Source: Hexactinellida sp. DTS-2022 (lineage: Eukaryota > Porifera > Hexactinellida). Taken from it: a stretch of 64,000 nucleotides of DNA. A program made the translations under genes and the position numbers. Positions 1-64,000 of this stretch are shown piece after piece (within the stretch, counting starts at the first letter, position 1; each line of letters opens with the position of its first letter). The notes beneath the pieces are model-generated. The model was not told where the DNA came from and did not search any database. It saw only the letters and a program-made list of their open reading frames with translations. The stretch spans positions 2,418,001-2,482,000 of the forward strand of contig JAPNXP010000009.1 in assembly GCA_028753945.1 (NCBI GenBank), in the 5' to 3' direction.

Positions 1-410
1 TTGAATCACTAGAGTAGGATTTAACAAGTTAAATCAATATAATTATTACAAGTTGAAACAATAGAATTAGATTTAACACTTTACTGAAATTGAAGTGTGA
101 GTAAACAAAGAAATTTCAACCCCCATTTATGGCAGAAATTGACCCCTTTATTGAAAGATTTCTTCTCCCATCAGACGCAGAATTTTATGGTGAATCCAAA
201 TATGAAATAAAATTTGGGGGTTTAGTAAAACATCTTTTTAGTTATGGACCAGACAAATTTTGAAAGGTCTTAAAGATGTGTCCAAAATTTGTTAATCAAA
301 AATCGTAACCCCAGGTGCAAATTAGACTTCGACTCCGAACCTACATGCCAAGTTTCAGCCCTCTATGTATACAGGTGTGGCCAGGGCACTTGCTACGGAG
401 AAATAAAAAA

Positions 411-525
411 TCCAAAATTGCAGCCTGTGCCGACGCATGTTCATTTGGTGGCACTATATTTTGGTGGTGGTTTATTGATAGTGCCTCCATAGGAACATGC
501 TGTCGGCGCAGGCTGCAATTTTGGA
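411..525. repeat. Hairpin copy 1
   Basis: Two arms of about 48 nt from tccaaaattgcagcc to ggcactat and back, around a 20-nt loop. The stem has a few mismatches. It is followed by a long-form right arm. Confidence 0.9.
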
Positions 526-1261
526 TTTTTTTTCCGCCATGTCATCATCACTATGAAGGTGTTAAATTATTTCAGAAAGGTGTTTCAGAAGGCAACGACC
601 CTTAGAGTCGTGGAAGTTTCCATTTTGCTCACTTCGTTTCAAAGATATTCAAGTTTCAGTAGAATATAATAAGTGATGAGTCATCATTTTTTATGTGAGT
701 GTTGGGTCATCACCAAACACCAACTAACCCATTTTAAATGTCGAATTAAAAAAATTGTAAAAATACATTTTTTTAACGATGTCATCATCACCTCAAGGTG
801 TCAAGACCCACTTGTATAGGTGGTACCTGGCATAAGGACCAATTGATAAATTGAAAGTTTGTTTATATCTTGTATCATCTCTGAGATTAATGAAATTTAG
901 CTAATTAGCATAAAAATTTAATTAATGTATTAATTATTTAACACCATTATTATATACAGCAAAATAAATTAAGTTCAATTATTTGCAATTATTATTAATT
1001 TAAATTGAATTTCACTATAATGTTTGAATTCCACGCACTCGATAACCCCAATAATCCAATTGGAACCGTCTATAAGTTAAATACAAAAGGAATTAATTAT
1101 AATTAATTACGTCAGTACATTAATTGTGCAAGAATATTCTCGCCGAAATAAATATATTCACTTAATCTGTCGTTGTTGTGGAATGTAAAATCTTAACGGT
1201 TCTATCATAAACCATCTTGAGTTTAAAGCCATTCATTCATTATGTATTGATAATAAATTAT

Positions 1262-1439
1262 GGGAATCCATATATAGAGCTGAGCGTTGTAGAGTTCAGA
1301 TTTTTTCCCATACTAAAAGCCCAGGCTTACTTTCTAAAGGTCAATTTCAAACTCTGAAAAAAACTGACCTTTCTCAGTGCATGAATACACATAGTGAAAA
1401 ACTGAACTCTACAAAGCTCAGCTCTATATAAGTAATTTC
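1262..1439. mobile_element. MULE-type MITE
   Basis: The element has imperfect terminal inverted repeats of about 38 bp (gggaatccatatatagagct at the left; the right end is its complement with a few changes, both running on through gagctgag and gtagagttcag). It is flanked by a perfect 9-bp duplication, ataaattat, at 1253-1261 and 1440-1448. Other monomers read straight through this point, which gives an empty site. A 9-bp duplication and ends starting with G fit the Mutator superfamily. It carries no coding capacity. Confidence 0.8.
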
Positions 1440-2034
1440 ATAAATTATATTATTAGTTATTTATTTTAGCAATGTTATCCACGGTTAAGTTGAATTAAGT
1501 CAACAAATTCCTTATATTATAATATTTTATTTAATCCATTGTATAGTAATACTACAATAAATAGAAGCCAGCTGGAATTTATAAGTTAAATCAATATAAT
1601 TATCGCAAGTTGAATCACTAGAGTAGGATTTAACAAGTTAAATCAATATAATTATTACAAGTTGAAACAATGGAATTAAATTTCACAGTTTTACTGAAAT
1701 TGAAGTGTGAGTAAACAGAGAAATTTCAACCCCCATTTATGGCAGAAATTGACCCCTTTATTGAAATATTTTTTCTCCCATCAGACACAGAATTTTATGG
1801 CGAATCCAAATGTGAAATAAAATTTGGGGGTTTAGTAAAACAATTTTCAAGTTATAGACCAGACAAATTTTGAAAGGTGTTAAAAATGTGTCCAAAATTT
1901 GTTAATCAAAAATCGTAACCCCAGGTGCAAATTAGACGGTCCCATCGCACCTACATGCCAAGTTTAAGCCCATCAACAATTAAGCTCTGGCCAGGGCACC
2001 GTCTACGGAGAAAAAATAATAAAAATAATAAAAA

Positions 2035-2148
2035 TCCAAAATTGCACCCTGTGCCGACGCATGTTCCTTGGTGGCACTATATTTTGTTGGTGGTTTATTG
2101 ATAGTGCCTCCAAAGGAACATGATGTCGGCGCAGGCTGCAATTTTGGA
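2035..2148. repeat. Hairpin copy 2
   Basis: Same foldback as copy 1 with loop in the forward sense. The left arm has gcaccc but the right arm keeps ggctgc, so the stem is not compensated here. A short-form right arm follows. Confidence 0.9.
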
Positions 2149-2915
2149 TTTTTTTCCGCCAAGTCATCAACGCCCAAGGTGTGAAGAACCATTTGTTAAT
2201 TGGTCGTTGTCACAAGGAATGGTAGATTAATTTGAAGTTAGTTTCTATCATAAACCATCAAGAGTTTAATGCCATTCATTCATTATGTATTGATAATAAA
2301 TTATATTATTAGTTATGTATTTTAGCAATGTTATCCACGGTGATTTGAGTTTAGTCAATAAATTCCTTATATTATTATATTTTATTTAATCCATTGTATA
2401 GTAATACTAGAATTAAATAGAAGCCAGCTGGTATTTATAAGTTGAATCAATTTAATTATCGCAAGTTGAAACAATAGTGAAAGATTTAACAAGTTAAATC
2501 AATATAATTATTACAAGTTTAAACAATGGAATTAAATTTCACAGTTTTATTGAAATTGAAGTGTTGAGAAACAAAGGAATTTCAACTCCCATTTATGGCA
2601 GAAATTAAACCAATATTAACAAATTTTCTTCTCCCATCAGACGCAGAATTTTATGGTGAATCCAAATATGAAATAAAAATTGGGGGTTTAGTAAAACATT
2701 TGTTGAGTTATGGACCAGACAAATTTTGAAAGGTGTTAAAGATGTGTCAAAAATTTGTTAATACAAAATCGTAACCCCAGGTGCAAATTAGACGTCGACT
2801 CCGAATCTACATGCCAAGTTTCAGCCCTCTATGTATACAGGTGTGGCCAGGGCACCTGCTACGGAGAAATAATAATAATAATAAAAATAATAATAATAAA
2901 GGCAGTGATTCTAAT

Positions 2916-3015
2916 ACTGGGCCACTATACTATAGTATAGTCGGCACAGTAATAATAATATTAGAGGCAGTAAGATTAGAACTGGGCCACTATACTATAG
3001 TATAGTCGGCACAGT
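2916..3015. repeat. 35-bp palindrome cluster A (2 units)
   Basis: Two units at 2916-2950 and 2981-3015 run from actgggcc through the perfect 18-bp palindrome actatactatagtatagt to cggcacagt. Spacers are TAA-rich with ggcagtgatt or ggcagtaagatt. The cluster lies between ctacggag and hairpin copy 3. Confidence 0.95.
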
Positions 3016-3022
3016 AAAAAAA

Positions 3023-3136
3023 TCCAAAATTGCAGCTGTGCCGACGCATGTTCCTTTGGTGGCACTATATTTTGGTGGTGGTTTATTGATAGTGCCTCCA
3101 AAGGAACATGCTGTCAGCACTAGCTGCAATTTTGGA
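3023..3136. repeat. Hairpin copy 3
   Basis: Foldback directly after palindrome cluster A. The left arm has the shortened gcagctgtg form while the right arm has an extra base. A long-form right arm follows. Confidence 0.9.
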
Positions 3137-4488
3137 TTTTTTTTCGCCTAGTCATCATCACTATGAAGGTGTTAAATTATTTCAGAAAGGTGTTTCAGTA
3201 GGCAACGACCCTTAGAGTGGTGGAAGTTTCCATTTAGCTCAATTCATTTGAGAGATATTCAAGTTTCAGTAGAATATAATCTGTGATGACTCAGCATTTT
3301 TTAAGTGCGTGTTGGGTATTCACCCAACTCCAACCAACCCATGCGAATTATTTAATTCACAAAATTGTAAAAATACATTTTTTTAACGATGTCATCATCA
3401 CCTCAAGGTGTCAAGACCCACTTGTATAGGTGGTACCTGGCATAAGGACCAATTGATAAATTGAAAGTTTGTTTCTATCTTGTATCATCTCTGAGATTAA
3501 TGAAATTTACCTAATTAGTATAAATATTTAATTAATAAATTAATAATTTAACACCATTATTATGTACAGCAAAATAAATACAGTTTAATTATTTGCACTT
3601 ATTATTAATTTAAATCGAATTTCACTATCATATTTGAATTCAGCGCACTCGATAACCCCAATAATCCAATTGGAAAATTCTATAAGTTAAATACAAAAGG
3701 AATTAATTATAATAAATTACGTCAGTACATTAATTGTGCAAAAAGAATATTCTCGCCGAAATAAATATAATCACTTAATCTGTCGTTGTTGTGGAATGTA
3801 AAATCTTAACGGTTCTATCATAAACCATCTTTAGTTTAATGCCATTCATTCATTACTTAATGATAATAAATTAAATTATTAGTTATTTATTTTAGCAATT
3901 TTATCCACGGTTAGTTGAGTAAAGTCAACAAATTCCTTATATAAATTAATTTAATTTAATCCATTGTATAGTAATGCTACAATTAAATAGAAGCCAGCTG
4001 GAATTTATAAGTTGAATCAATATAATTATCGCAAGTTGAATCAATAGAGTAGGATTTAACAAGTTAAATCAATATAATTATTACAAGTTGAAACAATGGA
4101 ATTAGATTTCACAGTTTTACTGAAATTGAAGTGTGAGTAAACAAAGAAATTTCAACGCCCATTTATGGCAGAAATTGACCCCTTTATGCGAAACTTTCTT
4201 GTCCCATCAGACGCAGAATTCTATGGCGAGTCCAAATGTGAAATAAAATTTGGGGGTTTAGTAAAACAACTTTTGAGTTATGGACCAGACAAAATTTGAA
4301 AGGTGTTAAAGATGTGTCAAAAATTTGTTAATAAAAAATCGTAACCCCAGGTGCAAATTAGACGTCGACTCCGAACCTACATGCCAAGTTTCAGCCCATC
4401 AACCATAAAGCTCTGGCCAGGGCACCGTCTACGGAGAAAAAATAATAATATAAATAATAATAATAATAATAAAGGCAGTGATTCCAAT

Positions 4489-4801
4489 ACTGGGCCACTA
4501 TACTATAGTATAGTCGGCACAGTAATAATAAAAATAAAGGCAGTAAGATTAGAACTGGGCCACTATACTATAGTATAGTCGGCACAGTAATAATAAAAAT
4601 AAAGGCAGTAAGATTAGAACTGGGCCACTATACTATAGTATAGTCGGCACAGTAAAAATAATAAAAATAAAAATAAAGGCAGTAAGATTAGAACTGGGCC
4701 ACTATACTATAGTATAGTCGGCACAGTAATAATAATAATAATATAAATATAGGCAGTGATTCCAATACTGGGCCACTATACTATAGTATAGTCGGCACAG
4801 T
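4489..4801. repeat. 35-bp palindrome cluster B (5 units)
   Basis: Five units at 4489-4523, 4554-4588, 4619-4653, 4693-4727 and 4767-4801. The 35-bp cores are identical by eye while the AT-rich spacers differ in length and sequence, so the core is either recently amplified or held constant. Confidence 0.95.
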
Positions 4802-4821
4802 AATAATAATAATAATAAAAA

Positions 4822-4936
4822 TCCAAAATTGTAGCCTGTGCCGACGCATGTTCCTTTGGTGGCACTATATTTTGTTGGTTGTTTATTGATAGTGCCTCCA
4901 AAGGAACATGCTGTCTGCACAGGCTGCAATTTTGGA
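4822..4936. repeat. Hairpin copy 4
   Basis: Foldback after cluster B. The right arm has gtctgcacagg. It begins a duplicated segment whose other copy starts at hairpin copy 6 (7007). Confidence 0.9.
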
Positions 4937-5691
4937 TTTTTTTTTCGCCAAGTCATCAACGCCCAAGGTGTGATTACCATTTGTTAATTGGTCGGAGTCA
5001 CAAGGATAGGTAGATAAATTTGAAGTTTGTTTATATCATAAACCATCAAGAGTTTAATGCCATTCAGGCATTATGTATTGATAATAAATTATATTATTAG
5101 TTATTTATTTTAGCAATGTTATCCACGGTTGGTTGAGTTGAGTCAACAAATTCCGTATAATACTTTATTATATTTAATCCATTGTATAGTAATACTATAA
5201 TTAAATAGAAGCCAGCTGGAATTTATAAGTTAAATCAATATAATTATCGCGAGTTGAATCAATAGAGTAAGATTTAAAAGTTTAAATCAATATAATTATT
5301 ACAAGTTGAAACAATGGAATTAGATTTCACAGTTTTATTGAAATTGAAGTGTGAGTAAACAAAGAAATTTTAACCCCCATTTGTGGCAGAAATTAAACAC
5401 CTTATTGAAACTTTTCTTCTCCCATCAGAAGCAGAATTTTATGGTGAATCCAAATGTGAAATAAAATTTGGGGGTTTATTAAAACATTTTTTGAGTTATG
5501 GACCAGACAAGTTTTGAAAGGTGTTAAAGATGTGTCCAAAATGTGTTAATAAAAAATCGTAACCCCAGGTGCAAATTAGACGTCGACTCCGAACCTACAT
5601 AACAAGTTTCAGCCCTCTATGTATATAGGTGTGGCCAGGGCACCTGCTACGGAGAAATAATAATAATATAAATAAAGGCAGTGATTCCAAT

Positions 5692-5788
5692 ACTGGGCCA
5701 CTATACTATAGTATAGTCGGCACAGTAATAATAATAAAGGCAGTGATTCCAATACTGGGCCACTATACTATAGTATAGTCGGCACAGT
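5692..5788. repeat. 35-bp palindrome cluster C (2 units)
   Basis: Units at 5692-5726 and 5754-5788. Directly after the second unit the sequence continues as an inverted right arm (ggaatttgttgactcaactc), so this cluster sits at an orientation switch. Confidence 0.95.
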
Positions 5789-6031
5789 AATAAAATAAAA
5801 TAATATAATATAAGGAATTTGTTGACTCAACTCAACCAACCGTGGATAACATTGCTAAAATAAATTACTACTAATATATTTTATTATCAATACAAAATGA
5901 ATGAATGGCAATAAACTCTAGATGGTTTATGATAGAAACAAACTTCAAATCCAACAATCGTTCGTTGAGACTCCGACCACTTAACAAATGGTTCTTCACA
6001 CCTTGGGCGTTGATGACTTTGCGGAAAAAAA

Positions 6032-6146
6032 TCCAAAATTGCACCCTGTGCCGACGCATGTTCCTTTGGTGGCACTATATTTTGTTGGTTGTTTATTGAT
6101 AGTGCCTCCAAAGGAACATGCTGTCGGCGCATGCTGCAATTTTGGA
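6032..6146. repeat. Hairpin copy 5, centre of an inverted duplication
   Basis: The foldback is flanked on its left by a right arm in reverse and on its right by a right arm in direct sense. The whole 5.82-6.36 kb stretch is therefore a larger palindrome centred on the hairpin. Confidence 0.85.
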
Positions 6147-6901
6147 TTTTTTTTCGCCAAGTCATCAACGCCCAAGTGGTGAAGAAGCATTTGTTAATTG
6201 GTCCGAGTCACAAGGAACGGTAGATAAATTTGAAGTTTGTTTCTATCTTAAACCATCTTGAGTTTGATGCCATTCATTCATTATGTATTGATAATAAATT
6301 ATATTATTAGTTATTTATATTAGCATTGTTATCCACGGTTGAGTTGAATTAAGTCAACAAATTCCTTATATTATATTATTTTATTTAATCCATTGTATGG
6401 TAAATTAAATAGAAGCCAGCTGCAATTTATAAGTTAAATCAATTTAATTATCGCAGGTTGAATCAATAGAGTAAGATTTAACAAGTTAAATCAATATAAT
6501 TATTACAAGTTGAAACAATGGAATTAGATTTAACAGTTATACTGAAACTGAAGTGTGAGTAAACAAAGAAATTTCAACCCCCATTTATGGCAGAAATAAA
6601 ACTCTTTATTGAAAGTTTTCTTCTCCCATCAGACGCAGAATTTTATGGTGAATCCAAATATGAAATAAAATTTGGGGGTTTAGTAAAACATTTTTTGAGT
6701 TATGGACCAGACAAAATTTGAAAGGTGTTAAAGATGTGTCAAAAATTTCTTAATCAAAAATCGTGACCCCAGGTGCAAATTAGACGGTCCCTCCGCAACT
6801 ACATGCCAAGTTTCAGCCCATCAACTATAAAGCTCTGGCCAGGGCACCGTCTACGGAGAAAAAATAATAAAAATAATAATAATAAAGGCAGTGATTCTAA
6901 T

Positions 6902-6995
6902 ACTGGGCCACTATACTATAGTATAGTCGGCACAGTAATAATAAAGGCAGTGATTCCAATACTGGGCCACTATACTATAGTATAGTCGGCACAGT
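6902..6995. repeat. 35-bp palindrome cluster D (2 units)
   Basis: Units at 6902-6936 and 6961-6995, between ctacggag and hairpin copy 6. Confidence 0.95.
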
Positions 6996-7006
6996 AAAAA
7001 AAAAAA

Positions 7007-7121
7007 TCCAAAATTGTAGCCTGTGCCGACGCATGTTCCTTTGGTGGCACTATATTTTGTTGGTTGTTTATTGATAGTGCCTCCAAAGGAACATGCTGTC
7101 TGCACAGGCTGCAATTTTGGA
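7007..7121. repeat. Hairpin copy 6
   Basis: Nearly identical to copy 4 as part of the 2185-bp-offset duplication. Confidence 0.9.
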
Positions 7122-7876
7122 TTTTTTTTTCGCCAAGTCATCAACGCCCAAGGTGTGATTACCATTTGTTAATTGGTCGGAGTCACAAGGATAGGTAGAT
7201 AAATTTGAAGTTTGTTTATATCATAAACCATCAAGAGTTTAATGCCATTCATGCATTATGTATTGATAATAAATTATATTATTAGTTATTTATTTTAGCA
7301 ATGTTATCCACGGTTGGTCGAGTTGAGTCAACAAATTCCGTATAATACTTTATTATATTTAATCCATTGTATAGTAATACTATAATTAAATAGAAGCCAG
7401 CTGGAATTTATAAGTTAAATCAATATAATTATCGCGAGTTGAATCAATAGAGTAAGATTTAAAAGTTTAAATCAATATAATTATTACAAGTTGAAACAAT
7501 GGAATTAGATTTCACAGTTTTATTGAAATTGAAGTGTGAGTAAACAAAGAAATTTTAACCCCCATTTGTGGCAGAAATTAAACACCTTATTGAAACTTTT
7601 CTTCTCCCATCAGAAGCAGAATTTTATGGTGAATCCAAATGTGAAATAAAATTTGGGGGTTTATTAAAACATTTTTTGAGTTATGGACCAGACAAGTTTT
7701 GAAAGGTGTTAAAGATGTGTCCAAAATGTGTTAATAAAAAATCGTAACCCCAGGTGCAAATTAGACGTCGACTCCGAACCTACATAACAAGTTTCAGCCC
7801 TCTATGTATATAGGTGTGGCCAGGGCACCTGCTACGGAGAAATAATAATAATATAAATAAAGGCAGTGATTCCAAT

Positions 7877-7973
7877 ACTGGGCCACTATACTATAGTATA
7901 GTCGGCACAGTAATAATAATAAAGGCAGTGATTCCAATACTGGGCCACTATACTATAGTATAGTCGGCACAGT
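7877..7973. repeat. 35-bp palindrome cluster E (2 units)
   Basis: Units at 7877-7911 and 7939-7973. This is the duplicate of cluster C and is again followed by an inverted right arm. Confidence 0.95.
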
Positions 7974-8216
7974 AATAAAATAAAATAATATAATATAAGG
8001 AATTTGTTGACTCAACTCAACCAACCGTGGATAACATTGCTAAAATAAATTACTACTAATATATTTTATTATCAATACAAAATGAATGAATGGCAATAAA
8101 CTCTAGATGGTTTATGATAGAAACAAACTTCAAATCCAACAATCGTTCGTTGAGACTCCGACCACTTAACAAATGGTTCTTCACACCTTGGGCGTTGATG
8201 ACTTTGCGGAAAAAAA

Positions 8217-8330
8217 TCCAAAATTGCAGCCCGTGCCGGCAGCGTGTTCCTTTGGAGGCACTATCAATAAACATCACAAAAATATAGTGCCACCAAAGGA
8301 ACATGCGTCGGCGCAGGCTGCAATTTTGGA
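8217..8330. repeat. Hairpin copy 7 (inverted loop)
   Basis: The loop reads in the reverse sense (tcaataaacatcac) relative to copies 1-6. It is followed by the left arm in reverse (ctccgtagcaggtgccctgg). Confidence 0.9.
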
Positions 8331-8897
8331 TTTTTTATTATTTCTCCGTAGCAGGTGCCCTGGCCACACCTGTATACATAGAGGGCTGAAACTTGGCATG
8401 TAGATTCGGAGTCGACGTCTAATTTGCACCTGGGGTTACGATTTTGTATTAACAAATTTTTGACACATCTTTAACACCTTTAAAAATTTGTCTGGTCCAT
8501 AACACAAAATATTTTTTACTAAACCCCCAAATTTTATTTCACATTTGGATTCACCATAAAATTCTGCGTCTGATGGGAGAAGAAAACTTTCAATAAAGAG
8601 TTTCATTTCTGCCATAAATGGGGGTTGAAATTTCTTTGTTTACTCACACTTCAATTTCTGTAAAAGTGTTAAATCTAATTCCATTGTTTTAACTTGTAAT
8701 AATTATATTGATTTAACTTGTTAAATCCTACTCTATTGATTCAACTTGCGATAATTAAATTGATTCAACTTAAAAATTCCAGCTGGCTTCTATTTAATTG
8801 TAGCATTACTATACAATGAATTAAATTAAATTAATTTATATAAGGAATTTGTTGACTTTTCTCAACTCACCGTGGATAACATTGCTAAAATAAAAAA

Positions 8898-9010
8898 TCC
8901 AAAATTGCAGCTGTGCCGACGCATGTTCCTTTGGTGGCACTATATTTTGGTGGTGGTTTATTGATAGTGCCTCCAATGGGACATGCTGTCAGCACAGCTG
9001 CAATTTTGGA
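8898..9010. repeat. Hairpin copy 8 (paired deletion)
   Basis: Both arms have the shortened form, gcagctgtg on the left and cacagctgc on the right, where most copies have gcagcctgtg. The stem stays paired. It is joined directly to an inverted right-arm fragment on its left. Confidence 0.9.
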
Positions 9011-10320
9011 TTTTTTTTCGCCATGTAATCATCACTATGAAGGTGTTAAAATATATCAAAAGGTGTTACAGAAGGCATCGACCCTTAGAGTGGCGGAAGT
9101 TTCCATTTAGTTCACTTCATTTTAGAGATATTCAAGTTTGAGTAGAATATAATAGCTGATGACTCAGCATTTTTTATGTGAGTGTTGGGTCTTCACCCAA
9201 CTTCAAATAACCCATTTTAAATATCGAATTCACAAAATTGTAAAAATACATTTTTTTGACGATGTCATCATCACCTCAAGGTGTCAAGACTCACTTGTAT
9301 AGGTGGTACGTGGCATAAGGACCAATTGATAAATAGAAAGTTTGTTTCTATCTTGTATCATCTCTGAGATTAATGAAATTTAGCTAATTAGTATAAATAT
9401 TTAATTAATAAATTAATAATTTAACATCATTATTATGTACAGCAAAATAAATAAAATTCAATTATTTGCACTTATTATTAATTTAAATCGAATTTCACTA
9501 TCATATTTGAACTCAGCGCACTCGATAACCCCAATAATCCAATTGGAACCGTCTATAAGTTAAATACAAAAGGAATTAATTATAATAAATTACGTCAGTA
9601 CATTAATTGTGCAAGAATATTCTCGCAAAATAAATATAATCACTTTATCTGTCGTTGTTGTGGAATGTAAAATGTTAATGGTTCTATCATAAACCATCTT
9701 TAGTTTAATGCCATTCATTACTTATTGATAATAAATTAAATTATTAGTTATTTATTTTAGCAATGTTATCCACGGTGAGTTGAGTAAAGTCAACAAATTC
9801 CTTATATAAATTAATTTAATTTAATCCATTGTATAGTAATGCTAGAATTAAATAGAAGCCAGCTGGAATTTATAGGTTAAATCAATATAATTATCGCAAG
9901 TTGAATCACTAGAGTAGGATTTCACAAGTTAAATCAATATAATTATTACAAGTTGAAACAATGGAATTAGATTTCACAGTTTTACTGAAATTGAAGTGTG
10001 AGTAAACAAAGAAATTTCAACCCCCATTTATGGCAGAAATTAAACCAATTTTAACAAATTTTCTTCTCCCATCAGACGCAGAATTTTATGGCGAATCCAA
10101 ATGTGAAATAAAATTTGGGGGTTTAGTAAAACAATTTTTGAGTTATGGACCAGACAAAATTTGAAAGGTGTTAAAGATGTGTCAAAAATTTCTTAATCAA
10201 AAATCGTGACCCCAGGTGCAAATTAGACGGTCCCTCCGCAACTACATGCCAAGTTTCAGCCCATCAACTATAAAGCTCTGGCCAGGGCACCGTCTACGGA
10301 GAAAAAATAATAAAAATAAA

Positions 10321-10395
10321 AAACTATATTTTGTTGGTTGTTTATTGATAGTGCCTCCAAAGGAACATGCTGTCGGCGCAGGCTGCAATTTTGGA
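10321..10395. repeat. Half hairpin (copy 9)
   Basis: Only the loop and right arm are present. The left arm is missing and the left-arm spacer joins directly to actatattttgttgg. Confidence 0.85.
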
Positions 10396-11117
10396 TTTTT
10401 TTTAGCCAAGTCATCAACGCCCAAGGTGTGAAGAAGCATTTGTTAATTGATCCGAGTCACAAGGAACGGTAGATAAATTTGAAGTTTGTTTCTATCTTAA
10501 ACCATCTTGAGTTTGATGCCATTCATTCATTATGTATTGATAATAAATTATATTATTAGTTATTTATATTAGCATTGTTATCCACGGTTGAGTTGAATTA
10601 AGTCAACAAATTCCTTATATTATATTATTTAATTTAATCCATTGTATGGTAAATTAAATAGAAGCCAGCTGCAATTTATAAGTTAAATCAATTTAATTAT
10701 CGCAAGTTGAATCAATAGAGTAAGATTTAACAAGTTAAATCAATAGAATTCTTACAAGTTGAAACAATGGAATTTGATTTAACAGTTATACTGAAACTGA
10801 AGTGTGAGTAAACAAAGAAATTTCAACCCCCATTTATGGCAGAAATTAAATAATTTATTGAAAATTTTCTTCACCCATCAGACGCAGAATTTTAAGGTGA
10901 ATCCAAATATAAAATAAAGTTTGGGGGTTTAGTAGAACATATTTTGAGTTAAGGACCAAACAAATTTTGAAAGGTGTTAAAGATGTGTCAAAAATTTGTC
11001 AATAAAAAATTGTAACCCCAGGTGCAAATCAGACGTCGACTCCGAACCAACTTTCCAAGTTTTAGCCCTCTATGTATATAGGTGTGGCCAGGGCACCTGC
11101 TACGGAGAAATAAAAAA

Positions 11118-11233
11118 TCCAAAATTGCAGCCTGCGCCGACAGCATGTTCCTTTGGTGGCACTATATTTTGTTGGTTGTTTATTAATAGTGCCTCCAAAG
11201 GAACATGCTGTCGGCGCAGGCTGCAATTTTGGA
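11118..11233. repeat. Hairpin copy 10, best stem
   Basis: The two 48-nt arms are complementary with a single mismatch (ttggtggc against ttggaggc), around a 20-nt loop. Confidence 0.95.
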
Positions 11234-11781
11234 TTTTTTTTCGCCAAGTCATCAACGCCCAAGGTGTGAAGAAGCATTTGTTAATTGGTCCGGGTCACAA
11301 GGAACGGTAGATAAACTTGAAGTTTGTTTCTATCTTAAACCATCTTGAGTTTGATGCCATTCATTCATTATGTATTGATAATAAATTATATTATTAGTTA
11401 TTTATATTAGCATTGTTATCCACGGTTGAGTTGAATTAAGTCAACAAATTCCTTATATTATATTATTTTATTTAATCCATTGTATGGTAAATTAAATAGA
11501 AGCCAGCTGCAATTTATAAGTTAAATCAATTAAATTATCGCAAGTTGAATCAATAGAGTAAGATTTAACAAGTTAAATCAATATAATTATTACAAGTTGA
11601 AACAATGGAATTAGATTTAACAGTTATACTGAAACTGAAGTGTGAGTAAACAAAGAAATTTCAACCCCCATTTATGGCAGAAATAAAACTCTTTATTGAA
11701 AGTTTTCTTCTCCCATCAGACGCAGAATTTTATGGTGAATCCAAATGTGAAATAAAATTTTGGGGTTTAGTAAAACATATT

Positions 11782-12637
11782 TTGTGTTATGGACCAGACA
11801 AATTTTGAAAGGTGTTAAAGATGTGTCAAGAATTTGTTAATACAAAATCGTAACCCCAGGTGCAAATTAGACGTCGACTCCGAATCTACATGCCAAGTTT
11901 CAGCCCTCTATGTATACAGGTGTGGCCAGGGCACCTGCTACGGAGAAATAATAATAATAATAAAAAAATCCAAAATTGCACCCTGTGCCGACGCATGTTC
12001 CTTTGGTGGCACTATATTTTATTGGTTGGTTATTGATAGTGCCTCCAAAGGAGCATGCTGTCAGCACAGGGTGCAATGTTGGATTTTTTTTCGCCCAGTC
12101 ATCAACGCCCAAGGTGTGAAGAACCATTTGTTAATTGGTCGGAGTTACAAGGAACGGTAGATAAATTTGAAGTTAGTTTCTATCATAAACCATCAAGAGT
12201 TTAATGCCATTCATTCATTATGTATTGATAATAAAATATATTATCAGGAATTTATTTTAGCAATGTTATCCACGGTTGGTTGAGTTGAGTCAACAAATTC
12301 CTTATATTATTATAATTTATTTAATCCATTGTATAGTAATACTAGAATTAAATAGAAGCCAGCTGGAATTCACAAGTTAAATCAATATAATTGTAGCAAG
12401 TTGAAACAATAGTGTAAGATTTAACAACTTAAATCAATATAAATATTACAAGTTGAAACAATGGAATTAGATTTCACAGTTTTACTGAAATTGAAGTGTG
12501 AGTAAACAAAGAAATTTCAACCCCCATTTATGGCAGAAATAAAACTCTTTATTAAAAGTTTTCTTCTCCCATCAGACGCAAAATTTTATGGTGAATCCAA
12601 ATATGAAATAAAATTTGGGGGTTTAGTAAAACAATTT
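11782..12637. repeat. Tandem duplication unit 1 (856 bp)
   Basis: The next 856 bp repeat this segment with almost no change, including hairpin 11. The duplication is much younger than the array around it. Confidence 0.9.
11969..12083. repeat. Hairpin copy 11 (compensated stem)
   Basis: The left arm reads gcaccctgtg and the right arm cacagggtgc, where the common form is gcagcctgtg with cacaggctgc. The change is made on both arms. Confidence 0.9.
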
Positions 12638-13493
12638 TTGTGTTATGGACCAGACAAATTTTGAAAGGTGTTAAAGATGTGTCAAGAATTTGTTAATACA
12701 AAATCGTAACCCCAGGTGCAAATTAGACGTCGACTCCGAATCTACATGCCAAGTTTCAGCCCTCTATGTATACAGGTGTGGCCAGGGCACCTGCTACGGA
12801 GAAATAATAATAATAATAAAAAAATCCAAAATTGCACCCTGTGCCGACGCATGTTCCTTTGGTGGCACTATATTTTATTGGTTGGTTATTGATAGTGCCT
12901 CCAAAGGAGCATGCTGTCAGCACAGGGTGCAATGTTGGATTTTTTTTCGCCCAGTCATCAACGCCCAAGGTGTGAAGAACCATTTGTTAATTGGTCGGAG
13001 TTACAAGGAACGGTAGATAAATTTGAAGTTAGTTTCTATCATAAACCATCAAGAGTTTAATGCCATTCATTCATTATGTATTGATAATAAAATATATTAT
13101 CAGGAATTTATTTTAGCAATGTTATCCACGGTTGGTTGAGTTGAGTCAACAAATTCCTTATATTATTATAATTTATTTAATCCATTGTATAGTAATACTA
13201 GAATTAAATAGAAGCCAGCTGGAATTCACAAGTTAAATCAATATAATTGTAGCAAGTTGAAACAATAGTGTAAGATTTAACAACTTAAATCAATATAAAT
13301 ATTACAAGTTGAAACAATGGAATTAGATTTCACAGTTTTACTGAAATTGAAGTGTGAGTAAACAAAGAAATTTCAACCCCCATTTATGGCAGAAATAAAA
13401 CTCTTTATTAAAAGTTTTCTTCTCCCATCAGACGCAAAATTTTATGGTGAATCCAAATATGAAATAAAATTTGGGGGTTTAGTAAAACAATTT
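12638..13493. repeat. Tandem duplication unit 2 (856 bp)
   Basis: Second copy of the 856-bp unit. The third unit diverges after gtttagtaaaacaattttt, where it switches to the grouping with cluster F. Confidence 0.9.
12825..12939. repeat. Hairpin copy 12
   Basis: Duplicate of copy 11 at +856 bp, with the same compensated stem. Confidence 0.95.
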
Positions 13494-13700
13494 TTGAGTT
13501 ATGGACCAGACAAAATTTGAAAGGTGTTAAAGATGTGTCAAAAATTTCTTAATCAAAAATCGTGACCCCAGGTGCAAATTAGACGGTCCCTCCGCAACTA
13601 CATGCCAAGTTTCAGCCCATCAACTATAAAGCTCTGGCCAGGGCACCGTCTACGGAGAAAAAATAATAATAAAAATAAAAATAAAGGCAGTGATTCCAAT

Positions 13701-13797
13701 ACTGGGCCACTATACTATAGTATAGTCGGCACAGTAATAATAATAAAGGCAGTGATTCTAATACTGGGCCACTATACTATAGTATAGTCGGCACAGT
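13701..13797. repeat. 35-bp palindrome cluster F (2 units)
   Basis: Units at 13701-13735 and 13763-13797. No hairpin follows; the sequence passes straight into an inverted long-form right arm. Everything from here to 18.1 kb is inverted. Confidence 0.95.
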
Positions 13798-14549
13798 AAT
13801 AACTAATAATTTTATTTATTATCAATAAGTAATGAATGAATGGCATTTAACTAAAGATGGTTTATTATAGAACCGTTAAGATTTTACATTCCACAACAAC
13901 GACAGATTAAGTGATTATATTTATTTCGGCGAGAATATTCTTTTTGCACAATTAATGTACTGACGTAATTTATGATAATTAATTCCTTTTGTATTTAACT
14001 TATAGAATTTTCCAATTCGATTATTGGGGTTATCGTGTGCGCTGAATTCAAATATGATATTGAAATTCGATTCAAATTAATAATAAGTGCAAATATTTGA
14101 ACTTTAATTATTTTGCTGTACATAATAATGGTGTTAAATTAATAATTTATTCATTAAATATTTATACTAATTAGGTAAATTTCATTAATCTCAGAGATGA
14201 GACAAGATAGAAACAAACTTTAAATTTATCAATTGGTCCTTATGCCAGGTACCACCTATACAAGTGGGTCTTGACACCTTGAGGTGATGATGACATCGTC
14301 AAAAAAATGTATTTTTACAATTTTGTTAATTCGATATTTAAAATGGGTTAGTTGATGTTGGGTGATGACCCAACACTCACATAAAAAATGCTGAGTCATC
14401 AGCTATTATATTCTACTCAAACTTGAATATCTCTAAAATTATATGAACTAAATGGAAACTTCCACCACTCTAAGGGTCGATGCCTTCTGTAACACCTTTT
14501 TGAAACAATTTAACACCTTCATAGTGATGATGTCATGGCGAAAAAAAAA

Positions 14550-14664
14550 TCCAAAATTGCAGCCTGCGCCGACAGCATGTTCTTTTGGAGGCACTATCAA
14601 TAAACAACCAACAAAATATAGTGCCACCAAAGGAACATGCGTCGGCACAGGCTGCAATTTTGGA
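14550..14664. repeat. Hairpin copy 13 (inverted)
   Basis: Foldback in reverse sense, with inverted long-form right arm before it and an inverted left arm (ctccgtagacggtgccctgg) after it. Confidence 0.9.
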
Positions 14665-15981
14665 TTTTTATTTTTTTTTATTTTTTTTTTCTCCGTAGAC
14701 GGTGCCCTGGCCAGAGCTTAATTGTTGATGTGCTGAAACTTGGCATGTAGGTGCGATGGGACCGTCTAATTTGCACCTGGGGTTACGATTTTTCGTTAAC
14801 AAATTTTTGACACATCTTTAACACCTTTAAAGATTTGTCTGGTCCATAACTCAAAATATGTTTTACTAAACCCCCAAATTTTATTTCATATTTGGATTCG
14901 CCATAAAATTCTGCGTCTGATGGGAGAATAAATTTTCCAATAAAGGGGTCAATTTCTGCCATAAATGGGGGTTGAAATTTCTTTGTTTACTCACACTTCA
15001 ATTTCAGTAAAGTGTTAAATCTAATTCTATTGTTTCAACTTGTAATAATTATATTGATTTAACTTGTTAAATCCTACTCTAGTGATTCAACTTGCGATAA
15101 TTATATTGATTTAACTTATAAATTCCAGCTGGCTTCTATTTAATTGTAGCATTACTATACAATGGATTAAATTAAATTAATTTATATAAGGAATTTGTTG
15201 ACTTTACTCAACTCACCGTGGATAACATTGCTAAAATAAATAACTAATAATTTAATTTATTATCAATAAGTAATGAATGGCATTAAACTAAAGATGGTTT
15301 ATGATAGAACCGTTAACATTTTACATTCCACAACAACGACAGATAAAGTGATTATATTTATTTCGCGAGAATATTCTTGCACATTTAATGTACTGACGTA
15401 ATTTATTATAATTAATTCCTTTTGTATTTAACTTATAGACGGTTCCAATTGGATTATTGGGGTTATCGTGTGCGCTGAATTCAAATATGATAGTGAAATT
15501 CGATTTAAATTAATAATAAGTGCAAATAATTGAACTTTATTTATTTTGCTGTACATAATAATGATGTTAAATTATTAATTTATTAATTAAATATTTATAC
15601 TAATTAGCTAAATTTCATTAATCTCAGAGATGATACAAGATGGAAACAAACTTCCAATTTATCAATTGATCCCAATGTCACGTAACACCTCTACAAATGG
15701 GTATTGACACCTTGAGGTGATGATGACATCGCAAAAAAAATGTGTTTTTACAATTTTGTTAATTCGATATTTAAAATGGGTTATTTGAAGTTGGGTGATG
15801 ACCCAATACTCACATAAAAAATGCTGATTCATCAGCTATTATATTCTACTCAAACTTGAATATCTCTAAAATGAAGTGAGCTAAATGGAAACTTCCACCA
15901 CTCTAAGGGTCGTTGGCTTCTGAAACACGTTTCTGAAATAATTTGACACCTTCATTGTGATGATAACTTGGCGAAAAAAAA

Positions 15982-16095
15982 TCCAAATTTGCAGCCAGCG
16001 CCGACAGCATGTTCCTTTGTAGGCACTATCAATAAACCACCAACAAAATATAGTGCCAACAAAGGAACATGCGTCGGCACAGCTGCAATTTTGGA
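15982..16095. repeat. Hairpin copy 14 (inverted)
   Basis: Reverse-sense foldback with several mismatches between arms (gccagcgcc against ggcacagc). Confidence 0.9.
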
Positions 16096-16734
16096 TTTTT
16101 TTTTCTCCGTAGACGGTGCCCTGGGCACACCTTTATACATAGAGAGCTGAAACTTGGCATGTAGGTGCGGAGTGCCCTTCTAATTTGCACCTGGGGTTAC
16201 GATTTATGATAAAATAATTTTAACACCTATTTAATCCAATTATGGCTTAGCCAATTAAATTCGAGGGTTGTCCCAGTATGAATTAGCAGCTACCATCCAA
16301 TTAGTATAAAATGATTTTCTATCAATTGTTAGTGTGCATATAGAATGCCTAACCGAGGCTGTAATTTAATTGGTCGAGAGTAAGAAGATTTAACTTATTA
16401 AATCTTTCACTATTGTTTCAACTTGCGATAATTAAATTGATTTAACTTGTGAATTCGAGCTGGCTTCTATTCAATTGACTTATACAATACAATGGATTGA
16501 ATCAAATTAAAAATAATTAAATAGGAATTTGTTGAATTTAAACTCACCTTGGTTAACATTGCTAAAATACTTAAATATTTATATTATTTATTATCTATAC
16601 ATAATCAATGGCAATAAATTCAAGATGGTTTATGATAGAAATAAACTTCAAATTCAACAATAGTTCCTTAGTCCCGTAACAACTTGTTAAATGAGTCTAA
16701 ACACCATGAGGCGTTCATGACATGGCGAAAAAAA

Positions 16735-16847
16735 TCCAAAATTGCAGCTGTGAAGACAGCATATTCCTTTGGAGGCACTATCAATAAAACACCACCAAAA
16801 TATAGTGCCACCAAAGGAACATGCGTCGGCACAGCTGCAATTTTGGA
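16735..16847. repeat. Hairpin copy 15 (inverted, paired deletion)
   Basis: Reverse-sense foldback with the shortened gcagctgtg form on both arms, as in copy 8. Confidence 0.9.
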
Positions 16848-16852
16848 TTTTT

Positions 16853-16887
16853 ACTGTGCCGACTATACTATAGTATAGTGGCCCAGT
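16853..16887. repeat. 35-bp palindrome G (1 unit, inverted)
   Basis: One unit in reverse sense (actgtgcc to ggcccagt), between hairpin 15 and the inverted left arm. Confidence 0.95.
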
Positions 16888-17625
16888 ATTGAAATCACTG
16901 ACTTTATTTTTTTTATTTTTTCTCCGTAGCAGGTGCCCTGGCCACACCTGTATACATTAGGGGCTGAAATTTGGCATGTAGTTGCGGAGTGACCGTCTAA
17001 TTTGCACCTGGGGTTACGATTTTTGATCAAATAATTTTAACACCTATTAAACTAATTATGGCTCATAGCATTAAATAATTAATAGTTAGCTTGATAAATT
17101 TTACATATACCGATAGAGAATTAAATTCTACACCTTTTGGCAATTCGAAAATGTTCAACTTACCCTAGGTTTGTGCCATAAATGGGGTGCCAATCTCCTG
17201 TGTTTCCTCACACTTCAGATTCAGTAAACTGTTAAATCTAATTCTATTGTTTCAACTTGTAATAATTATATTGATTTAACTTGTTAAATCTTAACTCTAT
17301 TGTTTCAACTTGCGATAAATATATTGATTCAACTTATAAATTCCAGCTGGCTTCTATTTAATTGTAGTATCACTAGACAATGAATAAAATAAAATAATAT
17401 AATATAAGGAATTTGTTGACTCAACTCAACCAACCGTGGATAACATTGCTAAAATAAATTACTACTAATATATTTTATTATCAATACAAAATGAATGAAT
17501 GGCAATAAACTCTAGATGGTTTATGATAGAAACAAACTATAAATTTATCTACCGTTCCTTGTGACTCGGACCAGTTAACAAATGGTTCATGACACCTTGA
17601 TGCGTTGATGACTGGGCGAAAAAAA

Positions 17626-17740
17626 TCCAAAATTGCAGCCTGTGCCGATAGCATGTTCCTTTGGAGGCACTATCAATGAACAACCAACAAAAATATAGTG
17701 CCACCAAAGGAACATGGTCGGCACAGGCTTCAATTTTGGA
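17626..17740. repeat. Hairpin copy 16 (inverted)
   Basis: Last foldback of the array, reverse sense, followed by a degraded inverted left arm to about 18.1 kb. Confidence 0.9.
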
Positions 17741-18225
17741 TTTTATTTATATTATTTCTCCCTAGAAGGTGACCTGGCCACACCTTTATACATAGAGAGC
17801 TGAAACTTGGCATGTGGGTGCGGAGTTCCTTTCTAATTTGCACCTGGGGTTACGATTTATGATCAAATAATTTTAACACCTATTTAATCCAATTATGGCT
17901 TAGCCAATTAAATTCGAGATTTGTCCCAGTATGGATTAGCAGCTAGCATCCAATTAGTATAAAAGGATTTTCTATCAATTGTTAGTGTGCATATAGAATG
18001 CCTAACCGAAGCTGTAATTTAATTGGTCGAGAGTAAGAATTATTTAATTCACTGCACATATTGAGTTTTAGTCATTACTTGCTTGACTCCACCTGCATCA
18101 TTTCAGTTTAGCTAATTCTATTACTCGTACCAGGTCGTCTCGTACTAAGTCAACTCGTACCAGGTCGACTCGTACTCAAGTCAATCCATACTAAGCAGAT
18201 AATCCAATTGATCAAATCGTAAATA

Positions 18226-18326
18226 CAGTCAACATCCGGTAACTCGAATGCCCGTTAATTCGAACATTCGTTATCTCGAACGGATTTTTCATTCCCCTGA
18301 GGGTTCGAGTTACCGGATGTTGACTG
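18226..18326. mobile_element. Tigger/pogo-like MITE, copy 1
   Basis: The element is 101 bp with inverted ends cagtcaacatccggtaactc and their complement, flanked by TA on both sides. It differs from the copy at 22650-22750 by one base by eye (ttaattcg against ttaactcg). TA targets and CAGT ends fit the Tc1/mariner-pogo group. Confidence 0.9.
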
Positions 18327-18535
18327 TATATTGATAGATGCTGGTTGGATGGGTAAAAGTTTGGGCTCTATGAAACCTGTTAAATATTAATTAATTCCAT
18401 TGATATATTCGAATTGGTTTACCTGTTTTCAAATATCACGTCTATTGATGAAGCCAGCTTTGGATATTCTTATTGCTATTAAATTCTATATATTTTCAAA
18501 TTCTCAATTAAATTTATTATTTCGCTTACAAATAC

Positions 18536-20859
18536 ATGTCAGAATTATGCATCAACTGTGGAAAACGTGTGACACCGAGACAACAAGGTTTACAATGTGA
18601 ACCTTGTGGACGTTGGATTCATAGAATTTGCGGAACTTGCGTTTCTCAAGATGTATATCGCCAGGCTGTTCGCGAAGAAAGGAATATTGATTGGTATTGC
18701 ACTTCTTGTCACTCAGATATATCCCCTAACGAAAATGAACAGATATCAGTTGCTGAAGTAGACAGTATTAATATTAATAACAATACTCTTATGCCATTCG
18801 CAAATAGTACACCAGTACATTCTCCTCATACTACCTTATCCCCGGGCGTTCCAACATTTGAGTTGAATATTTCTAACTTTACACATTTCAATACTGACTG
18901 TATAAATGCCAACAGCACTTTCAGTATTGATGATATAGGTTCTTTTGAATTAGATGATGAAACAAACTTCACAGTGCATGATTTAAATCCTGAAGGTAAT
19001 CTCGAATTAAATTTAGAATCTATTCTTTCATCTGGTGATTCTTTTGAAATGGACACACTTCAAACACCAGTGCACACAGAAGAAGAGTCTTTAGAAGATA
19101 TTGATCCCTCTAATACAATTACTTCAAGTGTTGCACCCATTAATTGATTTTGAAATTGTGAGGACTGGAAGTGAAAGAGGTCATTCATTATTAATTGACA
19201 GCCGTGGTTTCAAGTACACAGTTAAATTTAAGGGAAAAATTATTACCCGCTCGACTTGTTGTAAACGAAGCAAACTACATACTTGCAGAGCCATTGTTAT
19301 TCAAATAGGCAGCACCTTCAAACCTGGTATCTTATTTAATTTATGTATTAATATGACAAACGATATTACTATTTTTAAATCCTAGGCCCACCTGACAAAC
19401 GATATTACTACCCTGACAAACGATATTACTATTTTTAAATCCTAGGCCCACAGCCACATACTCACCCATCCTCTTCAGGACTCTTAACAAGTACAAAAGT
19501 TAGAGTAGAAATAAAAGAGAAGGTTGTTTCTCAAGTATTTAGATCTGCACAAGCAATTGCCAATGATGTACTTATAAATACAATTGGATCTAGTATGTCA
19601 GTTGAGTCATTACCACAACCTATAGCTTTTAGCCAGATCAGCAAATCGCCACCGCCAACGATTCCGTCCCAAAGACCCTTCCACGTTGGATTTTGCTATC
19701 TCTTACGACCATGTACCAGCTGGATTCCTACAAAGAGATCTTGTGGGCATTGATTATAGACATATTATATTTGCTACTACTTCTATGCTTGAACTTCTTG
19801 CTCGTGCTAAAGTTTGGTATTTAGATGCTACTTTTAAGGTAGTTAAGTATCCTTTTAGTCAATTGTTTTCAATTCACGCATTTGTAAAACATGGAGCAGC
19901 ATGTAAACAGGTGCCCTGATCTTTATTCTTATGTCAAGACGAAGGAATAGCGACTATCAATTGGTTCTACGTGAAATTGAGAATATTCTACCTACTTATC
20001 CATCTGTTACAAGAATAGTTTTGGATTTTGAATTAGCTATGTGGGCCTCAATTCCAATTGTATTTCCTGAGGTATGTTTAATGGGGTGTGCGTTTCATTG
20101 GAACCAGGCTGTATGGAGAAAAATACAGGAATTGGGACTCGTGATAGCATACAGGTAATTCATTTTTGTATGTTTGTTGACAAAATCAACATTCTATAAT
20201 CTATATTTAGACAAGATGATTCCCATCGGAAATACATTAAACGGTTGATGTCACTGCCTTATCTACCTGCTGAACACATCGTAGAAACCTTCAGGTAATT
20301 CATTCGTCTCAAAAACATGTGGACTTATTATAATTTACTGACATTTAGTATCTAATAGTGAATTGATTTATTGCTTACATTATTAGGCGATTGCGCCAAA
20401 AGGCGAATACACCACAATTATCACACTTAACTAACTACATTTATCAAACTTGGATAATAAACAGCATGTGGAAACCAAATTGCTGGAGTGTCTAACACCA
20501 GTTAATAAGAACAAACAATGATGTCGAAGGTTGGCACTCCAGTTTGAATCGAGCCGCAGCAAGAAGTAATTTGGAATTTTATTTGCTTGTAGAGTTGCTC
20601 TCAAGAGAGGTAAATTGGCGAGTATTCTATTTATTTAAATATATAATATAATTATTGCTCATAAGATTATTGTAATTTTTTTTAGGCTAAATTGGTTGAT
20701 CTCCAACTCATGCTTGTACATGATGAAAAACTCACCAGACGCCAAAGGCGGCGTTATCGATGGTGCCAAGGAATGATATGTAAAGCATGGGAAAACTATA
20801 GGGCAACACCAATGACTCTGAGAGACTCAAAACGCCTACTAGACAAATGTGGTCAATGA
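18536..20859 (+). pseudogene. MULE transposase with PHD finger and FLYWCH-like domain
   Basis: The reading starts at ATG 18536 with a PHD-like zinc finger (CINC, CEPC, HRIC, WYCTSC; first 50 residues), then an acidic Ser/Asn-rich linker. A FLYWCH-like segment follows in another frame (19140-19320: RTGSERGHSLLID to HTCRAIVI). The transposase core holds RPKDPSTLDF, then YLDATFKV and VLDFELAMW, which fit two acidic positions of the MULE DDE site; GCAFHWNQAVW and NNDVEGWHSSLN are typical MULE motifs. Introns of 56, 92 and 76 nt with GT/AG ends fit at 20155-20210, 20295-20386 and 20610-20685, and the last exon ends at TGA 20859. At least three frame changes (near 19140, 19650 and 19915) and a stop make this copy inactive. 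It would have cut and moved the element. Confidence 0.75.
19351..19450. repeat. Short direct repeats inside the MULE gene
   Basis: The string tgacaaacgatattacta occurs three times, and the longer block ending aatcctaggccca occurs twice. The last copy ends in ccacag, a usable splice acceptor before the next coding block. This looks like a local slippage duplication within an intron. Confidence 0.7.
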
Positions 20860-21085
20860 TATGTCCAACAGAATGACTAATCATTGTTTCTCTCAAAATT
20901 ACTTATGATAAATCACTAGTGATACTTAATACTTAACTTAATAGATAATATTCTTTTTATAAGTTATAATATTTATAATCTTTATTGGTTGAGTATTATT
21001 GGATGTTATTAAACAAGATTAGTATTTTTCAACTAAGTTTAGTATTTACCAGGGTGTTCTTATAACCGGCATCCACTCTAGTTAC
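20860..21085. other. MULE 3' flank
   Basis: AT-rich sequence between the transposase stop and the right-end motifs. I see no gene in it. Confidence 0.5.
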
Positions 21086-21170
21086 TAACTGGTACGAGTT
21101 GACCTAAAAATTTGGTACGAGTTGACTTATTGCACTGGTACGAGTTGGTCATTGGTACGAGTTGACTGGT

Positions 21171-21298
21171 TCCCAGAAAATATGGATTAGTCAATTTGGG
21201 ATTGGATATATCATATATAGCGGCCATTGTATTTCTGAGATCCGGGCAAATTCAAGTTATGGGCACCCTCCGGACGAGAGTGCCCGGATAGGGGAGGT
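21171..21298. other. Junction between the two MULE copies
   Basis: It contains a GC-rich stretch around ggcaccctccggacgagagtg and ends in gaggtttgagtgta, which resembles the end of a pogo-type MITE. No matching left end was found. Confidence 0.3.
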
Positions 21299-22187
21299 TT
21301 GAGTGTAATCATTTCAGATGTCTTTGAATTAAAATCAAAGTGTAGAGATCGTGCACGAAATTCGCAAGATAATCTTCGACAAATATTCGACGATGTAACT
21401 CGTGAAGACATTTCGGCCTTTCATATCACGTTCAATGGATGTGAGTCATCGATGTATCGGTCAAGGAGGATGTGTCAGCCCAAAATTCCAGCAACTCCTG
21501 CAGAATTTAGCGAGATGCTACCTAATACTGTATTTGGAACCTTTTATAGATGTACCGTGTCAAGCAACAATTAAATGGCTGTAATTTTTTTCTCCGATAA
21601 TATTAGAACATTCTTAGCACAAACAAGCACTATTCAGTTAGATGGGACATTTTATACTGTACCCATTCAGTTTTATCAACTGTGGACAGTCTTCCTAACT
21701 GTTGACAGACATACTCTCCCTGTGATACATTGCCTCATGACTGGTAAAGATGAAGAACTATATAAAGCAATAATGAATAACATTCGTAGTCTTTTACCTG
21801 AACTGAATCCCACATCATCCATGTCCGACTGGGAATCTGCTCCACGTAATGCGCTAAAGATAGTTTATCCAAATACGCTTATATTAATTAGGGTGTTGGT
21901 TTCACTTCAGCCAACGAATATGGTCTAAAGTTCAGAAATTTGGACTTGTGAAAACTTTCAAAGAGAACAATGAATTTGCATCTTATATACGAAATTTAAT
22001 GAGTCTTCCCTTTCTTCCTGCTACTCTCATCCAACCAACCTACTCATTTCTTCAACTTCCTACTAATCTCATTGCTTCAGAAACGGTAAAGCTAGAAAGA
22101 ATTAGCAAATACTTCAAAAAGCGATGGTTGACCCAAATTCGCCCTGAGGAATTATCAATGTTTGACTCTGATTTTAGTACTAACTAG

Positions 22188-22786
22188 CGCGCTTCGCTTG
22201 CTAAGTCGCTTCGCGGCAGAACACAACCACACACCAACCGCTTCGCGGTTGGTGTGTGGTTTATATACTCCTAATATTGATTATAAAGCGTAAATAGGCC
22301 TAAATAGTCAAATTTAACAATGTGAAATTTTAGTGATTACGTCATCATGCGATAATGAGTAAGCATATTGGTGATCTGGTGTGACCAACGTGTCCGCATC
22401 ATTAATGTACATGTTCTATTAAATTTTCAGATTTTTATCTCTTAGAGGGCTCGAATTATGTGCGATTAAGTGAATTTTCACGGTTCTCGAAATGTGACAA
22501 TGACTTCATAACTTGTCGAGGTGTGACAAATTTTGAGTGGAAACCTCAACTTATTGGCGGGTGCCAAAAGTTACCCCTATAAGCCAAAAATCACATTTGG
22601 AAACCGTCCACTGTCTTCAATCTACTCGTAACATACAAACATATATATACAGTCAACATCCGGTAACTCGAATGCCCGTTAACTCGAACATTCGTTATCT
22701 CGAACGGATTTTTCATTCCCCTGAGGGTTCGAGTTACCGGATGTTGACTGTATATATATACACCCAGGCTTGTGTTTTAATAGTAT
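22188..22786. mobile_element. About 0.6-kb insertion in the second MULE
   Basis: This block separates two parts of one protein motif and is therefore an insertion. It starts tagcgcgcttcgcttgc and carries GC-rich foldbacks (caaccgcttcgcggttg near 22236). It also holds a Tigger-like MITE at 22650-22750. Its own class is unclear. Confidence 0.55.
22650..22750. mobile_element. Tigger/pogo-like MITE, copy 2
   Basis: 101 bp with the same ends as 18226-18326 and TA on both sides. It is nested in the block that interrupts the second MULE, so it is one of the later insertions here. Confidence 0.9.
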
Positions 22787-23257
22787 AGATAACGGAGCTG
22801 AAAGCTACCATTCAAGTCTTAAAGCGAGGATTAAAACAAACCATCCAAGGATTGGAATTTTATGCATATTCTAAATGCGATAATTATGGATACAGACAAT
22901 GAACTTGGAAGATTATCCTTGGGTAAAGAAACAACAAGACCAAGGAAAAGGGCAAGTGTTGGAAATGATGATCGCCGCAGTGCTTACAAACTCAAATTAG
23001 CAACAGGCAGCTATACACCATGGGAATACCTCAATGTAATTAGTCAGACAATTGGAACCATAAGTCCTTTAGAAACAGAACTTTCCGATACTTCAGACGA
23101 ATCAGAAGTAGAATTTGAAAGCGGCAGAGATAATCAAAATTGTGTTGTTTGTAACTCAAGAGAAACTACTTGGGTCTTTATGCCCTGTAGGCACGCTTTA
23201 TGCTGCAGTGAGTGTAGCAAAAAGATTCAAGAACTAGGAATGCCCTGCTCCAATTGA

Positions 23258-23840
23258 CAGTAGTTTCCAAATTTACAATAAATAATTTATCTGTTTCACT
23301 CATTATATTCATTCATTTTGTATTACTCATTATATCCATTCATTTTGTAGTACTCATTATCTCCGCTCATTTGGTATTATTCATTATAGCCATTAATTTG
23401 GGGGCGTGGGGGTATTATTAAGGAACTCATAAGGAACTGCCCAGGCTGAGATGAGAATTCATTAAGAATATACTATCAATTTTAAATTACTACTTAAGAT
23501 TAATTTTATAATAAGATTAATTCAATCAATTATAATCAATTATAATCAATTATCTAACGGGAAAGTTAGTTTTTTTAAAATAATCGCAGTTTTGTCCTAC
23601 AAAGGAATATTTAGTGCCCAAGAAAATAAGGAACCGATAAAGAACTATTAGGCTGAAATTGACAAAATAAATAAGGAACTTCAGCCTCAAGTTTGAATTT
23701 GGGTTCCTTATAAAACAAATAACGTGTAGACACCCTAAGTTTTCCCTCGCTCCCTATCGCCCCTCTATCGCAGAACGAACTTGCTACGCAATTGATTACT
23801 ATCTATATCATTATTAATACAGTAGAGCCTCTATATGGCT
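23258..23840. other. MULE 3' side and unclassified repeats
   Basis: About four imperfect units of roughly 28 bp built on actcattatatccattcatt lie at 23290-23400. A segment at about 23660-23700 (gaacttcagcctcaagtttg) occurs in reverse inside the MITE at 39601-39865. No gene seen. Confidence 0.5.
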
Positions 23841-23852
23841 ATTAATAAATAC

Positions 23853-24012
23853 TGTCGAACTAGTGACAAGTTGTCAACTGTCCAAAAGTCTTGTCGAACT
23901 AGTGACAACTGTCCAAAAGTCTTGTCGAACTAGTGACAACTGTCCAAAAGTCTTGTCGAACTAGTGACAACTGTCCAAATGTCTTGTCGAACTAGTGACA
24001 ACTGTCCAAATT
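23853..24012. repeat. 31-bp subterminal tandem repeats, P-like family
   Basis: Five units of 31 bp (gtcgaactagtgacaactgt plus tccaaaagtct). In reverse they contain ttgtcactagttcgac, close to ttgtcacaagtcagaa in the 31-bp repeats at 35915-36055. Confidence 0.85.
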
Positions 24013-24150
24013 CGAAATAATGACAACTTCGGATGTCGAACTAATGCATGTGCCTCCTATTTATCAATAGCCTCCTTTAATCCATGGTCCAGTTTCACAA
24101 AGTTGGTGCATAGGCCTTATATAACCTAGGTTACGATACAACATAAAAAT
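24013..24150 (-). mobile_element. Terminus of a P-like element (fragment)
   Basis: Read on the minus strand from about 24140 it gives ttatataaggcctatgcacc and then ctggaccatggattaaagg. This is the same order of motifs as at 35780 (cgttataataaggcctg, ggaccatg) and 57245 (ttatataaggccttgc, ggaccatgg). The 31-bp repeats follow at the same distance inwards as in the 35.8-kb copy. Confidence 0.65.
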
Positions 24151-24601
24151 TGGAATTTATAGTAAATTTCAAGTAACCCAGTAAGTTCGCGGTAACTAAA
24201 CGAAGTTATCGGGAAATTTCGGGAAATTAGAATTGGCTTTATTTAATAGAGAATTTGAAATGCTATAATATAAAACTTATGAGAAAACTTGACAGAACGC
24301 GACAGATAAAGTTTTGAGGCTTTGTAGTCAATTAACGGATGAAATATCTAATACTGAATTTAGAAATTTATTGAACGTGATTATTTTATGTGTTATTAGA
24401 ACTAGGATTAAATACTCATTGTATTATGAAACTCGAATATAATAGGTACAAAAAGTCATTGGCACATGTGTGCCAATGGTATTTCATCCTAGCTACGTCA
24501 CTAATCTTAAGCAATTAGATTTAATCCCACAATAATCGTATATAGAAGTAGTACATATAAGTGATAACTTATTAATAAAGATCGTTTGAATATGTCATAA
24601 G
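24151..24601. other. Unique-looking AT-rich sequence
   Basis: No repeat family of this window matches it. It lies 3' of the minus-strand gene at 24602-25702 and may hold its 3' untranslated region. I see no clear AATAAA on the minus strand just after the stop. Confidence 0.4.
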
Positions 24602-25702
24602 TTATACTTTCTGTTTCCTTATTGGGTATGAACTTGTCCAGATAGTACTCAATTTGTTTGAAATATGTGGACGAAATTCATATTTTGTTATAAATTCCAT
24701 TTCTTCCTTTCGATACTCTCTTCTATTTGGTAAGTATGTCTGACAGTTTCTTTGTATTCTAATTATTATTTTTTCACAATTGGTGCTTGACAGAGGGGAC
24801 CAATAATTTGAAATTTCTGACCTGTGGACTTTAGTAGGAATTTCTCTTATTTCATTCTCAGTGATTGAATCAAACTCTCCTTGTAGTGCTTCTTCAATGT
24901 CTTCTTCGATCCTAGATCCATACGCTAGCACACTTTCTCTCAACACTCCTATCTCTACAGGTGACTTTCTTTTATGAGGTGAATGAAATAATTCTTGTCT
25001 GGTTATTGGTGGAATATTGTCCATAAGTTCGATTTTTGAAAGATTAAATTCTTCGTCCTCTCTTTTCGGTGTACTTGTATTTCTTTTTGCAATAAGGTTT
25101 GTACTATGGGAATCGTATCCTGGATCAAAATGTCGTAAAAAATATTTATTCTCTTTATTTGAAACAAGGTTTACACTAAATTCAAGTTTAGACTCTTCGA
25201 CAATGTCTATTCTATACATTTCACTGGCTCTTTTCTCATTTTGACCTTGAAACTCTGAAGGAATTTCACTGATCTGAATTCCTTTAAGCTTGTATTGATC
25301 GGTATTAATTAAGAAACTTCGAGAAATGTTGCTTTCAATCATTTCCATTGATGCCTGTATTGGTTGTAGTTCTTTAACAAATTTATTTTGATCTGCAATC
25401 TGAATTTTTTCTATCAATGGATAGAGGTACGTATCGTTCGTATTCTTTAGTCTGAGGAGATTTAACTTTTTATTTTTTATTCTATTATCTTTATTAATAT
25501 TTGAATTGGATCTCAGGCTATATCTTGGACATTCTGCAATTTTATCAAAATGAACTACCTCTTCCATATTTTTGATCTTTAATATAGCCTTTCCTCGTAT
25601 ATTTTGATCTGTTATTTCTTTATTATTTCTTGTAACTCGATAACTTGTGTGTAAATCTTGATCTGATGTACAAATTGATCTACTTTTAGATCGGAGACAC
25701 AT
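24602..25702 (-). CDS. Unrecognised 366-residue protein, candidate host gene
   Basis: This is the longest frame in the window that is not recognisably from a transposon. It has no intron within it, and an in-frame TAA lies two codons before the ATG at 25702, so this Met is a natural start. I do not recognise a domain. The protein is charged, rich in Asn, Lys, Ile and Ser, without membrane segments or signal peptide. It has several short linear motifs: a KEN triplet (residues 183-185), TPKR (211-214), RQEL (235-238) and SPHKRK (241-246), the last also looking like a basic nuclear signal. Such motifs occur in cyclin-dependent kinase and APC/C substrates, but they are short and can arise by chance. 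The flanks are not repeated in this window, unlike nearly everything else. It could also be a relic of an unknown element or one exon of a longer gene. Confidence 0.55.
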   Translation of the reverse strand: MCLRSKSRSICTSDQDLHTSYRVTRNNKEITDQNIRGKAILKIKNMEEVVHFDKIAECPRYSLRSNSNINKDNRIKNKKLNLLRLKNTNDTYLYPLIEKIQIADQNKFVKELQPIQASMEMIESNISRSFLINTDQYKLKGIQISEIPSEFQGQNEKRASEMYRIDIVEESKLEFSVNLVSNKENKYFLRHFDPGYDSHSTNLIAKRNTSTPKREDEEFNLSKIELMDNIPPITRQELFHSPHKRKSPVEIGVLRESVLAYGSRIEEDIEEALQGEFDSITENEIREIPTKVHRSEISNYWSPLSSTNCEKIIIRIQRNCQTYLPNRREYRKEEMEFITKYEFRPHISNKLSTIWTSSYPIRKQKV

Positions 25703-26240
25703 ATCTTAATGAGAAAGTAGTTAGTTGTTACGTTACAAATCTTTCCCTACCGTATAGCAAATTATTCTTGAGGTCAATTCAGTATTATATAAGGTATTCA
25801 AAATTTAAATAGTTATTTCTTATGTTTAAAGATATTTAATAGGTTTTAGCAGCAAAGAATATCATCTGGAGTTTAGAATATACATAGGTATATATTTTCT
25901 CGATTTGTGTGTGTATACTACTAAAGTCTTAGGGGAAAGAGAAACCGAAATTATATTTTTAGATAATGATTAATGATCACATTTAAATGTTGTAAAGTAT
26001 AGTATTCTAAACACGAATTTAGTTATTTTTGTTTACAAAATAAGTAAACAAATCAATGGAAATTCAAAATGAACCTATAGACTAGCTTTCAAGGATATTG
26101 TAACGAGAGTAAATTAAGGTATTTAATTAAGTGTTATCTGTATTCATTGGAGATTTATGTATACTAGATAGTTTATTACTTGAGATTGTAGGATTTATTT
26201 ATTCAAACTTACTATTAATAAAATACATTACAATTGGTAG
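25703..26240. other. Upstream flank of the candidate gene
   Basis: AT-rich sequence without repeats recognised elsewhere in the window. It would contain the promoter of the minus-strand gene. No clear TATA box was chosen. Confidence 0.35.
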
Positions 26241-26397
26241 CAGAGAGATGGCGTAACGTTTTACTAGCGTTCCTCGAGTATTCGGTAATGGTGATATTGA
26301 AGAATGGTACGCTACCATTCTTCAATATCTCCATTAATTAACGCTACGAAATCTTCGCGTCGGAAAACGGATTGAAGCAAGAGGAAAAGGTTCTAAG

Positions 26398-26655
26398 CAG
26401 TGGCGGCGCTAGACAGCCGCCACTGGTGGGCAGGGCCCGATTAAGCTAGATGGGGGTCTGAGGCACAGCTCAATTTGGGGGCCCCTTAGACCTCCCGATA
26501 GAGCCCCTAGAGGCTGGGGGCCTGAGGCCTGTGCCTCAGGTGCCTCATGGTTAATCGGGCACTGCTGGTGGGGCACAAATGCGTCACAGGTGGGGCACAG
26601 GCTATTAAACTTGGGCACACTTGTCACTTACATTAATGAGGTGGGGCCGGGCCAG
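26398..26655. mobile_element. hAT-like MITE of the CAGTGGCGGCGCTAG family
   Basis: The left end cagtggcggcgctag matches the start of the complete element at 50242-50356, and both continue with cactggtgg and a ggtggggca stretch. The right end is unclear because another GC-rich element (gggccagattaagg) follows at about 26648. A smaller hAT MITE is nested at 26431-26564. Confidence 0.6.
26431..26564. mobile_element. Nested hAT MITE (134 bp)
   Basis: Ends cagggcccgattaa and ttaatcgggcactg are imperfect inverted repeats. A perfect 8-bp duplication, ctggtggg, lies at 26423-26430 and 26565-26572. It sits inside the CAGTGGCGG element, so it is the later arrival. Confidence 0.9.
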
Positions 26656-26869
26656 ATTAAGGTGGGGGCTGATGGGGCTGCAGCCCCAGGCCCATCTTCA
26701 AATAGGCCCACCACGTTTTCCATAGGCCCGAGGCTTAGCCAAGAGTTGGTTTTGGTTCAGGCACTAGAAGCACCCGGGTTCATAAGCAGGCTTCAAGTAG
26801 ACTCGGTAAATTCTCATCACGTTAAGTCAGGTTTGGGTTCAATTATAATTATAATTAATTCAATTACAA
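26656..26869. other. GC-rich MITE debris
   Basis: The stretch has foldback pieces such as ggggctgcagcccc and gggcccatc-like blocks related to the neighbouring elements, then turns AT-rich (aattataattataattaatt). No complete element or gene could be bounded. Confidence 0.4.
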
Positions 26870-27235
26870 CAGGGTTGCCAACCTCTGAAAACCAAAAAGC
26901 GGGAGATTTTGCCAATTTTGGCGGGAGTTTACCAAAAAAGCGGGAGGTACGAAGATGAAAAAACGGGAGAAAAGCGGGAGACTCAAAATATATGCCATTT
27001 CTTTGAATCTATCATGAATAGAACGATACAAAATGATTATTTTTTATGTCTGGATATCTAGTATTAGGAAACGCTTATTTTGATAGTTCTATCTATCAAA
27101 TTTATTCCCGCGTATCTCATATTCACCCAATGTATGCAATAATACAACAAAAACGAAATAGCTAGATTAATGAATTATAAAAAAATTTACAAATATTATG
27201 GTTTTTTTTACAAATATTATGGTTTTTTTCAGATA

Positions 27236-27398
27236 CAGTCGAAATCGGGTTTTTTTGCTTATTGGGTTTTTTTGCCTCCTATTGTCGTGCAAATATGTGA
27301 TATCTTAATGTGTTTTCCATCGGGTTTTTTTGCTTATTGGGTTTTTTTGCCTCCTTTTGTCGTGCATTTTGGGGGGCAAAAAAACCCGATTTCGACTG
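27236..27398. mobile_element. Tigger/pogo-like MITE (163 bp)
   Basis: Inverted ends cagtcgaaatcgggtttttt and complement, TA on both sides (27234-27235 and 27399-27400). Its interior repeats the block gggtttttttgcttattggg twice. Confidence 0.9.
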
Positions 27399-27695
27399 TA
27401 TACGTGTACGTAGATGTAGCAGCAGTTAAATATCTTCGAAAGTTCTCGTAATTTATGAACATATTTATTGAGATTTCAAGGAATTTCTTGACGATTAGGC
27501 ATCAGATTTGTAAATTGTGTTGTAAGCTTAATCCACACGTGGTTGCATAGATCGACATATAAACTAAACGAGAAAAAATTCAGCATCGGATCTAGTATAA
27601 CAAATTTCTGGAGGGTAGCGCAAGGCCATCCGGGATATTTTTAAGAATTTCTTCCCAATTCGAATTAAAACATAATAGTACAGTGTACTAATAAC

Positions 27696-28060
27696 CACGG
27701 TTGCCGTGGGAATGGAATTTCCATTCCCATTCCCATCCCATTCCCATAGGAATCCTGTGGGAATCCCCATGGGAATTCCCATGGGGATCCCCATAAGGAA
27801 TCCCATAGGGGAGTATAATATACATACGTATACATAAAAAACAATTTAATTACTAAAGCAGATTCGTATCAATAGTAAAGCCTATATTAATTAAGGATGG
27901 CCTAATGAAACCATATTCGAATATCCCATGGGAATTCCCATGGGAATTCCCACAGGATTCCTATGGGGATCCCCACTGGGGAAAATCTGATTCCCATTCC
28001 CATCCCATTCCCATGGGTATGGGGATCCCCATGGGAATTCCCATACCCACGGCAACTCTG
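27696..28060. mobile_element. hAT MITE with GGGAAT-palindrome arms
   Basis: The ends are cacggttgccgtggg and cccacggcaactctg, and a perfect 8-bp duplication, ctaataac, lies at 27688-27695 and 28061-28068. Both arms are filled with short self-complementary blocks such as cccatgggaattcccatggg, so each arm can fold on itself as well as on the other. The centre is AT-rich and unrelated. Confidence 0.9.
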
Positions 28061-28068
28061 CTAATAAC

Positions 28069-28500
28069 ACTGATATACAAGACAAAAATATTTTGATGAT
28101 GATCTTGATCTAATACCTAGATTTAACATAGTTTGAGACGCTGATTTCAATTCTAAAAACAGTTTTCTCACAACGGGTTTGAATTTTTTTATTTTTAGGT
28201 TTGATATTTTGAAGAAAAGGATTTATAAATACAACTTAATTAACAATATAGTTCAATCTACCTAATTGTAATCACTCCATTTCAAACATATGATTATAAT
28301 TAACAGCTACAAATTCATGTTTCTATAAATTGACGTTTCTTTGATTTTCTTAGCCAATTATAATTGGCTAAATAATCTTAACTACTTACAAGTAAGTATA
28401 CATGAGTAGAACAAAACTTGGTACTCGTATCTTGACTAATTTTAGCAAAAAAATCCCGTTATTTACTTATATATCATAAAATAATAATATAGAAACAATT
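28069..28500. other. Interior of the 1.7-kb hAT-like element
   Basis: AT-rich filler between the GGGAAT MITE and the right end. I see no coding sequence. Confidence 0.4.
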
Positions 28501-28569
28501 TCCCAAAAAGCGGGAGTTTGTAAAGTTTGGCGGGAGGTCGGGAGGATGTAATCAGGGTTGGCAACCCTG

Positions 28570-28920
28570 ATTACAATTAATTACGTTTTTGAAATAATTG
28601 TAATTGTAATTGAAAAACACAAATCCCTATAATTGTAATTATAAAGCAGGGATCCATTTTGGAAATTTTAATTGTAATAATTTGTTCTTAAAAAAAGTCG
28701 ATTACACGTTTTCTAGTGTTCTTTATTAATATAAATTATTAAAAACACCAGTATGGCTTGGCTTGACATTTTTGCTAGACTTCTAATAAGGGATTGATTT
28801 TACATTAATAAAAGGCTTATCTTTGTTATCATGAGGGTATATACGTAAATATTGAGCGTTCAGTACTAGGCCATCTACCTACTCATAGGATTGGGTTCAA
28901 TTAAAATTGTAATTAATTTA
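28570..28920. other. AT-rich flank with degenerate TAATTG repeats
   Basis: Blocks such as aattgtaattgtaattg and gggttcaattaaaattg echo the sequence before 26870 (gggttcaattataattata). The 1.7-kb element may have inserted into an older AT-rich repeat. No gene seen. Confidence 0.4.
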
Positions 28921-28925
28921 CTTTT

Positions 28926-29059
28926 ACTGTGCCGAATATACAATAGTATAGTGGCCCAGTTCTAAAATCACTGCCTTTAATATTTTTACTGTGCCGACTA
29001 TACTTTAGTATAGTGGCCCAGTATTGAAATTACTGCCTTTATTACTGTGCCGACTATAC
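28926..29059. repeat. 35-bp palindrome cluster H, left part
   Basis: Inverted units at 28926-28960 and 28988-29022 with a few changes, plus the first half of a third (29044-29059). The LTR element entered this third unit; its other half resumes at 33940. Confidence 0.9.
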
Positions 29060-29225
29060 TGTAAGATATCCATAGTTCCTAAGCGGAGGCGACCACCCAC
29101 TAAGATATCATTAGCCGTAGTTAGTATTTATTTGTTAGTTTTCTATTAGGTCATTGTTCTTAATTCTCTTATTCTTTAGCGTAGCAATAAACTTCTTTAG
29201 TCACTTGCGTTCCCGGCTCACCACA
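29060..29225 (+). repeat. 5' LTR
   Basis: 166 bp from tgtaagatatcc to ggctcaccaca. A TATA-like tatttat at 29125-29131 lies about 30 bp before 29160, a plausible transcript start. Confidence 0.9.
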
Positions 29226-29226
29226 T

Positions 29227-29240
29227 AATAAGAGAATTAA
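29227..29240 (+). promoter_or_regulatory. Putative self-primer binding site
   Basis: The 14 nt aataagagaattaa just inside the LTR are exactly complementary to ttaattctcttatt at 29160-29173 within it. There is no TGG directly after the LTR, as a tRNA primer site would have. Tf1 of fission yeast and its relatives prime from the 5' end of their own transcript in this way. Confidence 0.6.
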
Positions 29241-29244
29241 TCTC

Positions 29245-30110
29245 ATGGCAACGAACTACCCAGTAATTCCCCCTATTGGGAATACGGAGCGCATCTCAGA
29301 CTGGCGCATACTATTCGAAGCCAGTACGGAACAGATCAGGGCTCAAGAGGAAGGAGAGAAGCGAGTCATTCAAATGCTCCCCGCTTACATTAACCGATCA
29401 TTCGCATACCGCGAGTGCGTGCGAGAAATTACGAAAACGGCTCAAACCGCGGTTGAGGCACTAGATGCACTGGCTGCTACGCTTGACCCACCCACGGACC
29501 AATATAGCTCACGACAAGCCCTGTGCAGGCTTACATGGCAGCCCGGGGAGTCTATCGACTGCTTTTTCTTTAAAGTGAAACGTTTGGCCGCCGAATCAGG
29601 CGTAGACTTCAAGTTCGCAGCCTCGCTAGTGGCTTCCCAGCTTCCACGTGACGTAGAGGGAAAAATCAAGGCAACTGTAGTAAGCGCCGATGGCGACCTG
29701 GAGAGCGCCGCAAGTTGTAAGCTGCTTATTGATATAAAGCGTGTGCTAAACGACCGTGGGTATGCACTTGACAAGGGTAACATCGACCTAGAACGGATCG
29801 TTAAGGTCGCGGTAGTATCAGATCCGGTCAGAGCTGATACTCCTGAACCAGCGGGTGACTCACGAGCACCAGATGCACCGGATGACTAGCCACTCACGAG
29901 CAGTCAGTAGCCTATACCCAACACCAAAGAAATTGGAAAAGAGGGACAAGCAGAGCACAACCTCAGCACCGCCAATCTGGATGTTACGTCTGTGGTGAAG
30001 ATCATCTCATGCGCTTCTGCCCACAGAAATGCTGCCCAGTGTGTGGTACCCGTGGACACTCTCTTAGCAACTACCCCCGGAAGAAGCGCGGGCCGAAACA
30101 AAGAATCATG
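29245..30110 (+). pseudogene. gag region of the Ty3-type element
   Basis: The gag frame opens with ATG at 29245, 19 bp past the LTR. It encodes a capsid-like helical protein (segments such as TWQPGESIDCFFFKVKRLA), followed by a zinc-knuckle region with CYVCGEDHLMRFC and CPVCGTRGH. Gag and pol lie in different frames, which is common in the family. In a live element these proteins would form the particle and bind its RNA. Confidence 0.85.
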
Positions 30111-33100
30111 CAGGTAAAAAACCGTACACTCGGCTCAGAGCTGTCCGTCATACTCACTGTGAAACTAGCCAACGCAGCATTAGAAATAGTACTGGACTCC
30201 GGAGCGGGACCCTCGGTGATCGACCTGGGAACTGTACGATACCTTGGGCTGGAACGAGAGATAAATCTCCGCGCAGGGATGGTGTACGGCGTCGGCCAAA
30301 ATGCGGTACACCTTATCGGGAACATCACCTTGGACGTCGACATCGGTGACAACCAGATTGCCCGGCATTCATTCGGAGTACTGGCAGATACCAACAAAAC
30401 TCGAATATTGGGGCGGGACCTGCTTAGAAAATTTGGTCCCACAGAATTCGACTGGGACAGTCACCGCGTGCGCCTGGGATCCGTGTGGAAAGATACCCGT
30501 GCAATCCTCCAGGGAGGCGATGCAATATCGCGTTCTGCCGTCGCTGCACTTGAAACCGAAAACAATAAGCAAGTACATATTTCAAGTGGTTCCGCAACAG
30601 AAGGGGAACAACCCAAAGTTTCGATCAACCCGGAATTACCAGAGGGAATCAGAAGGGAACTGGGTTCCTTTGTTTACGAGTTCTCCGATGTATTTGCTCA
30701 CAACCCTAAGTCACCAAACGTCACTCCTTTCGCTAAACACGCGATCCACACAGGGGACAACCTGCCTGTTAAGAACAAGCAACGGCGCGTCTCCCCATCT
30801 ACCCAGACGATGATAGACGATCAGATTACAGAGATGTTGCACAACGGGATCTGCAGTCCATCCAACTCGCCGTGGAGCAGCCCGGTCATACTCATCACTA
30901 AGAAAGACGGGGGTACCCGATTTTTGGTAGACTACCGGGGACTCAACGACCTAACAAGGAAGGATGCATATCCAATGCCGAACCCGCGCGATATACTGGA
31001 TACCCTCCTTGGAGATAACTATTTCTCCTCCCTCGACTGCGCAAGCGCATATTGGGCGGTAGGCATCGAGGCGGAGGACCAACCGAAGACAGCCTTCTCT
31101 ACCCCGCGGGGGCACTTCGAAATGACTCGAATGGCCTTTGGGCTATGTAACAGCCAGGCCACTTATCAACGGCTTATGGATCAGACTCTGCACGGCGTAA
31201 GGCACTCCCACTCATACGTAGACGATGTCTTAATCCACTCTCCAAGTTTGCGGCTACATATCAGCGATATCCGTGAGGCTCTTATGCGTCTCCGCAGTGC
31301 GCGGATACAGCTACGCGCCGACAAATGCCGACTCGGATATCAACAGATCGAATTCGTCGGACACTTGATTACTCCCAGTGGCCATAAGCCACTCGCTAGC
31401 AACGTAGAGAAAATAGTAGCTTATGAACCCCCTAAGGACAAGCTAGAACTACAGCGCTTCCTGGGCCTCGTAAATTTTTACCGGGATTATATACCTAACA
31501 TGGCCACCATTGCCGAGCCCTTGTACGCACTGACTCGGAAAGGCGTCACATACTCCTGGAACCCAGCATGCTACGAGGCTTTCAACACTCTAACCCAAAC
31601 GTTAACGCGGGACCCCGTGTTACTCTCTTATCCCGACTGGGACAGCCCGTTCTATTTGCAGACCGACGCGTCGCTTGTTGCAGTTGGCGGCGTCCTCTCA
31701 CAACTTGATGCTAACAATAAGCTGCGCCCACTGGCATTCTACTCTACCGGCTACCGGCTTGAATGCGAGTCAGCGAAACTATGCCGCGGGTGAAATCGAG
31801 TGCTGTGCAATGATCGCACTGAGCAGAAAATTTCGGGACTACCTAAAGGCCGCTCAAAAAATCATATTCCTCAGCGACCACAATCCTTTACGCTGGCTAA
31901 GACGACAACGAGACCCCAGAGGAAAGTTCGTCCGTTGGATTCAAGAACTCGAGGGGTGGAACTATGAGATTCAGTATGTAAATGGAACCGACAACGCCGC
32001 GGCAGACTTCCTTTCCCGGATCAACAGTGAGGTCGACCATGGCGTGAATGATGAATATGAGTTTATGGACCGACTCGTGTACAACATTCAAACCGGGGGC
32101 ACTCTGTATGACGAACTCAGGAGCGAACAAACACTAGATCCCGCCATTGCATTCGCTGCAGAACAGCTGACGGAGAGAGGAGTTGTTTCATACGGTCGTT
32201 ACCGAAATCAGCGGCTCGCGTTCTCTGATGCTCTCGTCACACGCGAGAATCGTATCCTGGTACCCGAACACTTTCGTAATACGGTTCTTACTCGCATACA
32301 CAACGCCTCTCATCCAGGGATAAAACGAACCCTTCACTTGCTGAAGCGGCAATTTACTTGGGATGGGATCCACCGCGATACTCTGGCGTTCTGTAAGGCA
32401 TGTAACGTTTGTCAGCGTGAGAAGAACAAGAACAAAACAGACGAGCCACTCAAGCCTATTCGTGCCGCGTCCAAACCACGGCAAATGATCGCGTATGATG
32501 TGGCAACCCTTCCTTGGGGAAACGGGCAATTTCGGTACTTTCTAATCATGACCGACTTATTCTCCAAGTGGGTGGAGATCGCCCCCATGTCCGATCAAAC
32601 TTCCAGCACCATACTTGTTGCACTGAACATGTTCTGGTTTTACCGGCATGGCCTACCCGAAACAGTTTTAAGCGATCAGGGCCCAAACGTTGATGGCGCA
32701 GAGATTCGCCGGTCCTTAGACTCGCTAGGGGTGAAAAAGGTACGTTCTTCGCCATACCACCCTCAAGCAGGCACGTAGCTACGGGGGGGCGAGGGGGGGC
32801 GACTGCCCCCCCAAAAGTACTTCTCGCCCCCCTCCCAAGAGAATTTAGGAAGTGTTCGTTATAGTAAATAGAGTGATTCGTCCCCCCCTTGCCCCCCCAA
32901 CTCCCTGCACTTGCCCCCCCAACATAAAACTTGCCCCCCTGAATTACATACTCTAGCTACGTGCCTGCCCTCAAGGGGACGGTCAGCCGGGTCAGGCCGA
33001 GCGCAATATACAAACGGTCAAACAGACTCTACGCTGTATTATATCGCAACGTGAGTTGACTAAGGAATGCTGGCCGGAACTGCTACAGGAAGTGGCATAC

Positions 33101-33787
33101 ACAATCAACACTCTTCCAAACTCTGGCACAAAACTCACGCCTTTCCATATCATGCATGGTTCCGAACCCATCCCTAACCCGCGACTCCATACAAGCGAAG
33201 GGCAGCCGCGAATGACGCCCGACAGCTGGTTTGAAGAGGCCTCGCATGGGGTGGAACGCTCAGTTGAATCAGCACGCACGAACTTACAAAACTACCAGGA
33301 CACTATGAAGCGGACTTTCGATAAGGATCGGAAGGAAACAACAGTCACGAACGGAGACTATGTGTACCTTCGCAACGATGCGAAGTCTGACAGTCTCGAC
33401 CCACGGTACAATGGACCCTTCCTCGTAGTGAAAGCCGACCCCCCGAACGTCACAGTAGACATGGGCGACGGAAGGAGGAGAACCGTCCATCTTAACCGCT
33501 GTAAGGTAACCTCACGGGATAATAACTCACCTTACCGGACAGTAATCTCGGATGGCACCCAACAAGAGCATCTAGGTACACCTCTATCCGAACCTAACGA
33601 AACCGGTGAAACGAATACAGCCGACATAAGCCAGGAGCAAATTCAGGACCTGCCCATGCCGAGCGCAGATCCCGCGGGATCACCCACAGTCACCCAACAC
33701 GGTCGGGTTATCCAGAAGCCCCTCCGCTACCGGGACACACTAATCGTATGGCCGACGCGAAGGGGAAGTGATGTAAGATATCCATAG
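30110..33787 (+). pseudogene. pol region of the Ty3-type element, broken
   Basis: The protease motif LDSGAGPSVIDLG comes first. Reverse transcriptase follows with FLVDYRGLND, SSLDCASAYWAV and SYVDDVLIHS. RNase H shows QTDASLVAVGGVL and later FLSDHNPLRWL. Integrase shows HPGIKRTLHLL with CKACNVCQ (zinc-binding type), then YDVATLP, LSDQGPNVDG and SSPYHPQ. The C-terminal part continues after the inserted MITE with QAERNIQTVKQTLR and ends in a basic stretch near the 3' LTR. The region is not a single open frame and counts as broken. Confidence 0.9.
32768..32967. mobile_element. hAT MITE inside the integrase region
   Basis: The ends are inverted repeats caggcacgtagct and agctacgtgcctg. A perfect 8-bp duplication, ccctcaag, lies at 32760-32767 and 32968-32975. 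The 200-bp body has G-runs on one side and C-runs on the other. Confidence 0.92.
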
Positions 33788-33935
33788 TTCCTAAGCGGAG
33801 GCGACCACCCACTAAGATATCATTAGCCGTAGTTAGTATTTATTTGTTAGTTTTCTATTAGGTCATTGTAGGCATTCTTAATTCTCTTATTATTTAGCGT
33901 AGCAATAAACTTCTTTAGTTTCCCGGCTCACCACA
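33772..33935 (+). repeat. 3' LTR
   Basis: 164 bp, same ends as the 5' LTR and nearly the same sequence. Confidence 0.9.
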
Positions 33936-33939
33936 ATAC

Positions 33940-34017
33940 TATAGAATAGTGGCCCAGTTCTAATCTTACTGCCTTTATTATTACTGTGCCGGATATACTA
34001 TAGTATAGTGGCCCAGT
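33940..34017. repeat. 35-bp palindrome cluster H, right part
   Basis: The second half of the unit split by the LTR element (33940-33958) and one whole inverted unit at 33983-34017. Confidence 0.9.
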
Positions 34018-34867
34018 TCTAATCTCAGTTCCTTGGTAGTTATTATCCTTCCGTATCCTCTCAACAGAACAGAGTTTTATTAACTAAGAGCCCAAATTTC
34101 ATGACAGGTGTCTCATGGTGTACCGATGTGCACCTGGGGTCACGATTTTTTATTACATTTTTTGTAGACATTTTAACACCTATTCAATGTCAGAAAAGGA
34201 ACAATAAATTGACCCCGAATATTCAATTTATATGCATTCGATGGACAATATAATTCTACACCTTTTCACAGTGCACAAATTTTCAAATTGGGCTTAGCTT
34301 GTGCCACAATTCAGTTACAAATTTCCTTTGTTTATTAACACTTTATTTCAATTAAAAGTGTTAATTATAATTCTACTGTTTCAACTGTGATAATTATATT
34401 GATTCAACTTGTGAGATGAGTAGGCCTTTTATTTTCTAATTGAAAACTAGGATTTTAGATTCCATAACAACGACAGATTATATGATTATATTTCGTTCTG
34501 CAAGAATACACTTGCAAATATTAATATACTGACGTAATTAATTATAGTTACGTAATTCAGTCTTTATTTGACTAATATAGATGCTTTCAATTTGTTTATT
34601 AGGGGTTATCGAGTGTGCGAAATTGAAATATGGTAGCCAAATTAATTATACAATTTACTATTTATGACAAATAATTAATCTTAATAAAAATAAGTTGACA
34701 TTGAAATAGGTGTTAATTATTAATCATTTAATAATTATTTATACTAATTTGGTAAATAACATTGATCTCAGAGATGATACAAGATAGAAACAAATTTCAA
34801 ATTTATCAATTGATCCTTATGCCACGTTACACCTCTACAAATGGTCTTGACACCTTAAGGTGATGAT

Positions 34868-35033
34868 CATAGGCGTCGTAACCCGCCCGGGTGCCCGGAA
34901 ATGTCCGGGCGGCCCGGAAGGGTTGCCCCTATGCTACTAATACTATACCCGGAGTTTACCCGGACATTACCCGGAATTTCCGGGCGGCCCGAAGGATTGA
35001 CCTTTGCATTTACGACGCCTATGGTGATGATGA
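34868..35033. mobile_element. hAT MITE (166 bp)
   Basis: Inverted ends cataggcgtcgtaa and ttacgacgcctatg, perfect 8-bp duplication gtgatgat at 34860-34867 and 35034-35041. The interior repeats cccggaaatgtccgggcgg-type blocks in both senses. Uninterrupted monomers elsewhere give the empty site (ggtgatgatgacatcg). Confidence 0.93.
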
Positions 35034-35232
35034 CATCGTTAAAAAAATGTGATTTTACAATTTTGTGAATTCGATATTTCTAAAGTGTTGGGAAGAATAT
35101 AGTGATTACACACGTGCACAGAAAAAATCCTGACTCATCACCTATTAATATGCTATTATATTCTGCTAAAACTCTAATATCTGTGAAATGAAGTTAGTAA
35201 AAGGAAACTCCCAACACACTAAGGGTCCTTAC

Positions 35233-35530
35233 CAGTGCTCGACAAATTAGGTGGTTTGTTGGCGTTAGCCACCAAAAATCTTTCTTAAGCCACCAAATTT
35301 AAACTGGTGGCTTAACTAATCCACCATTAATTGTCGAATAATTTGATGTTGTGTTGATTTTATTGTTCGTTGAATTATTGGATATGAAATTTAGTGTTAT
35401 TTTACGCATCAGAAGTTTGTCAAGCCATCAGTGGTTTGTTAAACCGGCCGTTGATTATTCTTTAGCCACCAGAAAAAGTGAGGTGGTGGCTTAATTAGCC
35501 ACCATCAAAATTTCATTTTGTCGAGCACTG
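35233..35530. mobile_element. hAT MITE (298 bp)
   Basis: Inverted ends cagtgctcgacaaa and ttttgtcgagcactg. Flanking 8-mers gtccttac and gtccgtac differ by one base. The arms repeat gccacca and ggtggc words. Confidence 0.88.
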
Positions 35531-35606
35531 GTCCGTACCCTCCTAAACACCTTTATTCTGATGATGACATGACGAAAAATCTAAAATTACACCTGGGCCG
35601 ACAGTA

Positions 35607-35774
35607 CCGTATATACTCTAATAGTAGCCCCTATTCGAATAATCTCCTACCTCTAATAATAGCCCCCCAAATTAGCAAATATAAATTTACTACCGGTACC
35701 CTGAATAAATTTATTTATCTAATATTAGTCGCAATACGATTATCAACTGACTATGTATACTAAATATATTATAT
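35607..35774. other. Unclassified AT-rich spacer
   Basis: Contains two similar blocks (ctaatagtagcccc and ctaataatagcccc) but no bounded element or gene. Confidence 0.3.
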
Positions 35775-35914
35775 CACCATGCGTGACCTACGTTATAATA
35801 AGGCCTGTTCATTAGTGTTAAATTTTGGACCATGATGTCGTTTAAATCCATTGATTCTTTTTAGAATAAATGTTATCGTTAGAGATATAGGGCTGCATGC
35901 ACTTGTCAGAATTT

Positions 35915-36055
35915 TGAAGTTGTCATATGTCAGAATAGTGGGAGTTGTCACATGTCAGAATGGATATTTGTAAAATTGTCACAAGTCAGAATGGATATTT
36001 GTAAAATTGTCACAAGTCAAAATTGATATTTGTAAAATTGTCACATGTCAGAATC
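35915..36055. repeat. 31-bp subterminal repeats of the P-like element
   Basis: About four units of 31 bp (gtcagaatggatatttgtaa plus aattgtcacaa), the outer ones degenerate, about 130 bp inside the left end. Confidence 0.85.
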
Positions 36056-36153
36056 CTTTTCATTACTGTTATTAATTATCAGAGTTTAATTTCTAATTGT
36101 TTGATCATTTTTTAACTTAATTATCAAAGTAGATATAAAAACTATATCTGAAT

Positions 36154-38221
36154 ACAGAATCCAATTGCTCCGATTTGCCAAGATTACAATTTATTTTTGG
36201 CCAACTAGAGAATGTGGGTATTTACAAGAAGAGAAGGAAATATAATGTTATTACACAAATTCTGGCCATAAAAACGCATCTGGTTTCTCCTGCTAGTTAC
36301 AAATTTCTCCAAAGTTCAGAATGCATTTCTTTTCCACATGTTCACACACTAGAAATGTTGTACTCTTCTTTTGGGCTGGAAACGACTCTTGTACTTACCT
36401 TAGCCAGGTAACTTCTTCTTTTGGTTCTCAAGAGAAGAATGTAATTATTCAGATGGATGAGATCCACGTTAAGTCTGTTATCTCATAATAGGGTGAAAAA
36501 TATTTGGTCCTAACTTATCCCCTGAAAACCCCACAAAAACTGTATTTGCTATCATGGTTTCTAGTTTACACCAAAAATGGTCCTGTATTTCTCGTTTGAT
36601 ACCTTGCGCATCTATATCTGCTGAATACCTTTTTCCTATAATTAAGTCTTGTATTTTGGATATCGAATCTTGCGATTTGAAAGTACAGATTATTTCTACC
36701 GACAATTACCCTTTAAACGTGAACTTATTCAAGTTATTTTCTCCAACTAAACAGTTAGAGACTAGTGTACCACACCCTTCTGATAATAAAAGAAAACTCT
36801 ATGTTACTTTTGACTTTGTGCACATTTTTAAAAGTATTCGAAACAACTGGTTGAATCAGAAAGATATTCGGAAAACCTTTCACTTTCCCAACTTTCAGTC
36901 TCAGAACATTAAGCTGGATTACTGTGTGTATCCTGTTCAAGTTTACTCTGCATCTTTTAGTGATGTGCGTCTCCTCTATAATTTAGAGAAAGAATCCTTA
37001 GCTAAGTTAGCTCCTAGCTGACTATCAAAGCTCGATATCCTTCTGCTATTGAGCGCCAAAATGTGAAACTTGTTTTGAAAGTATTCAACGAATTAACTGT
37101 TGCAGCTCTGAAGTTACTGAATGAACTCCGTAACCAAGAAGACCGAAACAATACACACGACTTTGTTGAAATGCTTCTTCAAATTTGGAAACTTTTCAAC
37201 ATAAATTCCCCACTTAAAGGTAAACGTTGGAATGATGATATCTCAAGACCTCTAACATACCAGGGCGAACGATTTTCATTCTTAGCTTGTATTGTTATTT
37301 GGTTAGAGACTTGGCTGGCCTTGCCAGGAAATGTATGAAAGTTAATTAAACAAACGTTTACCAGTCTAAACATGCTTGTACTGTATTGCCTCTTATAACT
37401 AACCATTAACTGGATTTTGTGGATTTAACTATCTTTTGACATCCTTTTTACAGACAGATCCATTGGAACATCACTTTGGCCTATATCGTATGATGTCAGG
37501 TTCAAACTATCATATCTCGTATCTTCAAATCCTTGAAACTGAACGCCGCCTCAAGTTATCTAACATATTAAAGATTTTAGCTTCACAACAAGATTGTGGC
37601 TTATATTCAATTCAGACATTTATTGATTCATACATATCCCTTGATACGAATAATGGCGATGAAATCGATGTCCAAATAGTCTGAGATGAAATTGATGATC
37701 TAACTTCCATTGAATGTAGTTTACAGACTCTTCAGCCATTAGCTTTTATTGCTGGTTATGCAGTACATAAATATATTTAAAGAACTCAGCCATGTCATGT
37801 TTGCATTGATCTTTTGACCATTGACAAAGACTTTATCTTTGATGAAGATTCACAACCCGAGTTCAGGCTTTTGCAATTAACTGACCGTGGTGGCCTAAAG
37901 TATCCATCTGAGTTTATCCTCGAATCTATAGTAACTTTATGGAAGACGTTAATTTCAATTGAAAGCAAAAAAAACTTGTTGGCGATATTGAGGGAAGGAT
38001 CATCCATAAAAATTATTGTGAAAGTAACCTTGATATTCTTAGAAGAGACTGATGCGATTGCTAAATTGAGTTGCATTTCTTGTGGTGTCTCTATTTTGAC
38101 TATCCTAAAAAATCTTATTTTCACTTGCGCCAACTGTTTACTAGCTAAGGTTAATAATTATAAATCCGCTGTTGCATCTAAAGGTATAGAAAAGCGAAAA
38201 CTGAAGAAGTTCTCACATTAA
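36154..38221 (+). pseudogene. P-element/THAP9-like transposase
   Basis: Segments occur in the order of the family: LVSPASYKFLQSS with FPHVHTLEMLYSSFG, IIQMDEIHVKS (first catalytic acid region), then ISTDNYPLNVNLFKLF and RKLYVTFDFVHIFKSIRNNW. Next come RPLTYQGERFSFLACIVIWLETW and TDPLEHHFGLYRMMSG. The end has FIAGYAVHKYI, CHVC and LTDRGGLKYPSEFI. A 121-nt intron with GT/AG ends (37333-37453) joins LPGN to TDPLEHHF. Stops and frame changes near 36487, 37020, 37684 and 37780 inactivate it. No N-terminal THAP zinc finger was found upstream. In an active copy it would bind and cut the element's ends. Confidence 0.8.
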
Positions 38222-38645
38222 TGAAATACACCAGAAGGCTACTCTTCTATTATTATTATTGTTATTTTTATTGTTATTTGAACCCACATTATTATTTATG
38301 TATTCTTATCATTGTTGTTAAGTATGCAATAAAGACTCATTAGAGAAAATCTATTAATTTACTAGAATTATTTATTATAACAGATTAATTTCTAAATGAA
38401 GTTGAAAACATTGAACTGTGTTTATCACTTTCTCATCGTACACTACTTCATCCATGGTACATTTGATGGTAGGCCTTATATATAGTAGGCTATGACAAAA
38501 CACATAAACAACAAGTGCTTTGTATATTGTAACATGAAACAGTTCACTAAAACAAAATATTAACATATCGACATCAAAATTTCTGCGTCATTTGCGTTAC
38601 GAAAATAAATAGTGTCATTAATGGTTTCGTAGGTCGGCGTCCTCC
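38222..38645. other. Spacer and right end of the P-like element
   Basis: AT-rich sequence with the P-family end words at 38450-38495. The rest shows no gene. Confidence 0.4.
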
Positions 38646-38646
38646 C

Positions 38647-38658
38647 ATATATATAAAT
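38647..38658 (+). promoter_or_regulatory. TATA-like box before the Myb/SANT gene
   Basis: The run atatatataaa lies about 40-50 bp before ATG 38699, at a distance that fits a short 5' leader. Confidence 0.45.
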
Positions 38659-38698
38659 TGCTGCTGAGTACTTGCAATAAGTTTACAATACCGAAAAA

Positions 38699-39419
38699 AT
38701 GGACCATAACCGCAAAACAAATTGGACCAGAGAAGAAGAATGCAGTCTCATTAATGAAATTGAATCAGCAGGTGAGATTTTGAAAGGCTCAGGAAATAGT
38801 GCTGACAAAAACAAAAAGAAGAAACAAATCTGGAGAGACATTGTAGTCAAACTTAATTCAGCATATGGCAATGGCAGAGCTGTAGAAGATGTGAAAAAAA
38901 ATGGACCAACCTTAAGCTAAACGCCAAGCATAAAATTGATGCAAGCTTTAGGGAAGCCAGAAAGACTGGGGGGGTACAAACACTGCTTGCCATGTTGAAG
39001 ACGAAGACATGCTCATTATATCAGCAGATAGAGGTATTTCTGACTCTGCAGACCGGGTAACAGACATGTTTCAAAACACCCCTGCTTTTAGTGGAATTTC
39101 AGGTGCTGTTGATCTTTTCCAAGCACCAGCTGGGAACAATGGAATCCCAATACGCGTAGCATCAAATAGCTTAACAGCATCAACAGAGGGTCCCGTTGAA
39201 TTTGAAGGCAGTCCAATTTTAGAGTCTCCAGAAGTTGAAATCCCGACATATAAGCCATCAAAGAAAAGTCGGAAGAGGAGGCGAACTGTTGATAACCAAG
39301 ATGATTCGGTAGAGTTATTGAGTGCTGCAGACTTACTTCCATTACAGCAGGCAGTTTTGTATCAACAGATGGCTGTATTCTCAGCACAGCTTCAGTTGAT
39401 AGGAGAGCAGAGGGAGTAA
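38699..39419 (+). pseudogene. Myb/SANT-like DNA-binding protein
   Basis: The N-terminus holds a Myb/SANT-like domain with NWTREEECSLINEI, QIWRDIVVKLN and, after a frame change, KKWTNLKLNAKHKI and REARKTGG. This pattern is typical of NAIF1-like and Harbinger-associated Myb proteins. The rest is an acidic region with a basic patch (KKSRKRRR) and a Gln/Leu-rich tail ending at TAA 39417-39419. The two frame changes fall at an A8 run (38893-38900 region) and a G7 run (38968-38975 region). They may be assembly errors in homopolymers and not real damage. No introns. It lies directly beside hairpin copy 17. It may be a transposon-encoded DNA-binding partner or a host gene derived from one. Confidence 0.6.
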
Positions 39420-39458
39420 TAATTATAGATTGAAACGTTTAAGACTGATGGAAAAAAA

Positions 39459-39573
39459 TCCAAAATTGCAGCCTGTGCCGACGCATGTTCCTTTTGTGGC
39501 ACTATATTTTGGTGGTAGTTTATTGATAGTGCCTCCAATGGAACATGCTGTGGACACAGGCTGCAATTTTGTA
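39459..39573. repeat. Hairpin copy 17
   Basis: Forward foldback; the right arm ends ttttgtatt in place of ttttggatt. The surrounding arms are short and degraded. Confidence 0.9.
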
Positions 39574-39600
39574 TTTTTTTCGGCATGTCATGAACGTCAC

Positions 39601-39865
39601 CAGTGGCAGATCTAGACATGTTGAAAGGGGGGGCTCAAGAAATAATGCGAGCGTAGTGAGCAACTTATAAGGGGGTATGGGGTAACCCCCAGATTTTCTT
39701 TGGGTAATATACACTCAGAAGTCATTTTAAACGCTAATTTCTTTATAATGAGCCATAATTCAAACTTGAGGCTGAAGTTTCTTAATTATTTTGTCAATTT
39801 CAGCTAAATTTCAGTCAATTTCATTTTTTTGAAGGGTGGGCCCAGGCCCCCTGGATCCGCCCCTG
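39601..39865. mobile_element. hAT-like MITE (265 bp)
   Basis: Imperfect inverted ends cagtggcagatctag and ggatccgcccctg. Only gtcac (5 bp) is clearly duplicated at 39596-39600 and 39866-39870. The interior shares a segment with 23660-23700. Confidence 0.7.
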
Positions 39866-40980
39866 GTCACATGGTGTTTACACCCATTTTTCAATTTGTT
39901 ACGGGACAAAGGAACGTTTGATAAATTTCATGCTTATTTCTATTTTAAACCATCTTGAGTTTAAGTTTATATTTTCATTACAAATGCGTTTTAGACCCCC
40001 CTATCACTCTAATAAAATTCGGGCACTAAACACGCACACAGACGAATAGTCATTTAATAGATATTCCAATTCATTAATCCATTGTTTGCATATCAGTCAT
40101 CGTTTTAAAATTGAAATCAGCATACTCGCTTACTTTGAATTACATATGGGATTAAGTTTATATTTCCATTATTAATGCGTTATAAACCCCCCCCCCCCCT
40201 TATACTCTAATACATTTCGGGCACCAAGCACACACAATGTCACACATAGACAAATATTTATACAAATAGATATTCCATCTCATTAATCCATTGTTTGAAT
40301 ATCAGAAATCGTTCTGAAATTGGATAACTGTTGAGTGAAATTGAATTTTCATATAGGAGAAAACTTTAATACAACTATGTATTAGAAATCGATTTATATA
40401 GTAGCAGCTATTGAATCAAATTGAATTATTCATTTACAATATAATACTTTATTGTAACTATGATATCAGAAATTGATTTGTATAGTAATAGCTATTGAAT
40501 GTAAATTAGTTATTCATATATACTAGAATTCTTTATTGTAATTATAATATCAACAATAACTTGAATCGAAATAACACTGAATCTAATTGAATTATTCATA
40601 AATAGTAGATTTTCATCAAAACCACGAAATGATTGCATAATTGAATATTAATGATTTTACGATTTTAGAAAGTTAAGGGTGAATTGTGGCAACTTTTAGC
40701 CTAATTCTCAGGAAAATGAGGACGGATTAATAAAATCGTGAAGAGCTATCAGTTGCAAAATACTTTTCTGAAGCTATCGATTTGAAATTTTTTTAGTTAT
40801 TTCTTAAGGTTTTCCTATGGGACGAAAAAAGCTAAAAGTCCCGTTAAAATTTTTTCCAAGTCGAAATTGAAAAATCGGGCCACGAGATGCACATTAATCA
40901 ACAACCAGACACCTATCCTGAAAATCTCAGAGCTCTAGCACTTATGGTTTAGCCTGGGGAGGCGACACGGAGAAAAAAAA

Positions 40981-41093
40981 TCCAAAATTGCAGCCTGTGC
41001 CGTCGCATGTTCCTCTGGTGGCACTATATTTTTGTGGTGGTTTATTAATAGTGCCTCCAATGGAACATGCTGCTCCACAGGTGCAATTTTGGA
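40981..41093. repeat. Hairpin copy 18
   Basis: Forward foldback with a worn stem (gccgtcgcatg against catgctgctcc). Confidence 0.9.
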
Positions 41094-41210
41094 TTTTTTT
41101 CGACATGTCATCATCACTATGAAGGTGTTAGAGTAATTCAGATAGGTGTTTCGGAATGTAACGACCCTTAGTGAGTTGGAAGTTTCATTTTAGCGCACTT
41201 CATCTCAAAG

Positions 41211-41447
41211 CAGGCCTTCATCTAGCCCTAAGAGATCCGCGCACCCAAAGTGATGTACATTTTACAATCGCGCACCCAAATTTACCAAAAATACGACATT
41301 TATCAAAAAAAAGACCAAAATTAGTATTAAAATACTCTGGGTGCGCACTGCGCACCCAAAATAATTCCAATTTCACGCACCCTTCCAGCAATTTTTCTCG
41401 AAATCACGAACTCCTGGGTGCGCGCCGCGCACCCAGATGAAGGCCTG
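41211..41447. mobile_element. hAT MITE (237 bp) with paralogous empty site
   Basis: Inverted ends caggccttcatct and agatgaaggcctg, perfect 8-bp duplication tctcaaag at 41203-41210 and 41448-41455. The paralogous monomer at 46007-46014 reads tctcaaag once without the element. The body repeats gcgcaccca words. Confidence 0.95.
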
Positions 41448-42838
41448 TCTCAAAGATATTCAAGTTTCAGTGGAAAATAATAGGTGATGACTCAGCATTT
41501 TCTATGTGCGTGTTGGGTGATCACCCACCATCAACCAACCTTTTCGAATTATATATTTCACAAAATTGTGAAAACTAATTTTTTTACGATGTCATCATCA
41601 CCTCAAGGTGTCAAGACACATTTGTAGAGGTGTTATGTGCCATAAGGATCAATTGATAAATTGTAAGTTTGTTTCTATCTTGCATCATCTCTGAGATTAA
41701 TGATATTTAGCTAATTAGTATAAATATTAATTAAATTATTAATAATTTAACACCAATTTGAATTTACTAAGTAAATTAATTTGGACCAAATTTCAATTCC
41801 GCACACTCGATGTTCCCTAATAAACAAATTGGAAGCATCTATATAATATTATGTCAATTATAGACGGAGTTAATTATAATTAATTACATTAGTATATTAA
41901 TATTGTTTAAGAGTCTTCTTGAAGAAGCAATGTATTCACATAATTTGTCGTTTTATGGAATATATAATCATAATTTTCAATTAGAAAATCGAAGCCTATT
42001 CGATCTCACAAGTTGAATCAATATAATTATTACAACTGAAATAAATGCGTTATAAACCCCCCCTTACACTCTAATACATTTCGGGTACCAAGCACACACA
42101 TAGACAAATATTTATACAAAAAGATATTCCATCTCATTAATCCATTGTTTGAATATCAGAAATCGTTCTGAAATTGAATAACTGTTGAGTGAAATTGAAT
42201 TTTCATATAGGAGAAAACTTTAATACAACTATGCATTAGAAACCGATTTATATAGTAGCAGCTATTGAATCAAATTGAATTATTCATATAAATAGAGTAC
42301 TTTATTGTAACTATGATATCAGAAATTGATTTGTATAGTAATAGCTGTTGAATTTAATTAATTATTCATATATACAAGAATTCTTTATTGTAATTATGAT
42401 ATCAACAATAACTTGAATCGAAATAGCATTGAATCTAATTGAATTATTCATAAATAGTAGTTCTTCATCGAAACCACGAAATAATTGCATAACTGAATAT
42501 TAATGAATTTACGATTTTAGATAGTTAAGGGTGAATTGTGGCAACTTTGAGCCTAATTATCAGGAAAATGAGGACGGATTAAAAAAATCGTGAAGAGCTA
42601 TCAGTTGCAAAATACTTTTCTGATACTAATTATTCTAAAAAAATTCTTGTTATTGGATTTATTTTCTTATGGGACAAAAAATGCTAAAAGTCCCGTTAAA
42701 AATTTTCCCAAGTCGAAATTAATAAATCGTGACCCCAGGTGCACATCTGTTACCCATGAGACACATATTGTGAAAATTTTGGCTCTTAGTTAATAAAACT
42801 CTGGTCAGTAGAGAGGCTACGGACCAATAACAATAAAA

Positions 42839-42952
42839 TCCAAAATTGCAGCCTGTGCCGACGCATGTTCCTTTTGTGGCACTATATTTTGGTGGTGGTT
42901 TATTTATAGTGCCTCCAAAGGATCATGCTGTCGTCACAGCTGCAATTTTGGA
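42839..42952. repeat. Hairpin copy 19
   Basis: Forward foldback; the right arm has tcgtcacagctgc against gcagcctgtgccga on the left, so the stem is partly unpaired. Confidence 0.9.
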
Positions 42953-44288
42953 TTTTTTCGCCATCTTATGAACGCCTCATAGTGTTTAGACTCATTTAAC
43001 AAGTTGTATGGTACAAAGGAACGATTGTTGATTTTAAATTATTTCTATCTTGAACCACCTTGAGTTTAATGCCATTCATTCATTATGTATAGATAATAAT
43101 TTATATAAATAGTTAATTATTTGAGCAATGTTATCCACTGTGATTTGAGTTAAGTAAACAAATTCCCAATATAATTTACTTTGCTTTAATCCATTGAATA
43201 TTAATATACTGTTAAAAATTGGAAATAAGCATACTTGTTTACTTAGAATGACAAAAGGATTAAGTTTATATTTCCATTATAAATGCGTTATAATTATCCC
43301 CCCCCTATCACTCTAATACAATTCGGACACCAAACACGCACACAGACGAATAGTCATTTAATAGATATTCCATTTCATTAATCCATTGTTTGTATATCTG
43401 TCATCGTTTTAAAATTGAAATCAGCATACTCGCTTACTTTGAATGATATATTGGGATTAAGTTTATATTTCCATTATAAATGCGTTATAAACCCCCCTTA
43501 CACTCTAATACATTTCGGGCACCAAGCATACACATAGACAAATATTTATACAAATAGATATTCCATCTCATTAATCCATTGTTTGAATATCAGAATCGTT
43601 CTGAAATTGAATAACTGTTGAGTTAAATTGAATTTTCTTATAGGAGAAAACTTTAAATACAACTATTGTATTAGAAATCGATTTATATAGTAGCAGCTAT
43701 TGAATCAAATTGAATTATTCATATACACTAGAATACTTTATTGTAACTATGATATCAGAAATTGATTTGTATAGTAATAGCTATTGAATGTAAATTAACT
43801 ATTCATATATTCTAGAATTCTTTATTGTAATTATGATATCAACAATAACTTCAATCGAAATAACACTGAATCTAATTGAATTATTCATAAATATAGTTAT
43901 TCATTGAAACCACGAAATAATTGCATAATTGAATATTAATGAATTTATGATTTTAGAAAGTTAAGGGTGAATTGTGGCAACTTTGAGCCTAATTATTGGG
44001 AAAATGAGGACAGATTAAAAAAATCGTGAAGAGCTATCAGTTGCAAAATACTTTTCTGATACTAATGATTCTAAATTTTTTCTTGTTATTGCATTTATTT
44101 TCTTATGGGACAAAAAAAGCTAAAAGTCCCGTTAAAAATTTTCCCAAGTCGAAATTAATAAATCGTGACCCCAGGTGCACATCTGTGACCCATGAGACAC
44201 ATATTCTGAAAATTTTGGCTCTTAGTTAATAAAACTCTGGTCAGTAGAGAGGCTACGGACCAATAATAACCAAAGCACTAAGACCAAT

Positions 44289-44516
44289 ACTGGGCCACTA
44301 TACTATAGTATAGTCGGCACAGTAATAATATTAATAACCAAAGCACTAAGACCAATACTGGGCCACTATACTATAGTATAGTCGGCACAGTAATAATAAC
44401 CAAGGCACTAAGACCAATACTGGGCCACTATACTATAGTATAGTCGGCACAGTAATAATATACCAAAGCACTAAGACCAATACTGGGCCACTATACTATA
44501 GTATAGTCGGCACAGT
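44289..44516. repeat. 35-bp palindrome cluster I (4 units)
   Basis: Units at 44289-44323, 44357-44391, 44419-44453 and 44482-44516. Spacers are of the type ccaaagcactaagaccaat, unlike family 1, yet the 35-bp core is unchanged. No hairpin is present here. Confidence 0.95.
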
Positions 44517-44784
44517 AAAAAGTACGTACTAACCGAGGTACGTCTTATCCGTATGCATAATCCATAAGTCGAAATAATTACTTCTAGAACACGTACTAAC
44601 CGAATTAAAATACATACATTTTATTTAATTGTGAATATAAATTGGTACGTCTTATCCGAGTACGTATTAACCGAATCATTTATAATGGATCAGATTGGAG
44701 GAAAAATCGGTTATTAGAGAACAGTACGTAATATCCGAGAGTACGTCTTAAGCCGAGTACGTACTAAGCGAGTTCCACTGTATT
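44517..44784. mobile_element. Possible Tc1/pogo-type MITE
   Basis: Repeated words gtacgtactaaccgag and gtacgtcttatccgag fill the stretch, which ends gagttccactgta, a pogo-like end. The left end is not recognisable; it abuts palindrome cluster I. Confidence 0.45.
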
Positions 44785-45784
44785 TCCATTATAAATGCGT
44801 TTTAGACCCCCAAGACACTCTAATACAATTCGGGCACCAAACAAGCACACAAACGAATAATCATAAACTAGAAATTCCATCTCAATTAACCATTGTTTAT
44901 ATATCAGTAATCGTTTTGAAATATAAATCAGCATACTTGTTTACTTAGAATGACATATGGGATTAAATTTATATTTCCATTATTAATGCGTTATAAACCC
45001 CCCTTACACTCTAATACATTTCGGGCACCAAGCACACACATAGACAAATATTTATACTAATAGATATTCCATCTCATTAATCCATTGTTTGAATATCAGA
45101 AATCGTTCTGAAATTGAATAGCTGTTGAGTGAAATTGAATTAACATATAGGAGAAAACTTTAATACAACTATGTATTATAAATTGATTTATATAGTAGCA
45201 GATATTGAATCAAATTGAATTATTCATATAAATAAAGTACTTTAATGTAACTATGATATCAGAAATTGATTTGCATAGTAATAGCTATTGAATGTAAATT
45301 AATTATTCATATATACTAGAATTATTTATTTTAACTATGATATCAGCAATAACTTCAATCGAAATAACACTGAATCAATTGAATTATTCATAAATAGTAG
45401 ATCTTTATCGAAACCACGAAATAATTGCATAATTGAATATTAATGAATTTACGATTTTAGAAAGTTAAGGGTGAATTGTGGCAACTTTGAGCTTAATTAT
45501 CAGGAAAATGAGGACAGATTAAAAGAATCGTGAAGAGCTATCAGTTTCAAAATACTTTTCTGATACTAATGATTCTAAAATTTTTCTTGTTATTGCATTT
45601 ATTTTCTTGTGGGACAAAAAAAGCTAAAAGTCCCGTTAAAATTTTTCCCAAGTCGAAATTGAAAAATCAGGCCACGAAGTGCACATTAATCAACAACCAG
45701 ACACCTATCCTGAAAATTTCAGAGCTCTAGCACTTATGGTTTAGCCTGGGGAGGCGACACGGAAAAAAAAAAAAAAAAAAAAAA

Positions 45785-45897
45785 TCCAAAATTGCAGCCT
45801 GTGCCGTCGCATGTTCCTCTGGTGGCACTATATTTTTGTGGTGGTTTATTAATAGTGCCTCCAATGGAACATGCTGCTCCACAGGTGCAATTTTGGA
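45785..45897. repeat. Hairpin copy 20
   Basis: Near-identical to copy 18, preceded by a run of about 20 A. Confidence 0.9.
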
Positions 45898-46698
45898 TTT
45901 TTTTCGACATGTCATCATCACTATGAAGGTGTTAGAGTAATTCAGATAGGTGTTTCGGAATGTAACGACCCTTAGTGAGTTGGAAGTTTCATTTTAGCTC
46001 ACTTCATCTCAAAGATATTCAAGTTTCAGTGGAAAATAATAGGTGATGACTCAGCATTTTCTATGTGCGTGTTGGGTGATCACCCACCACCAACCAACCC
46101 ATTCGAATTATATATTTCACAAAATTGTGAAAACTAATTTTTTTACGATGTCATCATCACCTCAATGTGTCAAGACACATTTGTAGAGGTGTTATGTGCC
46201 ATAAGGATCAATTGATAAATTGTAAGTTTGTTTCTATCTTGCATCATCTCTGAGATTAATGATATTTAGCTAATTAGTATATTATAAACCCCCCTTACAC
46301 TCTAATACATTTCGGGCACCAAGCACACACATAGACAAATATTTATACTAATAGATATTCCATCTCATTAATCCATTGTTTGAATATCAGAAATCGTTCT
46401 GAAATAAGGACCAATTGATAAATTGAAAGTTTATTTCTATCTTCTATGATCTCAGAGATTTATGATATTTAATTAATTAGTATAAATAATTATTTATATT
46501 ATATATAATTTAGCACCAATTCCAATGTCAACTTATATTTATTAAGTTAAATTATTTTGTCATAAATAATTAATTAATTAATTTGGCTATCAAATTTCTA
46601 TTCCGCACACTCGATAACCCCTAATAAACAAATTGGAAGCATCTATATAAGTCATATACTGACTGAATTAATTATAATTAATTACGTCAGTATATTAA

Positions 46699-47055
46699 GG
46701 CCGTATAAAATAAATAACTTGTTTATCATCCCAGCCCGCCCCAATTTTTACTATCCGTCCGGATCTATTTTATTATTATCTTATGAACATAATCGTACAA
46801 AATATATGTAATAAACTTGTGTAAAGTACCTACTATGCATATATTTCTAATAAGTCCTATATTTTAGAGCATTACTTTAATTATTTGGGCATTGTAATGT
46901 TATTTTCTAATTAAATTAAATATTTATATTTATTTTTGGCATAAGATGATGTTATTTGTATATTAATGAAATAAAAAATAAAAATAAATCCCGTCCGCCG
47001 TCCTAATTTTCTCGAAAAATATGGATGATAAACAAGTAATTTATTTTATGTGGCC
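46699..47055. mobile_element. Harbinger-type MITE (357 bp)
   Basis: Inverted ends of about 36 bp beginning ggccgtataaaataaataac and closing ttatttta plus tgtggcc. A TAA stands on each side (46696-46698 and 47056-47058). Three-base TWA duplications and GG-starting ends fit PIF/Harbinger. Other monomers give the empty site. Confidence 0.85.
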
Positions 47056-48027
47056 TAACAGTGCAATAATATTCTCGCAGAATTAAATATGATCACATAA
47101 TCTGTCGTTGTTATGAAATATATAATCTTTTTTTTCAATTAGAAAATCGAAGCCTACTCGATCTCACAAGTTGAATCAATATAATTATTACAACTTGAAA
47201 TAAATGCGTTATATACCCCCCCTAAGTTAGCACTCTAATACATTTCGGGCACCAAGCACACACATAGACAAATATTTATACTAATAGATATTCCATCTCA
47301 TTAATCCATTGTTTGAATATCAGAAATCGTTCTGAAATTGATTAACTGTTTGAGTGAAATTGAATTTTCATATAGGAGAAAACTTTAATACAACTATGTA
47401 TTAGAAATCGATTTATATAGTAGCAGCTATTGAATCAAATTGAATTATTCATTTACAATATAATACTTTATTGTAACTATCTATGATATCAGAAATTGAT
47501 TTGTATACTAATAGCTATTGAATGTAAATTAATTATTCATAAATACTAGAATTCTTTATTGTGATTATAATATCAACAATAACTTTAATCGAAATAACAC
47601 TGAATCAATTGAATTATTCATAAATAGTAGATCTTCATCGAAACCACGAAATACTTGCATAATTGAATATTAATGAATTTACGATTTTAGAAAGTTAAGG
47701 GTGAATTGTGGCAACTTTGAGCCTAATTATCAGGATAATGTGGACGAATTTTAAAAATCGTGAAGAGCTATCAGTTCCAAAATAATTTTCTGAAGCTAAT
47801 GATTTGAATTTTTTTCTTGTTATTGCTTTTATTTTCTTATGGGACAAAAAAAGCTTAAAAGTCCCGTTAAAAATTTTCCCAAGTCGAAATTGAAAAATCA
47901 GGCCACGAAGTGCACATTAATCAACAACCAGACACCTATCCTGAAAATCTCAGAGCTCTAGCACTTAAGGTTTAGCCTGGGGAGGCGACACGGAGAAAAA
48001 AATATAATCCAAGGCACTAAGACCAAT

Positions 48028-48328
48028 ACTGGGCCACTATACTATAGTATAGTCGGCACAGTAAAAATCCAAGGCAGTAAGATTAGAACTGGGCCACTAT
48101 ACTATAGTATAGTCGGCACAGTAACAAAAACAAACCAAAGCACTAAGACCAATACTGGGCCACTATACTATAGTATAGTCGGCACAGTAAAAAACAAAAA
48201 CAAACCAAAGCACTAAGACCAATACTGGGCCACTATACTATAGTATAGTCGGCACAGTAAAAAACAAAAACAAACCAAAGCACTAAGACCAATACTGGGC
48301 CACTATACTATAGTATAGTCGGCACAGT
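48028..48328. repeat. 35-bp palindrome cluster J (5 units)
   Basis: Units at 48028-48062, 48088-48122, 48154-48188, 48224-48258 and 48294-48328. The last spacers are a precise repeat (aaaaacaaaaacaaacc), so the array grew by whole-unit duplication. Confidence 0.95.
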
Positions 48329-48330
48329 AA

Positions 48331-48640
48331 TAATGTAAATGATTTACAACAGTCATATGAATATATATATAAACCCTTCTCTATGGTAATGCATATTAGA
48401 ACTAGTATTATACATACATTTCAAACAATGTAGGTACACGTATGTTTCTTCATACAATCAGTAATATTATGCTACGAATTATATCATGTGATTACACACA
48501 ATAGCAGAAACCTTTCAAAAATATTTAACGTTTATTTGAAGTCTAATATCAATCAAAGGTAGATTAAATGTTCGATAGAATTAAATTTGAACAACGTTTA
48601 TGAAGTAATTAGTGAAAATCGAATCAAATACAATACTTAA
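48331..48640. other. Unclassified AT-rich sequence
   Basis: I see no gene, hairpin or bounded element. Confidence 0.4.
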
Positions 48641-48796
48641 GACACCTCTCTAAGTAGCTTAAAGTTCGGTCTTAAGATCGAACTTAAATCTTAGTGAATA
48701 CCGATCTTAGTGAATAGTACACTGAATACGACTTAAGATCGAACTTAAGACTTAAGTACTAAGATCGATCTTAAGTTCTTAGTGAATACGGCCGCA
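48641..48796. mobile_element. MITE of the GTATTCACTAAGA family, degraded
   Basis: Several overlapping palindromes (ttaagatcgaacttaa, gatcgatcttaag) end in cttagtgaatacggcc. Its end words match the element at 56000-56107. Confidence 0.55.
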
Positions 48797-48841
48797 GTTT
48801 TGCAATCATTTGAGACTAAAGTGTTTCCTTGACTTAAAAGG

Positions 48842-49421
48842 GTGAAACTTCACTTTAGAATTGACACAGAATTGACACAAACCCGAATTAAGTTAAAAAA
48901 CCCAGCAATAGTCTCTTCTTCAGGAAGGTATAAACGAATACCTGCTATAGTTGTCTCGTGGAATAGAGGAAGAACTAAAGCAACAGATTTCTTGTTATTT
49001 CCTGGGTGTAATACTGAAGAGTTTATTTTATTTGCATCACGGGGGTGTGCAGATAACATTAGGTCTCTTTAAAAAACCGCAAATCGAAAACCGCAGAACT
49101 TGGGATGAGTACTTTGGTCTACCGCAAGGGCTCTAATAACAAAGTTGAAGTAGTTCTTTAATAACATCAACATCAAAGTCTGAGTGAAAATTCCGACAGT
49201 TATTTGGTAAAATTTTGAGTACATCTAGATGTGTTAAGGAGTTTCCTTGCGGGTTAATTTATTTATGACCATTAGTCTCTTGGATATAATTTGGTAGAGG
49301 AATGGGAGATCCATCAGAACTCAGTTTAAGATGGAAGTCTGTGTGGATTGTAACACATTCCTTTACAGATGCCACACCAGAACAGATAACGAGATGGTAA
49401 GCAGTAACAAATTCTTCTCCG
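48842..49421. other. Unclassified sequence, weakly coding-like
   Basis: Short open frames overlap on both strands. I recognise none. It is not repeated in this window. Confidence 0.3.
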
Positions 49422-49639
49422 ATGAGTAGTTTCAAGTCAACATACTATGGAGCTTGTCTGAGGAATTCAACAACATCTAGGAATTGCCTAATTCTGAATT
49501 TTTCCTCGAAGATAGAAATTTCGTCTCGCTGGAAGATACGTTCTTTTGGTGGCGGACGTGATTTAGTTGGAACGCTAGCCTGGCTCTTAGGGATTGATTC
49601 AGGATGCATAGTTGGAATAGGATCTAAATGGTAATTCAA
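49160..49639 (-). pseudogene. Possible decayed coding segment, unrecognised
   Basis: On the minus strand a translation runs from about 49639 with a Pro-rich start and EEKFRIRQFLDVVEFLRQ. It goes on, past a stop at about 49448, as LLIGEEFVTAYHLVICSG and TIHTDFHLKLSSDG to near 49270, then beyond another stop. The composition looks like real protein, but I do not recognise the family. It may be a captured host exon or a transposon tail. Confidence 0.35.
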
Positions 49640-49890
49640 TCTAGTGGAATCCCGGATTTGAAAGACCCGGACTGGGAATTAAGTCCTATACTAAGGAATG
49701 GGAATGGGACTTAAGCCCTGAATTCCCGAAATTGAAATACTGTGACTAGGAATTAAGTCCTATACTAGGGAATGGGAATAGGACTTAGGTCCTGAATTGA
49801 CGAAAATGAAAGACTGCGACTGGGAATTAAATCAGGGAATCCCATTAAAATTGGGAATTCAGGGAATTAAATCGGAATTGAACCCATGTA
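49640..49890. repeat. Imperfect tandem repeat, about 95 bp, three units
   Basis: Units share ctgggaattaagtcctatac, taaggaatgggaatgggact and a gaaatgaaagact-like spacer. No coding content. Confidence 0.7.
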
Positions 49891-49903
49891 TGCGTATATA
49901 GAC

Positions 49904-49960
49904 CACCACCAAGATATAGTGCAACCAAAGGAACATGCGTCGGTACAGCTGCAATTTAGG
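49904..49960. repeat. Half hairpin (copy 21)
   Basis: Loop and one arm only (caccaccaagatatagtgca to gctgcaatttagga), isolated from any array. Confidence 0.8.
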
Positions 49961-50135
49961 ATTTTTTTGGATTGAAAATATAGAAAACATAATATATACA
50001 ATCTCTTTAACGCTATTGCATCGCTTGAGTATAGTAGATTTGTATTACAGAACAGTACGTTAAGAAGAAGGTTTATGAAGTAGAGATTTCGGTGAACATA
50101 ATCTAAATATTTCATAAGAACGGTCATTAATTCGA

Positions 50136-50168
50136 CTTCACCCCGCTTCGCGGGGCTTGTCGAATTTT
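50136..50168. repeat. GC-rich foldback
   Basis: The string ccccgcttcgcgggg lies within a longer inverted pair, ttcgac and gtcgaa. The cgcttcgcgg word also occurs at 22200-22250. Confidence 0.6.
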
Positions 50169-50241
50169 ACCATTCTTCTTCAAATCTACGCTTGGCAATG
50201 ATTGAGTATTGTTATACTCGTTTAGCTTTATTAGTTGTGAT

Positions 50242-50356
50242 CAGTGGCGGCGCTAGCCAGCAGCCACTGGTGGTGCAAAATTGCGTAACATGTGGGGTCT
50301 TCTTAAATTCAGGTGGGGCATAGGCCCCACCTGGCCCCACCCTCGCGCCGCCTCTG
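50242..50356. mobile_element. hAT MITE (115 bp), CAGTGGCGGCGCTAG family
   Basis: Ends cagtggcggcgctag and cgcgccgcctctg. A perfect 8-bp duplication, gttgtgat, lies at 50234-50241 and 50357-50364. Confidence 0.93.
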
Positions 50357-50394
50357 GTTGTGATATGTTCCAATATGATTATATACACGTACAG

Positions 50395-50525
50395 TAGATG
50401 TCGGATATAAACACACCGGTTATAAGAACATATCGGATATAAGCACACTGTGTTGGAAAACGGTTGCCATATACCCTGTATAATTAATGTCGGTTATAAG
50501 AACATGCCGGTTATAAGCACAAACG
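50395..50525. mobile_element. Possible pogo-type MITE fragment
   Basis: Words such as cggttataagaacatatcgg and cggttataagcacaaacg repeat in this stretch, which starts at a tacagtag-like end. The right border is at the Penelope-like tail. Confidence 0.4.
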
Positions 50526-50526
50526 A

Positions 50527-50884
50527 ACCCTAAATCAGCGTCCACACAACCACCGCTTTCTCAAACACCAGGCTCTTTTCCAAAGCCCGGACCTGCGTTG
50601 GCAGATCCTACTACTCCTCTCCCCCCACTTTACAACTTCAACCCGAACTTCCACCGAACCCGAGTCCCGAATGGTCGAATCACTTCGAAGGAAACACCCT
50701 ACGGTTACCATTTCCCAAGACACCGACACCTTTTACAACTCCTTCAAACCCCCGCGGCCCATGATGCACCATTATTAACCTACCTTATTATAGTGAAATT
50801 CTGATGTGCCCTAATCGAAAGATAAATTGTTGTTAGCCATCTCATTAAACTTTTCCTATTACCTATTCGAATCCTTTTCCGTAT
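50527..50884 (+). mobile_element. Penelope-like element, partial 3' copy
   Basis: It repeats the end of the endonuclease frame and the 3' untranslated region found at 55330-56180 (cagcgtccacacaaccaccg, gataaattgttgttagcc, ttcgaatccttttccgtata). It lies head-to-tail directly before the longer copy. Partial tandem copies that act like LTRs are a hallmark of Penelope-like elements. Confidence 0.75.
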
Positions 50885-52848
50885 ATACCACGTAAGTTTG
50901 CATGGCCGAGCGTTTCGCCCAAAAGCCATCGTCCTCCTACCCCTCGTCTTCTCGAGGAGGACAATCACCTCGACTCCCTCTACCCACCATGACCAAGACC
51001 TTGATCAAGACCCCAACACCGAAGCCCTCCCTCCACAAGATGCCACTCACCTTGACTGGTCCTCATCTGACACTCCTTCTCACCCATTGCTAAGGCCTCT
51101 CCAATGGATAAATCTTTATCCCATACCTCTACCCACCCCCTCGGATTCACTTCAACCGACCTGCTCAACTCCTAATGCTATCTCAACTTTGGCATCTCGT
51201 CCTCACCCTATCCCTCGCTCCACTATTTCCTTTTTAGTTGACCTAACTCTTGCCGCAGCCTACGAGACAGCTCAACTCGACATTCGGATTCCCCCCAGCT
51301 CCAGTATACCGCCCTTTCCCATGAAACCGACGCATATGGGTGCCAAGCCGCTAACTACGGCCTCATAAACCTTCTCTCTCCATTATCTAGTGATACTAGA
51401 CCTGCCCCGATCCTCAACCTCCCCTCCTTAGCCTTAGAAGCTTACCACGGGATAGCAGCGATGCTGGATCTTGACGAAAAAGCCATGAAAGATATTTTCC
51501 ACGTTCGACTTTTAGCCCCAGCTTACGAACTCACCCTCTCCTAAGCCCCCTTCCCAAAGCCCCGTTCCAAGGAGCCCACCCATACCCCCGCGATATGCAA
51601 TCGCAACCCACGACTCCGAGGCCATTCTTCAGATAGGCCGTAAACCCAAGCGTCTCCCGTCCTGAAACCACCTTCCATTGTTGCCGCTGTCTCGCTTCGG
51701 CTGCCATCCTCACCACCACTTCTGAGAAGTATACGCACGCAATAAAGTTTTGCACCAAAGGCAAAACCGCCCAACAATTCTCCGATTCTTATCTTCCCGC
51801 TCCCCTTCGACAAAATTTCTTGGACATTTTCAATGCCATAACCTGCGGCTACCCGGCCACTCCGAACGCAACTTTTGCCCACTCGCCCCTAGCCCCGATA
51901 AGCGCCAACTCTTCGCCCAATCTGCCCCAAACTCCTTGAACCCATATCAGCAGACCACATTGTCGAAATGCCTCCTCGAAGCGTGTAATGCCCACGGAGT
52001 TTGCATGAAGTTCGGCCGTCCAAGTACTATCGCCACCTCCCTCCACCACGTGCGATGCAGACCACGACCCCGAAATTGTCCCCGAGACCTCACTCCCCGT
52101 TTCCGTGACGGCTCTTGCACCCATCCCCACCATACTACCCCATCCCTCTGGCGGATGGATGAGATGCTTCGTGCAACCACCAGTCTCCCTTTTTAAGTAG
52201 GCTGGGGTATCTGACTCGCCACCACCCAGCCTCCTCCGTTTTATATTCTAAACACACTTCTGCCCACTATGCGAGCATCTTTCGAGCCCCGCTTTACGCT
52301 CACTTCAACAACACTTTGAACTATCCCCAATTCACCCGTGCAAAGTCATTCGGGAACCATTCGATTTACCCCCTCTATCCACCTTCACAGCAATCGCACC
52401 ATTGTGTTTTATGCGAACTCGCTCCCTATTAAAGTTGCCCTATAACTCCAACAATTAATGACCTTCGGAATGGCATTTCAAACCCCGGCTCCGCCCAACT
52501 CCAACCCATTCCTTACCCCTTTTCAACACCTACTCGACCTCGACCTTAATGCACCGCGACTCACTAGATACCCAGTTCCTGTTTCCCACCGCGCCACTCA
52601 TAGAACCTTTGCTTCTTACCAATCATCTTTCCGCAAATACATCTCCCAGTATCAATTACGTATCCTTAACACCGACCGCAGTGCACTCCTCCTGGTATTA
52701 TTCCACTACGACCAAACTCCGCAGGTTACTCTTCACCTTTGACAACAATCTCAAAGCCTCAACCACCGATGACCGACCTCCAACATTCTATTTCAAGGTG
52801 AAAACACATAAGACCTCCTTCCCCTCCTCCCACACGCCTTACACCAAT

Positions 52849-53269
52849 CAAGGGTGGGGTTGGTTAACCGATCTGAGGCTACGATTACAATTCGATTTCT
52901 CGCCACCGTTAACCGGTTAACCGCCCATCCTTCTCAATATAATAAATCCTTTATAAAAATTTGATTACACTACAGAATAAGACTCAGTTGTATAAAATAT
53001 AACCGCATAATTATATTAACTGATACGTTTCGTACTTTAGGTAAATTTAAATCAATGTTGTCTAAGAAAATTTATTAAGTGGTGATGAGAAATTGATTTA
53101 GGACTAACATATTCTGATAAAATTCAAAAAAGATTTATAATTTATACATTAATTTCCCAATAATTCTGCTGATATTCAACAGACCGGTTAACTGGTTAAT
53201 AAAATCTCTAACCGTTAACCGATGTTAGCAACGGTTAACCGGTTAGCCGGTTAACCGATTCCAGCCTTG
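52849..53269. mobile_element. hAT-like MITE (421 bp) inside the RT region
   Basis: Ends caagggtggggttggttaac and ggttaaccgattccagccttg-type (imperfect inverses). Flanks duplicate caccaat at 52842-52848 and 53270-53276. It falls between FYFKVKTHKT and the RPIANHSS block of the reverse transcriptase. A second copy begins at 63833. Confidence 0.85.
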
Positions 53270-53450
53270 CACCAATATACTAAATTTTGACCCCTACGCC
53301 ATCTTTCCCTATGTCCGCCCGATCGCAAACCATTCATCTTCAATTACCACCCTAGCTTCTAATGTTTACGACCACTCCTCTCTCCTATAATCGCCCAACA
53401 CCCAATGCTATCCGATGATGTGCATTCAGCTATAACCCAGTTATCAATCT

Positions 53451-53727
53451 ATGGACCCCCCGGCAGTTTTTCATTACGACATCTCAAAATTCTATCCCTC
53501 AATCCCACACACCTTAGCCATCGAGGCTTTCGAACATTATTACCCTAACAACCCCGATGAACTTGAGATCCTTAAAACCATTCTCTCCTACAACTTCTTA
53601 GTCTCCGGAGACCTTTATTATCATATGGGATCAACTGGAATCCCTATGGGCCTCCCACTTGCTCCTGGGATCGCACGAATAGTGACAGCCTTCCAACTCG
53701 ACACCCGCCTCAACATTCATCCACCAG
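53451..53727 (+). pseudogene. Reverse transcriptase core, first part
   Basis: The frame shows FHYDISKFYPSIPH (catalytic motif A), then SYNFLVSGDLYYH and STGIPMGLPLAPGIARI, the motif B region. The Penelope-like equivalents are DVKSLYTNIP and GSPLSP. It is cut by the MITE at 53728 and continues at 54602. Confidence 0.75.
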
Positions 53728-53963
53728 CAGAGTTGTGGATTTGATTGATATTTCATTCAAATCCAAATCAAATCAAATCAAATCAAATCCATCCAAATCA
53801 AATCCAAATCCAAATCCAATTCAATCCAAATCAAATCCATCCAAATCAAATCAAATACAAATCAAATCCATCCAAATCAAATCCAAATCAAATCCAAAAT
53901 TCCAAATACTACAGCGATAATTAATTGAGATGCGTACTTAGTTAGATATAATATAATATAATA

Positions 53964-54132
53964 CAGTGGAGCCTCCCATAACGGACACTCCAAATAGCGG
54001 ACAACCTCTAAATAACGGACAACCCTCGTGGCACGGATTTATTTATTTAGCATATGTCTAATAGAAAAGCAACCTCTAAATAACGGACAACGGTTCCGGT
54101 CCCAAGGTGTCCGTTGTTCAGAGGCTCTACTG
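53964..54132. mobile_element. Tigger/pogo-like MITE (169 bp), nested
   Basis: Ends cagtggagcctcccataacg and cagaggctctactg, TA on each side. The interior repeats cctctaaataacggacaac. Confidence 0.88.
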
Positions 54133-54144
54133 TATATACTACTG

Positions 54145-54281
54145 CAGGGGCGTCGCACGGCTCTGAAAAGGCTCCGGCCCAACAGTTAAAGTGGTCCAGA
54201 CAAAGCCGGACCCTCCTATATAATATAGTACAAGAAAAGAAAAGTGGTCCGGCCAAAGCCGGACCGCGTACTACGCCTGTG
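54145..54281. mobile_element. hAT-like MITE (about 137 bp), nested
   Basis: Left end caggggcgtcgcacgg, right end cgtactacgcctgtg. The interior carries aaagccggacc twice. The flanking duplication is imperfect, so the borders are approximate. Confidence 0.6.
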
Positions 54282-54601
54282 TACTCTATTATACAGATAT
54301 TTATTCACGGTAATACGAACGCCAGCCAACAAAATCTGTTCGAATTACCCAAAATTCGGATTTACGAGTCTACTGTTAGTGTAATATCATCAATATCATA
54401 TGTATTACATATTGTATAGTAGGTAAATAAAATTTTATAAAGGATTTGACTTAAACATTAAATCAAATCCAAATCAAATCAAATAATAGTCAATCAAATC
54501 CAAATCAAATCAAATCATTTTCCTTTCAAAATGCACCAAATCCATCCAAATCAAATCCAAATCAAATCAAATCAAATCAAATCCACAACTCTGTCCACCA
54601 G

Positions 54602-54960
54602 TAGCCCTCTCCCTCTATTTTGATAACCTACACACTACCCATGACCCAGAAACGATCCTTGCCCCTTTCACCCTTTTACCCGAAGAACATAACAACCTAC
54701 AAGACGCTGGCTACCATTCAGAAACTAAGAGAGTTCTGCCCCAACCCCTACCAACTACGAACACCAATCCCCATTCACCCACATTCTTACCACCCACACC
54801 GCCGAATGGTCGCCAAATCTTACCATTCTACCGTCCATCGTCTCTCCGCATTTTGTAGCGACCCCAACCTCGCTCTATATTCGGCGCTCTCACGATTCCT
54901 GGGAAATTTGCGCCTACAGGTTGAGATCCCGCGGATATAATCTCAGAATTAGCCCTTCTC
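54602..54960 (+). pseudogene. Reverse transcriptase core, second part with YFDN
   Basis: Directly after the MITE the reading gives ALSLYFDNLHTTHDP, the place of the YxDD box (motif C), then NNLQDAGYHSE. The first acid is present; Asn stands for the second. The minus-strand copy has the same residues. Confidence 0.7.
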
Positions 54961-55119
54961 TGCTATTTCCCAATCAAAACCGACAAACTTCCTCCATCAG
55001 ATTTAGATACGCTTAATTACGCCTATTCTTCTACTCGCCCCACGACGACTAACCAACTCCAGCCTTATACAATTCGCCGTTTTCGCCTCGTTCCCATAAT
55101 TCCCATGGCACCTATTAAG

Positions 55120-55563
55120 TCCCTTCTATCCTACTTAAACCCATCCGCCATCTCTCAATTTACGTCATGTCCCGATCGCTGCGAAGTATGCGAATCATAC
55201 CACCTTTTCTACGACACCATTCTCCACCACCCCATAATTACATGCATGATGTATAGATGCGTCTACGCAATTTTTGCCCCCAACCAACCATGGTATACAT
55301 TGGCCAAACAGGAGCTACTTCACGAACTCTCAATCAACGCCCACACAACCACCGCTTCTTAAAATACCAGGCGCTCTGCCAAACCCCGGATCTACGTTGG
55401 CAGATCCTCCTACTTCTATCCCCCCACTTTACAACCTCAACACGACAGAACCCGAGACCCGAATGGTCGATTACCTCCGAAGGAAACATCCCACGGTCAT
55501 CTTCTCTCAAGATACCGACACCTTCTACCTCTCCTTCAAACTCCCGCGGACTTTGCGCCCATA
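55120..55563 (+). pseudogene. GIY-YIG endonuclease domain of the Penelope-like element
   Basis: A cysteine cluster (FTSCPDRCEVCESY) precedes the domain. Then comes CVYAIF, and in another frame VYIGQTGATSRTLNQR, the YIG part with its following Arg. The end is PHFTTSTR and related sequence. GIY-YIG nucleases nick DNA to start reverse transcription in this group. Confidence 0.7.
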
Positions 55564-55580
55564 GTGAACTTTCCTTAACC

Positions 55581-55954
55581 CAGGGGCGTAACTAGAGCGT
55601 TGGCCAGGGGGGGCCAGAAAAAAAGACGATTTTTAGTAGTATAAAACCTGATGTAAAATTTGTATTTTATAGTAGTATAAAATCTGTAATACGCTGTATT
55701 TTATATTACCGGGCGACCGAAAAAGGTTTTAACCCTCGGCTGGCTTGGGGTAAAAGGTATAAATAGAAAAACCCCACTTTCACTTTCAATTGAAATTCAA
55801 TTAACTTTCAGTTTCAATTTTACATTCCTAGCCAGACGAGGGTTAAAAAGCAGTTGTTACCCGACAAATCCGATCCCAAGGGATTTCTGTTAAACTTAAG
55901 TGAGTAAATCATAAATCTGGCCCTCCCGTCCCCCCCCCCCCAGTTACGCCCCTG
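55581..55954. mobile_element. hAT MITE (374 bp)
   Basis: Inverted ends caggggcgtaact and agttacgcccctg. A perfect 8-bp duplication, ccttaacc, lies at 55573-55580 and 55955-55962. It sits in the 3' region of the Penelope-like element; the partial copy near 50770 lacks it. Confidence 0.94.
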
Positions 55955-55999
55955 CCTTAACCTCGAGTCAAGTCTCCGAAAATTATTAGCCTACCTTAT

Positions 56000-56107
56000 T
56001 ATCGTATTCACTAAGATTTAAGTGTGTACTTAAGTACATACTTAAGTACAAAACTTAAGTATATACTTAGTACTTAAGTACTAAGTAATCTTAGTGAATA
56101 CGGGCCC
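56000..56107. mobile_element. Harbinger-like MITE, GTATTCACTAAGA family
   Basis: Inverted ends cgtattcactaagat and atcttagtgaatacg with gggccc outside on the right. The centre is a set of acttaagta palindromes. The partial Penelope-like copy at 50779-50815 reads across this point without it. Confidence 0.75.
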
Positions 56108-56182
56108 TGATGTCCTTAATCGAAAGATAAATTGTTGTTAGCCATCTCATTAAATTTTTCCAATTACCTATTCGAATCCTTT

Positions 56183-56213
56183 TCCGTATATATATATATA
56201 TATATATATATAT
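56183..56213. repeat. TA microsatellite at the Penelope-like 3' end
   Basis: About 15 TA units directly after ttccgtata, the end of the shared 3' region. Confidence 0.85.
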
Positions 56214-56820
56214 GCAAAGATCGGATTTAGTAGGAATATTTTAATAATATGCAATAGTAAAACAACTTTCGTATAGGACACATCAGATGTAACTTATAAC
56301 AGGGACTTCTTTAATATAGGGACTGTAAACTTCGTTTTACGGTAAAATTAGCGTAGACCTAAAACAGTATTGTTACTTATTGATATCCCGTAATACGCTA
56401 ATGCTAGACACAGGTAATGTATCATTGTCGTATAGGAAATCATATTTTGGGAGTCCAACGGTCATATTGGTTTATCGAAAATATTTGTGGAATGTAAGTT
56501 ATGCGATGTTCACACCTTTCCATATATGGTAATATTGTTAAAATCTCGAGATTAGTTAACTTAATCCATATGAAATTTATTATTGGCGAATGGGAAATGG
56601 GAATTCATATTTAGGGACTCAGTAGATCACATTGGTTTACCTAAGGCGTTTCCCTTAGCCTATATTATTATTTTGGCACTCTCCACAGCCACCACAGGAG
56701 GATTGCCCCGACCCTGTTTTGTAGTTTAGCTAATTCTTACCTATCAGATATCTGTCATTATGTTATTTATTAAAAAATCTTGATAAGTTTCTTTCAAATC
56801 TATTCCTTTTTATTCTGACA
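56214..56820. other. Unclassified AT-rich sequence
   Basis: No gene or bounded element was seen. It may be the original flank of the Penelope-like insertion. Confidence 0.4.
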
Positions 56821-57188
56821 ACCTTATTATAGGAAATTAACGCGCCATGTAATTAACGCTCCATGAAATTAACGCGAATTGGAGCTGAACATTTTCAAAT
56901 ACATGAAATTAACGCGAATAAATTTTATAAAAAATTTCAGGATTATTAATCTCCTGATTTAATTCTATTATTGTGCCCAAATAGGCTTCCAATCTACTTG
57001 ATAGACATGTTATATCCTTTCAAACTAGTTGCAGATCTGAAAACATGTAGCTCGGAAGTTTGTCCATCCATTGTATAATTTTGCTAAATATCAGGAAATT
57101 AAGGTCATGGAAATTAACGCGAAGGAAATTAACGCGATTTGGAGAATTTCGCGTTAATTTCATGGCGCGTTAATTTCCTAAATAAGGT
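56821..57188. mobile_element. MITE with gaaattaacgcg repeats (368 bp)
   Basis: Imperfect inverted ends accttattataggaaatta and taatttcctaaataaggt. The word gaaattaacgcg recurs about seven times, in both senses. Superfamily not assigned. Confidence 0.7.
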
Positions 57189-57224
57189 AATCCTAATGAT
57201 AATTATAAATAAATTCAGAGTATG

Positions 57225-58850
57225 GGATTATGTATGGGCGTGACCTTCGTTATATAAGGCCTTGCTACTGAGTAGATTTTGCTGGACCATGGATTACTTA
57301 AAGGCCATTGATTATTAGCTAACTTATCTTTATCTCAATAGCTAGTAATGACAGACCTGAGAAATGCATTATAATTGTATAGAAAGTTAGGAACATGATA
57401 TCAAAGCATACATAACACCCTTTAGAATTGTGATATATCACCATTTGATTACGTAATCGCTATTTTTCGTGGGAATTATCGTGTTTTTATAGCCTGCTTT
57501 TAACATAGTTAAACGTGTTATAAATGTTCAAAATTGGAACTTGAGGATATCCATAACTAGTTGAATGAAATATATCGAAATTATAAATGGAATGTTGACA
57601 CATTCCTCGGTTTCCAGGGAAATGCATATTTCTTAAAATGAGCCATAACTCAAAAACTATTGATTTTATGTAAACTATCCTAGTATTGATCTATCCGCAA
57701 TTGGTAACTTCCTATTTATTGATAATACATTTTCTAGGCCTAACTTCAATAATCTTTGAGATAATGAGTGTATTACCATATAAAGAATTAAGTGCTAATA
57801 ATCTCATTATCTCAAAGATTATTGAAGTTAGGCATAGAAAATGTATTATCAATAAATAGGAAGTTACCATTTGCGGATATATCAGTACTAGCATAGTTTA
57901 CATAAAATAGATAGTTTTTGAGTTATGGCTCATTTTAAGAAATATGCATTTCCCTGGAAACCGAGGAATGTGTCTACATTCCATTTATAATTTCGATATA
58001 TTTCATTCAACTAGTTATGGACATCCTCAAGTTCCAATTTTGAACATTTATAACACGTTTAACTATGTTAAAAGCAGGCTATAAAAACACGATAATTCCC
58101 ACGAAAAATAGCGATTACGTATTCAAATGGTGATATACATAGGCGGCGATCCGTGGAAATTATTGGGGGGGCGAGATTTTTTTTAATCATCAGAGATTTA
58201 TTCACTATTATTATAGTTCATTGAACTCCCATTGTTAAGAAGTCGGATATAACGAAATCCCGCTTATAACTAAATGAGGATTTTCCCCAGAGAACTAAAT
58301 TAGGATTTTCCCCAGAGAACTTAATGCATTTTAATTATTATCGACTTACTATAATGAATATCCGGATATAACGAAGGAATTCACAGCTCCCAAATACTTA
58401 GATATAACGATATTTTACTGTATATCAAGTAACATATGAGTTTATTAATGTATAACTAAATTCTTGAAAACATATAATAAATGTTTATGGTAAACATCAA
58501 TTTTGTAATAGCAGTGTCGATAATAAATATTTAATGGGGGCGATTTAGATATTATTGGGGGGGGGGCGAAAAGGTACCTTCGCTCCCTTTAGATATTATT
58601 GGGGGGGCGCGCCCCCTGCCCCCCCAGGAACGCCGCCTATGGTGATATAACACAATTCTAAAGGATTTATATATGCCTTGATATCATGTTCCTAACTTCC
58701 TATACAATTATATTGCATTTCTCAGGTCTGTCATTACTAGCTATTGATATAAAGATATGTCAGCTAATAATCAATGGCCTTTAAGTAATCCATGGTTCGG
58801 AGTAGTAGTAAGGCCTTATATAACGAAGGTCACGGTATGAGATTATTTAT
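57225..58850. repeat. Large inverted repeat related to the P-like family
   Basis: Two arms of about 560 nt meet around a 30-nt centre near 57785 (aatctttgagataatgag against ctcattatctcaaagatt). The arms are nearly identical by eye. Both outer ends carry gtgaccttcgttatataagg, the terminal words of the P-like element at 35775. It is interrupted in the right arm by a hAT MITE. Short frames in it are non-coding. Confidence 0.88.
58138..58641. mobile_element. hAT MITE (504 bp) in the inverted repeat
   Basis: Inverted ends cataggcggcgatccg and cgccgcctatg. A perfect 8-bp duplication, gtgatata, lies at 58130-58137 and 58642-58649. The left arm at about 57427-57445 is the matching empty site. Its interior includes ggatataacgaa words and G-runs. 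Confidence 0.94.
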
Positions 58851-58854
58851 TATC

Positions 58855-60720
58855 TGAGCAAATGGTAGTGAGGCGATGTACTGTGGAGGTATGATTTTAC
58901 GATCATCCGTCGGTGGGGGTGGTAAGAATGTGGGTGGATAGGGGTTGGTGTTCGGAGTTGATAGGGATTGGGGCAAATTGTTGGAGGTCAGAGTGGTAGC
59001 CGGCATCTTGGAGAGTATTGTCGGGTTCGGAGGTAAATTCGAAGGGGGCTAAGACGAGGAGAATGTCAGTAGGGTTGTGGGATGTGTAGAGGTTGTCGAA
59101 ATATAGGGATAGAGCGGCCGGGGGGCGAATATCGAGGCGGGTGTCAATAAGGTACATGGTGGTAAGTCGGGCAATTTCTGGGGCTAAGGGGAGACCCATA
59201 GGAATGCCCGTGGAGCCGAGGTGGTAGTATAAGTCGTTTGAGACGAGAAAGTTGTAGGAGAGGAGTAGGGTAAGTAATTGATATTCGTAAATTTTAGTGG
59301 GGAAATAGTGTTTGAAAGCTTCTAAAGCTAAGTCATGGGGAATAGAGAGGTAGAAGGCTTTGATATCTCGGTGGTAAATTCGAGGAGGTGGTCCGTAAAT
59401 CGAAAGTTGGGAGATGGATGAAAAGACATCTGAGGATAAGTAGGGGTGAGCGTCTATAAGAGGTGTAAATAGGGGGCGGAGAGTTTGTGAGACGAGGGAG
59501 GATATGTAAGAAGAGTGGTTAGCGATAGGGCGGATATAGGGGTCGATTGAGTATGGGTCGAAGGAGTAAATATTGGTATAAGGAGTAGGGGTTGATGGGA
59601 ATTGCTTTTTATGAGTCTTGATATTAAAATAGAAGGTGGGTGGTCTGTCGTCGGTGGTGTATGCTTTGACTTTATTTTCAAAGTTAAATAATTATGGCTA
59701 GACGGAGTTTGGTAACCGAGGCGAAGTACCAGGAAGCGGGAACCGTTCGGTATTTCATAAGGTGGGTAGAATAGAAAACTTGAAGTTCGGTATCTTCGAA
59801 GGATTACGAATCCGCCGGTGCGATCGGTTTGTAGAATACGAAGGTGGTGGAGGGCGATGGATTTTTTGAAGGACGAGAGGAAAGGGTGAATTGCTTGTGG
59901 TTTCGCGATGCATGTGGGGAATTGGAAATCGGGTGAGCGGAGGGGCATCCAAATCAAGATCTAAAATAGTTTGAAAGTGATTGAGGAAGGAGTGAGGAGG
60001 TGCTGGTGTTTGAAATGAGAGGCCGTAAGACATTAGGTTCTGAAGTTTGAGTGCTAGGTGGTAAGGCAGATAGTTCGAAAAATACACGGTGGGAGGGGAG
60101 TATTTGAAGGTGGAGAGAGGGGGCAAGGAGTTGGGTGGTAAGATATTTTTAGATGGGTGATCGCATGATTAGGGAAGTTTTTGTAATGGTGACGTAATGA
60201 TCTTAGTTCGGGGGTGGGAAGATGCTCGCACAATGAACATTCATGGGTTTGAAAGAGGTGTAGGAGCAGGCTAGGAGGAACTGAGTCGGTCACTCGTAAC
60301 CACGGTAAAAAGGGAGTTCAGTGGTAGAGCGCGACATGTTGTTGGTGCGGGGGGTGATGGTCAACTCATCGAGTCACCAAAGGCTGGGGGTCGCATGGTT
60401 AGGGTGAGTGCAAGTGCCTTGGCGGCAGGAGGAGGTGAGATCACGAGGACGGTTTTTGGGGTCCAGCGGAACAACGATTATGGGCGGCGAATGTGGCGAT
60501 CGTGCGAGGACGGCCGCATTTTAAGCAGTGGCCATGGGCGTTGCAAGCTTCGAGCAAGCATTTGGGTGGTTTGTTGGTATTGGGTGAGAGGGTTAGGGGC
60601 GCTTTGAGCGAATGATTGGCGCTTGTCGGGGTTGGGGGCGAGGGGGCAGTGGTTGCGTTCGAAGTGGCCTGGAAGGCCGCAGGTGATATTGTCGAATATG
60701 TCGAGGAACTAATCCAGTTC
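58855..60720 (-). mobile_element. Second Penelope-like retroelement copy, truncated
   Basis: On the minus strand the order is GLPGHFERNHCPLAPNPDKR (near 60640), CSLCEHLPTPELRSL (60240), FQTPAPP (60010) and the reverse transcriptase. The last has LGSTGIPMGLPLAPEIARL, then ALSLYFDNLYTSHNP and LQDAGYHSD. It is cut before the endonuclease by the large inverted repeat at 58850. Several frame changes are present. It is clearly a different copy from the plus-strand one: identity is partial and synonymous differences are frequent. Confidence 0.75.
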
Positions 60721-60731
60721 CGAGAATTACA

Positions 60732-61959
60732 CTAACTTTGCACTGCGGTGGTAAAGGTCTTGGCATTACCTATAGCCTTAGACTGACCTTGTTGAGGTTG
60801 GTCCCTTAGGTTCGTACTTTTCCAAACTGCAACCTGTAGAATGGTGTCAATGGGAATTCCTGCCCTTGCAGCTGTAGATGTGCAAGCTGATCTTGTTGAG
60901 TGAGCTTTGAATTGATTGGTGTTTATTCCGGCTATTCCTAAGGTGGATTTAATCCACCTGCTTATTGTAGAAGCGGTCACATGGTTATGAGGTTTTGTGA
61001 TGCCGATAAACAACTTGCTTTCCTTAGGAGGCCTAAGAGATTCTGTTTCCGCTAGGTAATTTTTTAGCGTTCCGATGGGACACAAGGATGGGTCCTCAGG
61101 AAATAAGATTAAATGATTTTTTTATTTCCTTCTTTCGCCAGGTTTTGGAGCCATCAATTTGAAAAGTAGCAGTATCATTTTGAAACGAAATGAGGTTTAC
61201 ATTTAGTTTAGCTTGTTCGGAGCAACGAGAGGCCGTGGTTAAGCAATCAGCGTTACAGTTTTCAGAGTTAGCGATTTTGTATTTAAGGGAGAGATTTGAG
61301 CACTTTGAGTAACGTAGTTACAACCCAGGTGTGGGAGTAACGTGGTAGTTTCGGTTGTATTGCCTCAATACCTTTGATCAGTCGGGATACGAGTGGGTGG
61401 TTTCCTATTGATTTATCGGAGTGAGTTCCTATGATCGCAGATACTGCAGATCTGTGAGTGTTGACCCAGCTCGTTGATATACCTTCTGAATGTATCTCGG
61501 AGAGGTATGTTACGAATTGCTCTATAGGTGGCTCCACGAAATTGATACTCCGTTGGCTACACCAAGTTCTCCACTTGTGCCAGACAGAGGTGTATGATTT
61601 TTTAGTTGACTCTCCATGAAGAGAGTATCGGATGGATAGCTGATTCTGATAGGCCTCTATTGGCGAGGATAGTCCTGATATGGAGTATGCCATCATAGTG
61701 AGTTGACCCGTGTGGACTTTCGGGTGCGATTTCCCCCTCGGGTGTTATCGTTATCGGGCCTAATGGTAGCTTTACCGGGACTCTGGTATGCATTGGTCAT
61801 TAGTAAGGGCCACCATGGCTTGGTTTGCCAGAGAGGTGCAATTAGGATTGCTTCCCTCACTTGATCTGTCAATATCTTCGTCAGGATCCTTCCCACCAAT
61901 ATCCATTGCGGGGAATAGGTAGAGGATCCCAAGGTTTCCCCATTCGAGAGTGAAGGCAT
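60732..61959 (-). pseudogene. RNase H tail and tyrosine recombinase of the DIRS-type element
   Basis: The tail ILIAPLWQTKPWWPLLM is the usual end of the DIRS RT/RNase H frame. The recombinase begins with an N-terminal core-binding domain (TKKSYTSVWHKWRTWCSQR, EQFVTYLSEIHSEG). The catalytic domain follows with FKAHSTRSACTSTAARAG, the HxxR region. It would join the circular DNA copy to the genome. Confidence 0.75.
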
Positions 61960-62052
61960 TTATCTTCCATCATGGCCTACTTAATATACGGCTAGATATG
62001 TCACCGAGAAGGCCATAAAACGAGAAGGCCAGTTTCTAATTTTAATTTTAGG

Positions 62053-63644
62053 TTAAACTATGCCTCCTATTGTTGTTATTTGGGTTGTATATGGGGTAAT
62101 CAACCATTGCGAGTCCATTAGAACCACTTTTGAGAATCTCAGATTTGTGGTTAAGCTGTTTAGGCGCCATTTAATCCTTATCGGGTGCTGATCGCTGTAT
62201 TTTGCTGCACTAGTTGCTGTGATGGCAGTTGATTCAGACCCAGGTCTAGGCCCGAAATTATGTTTATTATATCCGTGGGTGCCTTTTTTTAATCGCCAGT
62301 TGTTTGTAAATAATATTAGGCGACCAGTCGGAGGGAAGTTTTTGGTATAGGGTTCAGGGAGCTTAGAAGCTCCGAAAATTTGGCCTCTTTCGAGCATTTG
62401 GTTTCGGGAATTTGTCCTCCACATATTTGGGACGGTACTGGTAACTGGCCATGCTGGAGCCCGCTCCTCCTGCAGGGCCTGTTCGAAAAAACTGACCACT
62501 TTGTCGAGGATTGGTAAAGGTAGTGCTGTTAGTTTTTTGGTATTGGGTGCTATTGGTGCGAGGCTTTTGATTGGAAGCCTCTAGCCTCTTGTGAGTTTTC
62601 GATAGTTCACAGAGCTTGTTTAATTGGGATTCCCCAAATAGTAATGGCTAGTCGAAATTTGGGGGAAAGCTCTTGAGGTCCAATTTCAGGCATTTATCAA
62701 AGCCTGTATGCTCTGTCGTCTTCGTTTCTCTGTGATGAATGCTGCTAGAGAGCCCAACAGACAGAGTAATCGCTGCTGAAATGTGAGCAGTCAACGTAGA
62801 GTCGTCGATGCTATCTGCTTTTGATAGCTTATTAGCTAATATTGAGAGAGGGCCAACACTTTGTAATAAGTGACGTTGAATCTCAACTAGTTCGTTGTCC
62901 TTCTTTAGAACAAAGGGGAATCTATCCGCCAGGAAAGGATCGAGCCGAGGCACTTTCATCCGGGCTCTTGAAAGTGCCTCGGCTCGATCGGGCCTCTTGA
63001 ATTGTTTGGTAGCCTTTCGTTGTTCCTCGGACGACATCCTGTTTGAGAAACATTTAGTTATGTAATCCTCCACTTCTAGTGACGTATCCTCAAAGTACTC
63101 GTTTTCAATTAACGAGGAAGGATCAAAAGCGGAGCTCGTATGCCATGCACCTGCTTGGGAACTGGGAATGTTAAGATCAGCTTCCAGCTCGGCTTGAAGC
63201 ACTACGTCATTTGGCTGACTTTCATTGTCGTTGTGATCCTCAGGTAATAATCCTGATATTCTCCTTTCCAGCTTGGCTAAAGCTTGGAGAATATTGGCAT
63301 TGAACGTCTCCTGTAGGGGAGAGTGTGTCACGACTCACTAGAGAACTCAATGGAGTCTCCTCGTCCTGACTAGAGGACGGAGTTAAGTGGGAGGATCTCT
63401 CCCTAACGGCCTTTGTAGGAACAATGTCCTTGGTCACTGCTGGGATTAGCCCAGTGCTCCGTTTGTTTGACGTTGGGTTCCGTGAGTAATTAACGGGTAA
63501 TTGATCCGTTCTTACTTGCTTCGACTTAGACTGAAGTCCATCAGTCGAGCGTTTGGTAGCGCCACCCCTTTGAAGCATACTCACTGGTGGAGCCAAATTG
63601 ACTGTTATAGGAGGAAGGTTGGGAACCTTGGTGAGAGCAGACAT
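62053..63644 (-). pseudogene. gag-like region of the DIRS-type element
   Basis: A Ser/Pro-rich start is followed by a helical region with ILQALAKLERRISGLLP and then KRPDRAEALSRARMKVPRLD and LVEIQRHLLQSVGPLSILA. Further on come QEERAPAWPVTST and ERGQIFGASKLP. This arrangement is typical of the first frame in DIRS elements. Confidence 0.65.
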
Positions 63645-63789
63645 TTCTGGGGTCGATTCGTCCGAGTCCGTGTGAACGAGGATAAGGATGAAGATCCTGA
63701 GTGAAGCATTACGCGAGTTAGTAGGAAAGTAAAATTAGCACGCTTGTAGCTGGGAAACTATAGTTACTACTACCGAGTATATATGTTAT

Positions 63790-63832
63790 GTCGATTTTGT
63801 AAAATGTTGATTTTACAAAATCAACATGTCGA
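63790..63832. repeat. Short foldback at the edge of the DIRS-type element
   Basis: The string gttgattttacaaaatcaac is a perfect inverted repeat with tgtcga on both outer sides. Confidence 0.6.
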
Positions 63833-64000
63833 CAAGGGTGGGGTTGGTTAACCGATCTGAGGCTACGGTTACAATTCGATTTCTCGCCACGGTTAACAGC
63901 CCATCCTACTCAATACAATAAATCCTTCATAAAAATTTGACTATAGTACTACAGAATAAGACTCAGCTGTATAAAATATAACCGCATAAGTATATTAACT
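63833..64000. mobile_element. Second copy of the CAAGGGTGGGG hAT-like MITE, cut by the window end
   Basis: It matches 52849-53010 base for base apart from scattered changes and a missing ttaaccgg block. Confidence 0.88.

What the first reader, a model, noticed from the sequence alone, without database searches (positions are those of the whole stretch)
2916..48328. A 35-bp palindrome that stays constant while everything round it changes
About 27 units in ten clusters carry the same 35 bp around actatactatagtatagt, in two subfamilies with unrelated spacers. Most cores look identical, while the neighbouring arms differ freely. The units always sit between ctacggag and the hairpin, or replace the hairpin. 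This could be a protein-binding site, a miniature mobile unit, or a recombination hotspot.
Basis: seen in the sequence. Interest (0 to 1): 0.7.

Follow-up and report, generated by a model that had tools for sequence, protein, structure and literature searches.

The report
Stacked start sites of rolling-circle transposons
The repeated 35-letter palindrome is the left end of a very abundant family of rolling-circle jumping genes (Helentrons and their small derivatives), and it probably occurs in stacks because new copies keep landing just inside the end of older copies and push the old ends outwards.

Summary
In detail: 25 exact and 4 near-exact cores lie in the window against 0.02 expected, and 6,767 35-mers with up to 3 mismatches in the 112-Mb genome. 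The palindrome is the 5' terminus of a Helentron family (rolling-circle transposons with a Rep/helicase-endonuclease protein) and its non-coding derivatives (HINEs). One open-frame Helentron carries three units 5' and the hairpin 3'. Empty sites of one copy show insertion into a T-run, with the palindrome at the boundary and no duplication beyond Ts. Of 108 body ends scored, those without a palindrome abut a neighbour's hairpin, bar one rearranged junction (hand-checked). Neighbours are mostly unrelated copies, and unit type follows body family. So arrays probably arise mainly by nested self-insertion into the T-rich gap between palindrome and body, stacking old termini outside. The core is constant because the shared protein must recognise it (inferred) and copies are young. 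This is a large new variant of a known kind; the mechanism was proposed before for fungal elements.

The parts
4489..4801 (-). stack of 5 5'-terminal palindromes
5692..5788 (-). stack of 2 palindromes, next to an inverted fragment of an A body (from 5789 to about 6018)
6902..6995 (-). stack of 2 palindromes
7877..7973 (-). stack of 2 palindromes (local duplication of the 5692-5788 region, 97% identical upstream)
13701..13797 (-). stack of 2 palindromes at the outer 5' end of a run of A copies
16853..16887 (+). single palindrome between two + strand A copies
28926..29022 (+). 2 palindromes, outer part of a stack split by a Gypsy element
33936..34017 (+). rest of that stack: half of the split unit and one whole unit, next to a B-type body
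44289..44516 (-). stack of 4 palindromes (C-type modules)
48028..48328 (-). stack of 5 palindromes (C- and B-type modules)
411..525 (-). 3' terminal hairpin (115 bp) of a copy; further hairpins of - strand copies start at 2035, 3023, 4822, 6032, 7007, 8898, 10323 (partial), 11118, 11969, 12825, 39459, 40981, 42839, 45785
2035..2866 (-). complete A-short HINE copy (3' hairpin to CTACGGAG, 832 bp); palindromes at 2916-3015
3023..4436 (-). complete A-long HINE copy (1,414 bp); palindromes at 4489-4801
10323..13657 (-). four A copies (the first with a truncated hairpin) in head-to-tail order joined by junctions without palindromes; stack at 13701-13797
14550..17740 (+). run of A copies on the other strand (hairpins 14550-14664, 15982-16095, 16735-16847, 17626-17740)
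39459..44260 (-). run of C- and B-type copies ending in the stack 44289-44516
45785..47994 (-). C-type copy ending in the stack 48028-48328

Best explanation
The palindrome is the 5' terminus of a Helentron family and of its non-autonomous derivatives (HINEs). In the element's own direction a copy reads: [35-bp palindrome + 18-bp module + T-rich spacer] repeated 1-10 times, CTCCGTAG, body (or the Rep/helicase/endonuclease genes in the autonomous copies), then a ~115-bp hairpin followed by Ts at the 3' end. SHOWN: this structure, both ends shared with one open-frame autonomous copy, and T-run insertion with the palindrome at the boundary for one copy. SUPPORTED, NOT PROVEN: most head-to-tail arrays are nested self-insertions; a new copy lands in the T-rich spacer between an older copy's palindrome and its body, so the new 3' hairpin abuts the old body and the old palindrome is pushed outside the new one. 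This explains junctions without palindromes, stacks at outer ends, mixed families and one-way orientation. INFERRED: the Rep protein recognises and nicks at the palindrome and can start at an outer one, so copies carrying several starts move as such; the core is constant because it must be recognised in trans, plus recent insertion, not because of selection on resident copies.
For: 1) Partner: Pfam Helitron_like_N in 151 places (lower bound), 20 listed matches of one score group with open frames of 1,652-1,709 codons. The one frame scanned (L041, 1,704 codons) has Helitron_like_N 1e-28, PIF1 2.8e-24 and Exo_endo_phos 4e-7. 2) Shared ends: the copy at C1:5540541 (frame 1,700 codons) has three palindromes plus CTCCGTAG at 5' and the hairpin at 3' (the middle was not read); the same 3' hairpin in 3 of the 4 Helentrons whose 3' side I fetched. 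3) Insertion: joined flanks of the L014 copy match 16 uninterrupted places at 88-97% (18 matches, the other two being its own flanks); the two I read have T6, the filled site T3-palindrome...hairpin-T6. A ~7-kb array (L022, at least 5 bodies, 6 palindromes) sits at one place: 60 of 66 matches of its joined flanks span the junction, at 75-95% identity; the host repeat is often present as adjacent inverted pairs, so these are not 60 independent sites. 4) Fixed lengths: 78 of 88 near-complete hairpins are followed by a body end; 62 of the 78 lie 814-874, 1,176-1,201 or 1,253-1,438 bp away, 12 more than 1,500. 5) Of 108 body ends (window, L009-L028, L041/L042), 54 have no palindrome and abut a neighbour's hairpin, 17 have palindromes then a hairpin, 30 have palindromes then something else, 7 were scored 'no palindrome, something else'. 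By hand, 3 of those 7 have palindromes behind a long spacer, 2 abut a hairpin, 1 is split by another element, 1 is a rearranged junction. Fisher on 56/1 against 17/34: p = 3e-14. 6) Unit type next to a body follows the body family: A bodies 31 of 31 classifiable (1 unclassified), B/C bodies 17 of 17 after one misclassed body (L025) is set aside by hand; Fisher p = 2e-13. The grouping of types was made after seeing the data and does not separate B from C. 7) Neighbours are not sisters: nearest relative is an adjacent copy in 4 of 66; same-type neighbours differ by a median 11.5% (n = 17), same-type copies from other loci by 12.0% (n = 689); 17 of 37 neighbour pairs are of one type, 13.0 expected, P = 0.10. 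8) Longer runs without internal palindromes carry more palindromes: Spearman 0.39, p = 0.005, n = 50 stacks, some runs cut by locus edges.
Against: A strict one-palindrome-per-copy rule fails: runs of a single body carry 1-5 units, and L009 has at least 6 bodies but 4 units, so losses, slippage, unequal exchange or remobilised multi-end copies must also act. The predicted mirror order of unit types is clear in only two mixed arrays (L020, L022) and is violated in others (L025 minus strand, L009). Of 4 Helentrons whose 5' side was fetched, one (L049) shows palindromes; one (L041/L042) has none directly at its 5' end and abuts a neighbour's hairpin; two (L043/L047 and L045) did not show the 5' end in the stretches fetched. 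L046 did not show the hairpin. The empty-site test found no uninterrupted paralogue for one further copy and none spanning the junction for a second array. Sampling is 20 stretches of C1 picked from the first 100 places listed, plus the window and one Helentron locus. No biochemistry.
Confidence: 0.9

Rival explanations
1. Stacks and arrays are made by rolling-circle read-through of one element (tandem concatemers), as described for plant centromeric Helitrons with several 5' ends and one 3' end.
For: Known for Helitrons: reviewed in passages I read of PMC12628747. Some adjacent copies are alike (lowest adjacent divergence 2.8%) and the region of window 7877-7973 duplicates that of 5692-5788. 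Same-type neighbours are slightly in excess (17 of 37, 13.0 expected, P = 0.10).
Against: Neighbours are mostly not each other's nearest relatives and often of another type; bodies and 3' hairpins inside arrays are mostly complete; unit types differ within several stacks.
Confidence: 0.12
2. The palindrome is an independent miniature mobile unit or minisatellite that hitch-hikes in T-rich tracts of other repeats.
For: Units occur in head-to-tail stacks with microsatellite-like linkers; unit number varies from 1 to 10; 11 of the 61 stacks had no recognised body next to them (several are broken by other insertions).
Against: Adjacent module type follows body family; a unit is present at every recognised body end that does not abut a hairpin, bar one rearranged junction; an open-frame autonomous copy carries it.
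Confidence: 0.03
3. Retroposon (LINE/SINE-like) with a structured, repeated 3' tail.
Against: Fixed element lengths rather than graded truncation; no duplication at the empty site beyond Ts; the partner protein is a Rep/helicase.
Confidence: 0.01
4. Resident copies are kept identical by selection for a host function or by gene conversion between palindrome arms.
For: 1.08% divergence against 1.9-17.8% in body blocks.
Against: The adjacent non-palindromic module shows a similar private rate, 1.65%; the imperfections of the palindrome (a G-A mismatch and an extra C) persist in 159-161 of 161 copies per site, which arm-to-arm conversion would erase.
Confidence: 0.05

Closest known systems
Helentrons and HINEs/DINE-1 (Thomas, Vadnagara and Pritham 2014, PMC4067079; passages read)
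   Same: Rep/helicase with C-terminal endonuclease; non-coding derivatives outnumber the autonomous copy; palindromic terminal repeat near the 5' end; hairpin at the 3' end; T-rich target, no duplication, variable number of Ts at the boundary.
   Different: Here the 5' palindrome is 35 bp (12-15 bp in the mite families), touches the host T-run directly in the one copy tested and is stacked 1-10 times; the 3' hairpin is ~115 bp; the shared inverted repeat is 10 bp (CTGTGCCGAC/GTCGGCACAG, seen by eye).
FoHeli elements of Fusarium oxysporum (2016, PMC5148889; passages read)
   Same: Helitron2 group; a number of copies with several 5' ends and a single 3' end; the authors propose self-insertion followed by mobilisation from the outermost 5' end, the same mechanism as proposed here.
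   Different: There: fungal elements without an endonuclease, duplicated 5' stretches typically under 200 bp, one nested example. Here: thousands of termini in one genome, stacks up to 10, and tests against concatemer formation.
Cg_HINE elements of Crassostrea gigas (PMC7492417; passages read)
   Same: HINEs carrying tandem arrays, T-rich targets, no target duplication.
   Different: Their arrays are satellite-like repeats in the middle, flanked by both modules; here the array is the 5' terminus itself.
Canonical Helitrons (Helitron1; features as given in PMC5148889)
   Same: Rolling-circle Rep/helicase and 3' hairpin.
   Different: No 5' TC and 3' CTRR, no A/T target; an endonuclease domain is present.

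Membership tests
Helentron / HINE | Partner protein with Rep (Helitron_like_N), PIF1-type helicase and C-terminal endonuclease | tested here: met
   (one copy scanned)
Helentron / HINE | Non-coding copies share both ends with the autonomous copy | tested here: met
   both ends in one Helentron (C1:5540541); 3' hairpin in 3 of 4 fetched; palindromes in 1 of 4 5' sides fetched
Helentron / HINE | Insertion in T-rich DNA, no target-site duplication, variable number of boundary Ts | tested here: met
   for one copy (two empty sites read); for one array, junctions not read; two searches gave no junction-spanning site
Helentron / HINE | Subterminal inverted repeat near both ends (12-15 bp in mites, 13 bp in flies) | tested here: inconclusive
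   10 bp CTGTGCCGAC / GTCGGCACAG seen by eye in the 5' unit and 3' hairpin (sequences); shorter than published and inside the hairpin
Helentron / HINE | Hairpin near the 3' end | tested here: met
   -56.4 kcal/mol, z -16.3 for one typical hairpin; 99 hits in 264 kb, 82 full
Helentron / HINE | Moved by a rolling-circle mechanism through a circle | not testable with these tools
   needs experiment
Canonical Helitron (Helitron1) | Insertion between A and T, 5' TC and 3' CTRR | tested here: not met
   T-run target, 5' ACTGTGCC, 3' ...GGATTTTTT (one copy)
LINE/SINE retroposon | Variable 5' truncation, target-site duplication, reverse transcriptase partner | tested here: not met

The most novel reading that the evidence does not exclude
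The T-rich gap just inside the terminal palindrome is a specific self-target: the transposition complex brings new copies to the ends of old ones, building batteries of alternative replication starts that raise the chance of being mobilised and leave a readable, layered record of successive insertions. In the sample 56 of 108 body ends abut a neighbour's hairpin without a palindrome, read as a hit in a gap of median 20 bp. At most 12 of 78 bodies look interrupted (22 of 88 if hairpins with no end found are counted), although each intact body has on average 2.6 same-strand runs of five or more Ts: roughly a 5- to 9-fold excess per T-run.
Probability: 0.3. Interest if true: 0.6.

Novelty: new variant of a known kind. 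Interest (0 to 1): 0.45.

Why it matters
It gives thousands of natural examples, within one genome that also holds open-frame autonomous copies, of multi-start Helentrons that had been proposed from a number of fungal cases. Because each end can be typed and its neighbours compared, start-site choice, self-targeting and array growth become testable. It also warns annotators that such arrays look like satellites or independent miniature elements when read from the wrong end. For a specialist this is a striking scale and pattern rather than a new principle.

Tried and rejected
Retroposon tail idea: pursued and dropped when lengths proved fixed and the partner proved to be a Helentron. Rfam and tRNA scans of the window: nothing. 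The core as text: in no held paper. Searches of the held library for stacked or nested Helitron/Helentron ends led to two close precedents, the Fusarium paper and the plant concatemers reviewed in PMC12628747; I do not claim that nothing else is in print. Organism: Xenoturbella bocki was guessed from memory because it has ~111 Mb in 18 scaffolds; passages of its genome paper give 43% GC and 72 Mb in the 18 large scaffolds, which does not clearly fit; not tested further, organism left open. A COX1 search found nothing. Strict one-unit-per-copy rule: holds in several arrays, fails in others. An OTU protease domain was read by eye after the endonuclease but Pfam did not report it.
Full report
Observation. 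The window holds 29 matches to the 18-bp core with up to 3 mismatches, 25 of them exact, where shuffled sequence gives 0.02. The window is contig C18:2418001-2482000 of a genome of 112,398,167 bp in 18 contigs, which holds 5,702 exact cores, 4,891 exact 35-mers and 6,767 35-mers with up to 3 mismatches; A-type body ends number 3,245 with up to 2 mismatches (1,614 + 1,631). I read 20 stretches of 10 kb of contig C1, chosen from the first 100 places listed (fetched), together with the window: 163 units in 264 kb, 122 of them exact, with the 161 best falling in 59 arrays of 1-7. With broken units and one further locus counted, stacks reach 10.

Anatomy. Of 88 near-complete hairpins, 78 lead to a body end; 62 of these lie 814-874, 1,176-1,201 or 1,253-1,438 bp away, 12 more than 1,500. 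Three body families (A, B, C) share the hairpin and the palindromes. So these are elements with two defined ends, in head-to-tail arrays that mix families.

Identity. The genome has 151 places with the Helitron Rep domain as a lower bound, and 20 listed ones of one score group have open frames of 1,652-1,709 codons. One of them, L041, carries Rep, PIF1 helicase and an exo/endonuclease domain and lies inside an element with A-family sequence at its 5' side and the hairpin at its 3' side. A second (C1:5540541) starts with three palindromes and CTCCGTAG, runs into the start of the same coding region (94.8% identical to the L041 locus over 1,049 bp) and has the hairpin at its 3' side; the middle was not read. 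A third has the same 3' hairpin, and in a fourth the hairpin was not in the stretch fetched. Two further 5' sides were fetched without reaching a recognisable end. Read in the element's own direction the palindrome is therefore the 5' end. These features match Helentrons and HINEs as described in passages I read of PMC4067079 and PMC7492417.

Boundary. The flanks of the single-unit B copy in L014, joined, match 16 uninterrupted places. Two of them, read in full, have six Ts at the site; the filled site has three Ts, then ACTGTGCC..., and at the other end ...GGA followed by six Ts. The palindrome thus touches host DNA, and no duplication beyond Ts is seen. For the L022 array, 60 of 66 matches to its joined flanks span the junction, though many are adjacent inverted pairs of one host repeat and not independent sites, so about 7 kb of bodies and palindromes sit at one place. 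A further single copy gave only its own flanks, and a second array gave no junction-spanning match among 11.

Why stacks. I scored 108 body ends in the window, L009-L028 and L041/L042: 54 have no palindrome and abut a neighbour's hairpin, 17 have palindromes and then a hairpin, 30 have palindromes and then something else, 7 were scored as no palindrome and something else. By hand, 3 of the 7 do have palindromes beyond the script's limit, 2 abut a hairpin (one truncated), 1 is split by another element with palindromes beyond it, and 1 is a rearranged junction. After that check no end that plainly borders host DNA lacks a palindrome (56/1 against 17/34, p = 3e-14); 'something else' includes inverted or truncated copies as well as host DNA. 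The simplest account is that a new copy inserts into the T-rich spacer of an older one: its hairpin then abuts the old body, and the old palindrome is left outside the new one. T-run targeting on one strand also explains the common orientation. The expected signs are present: neighbours are mostly not sisters (nearest relative adjacent in 4 of 66; 11.5% against 12.0% median divergence); the palindrome next to a body is of that body's type (31 of 31 A, 17 of 17 B/C after one misclassed body, types grouped after seeing the data); and longer runs carry more palindromes (Spearman 0.39, p = 0.005, n = 50). Against it: runs of one body with 2-5 palindromes, L009 with fewer palindromes than bodies, and mirror order clear in only two mixed arrays. 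Copies with several palindromes fit the proposal, made for Fusarium elements in passages I read of PMC5148889, that transposition can start at the outermost 5' end and carry both. The tandem-concatemer model reviewed in PMC12628747 (passages) may add a minority.

Why constant. The 35-mer differs from consensus at 1.08% of sites across all families; the hairpin by 2.5-3.9% and bodies by 1.9-17.8% per 60-bp block within families. The neighbouring 18-bp module has 1.65% private changes once its nine recurrent types are allowed for. So resident copies decay at similar, low rates, and the contrast with the bodies reflects, on this reading, differences between source copies whose ends had to stay recognisable. 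The recognition itself is inferred. As single-stranded DNA the palindrome folds at -8.0 kcal/mol (z -4.1) and a typical hairpin at -56.4 (z -16.3).

Self-targeting. In this sample 56 of 108 body ends look hit in their spacer (median 20 bp; 35 of 52 surviving spacers hold a run of five or more Ts). At most 12 of 78 bodies look interrupted, or 22 of 88 if the hairpins with no end found are counted, although each intact body has on average 2.6 same-strand runs of five or more Ts (61 bodies). That is a 5- to 9-fold excess per T-run. By extrapolation from 31 kb of the window there are about 456,000 such runs in the genome. The sample was chosen by the presence of the core and the figures are rough.

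Verdict. A large, clear case of Helentron/HINE 5' termini, stacked most probably by self-insertion: a new variant of a known kind, with a mechanism already proposed for fungal examples. The organism was not identified.

Noticed in passing
window 29060-33935: A Gypsy-type LTR element (LTRs about 95% alike over 148 bp) has inserted into the centre of one palindrome; ATAC is repeated on both sides.
   Followed up: partly
L024 about 1,986-3,043; L011 about 147-1,182: Other elements (ends CAGTGGCGCCC and CAGGGGCGTCGATT, seen by eye) have also inserted inside palindromes; in L024 CTATA is repeated on both sides. The palindrome may be an attractive target.
   Followed up: no
window 5789-6032, 7974-8217, just before 8898: Fragments of A bodies in inverted orientation meet at the 3' hairpin, giving large inverted repeats centred on the hairpin, as if synthesis had turned back there.
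   Followed up: no
genome: Besides the Helentron group there is a second group of Helitron_like_N matches with stronger scores and open frames up to 1,930 codons; its ends were not examined beyond a pattern scan of 12 loci that found no palindrome or hairpin.
   Followed up: no
L041:2000-2875: An open frame of the Helentron ahead of the Rep frame matches DUF6570 (1e-15).
   Followed up: no
   Followed up: no
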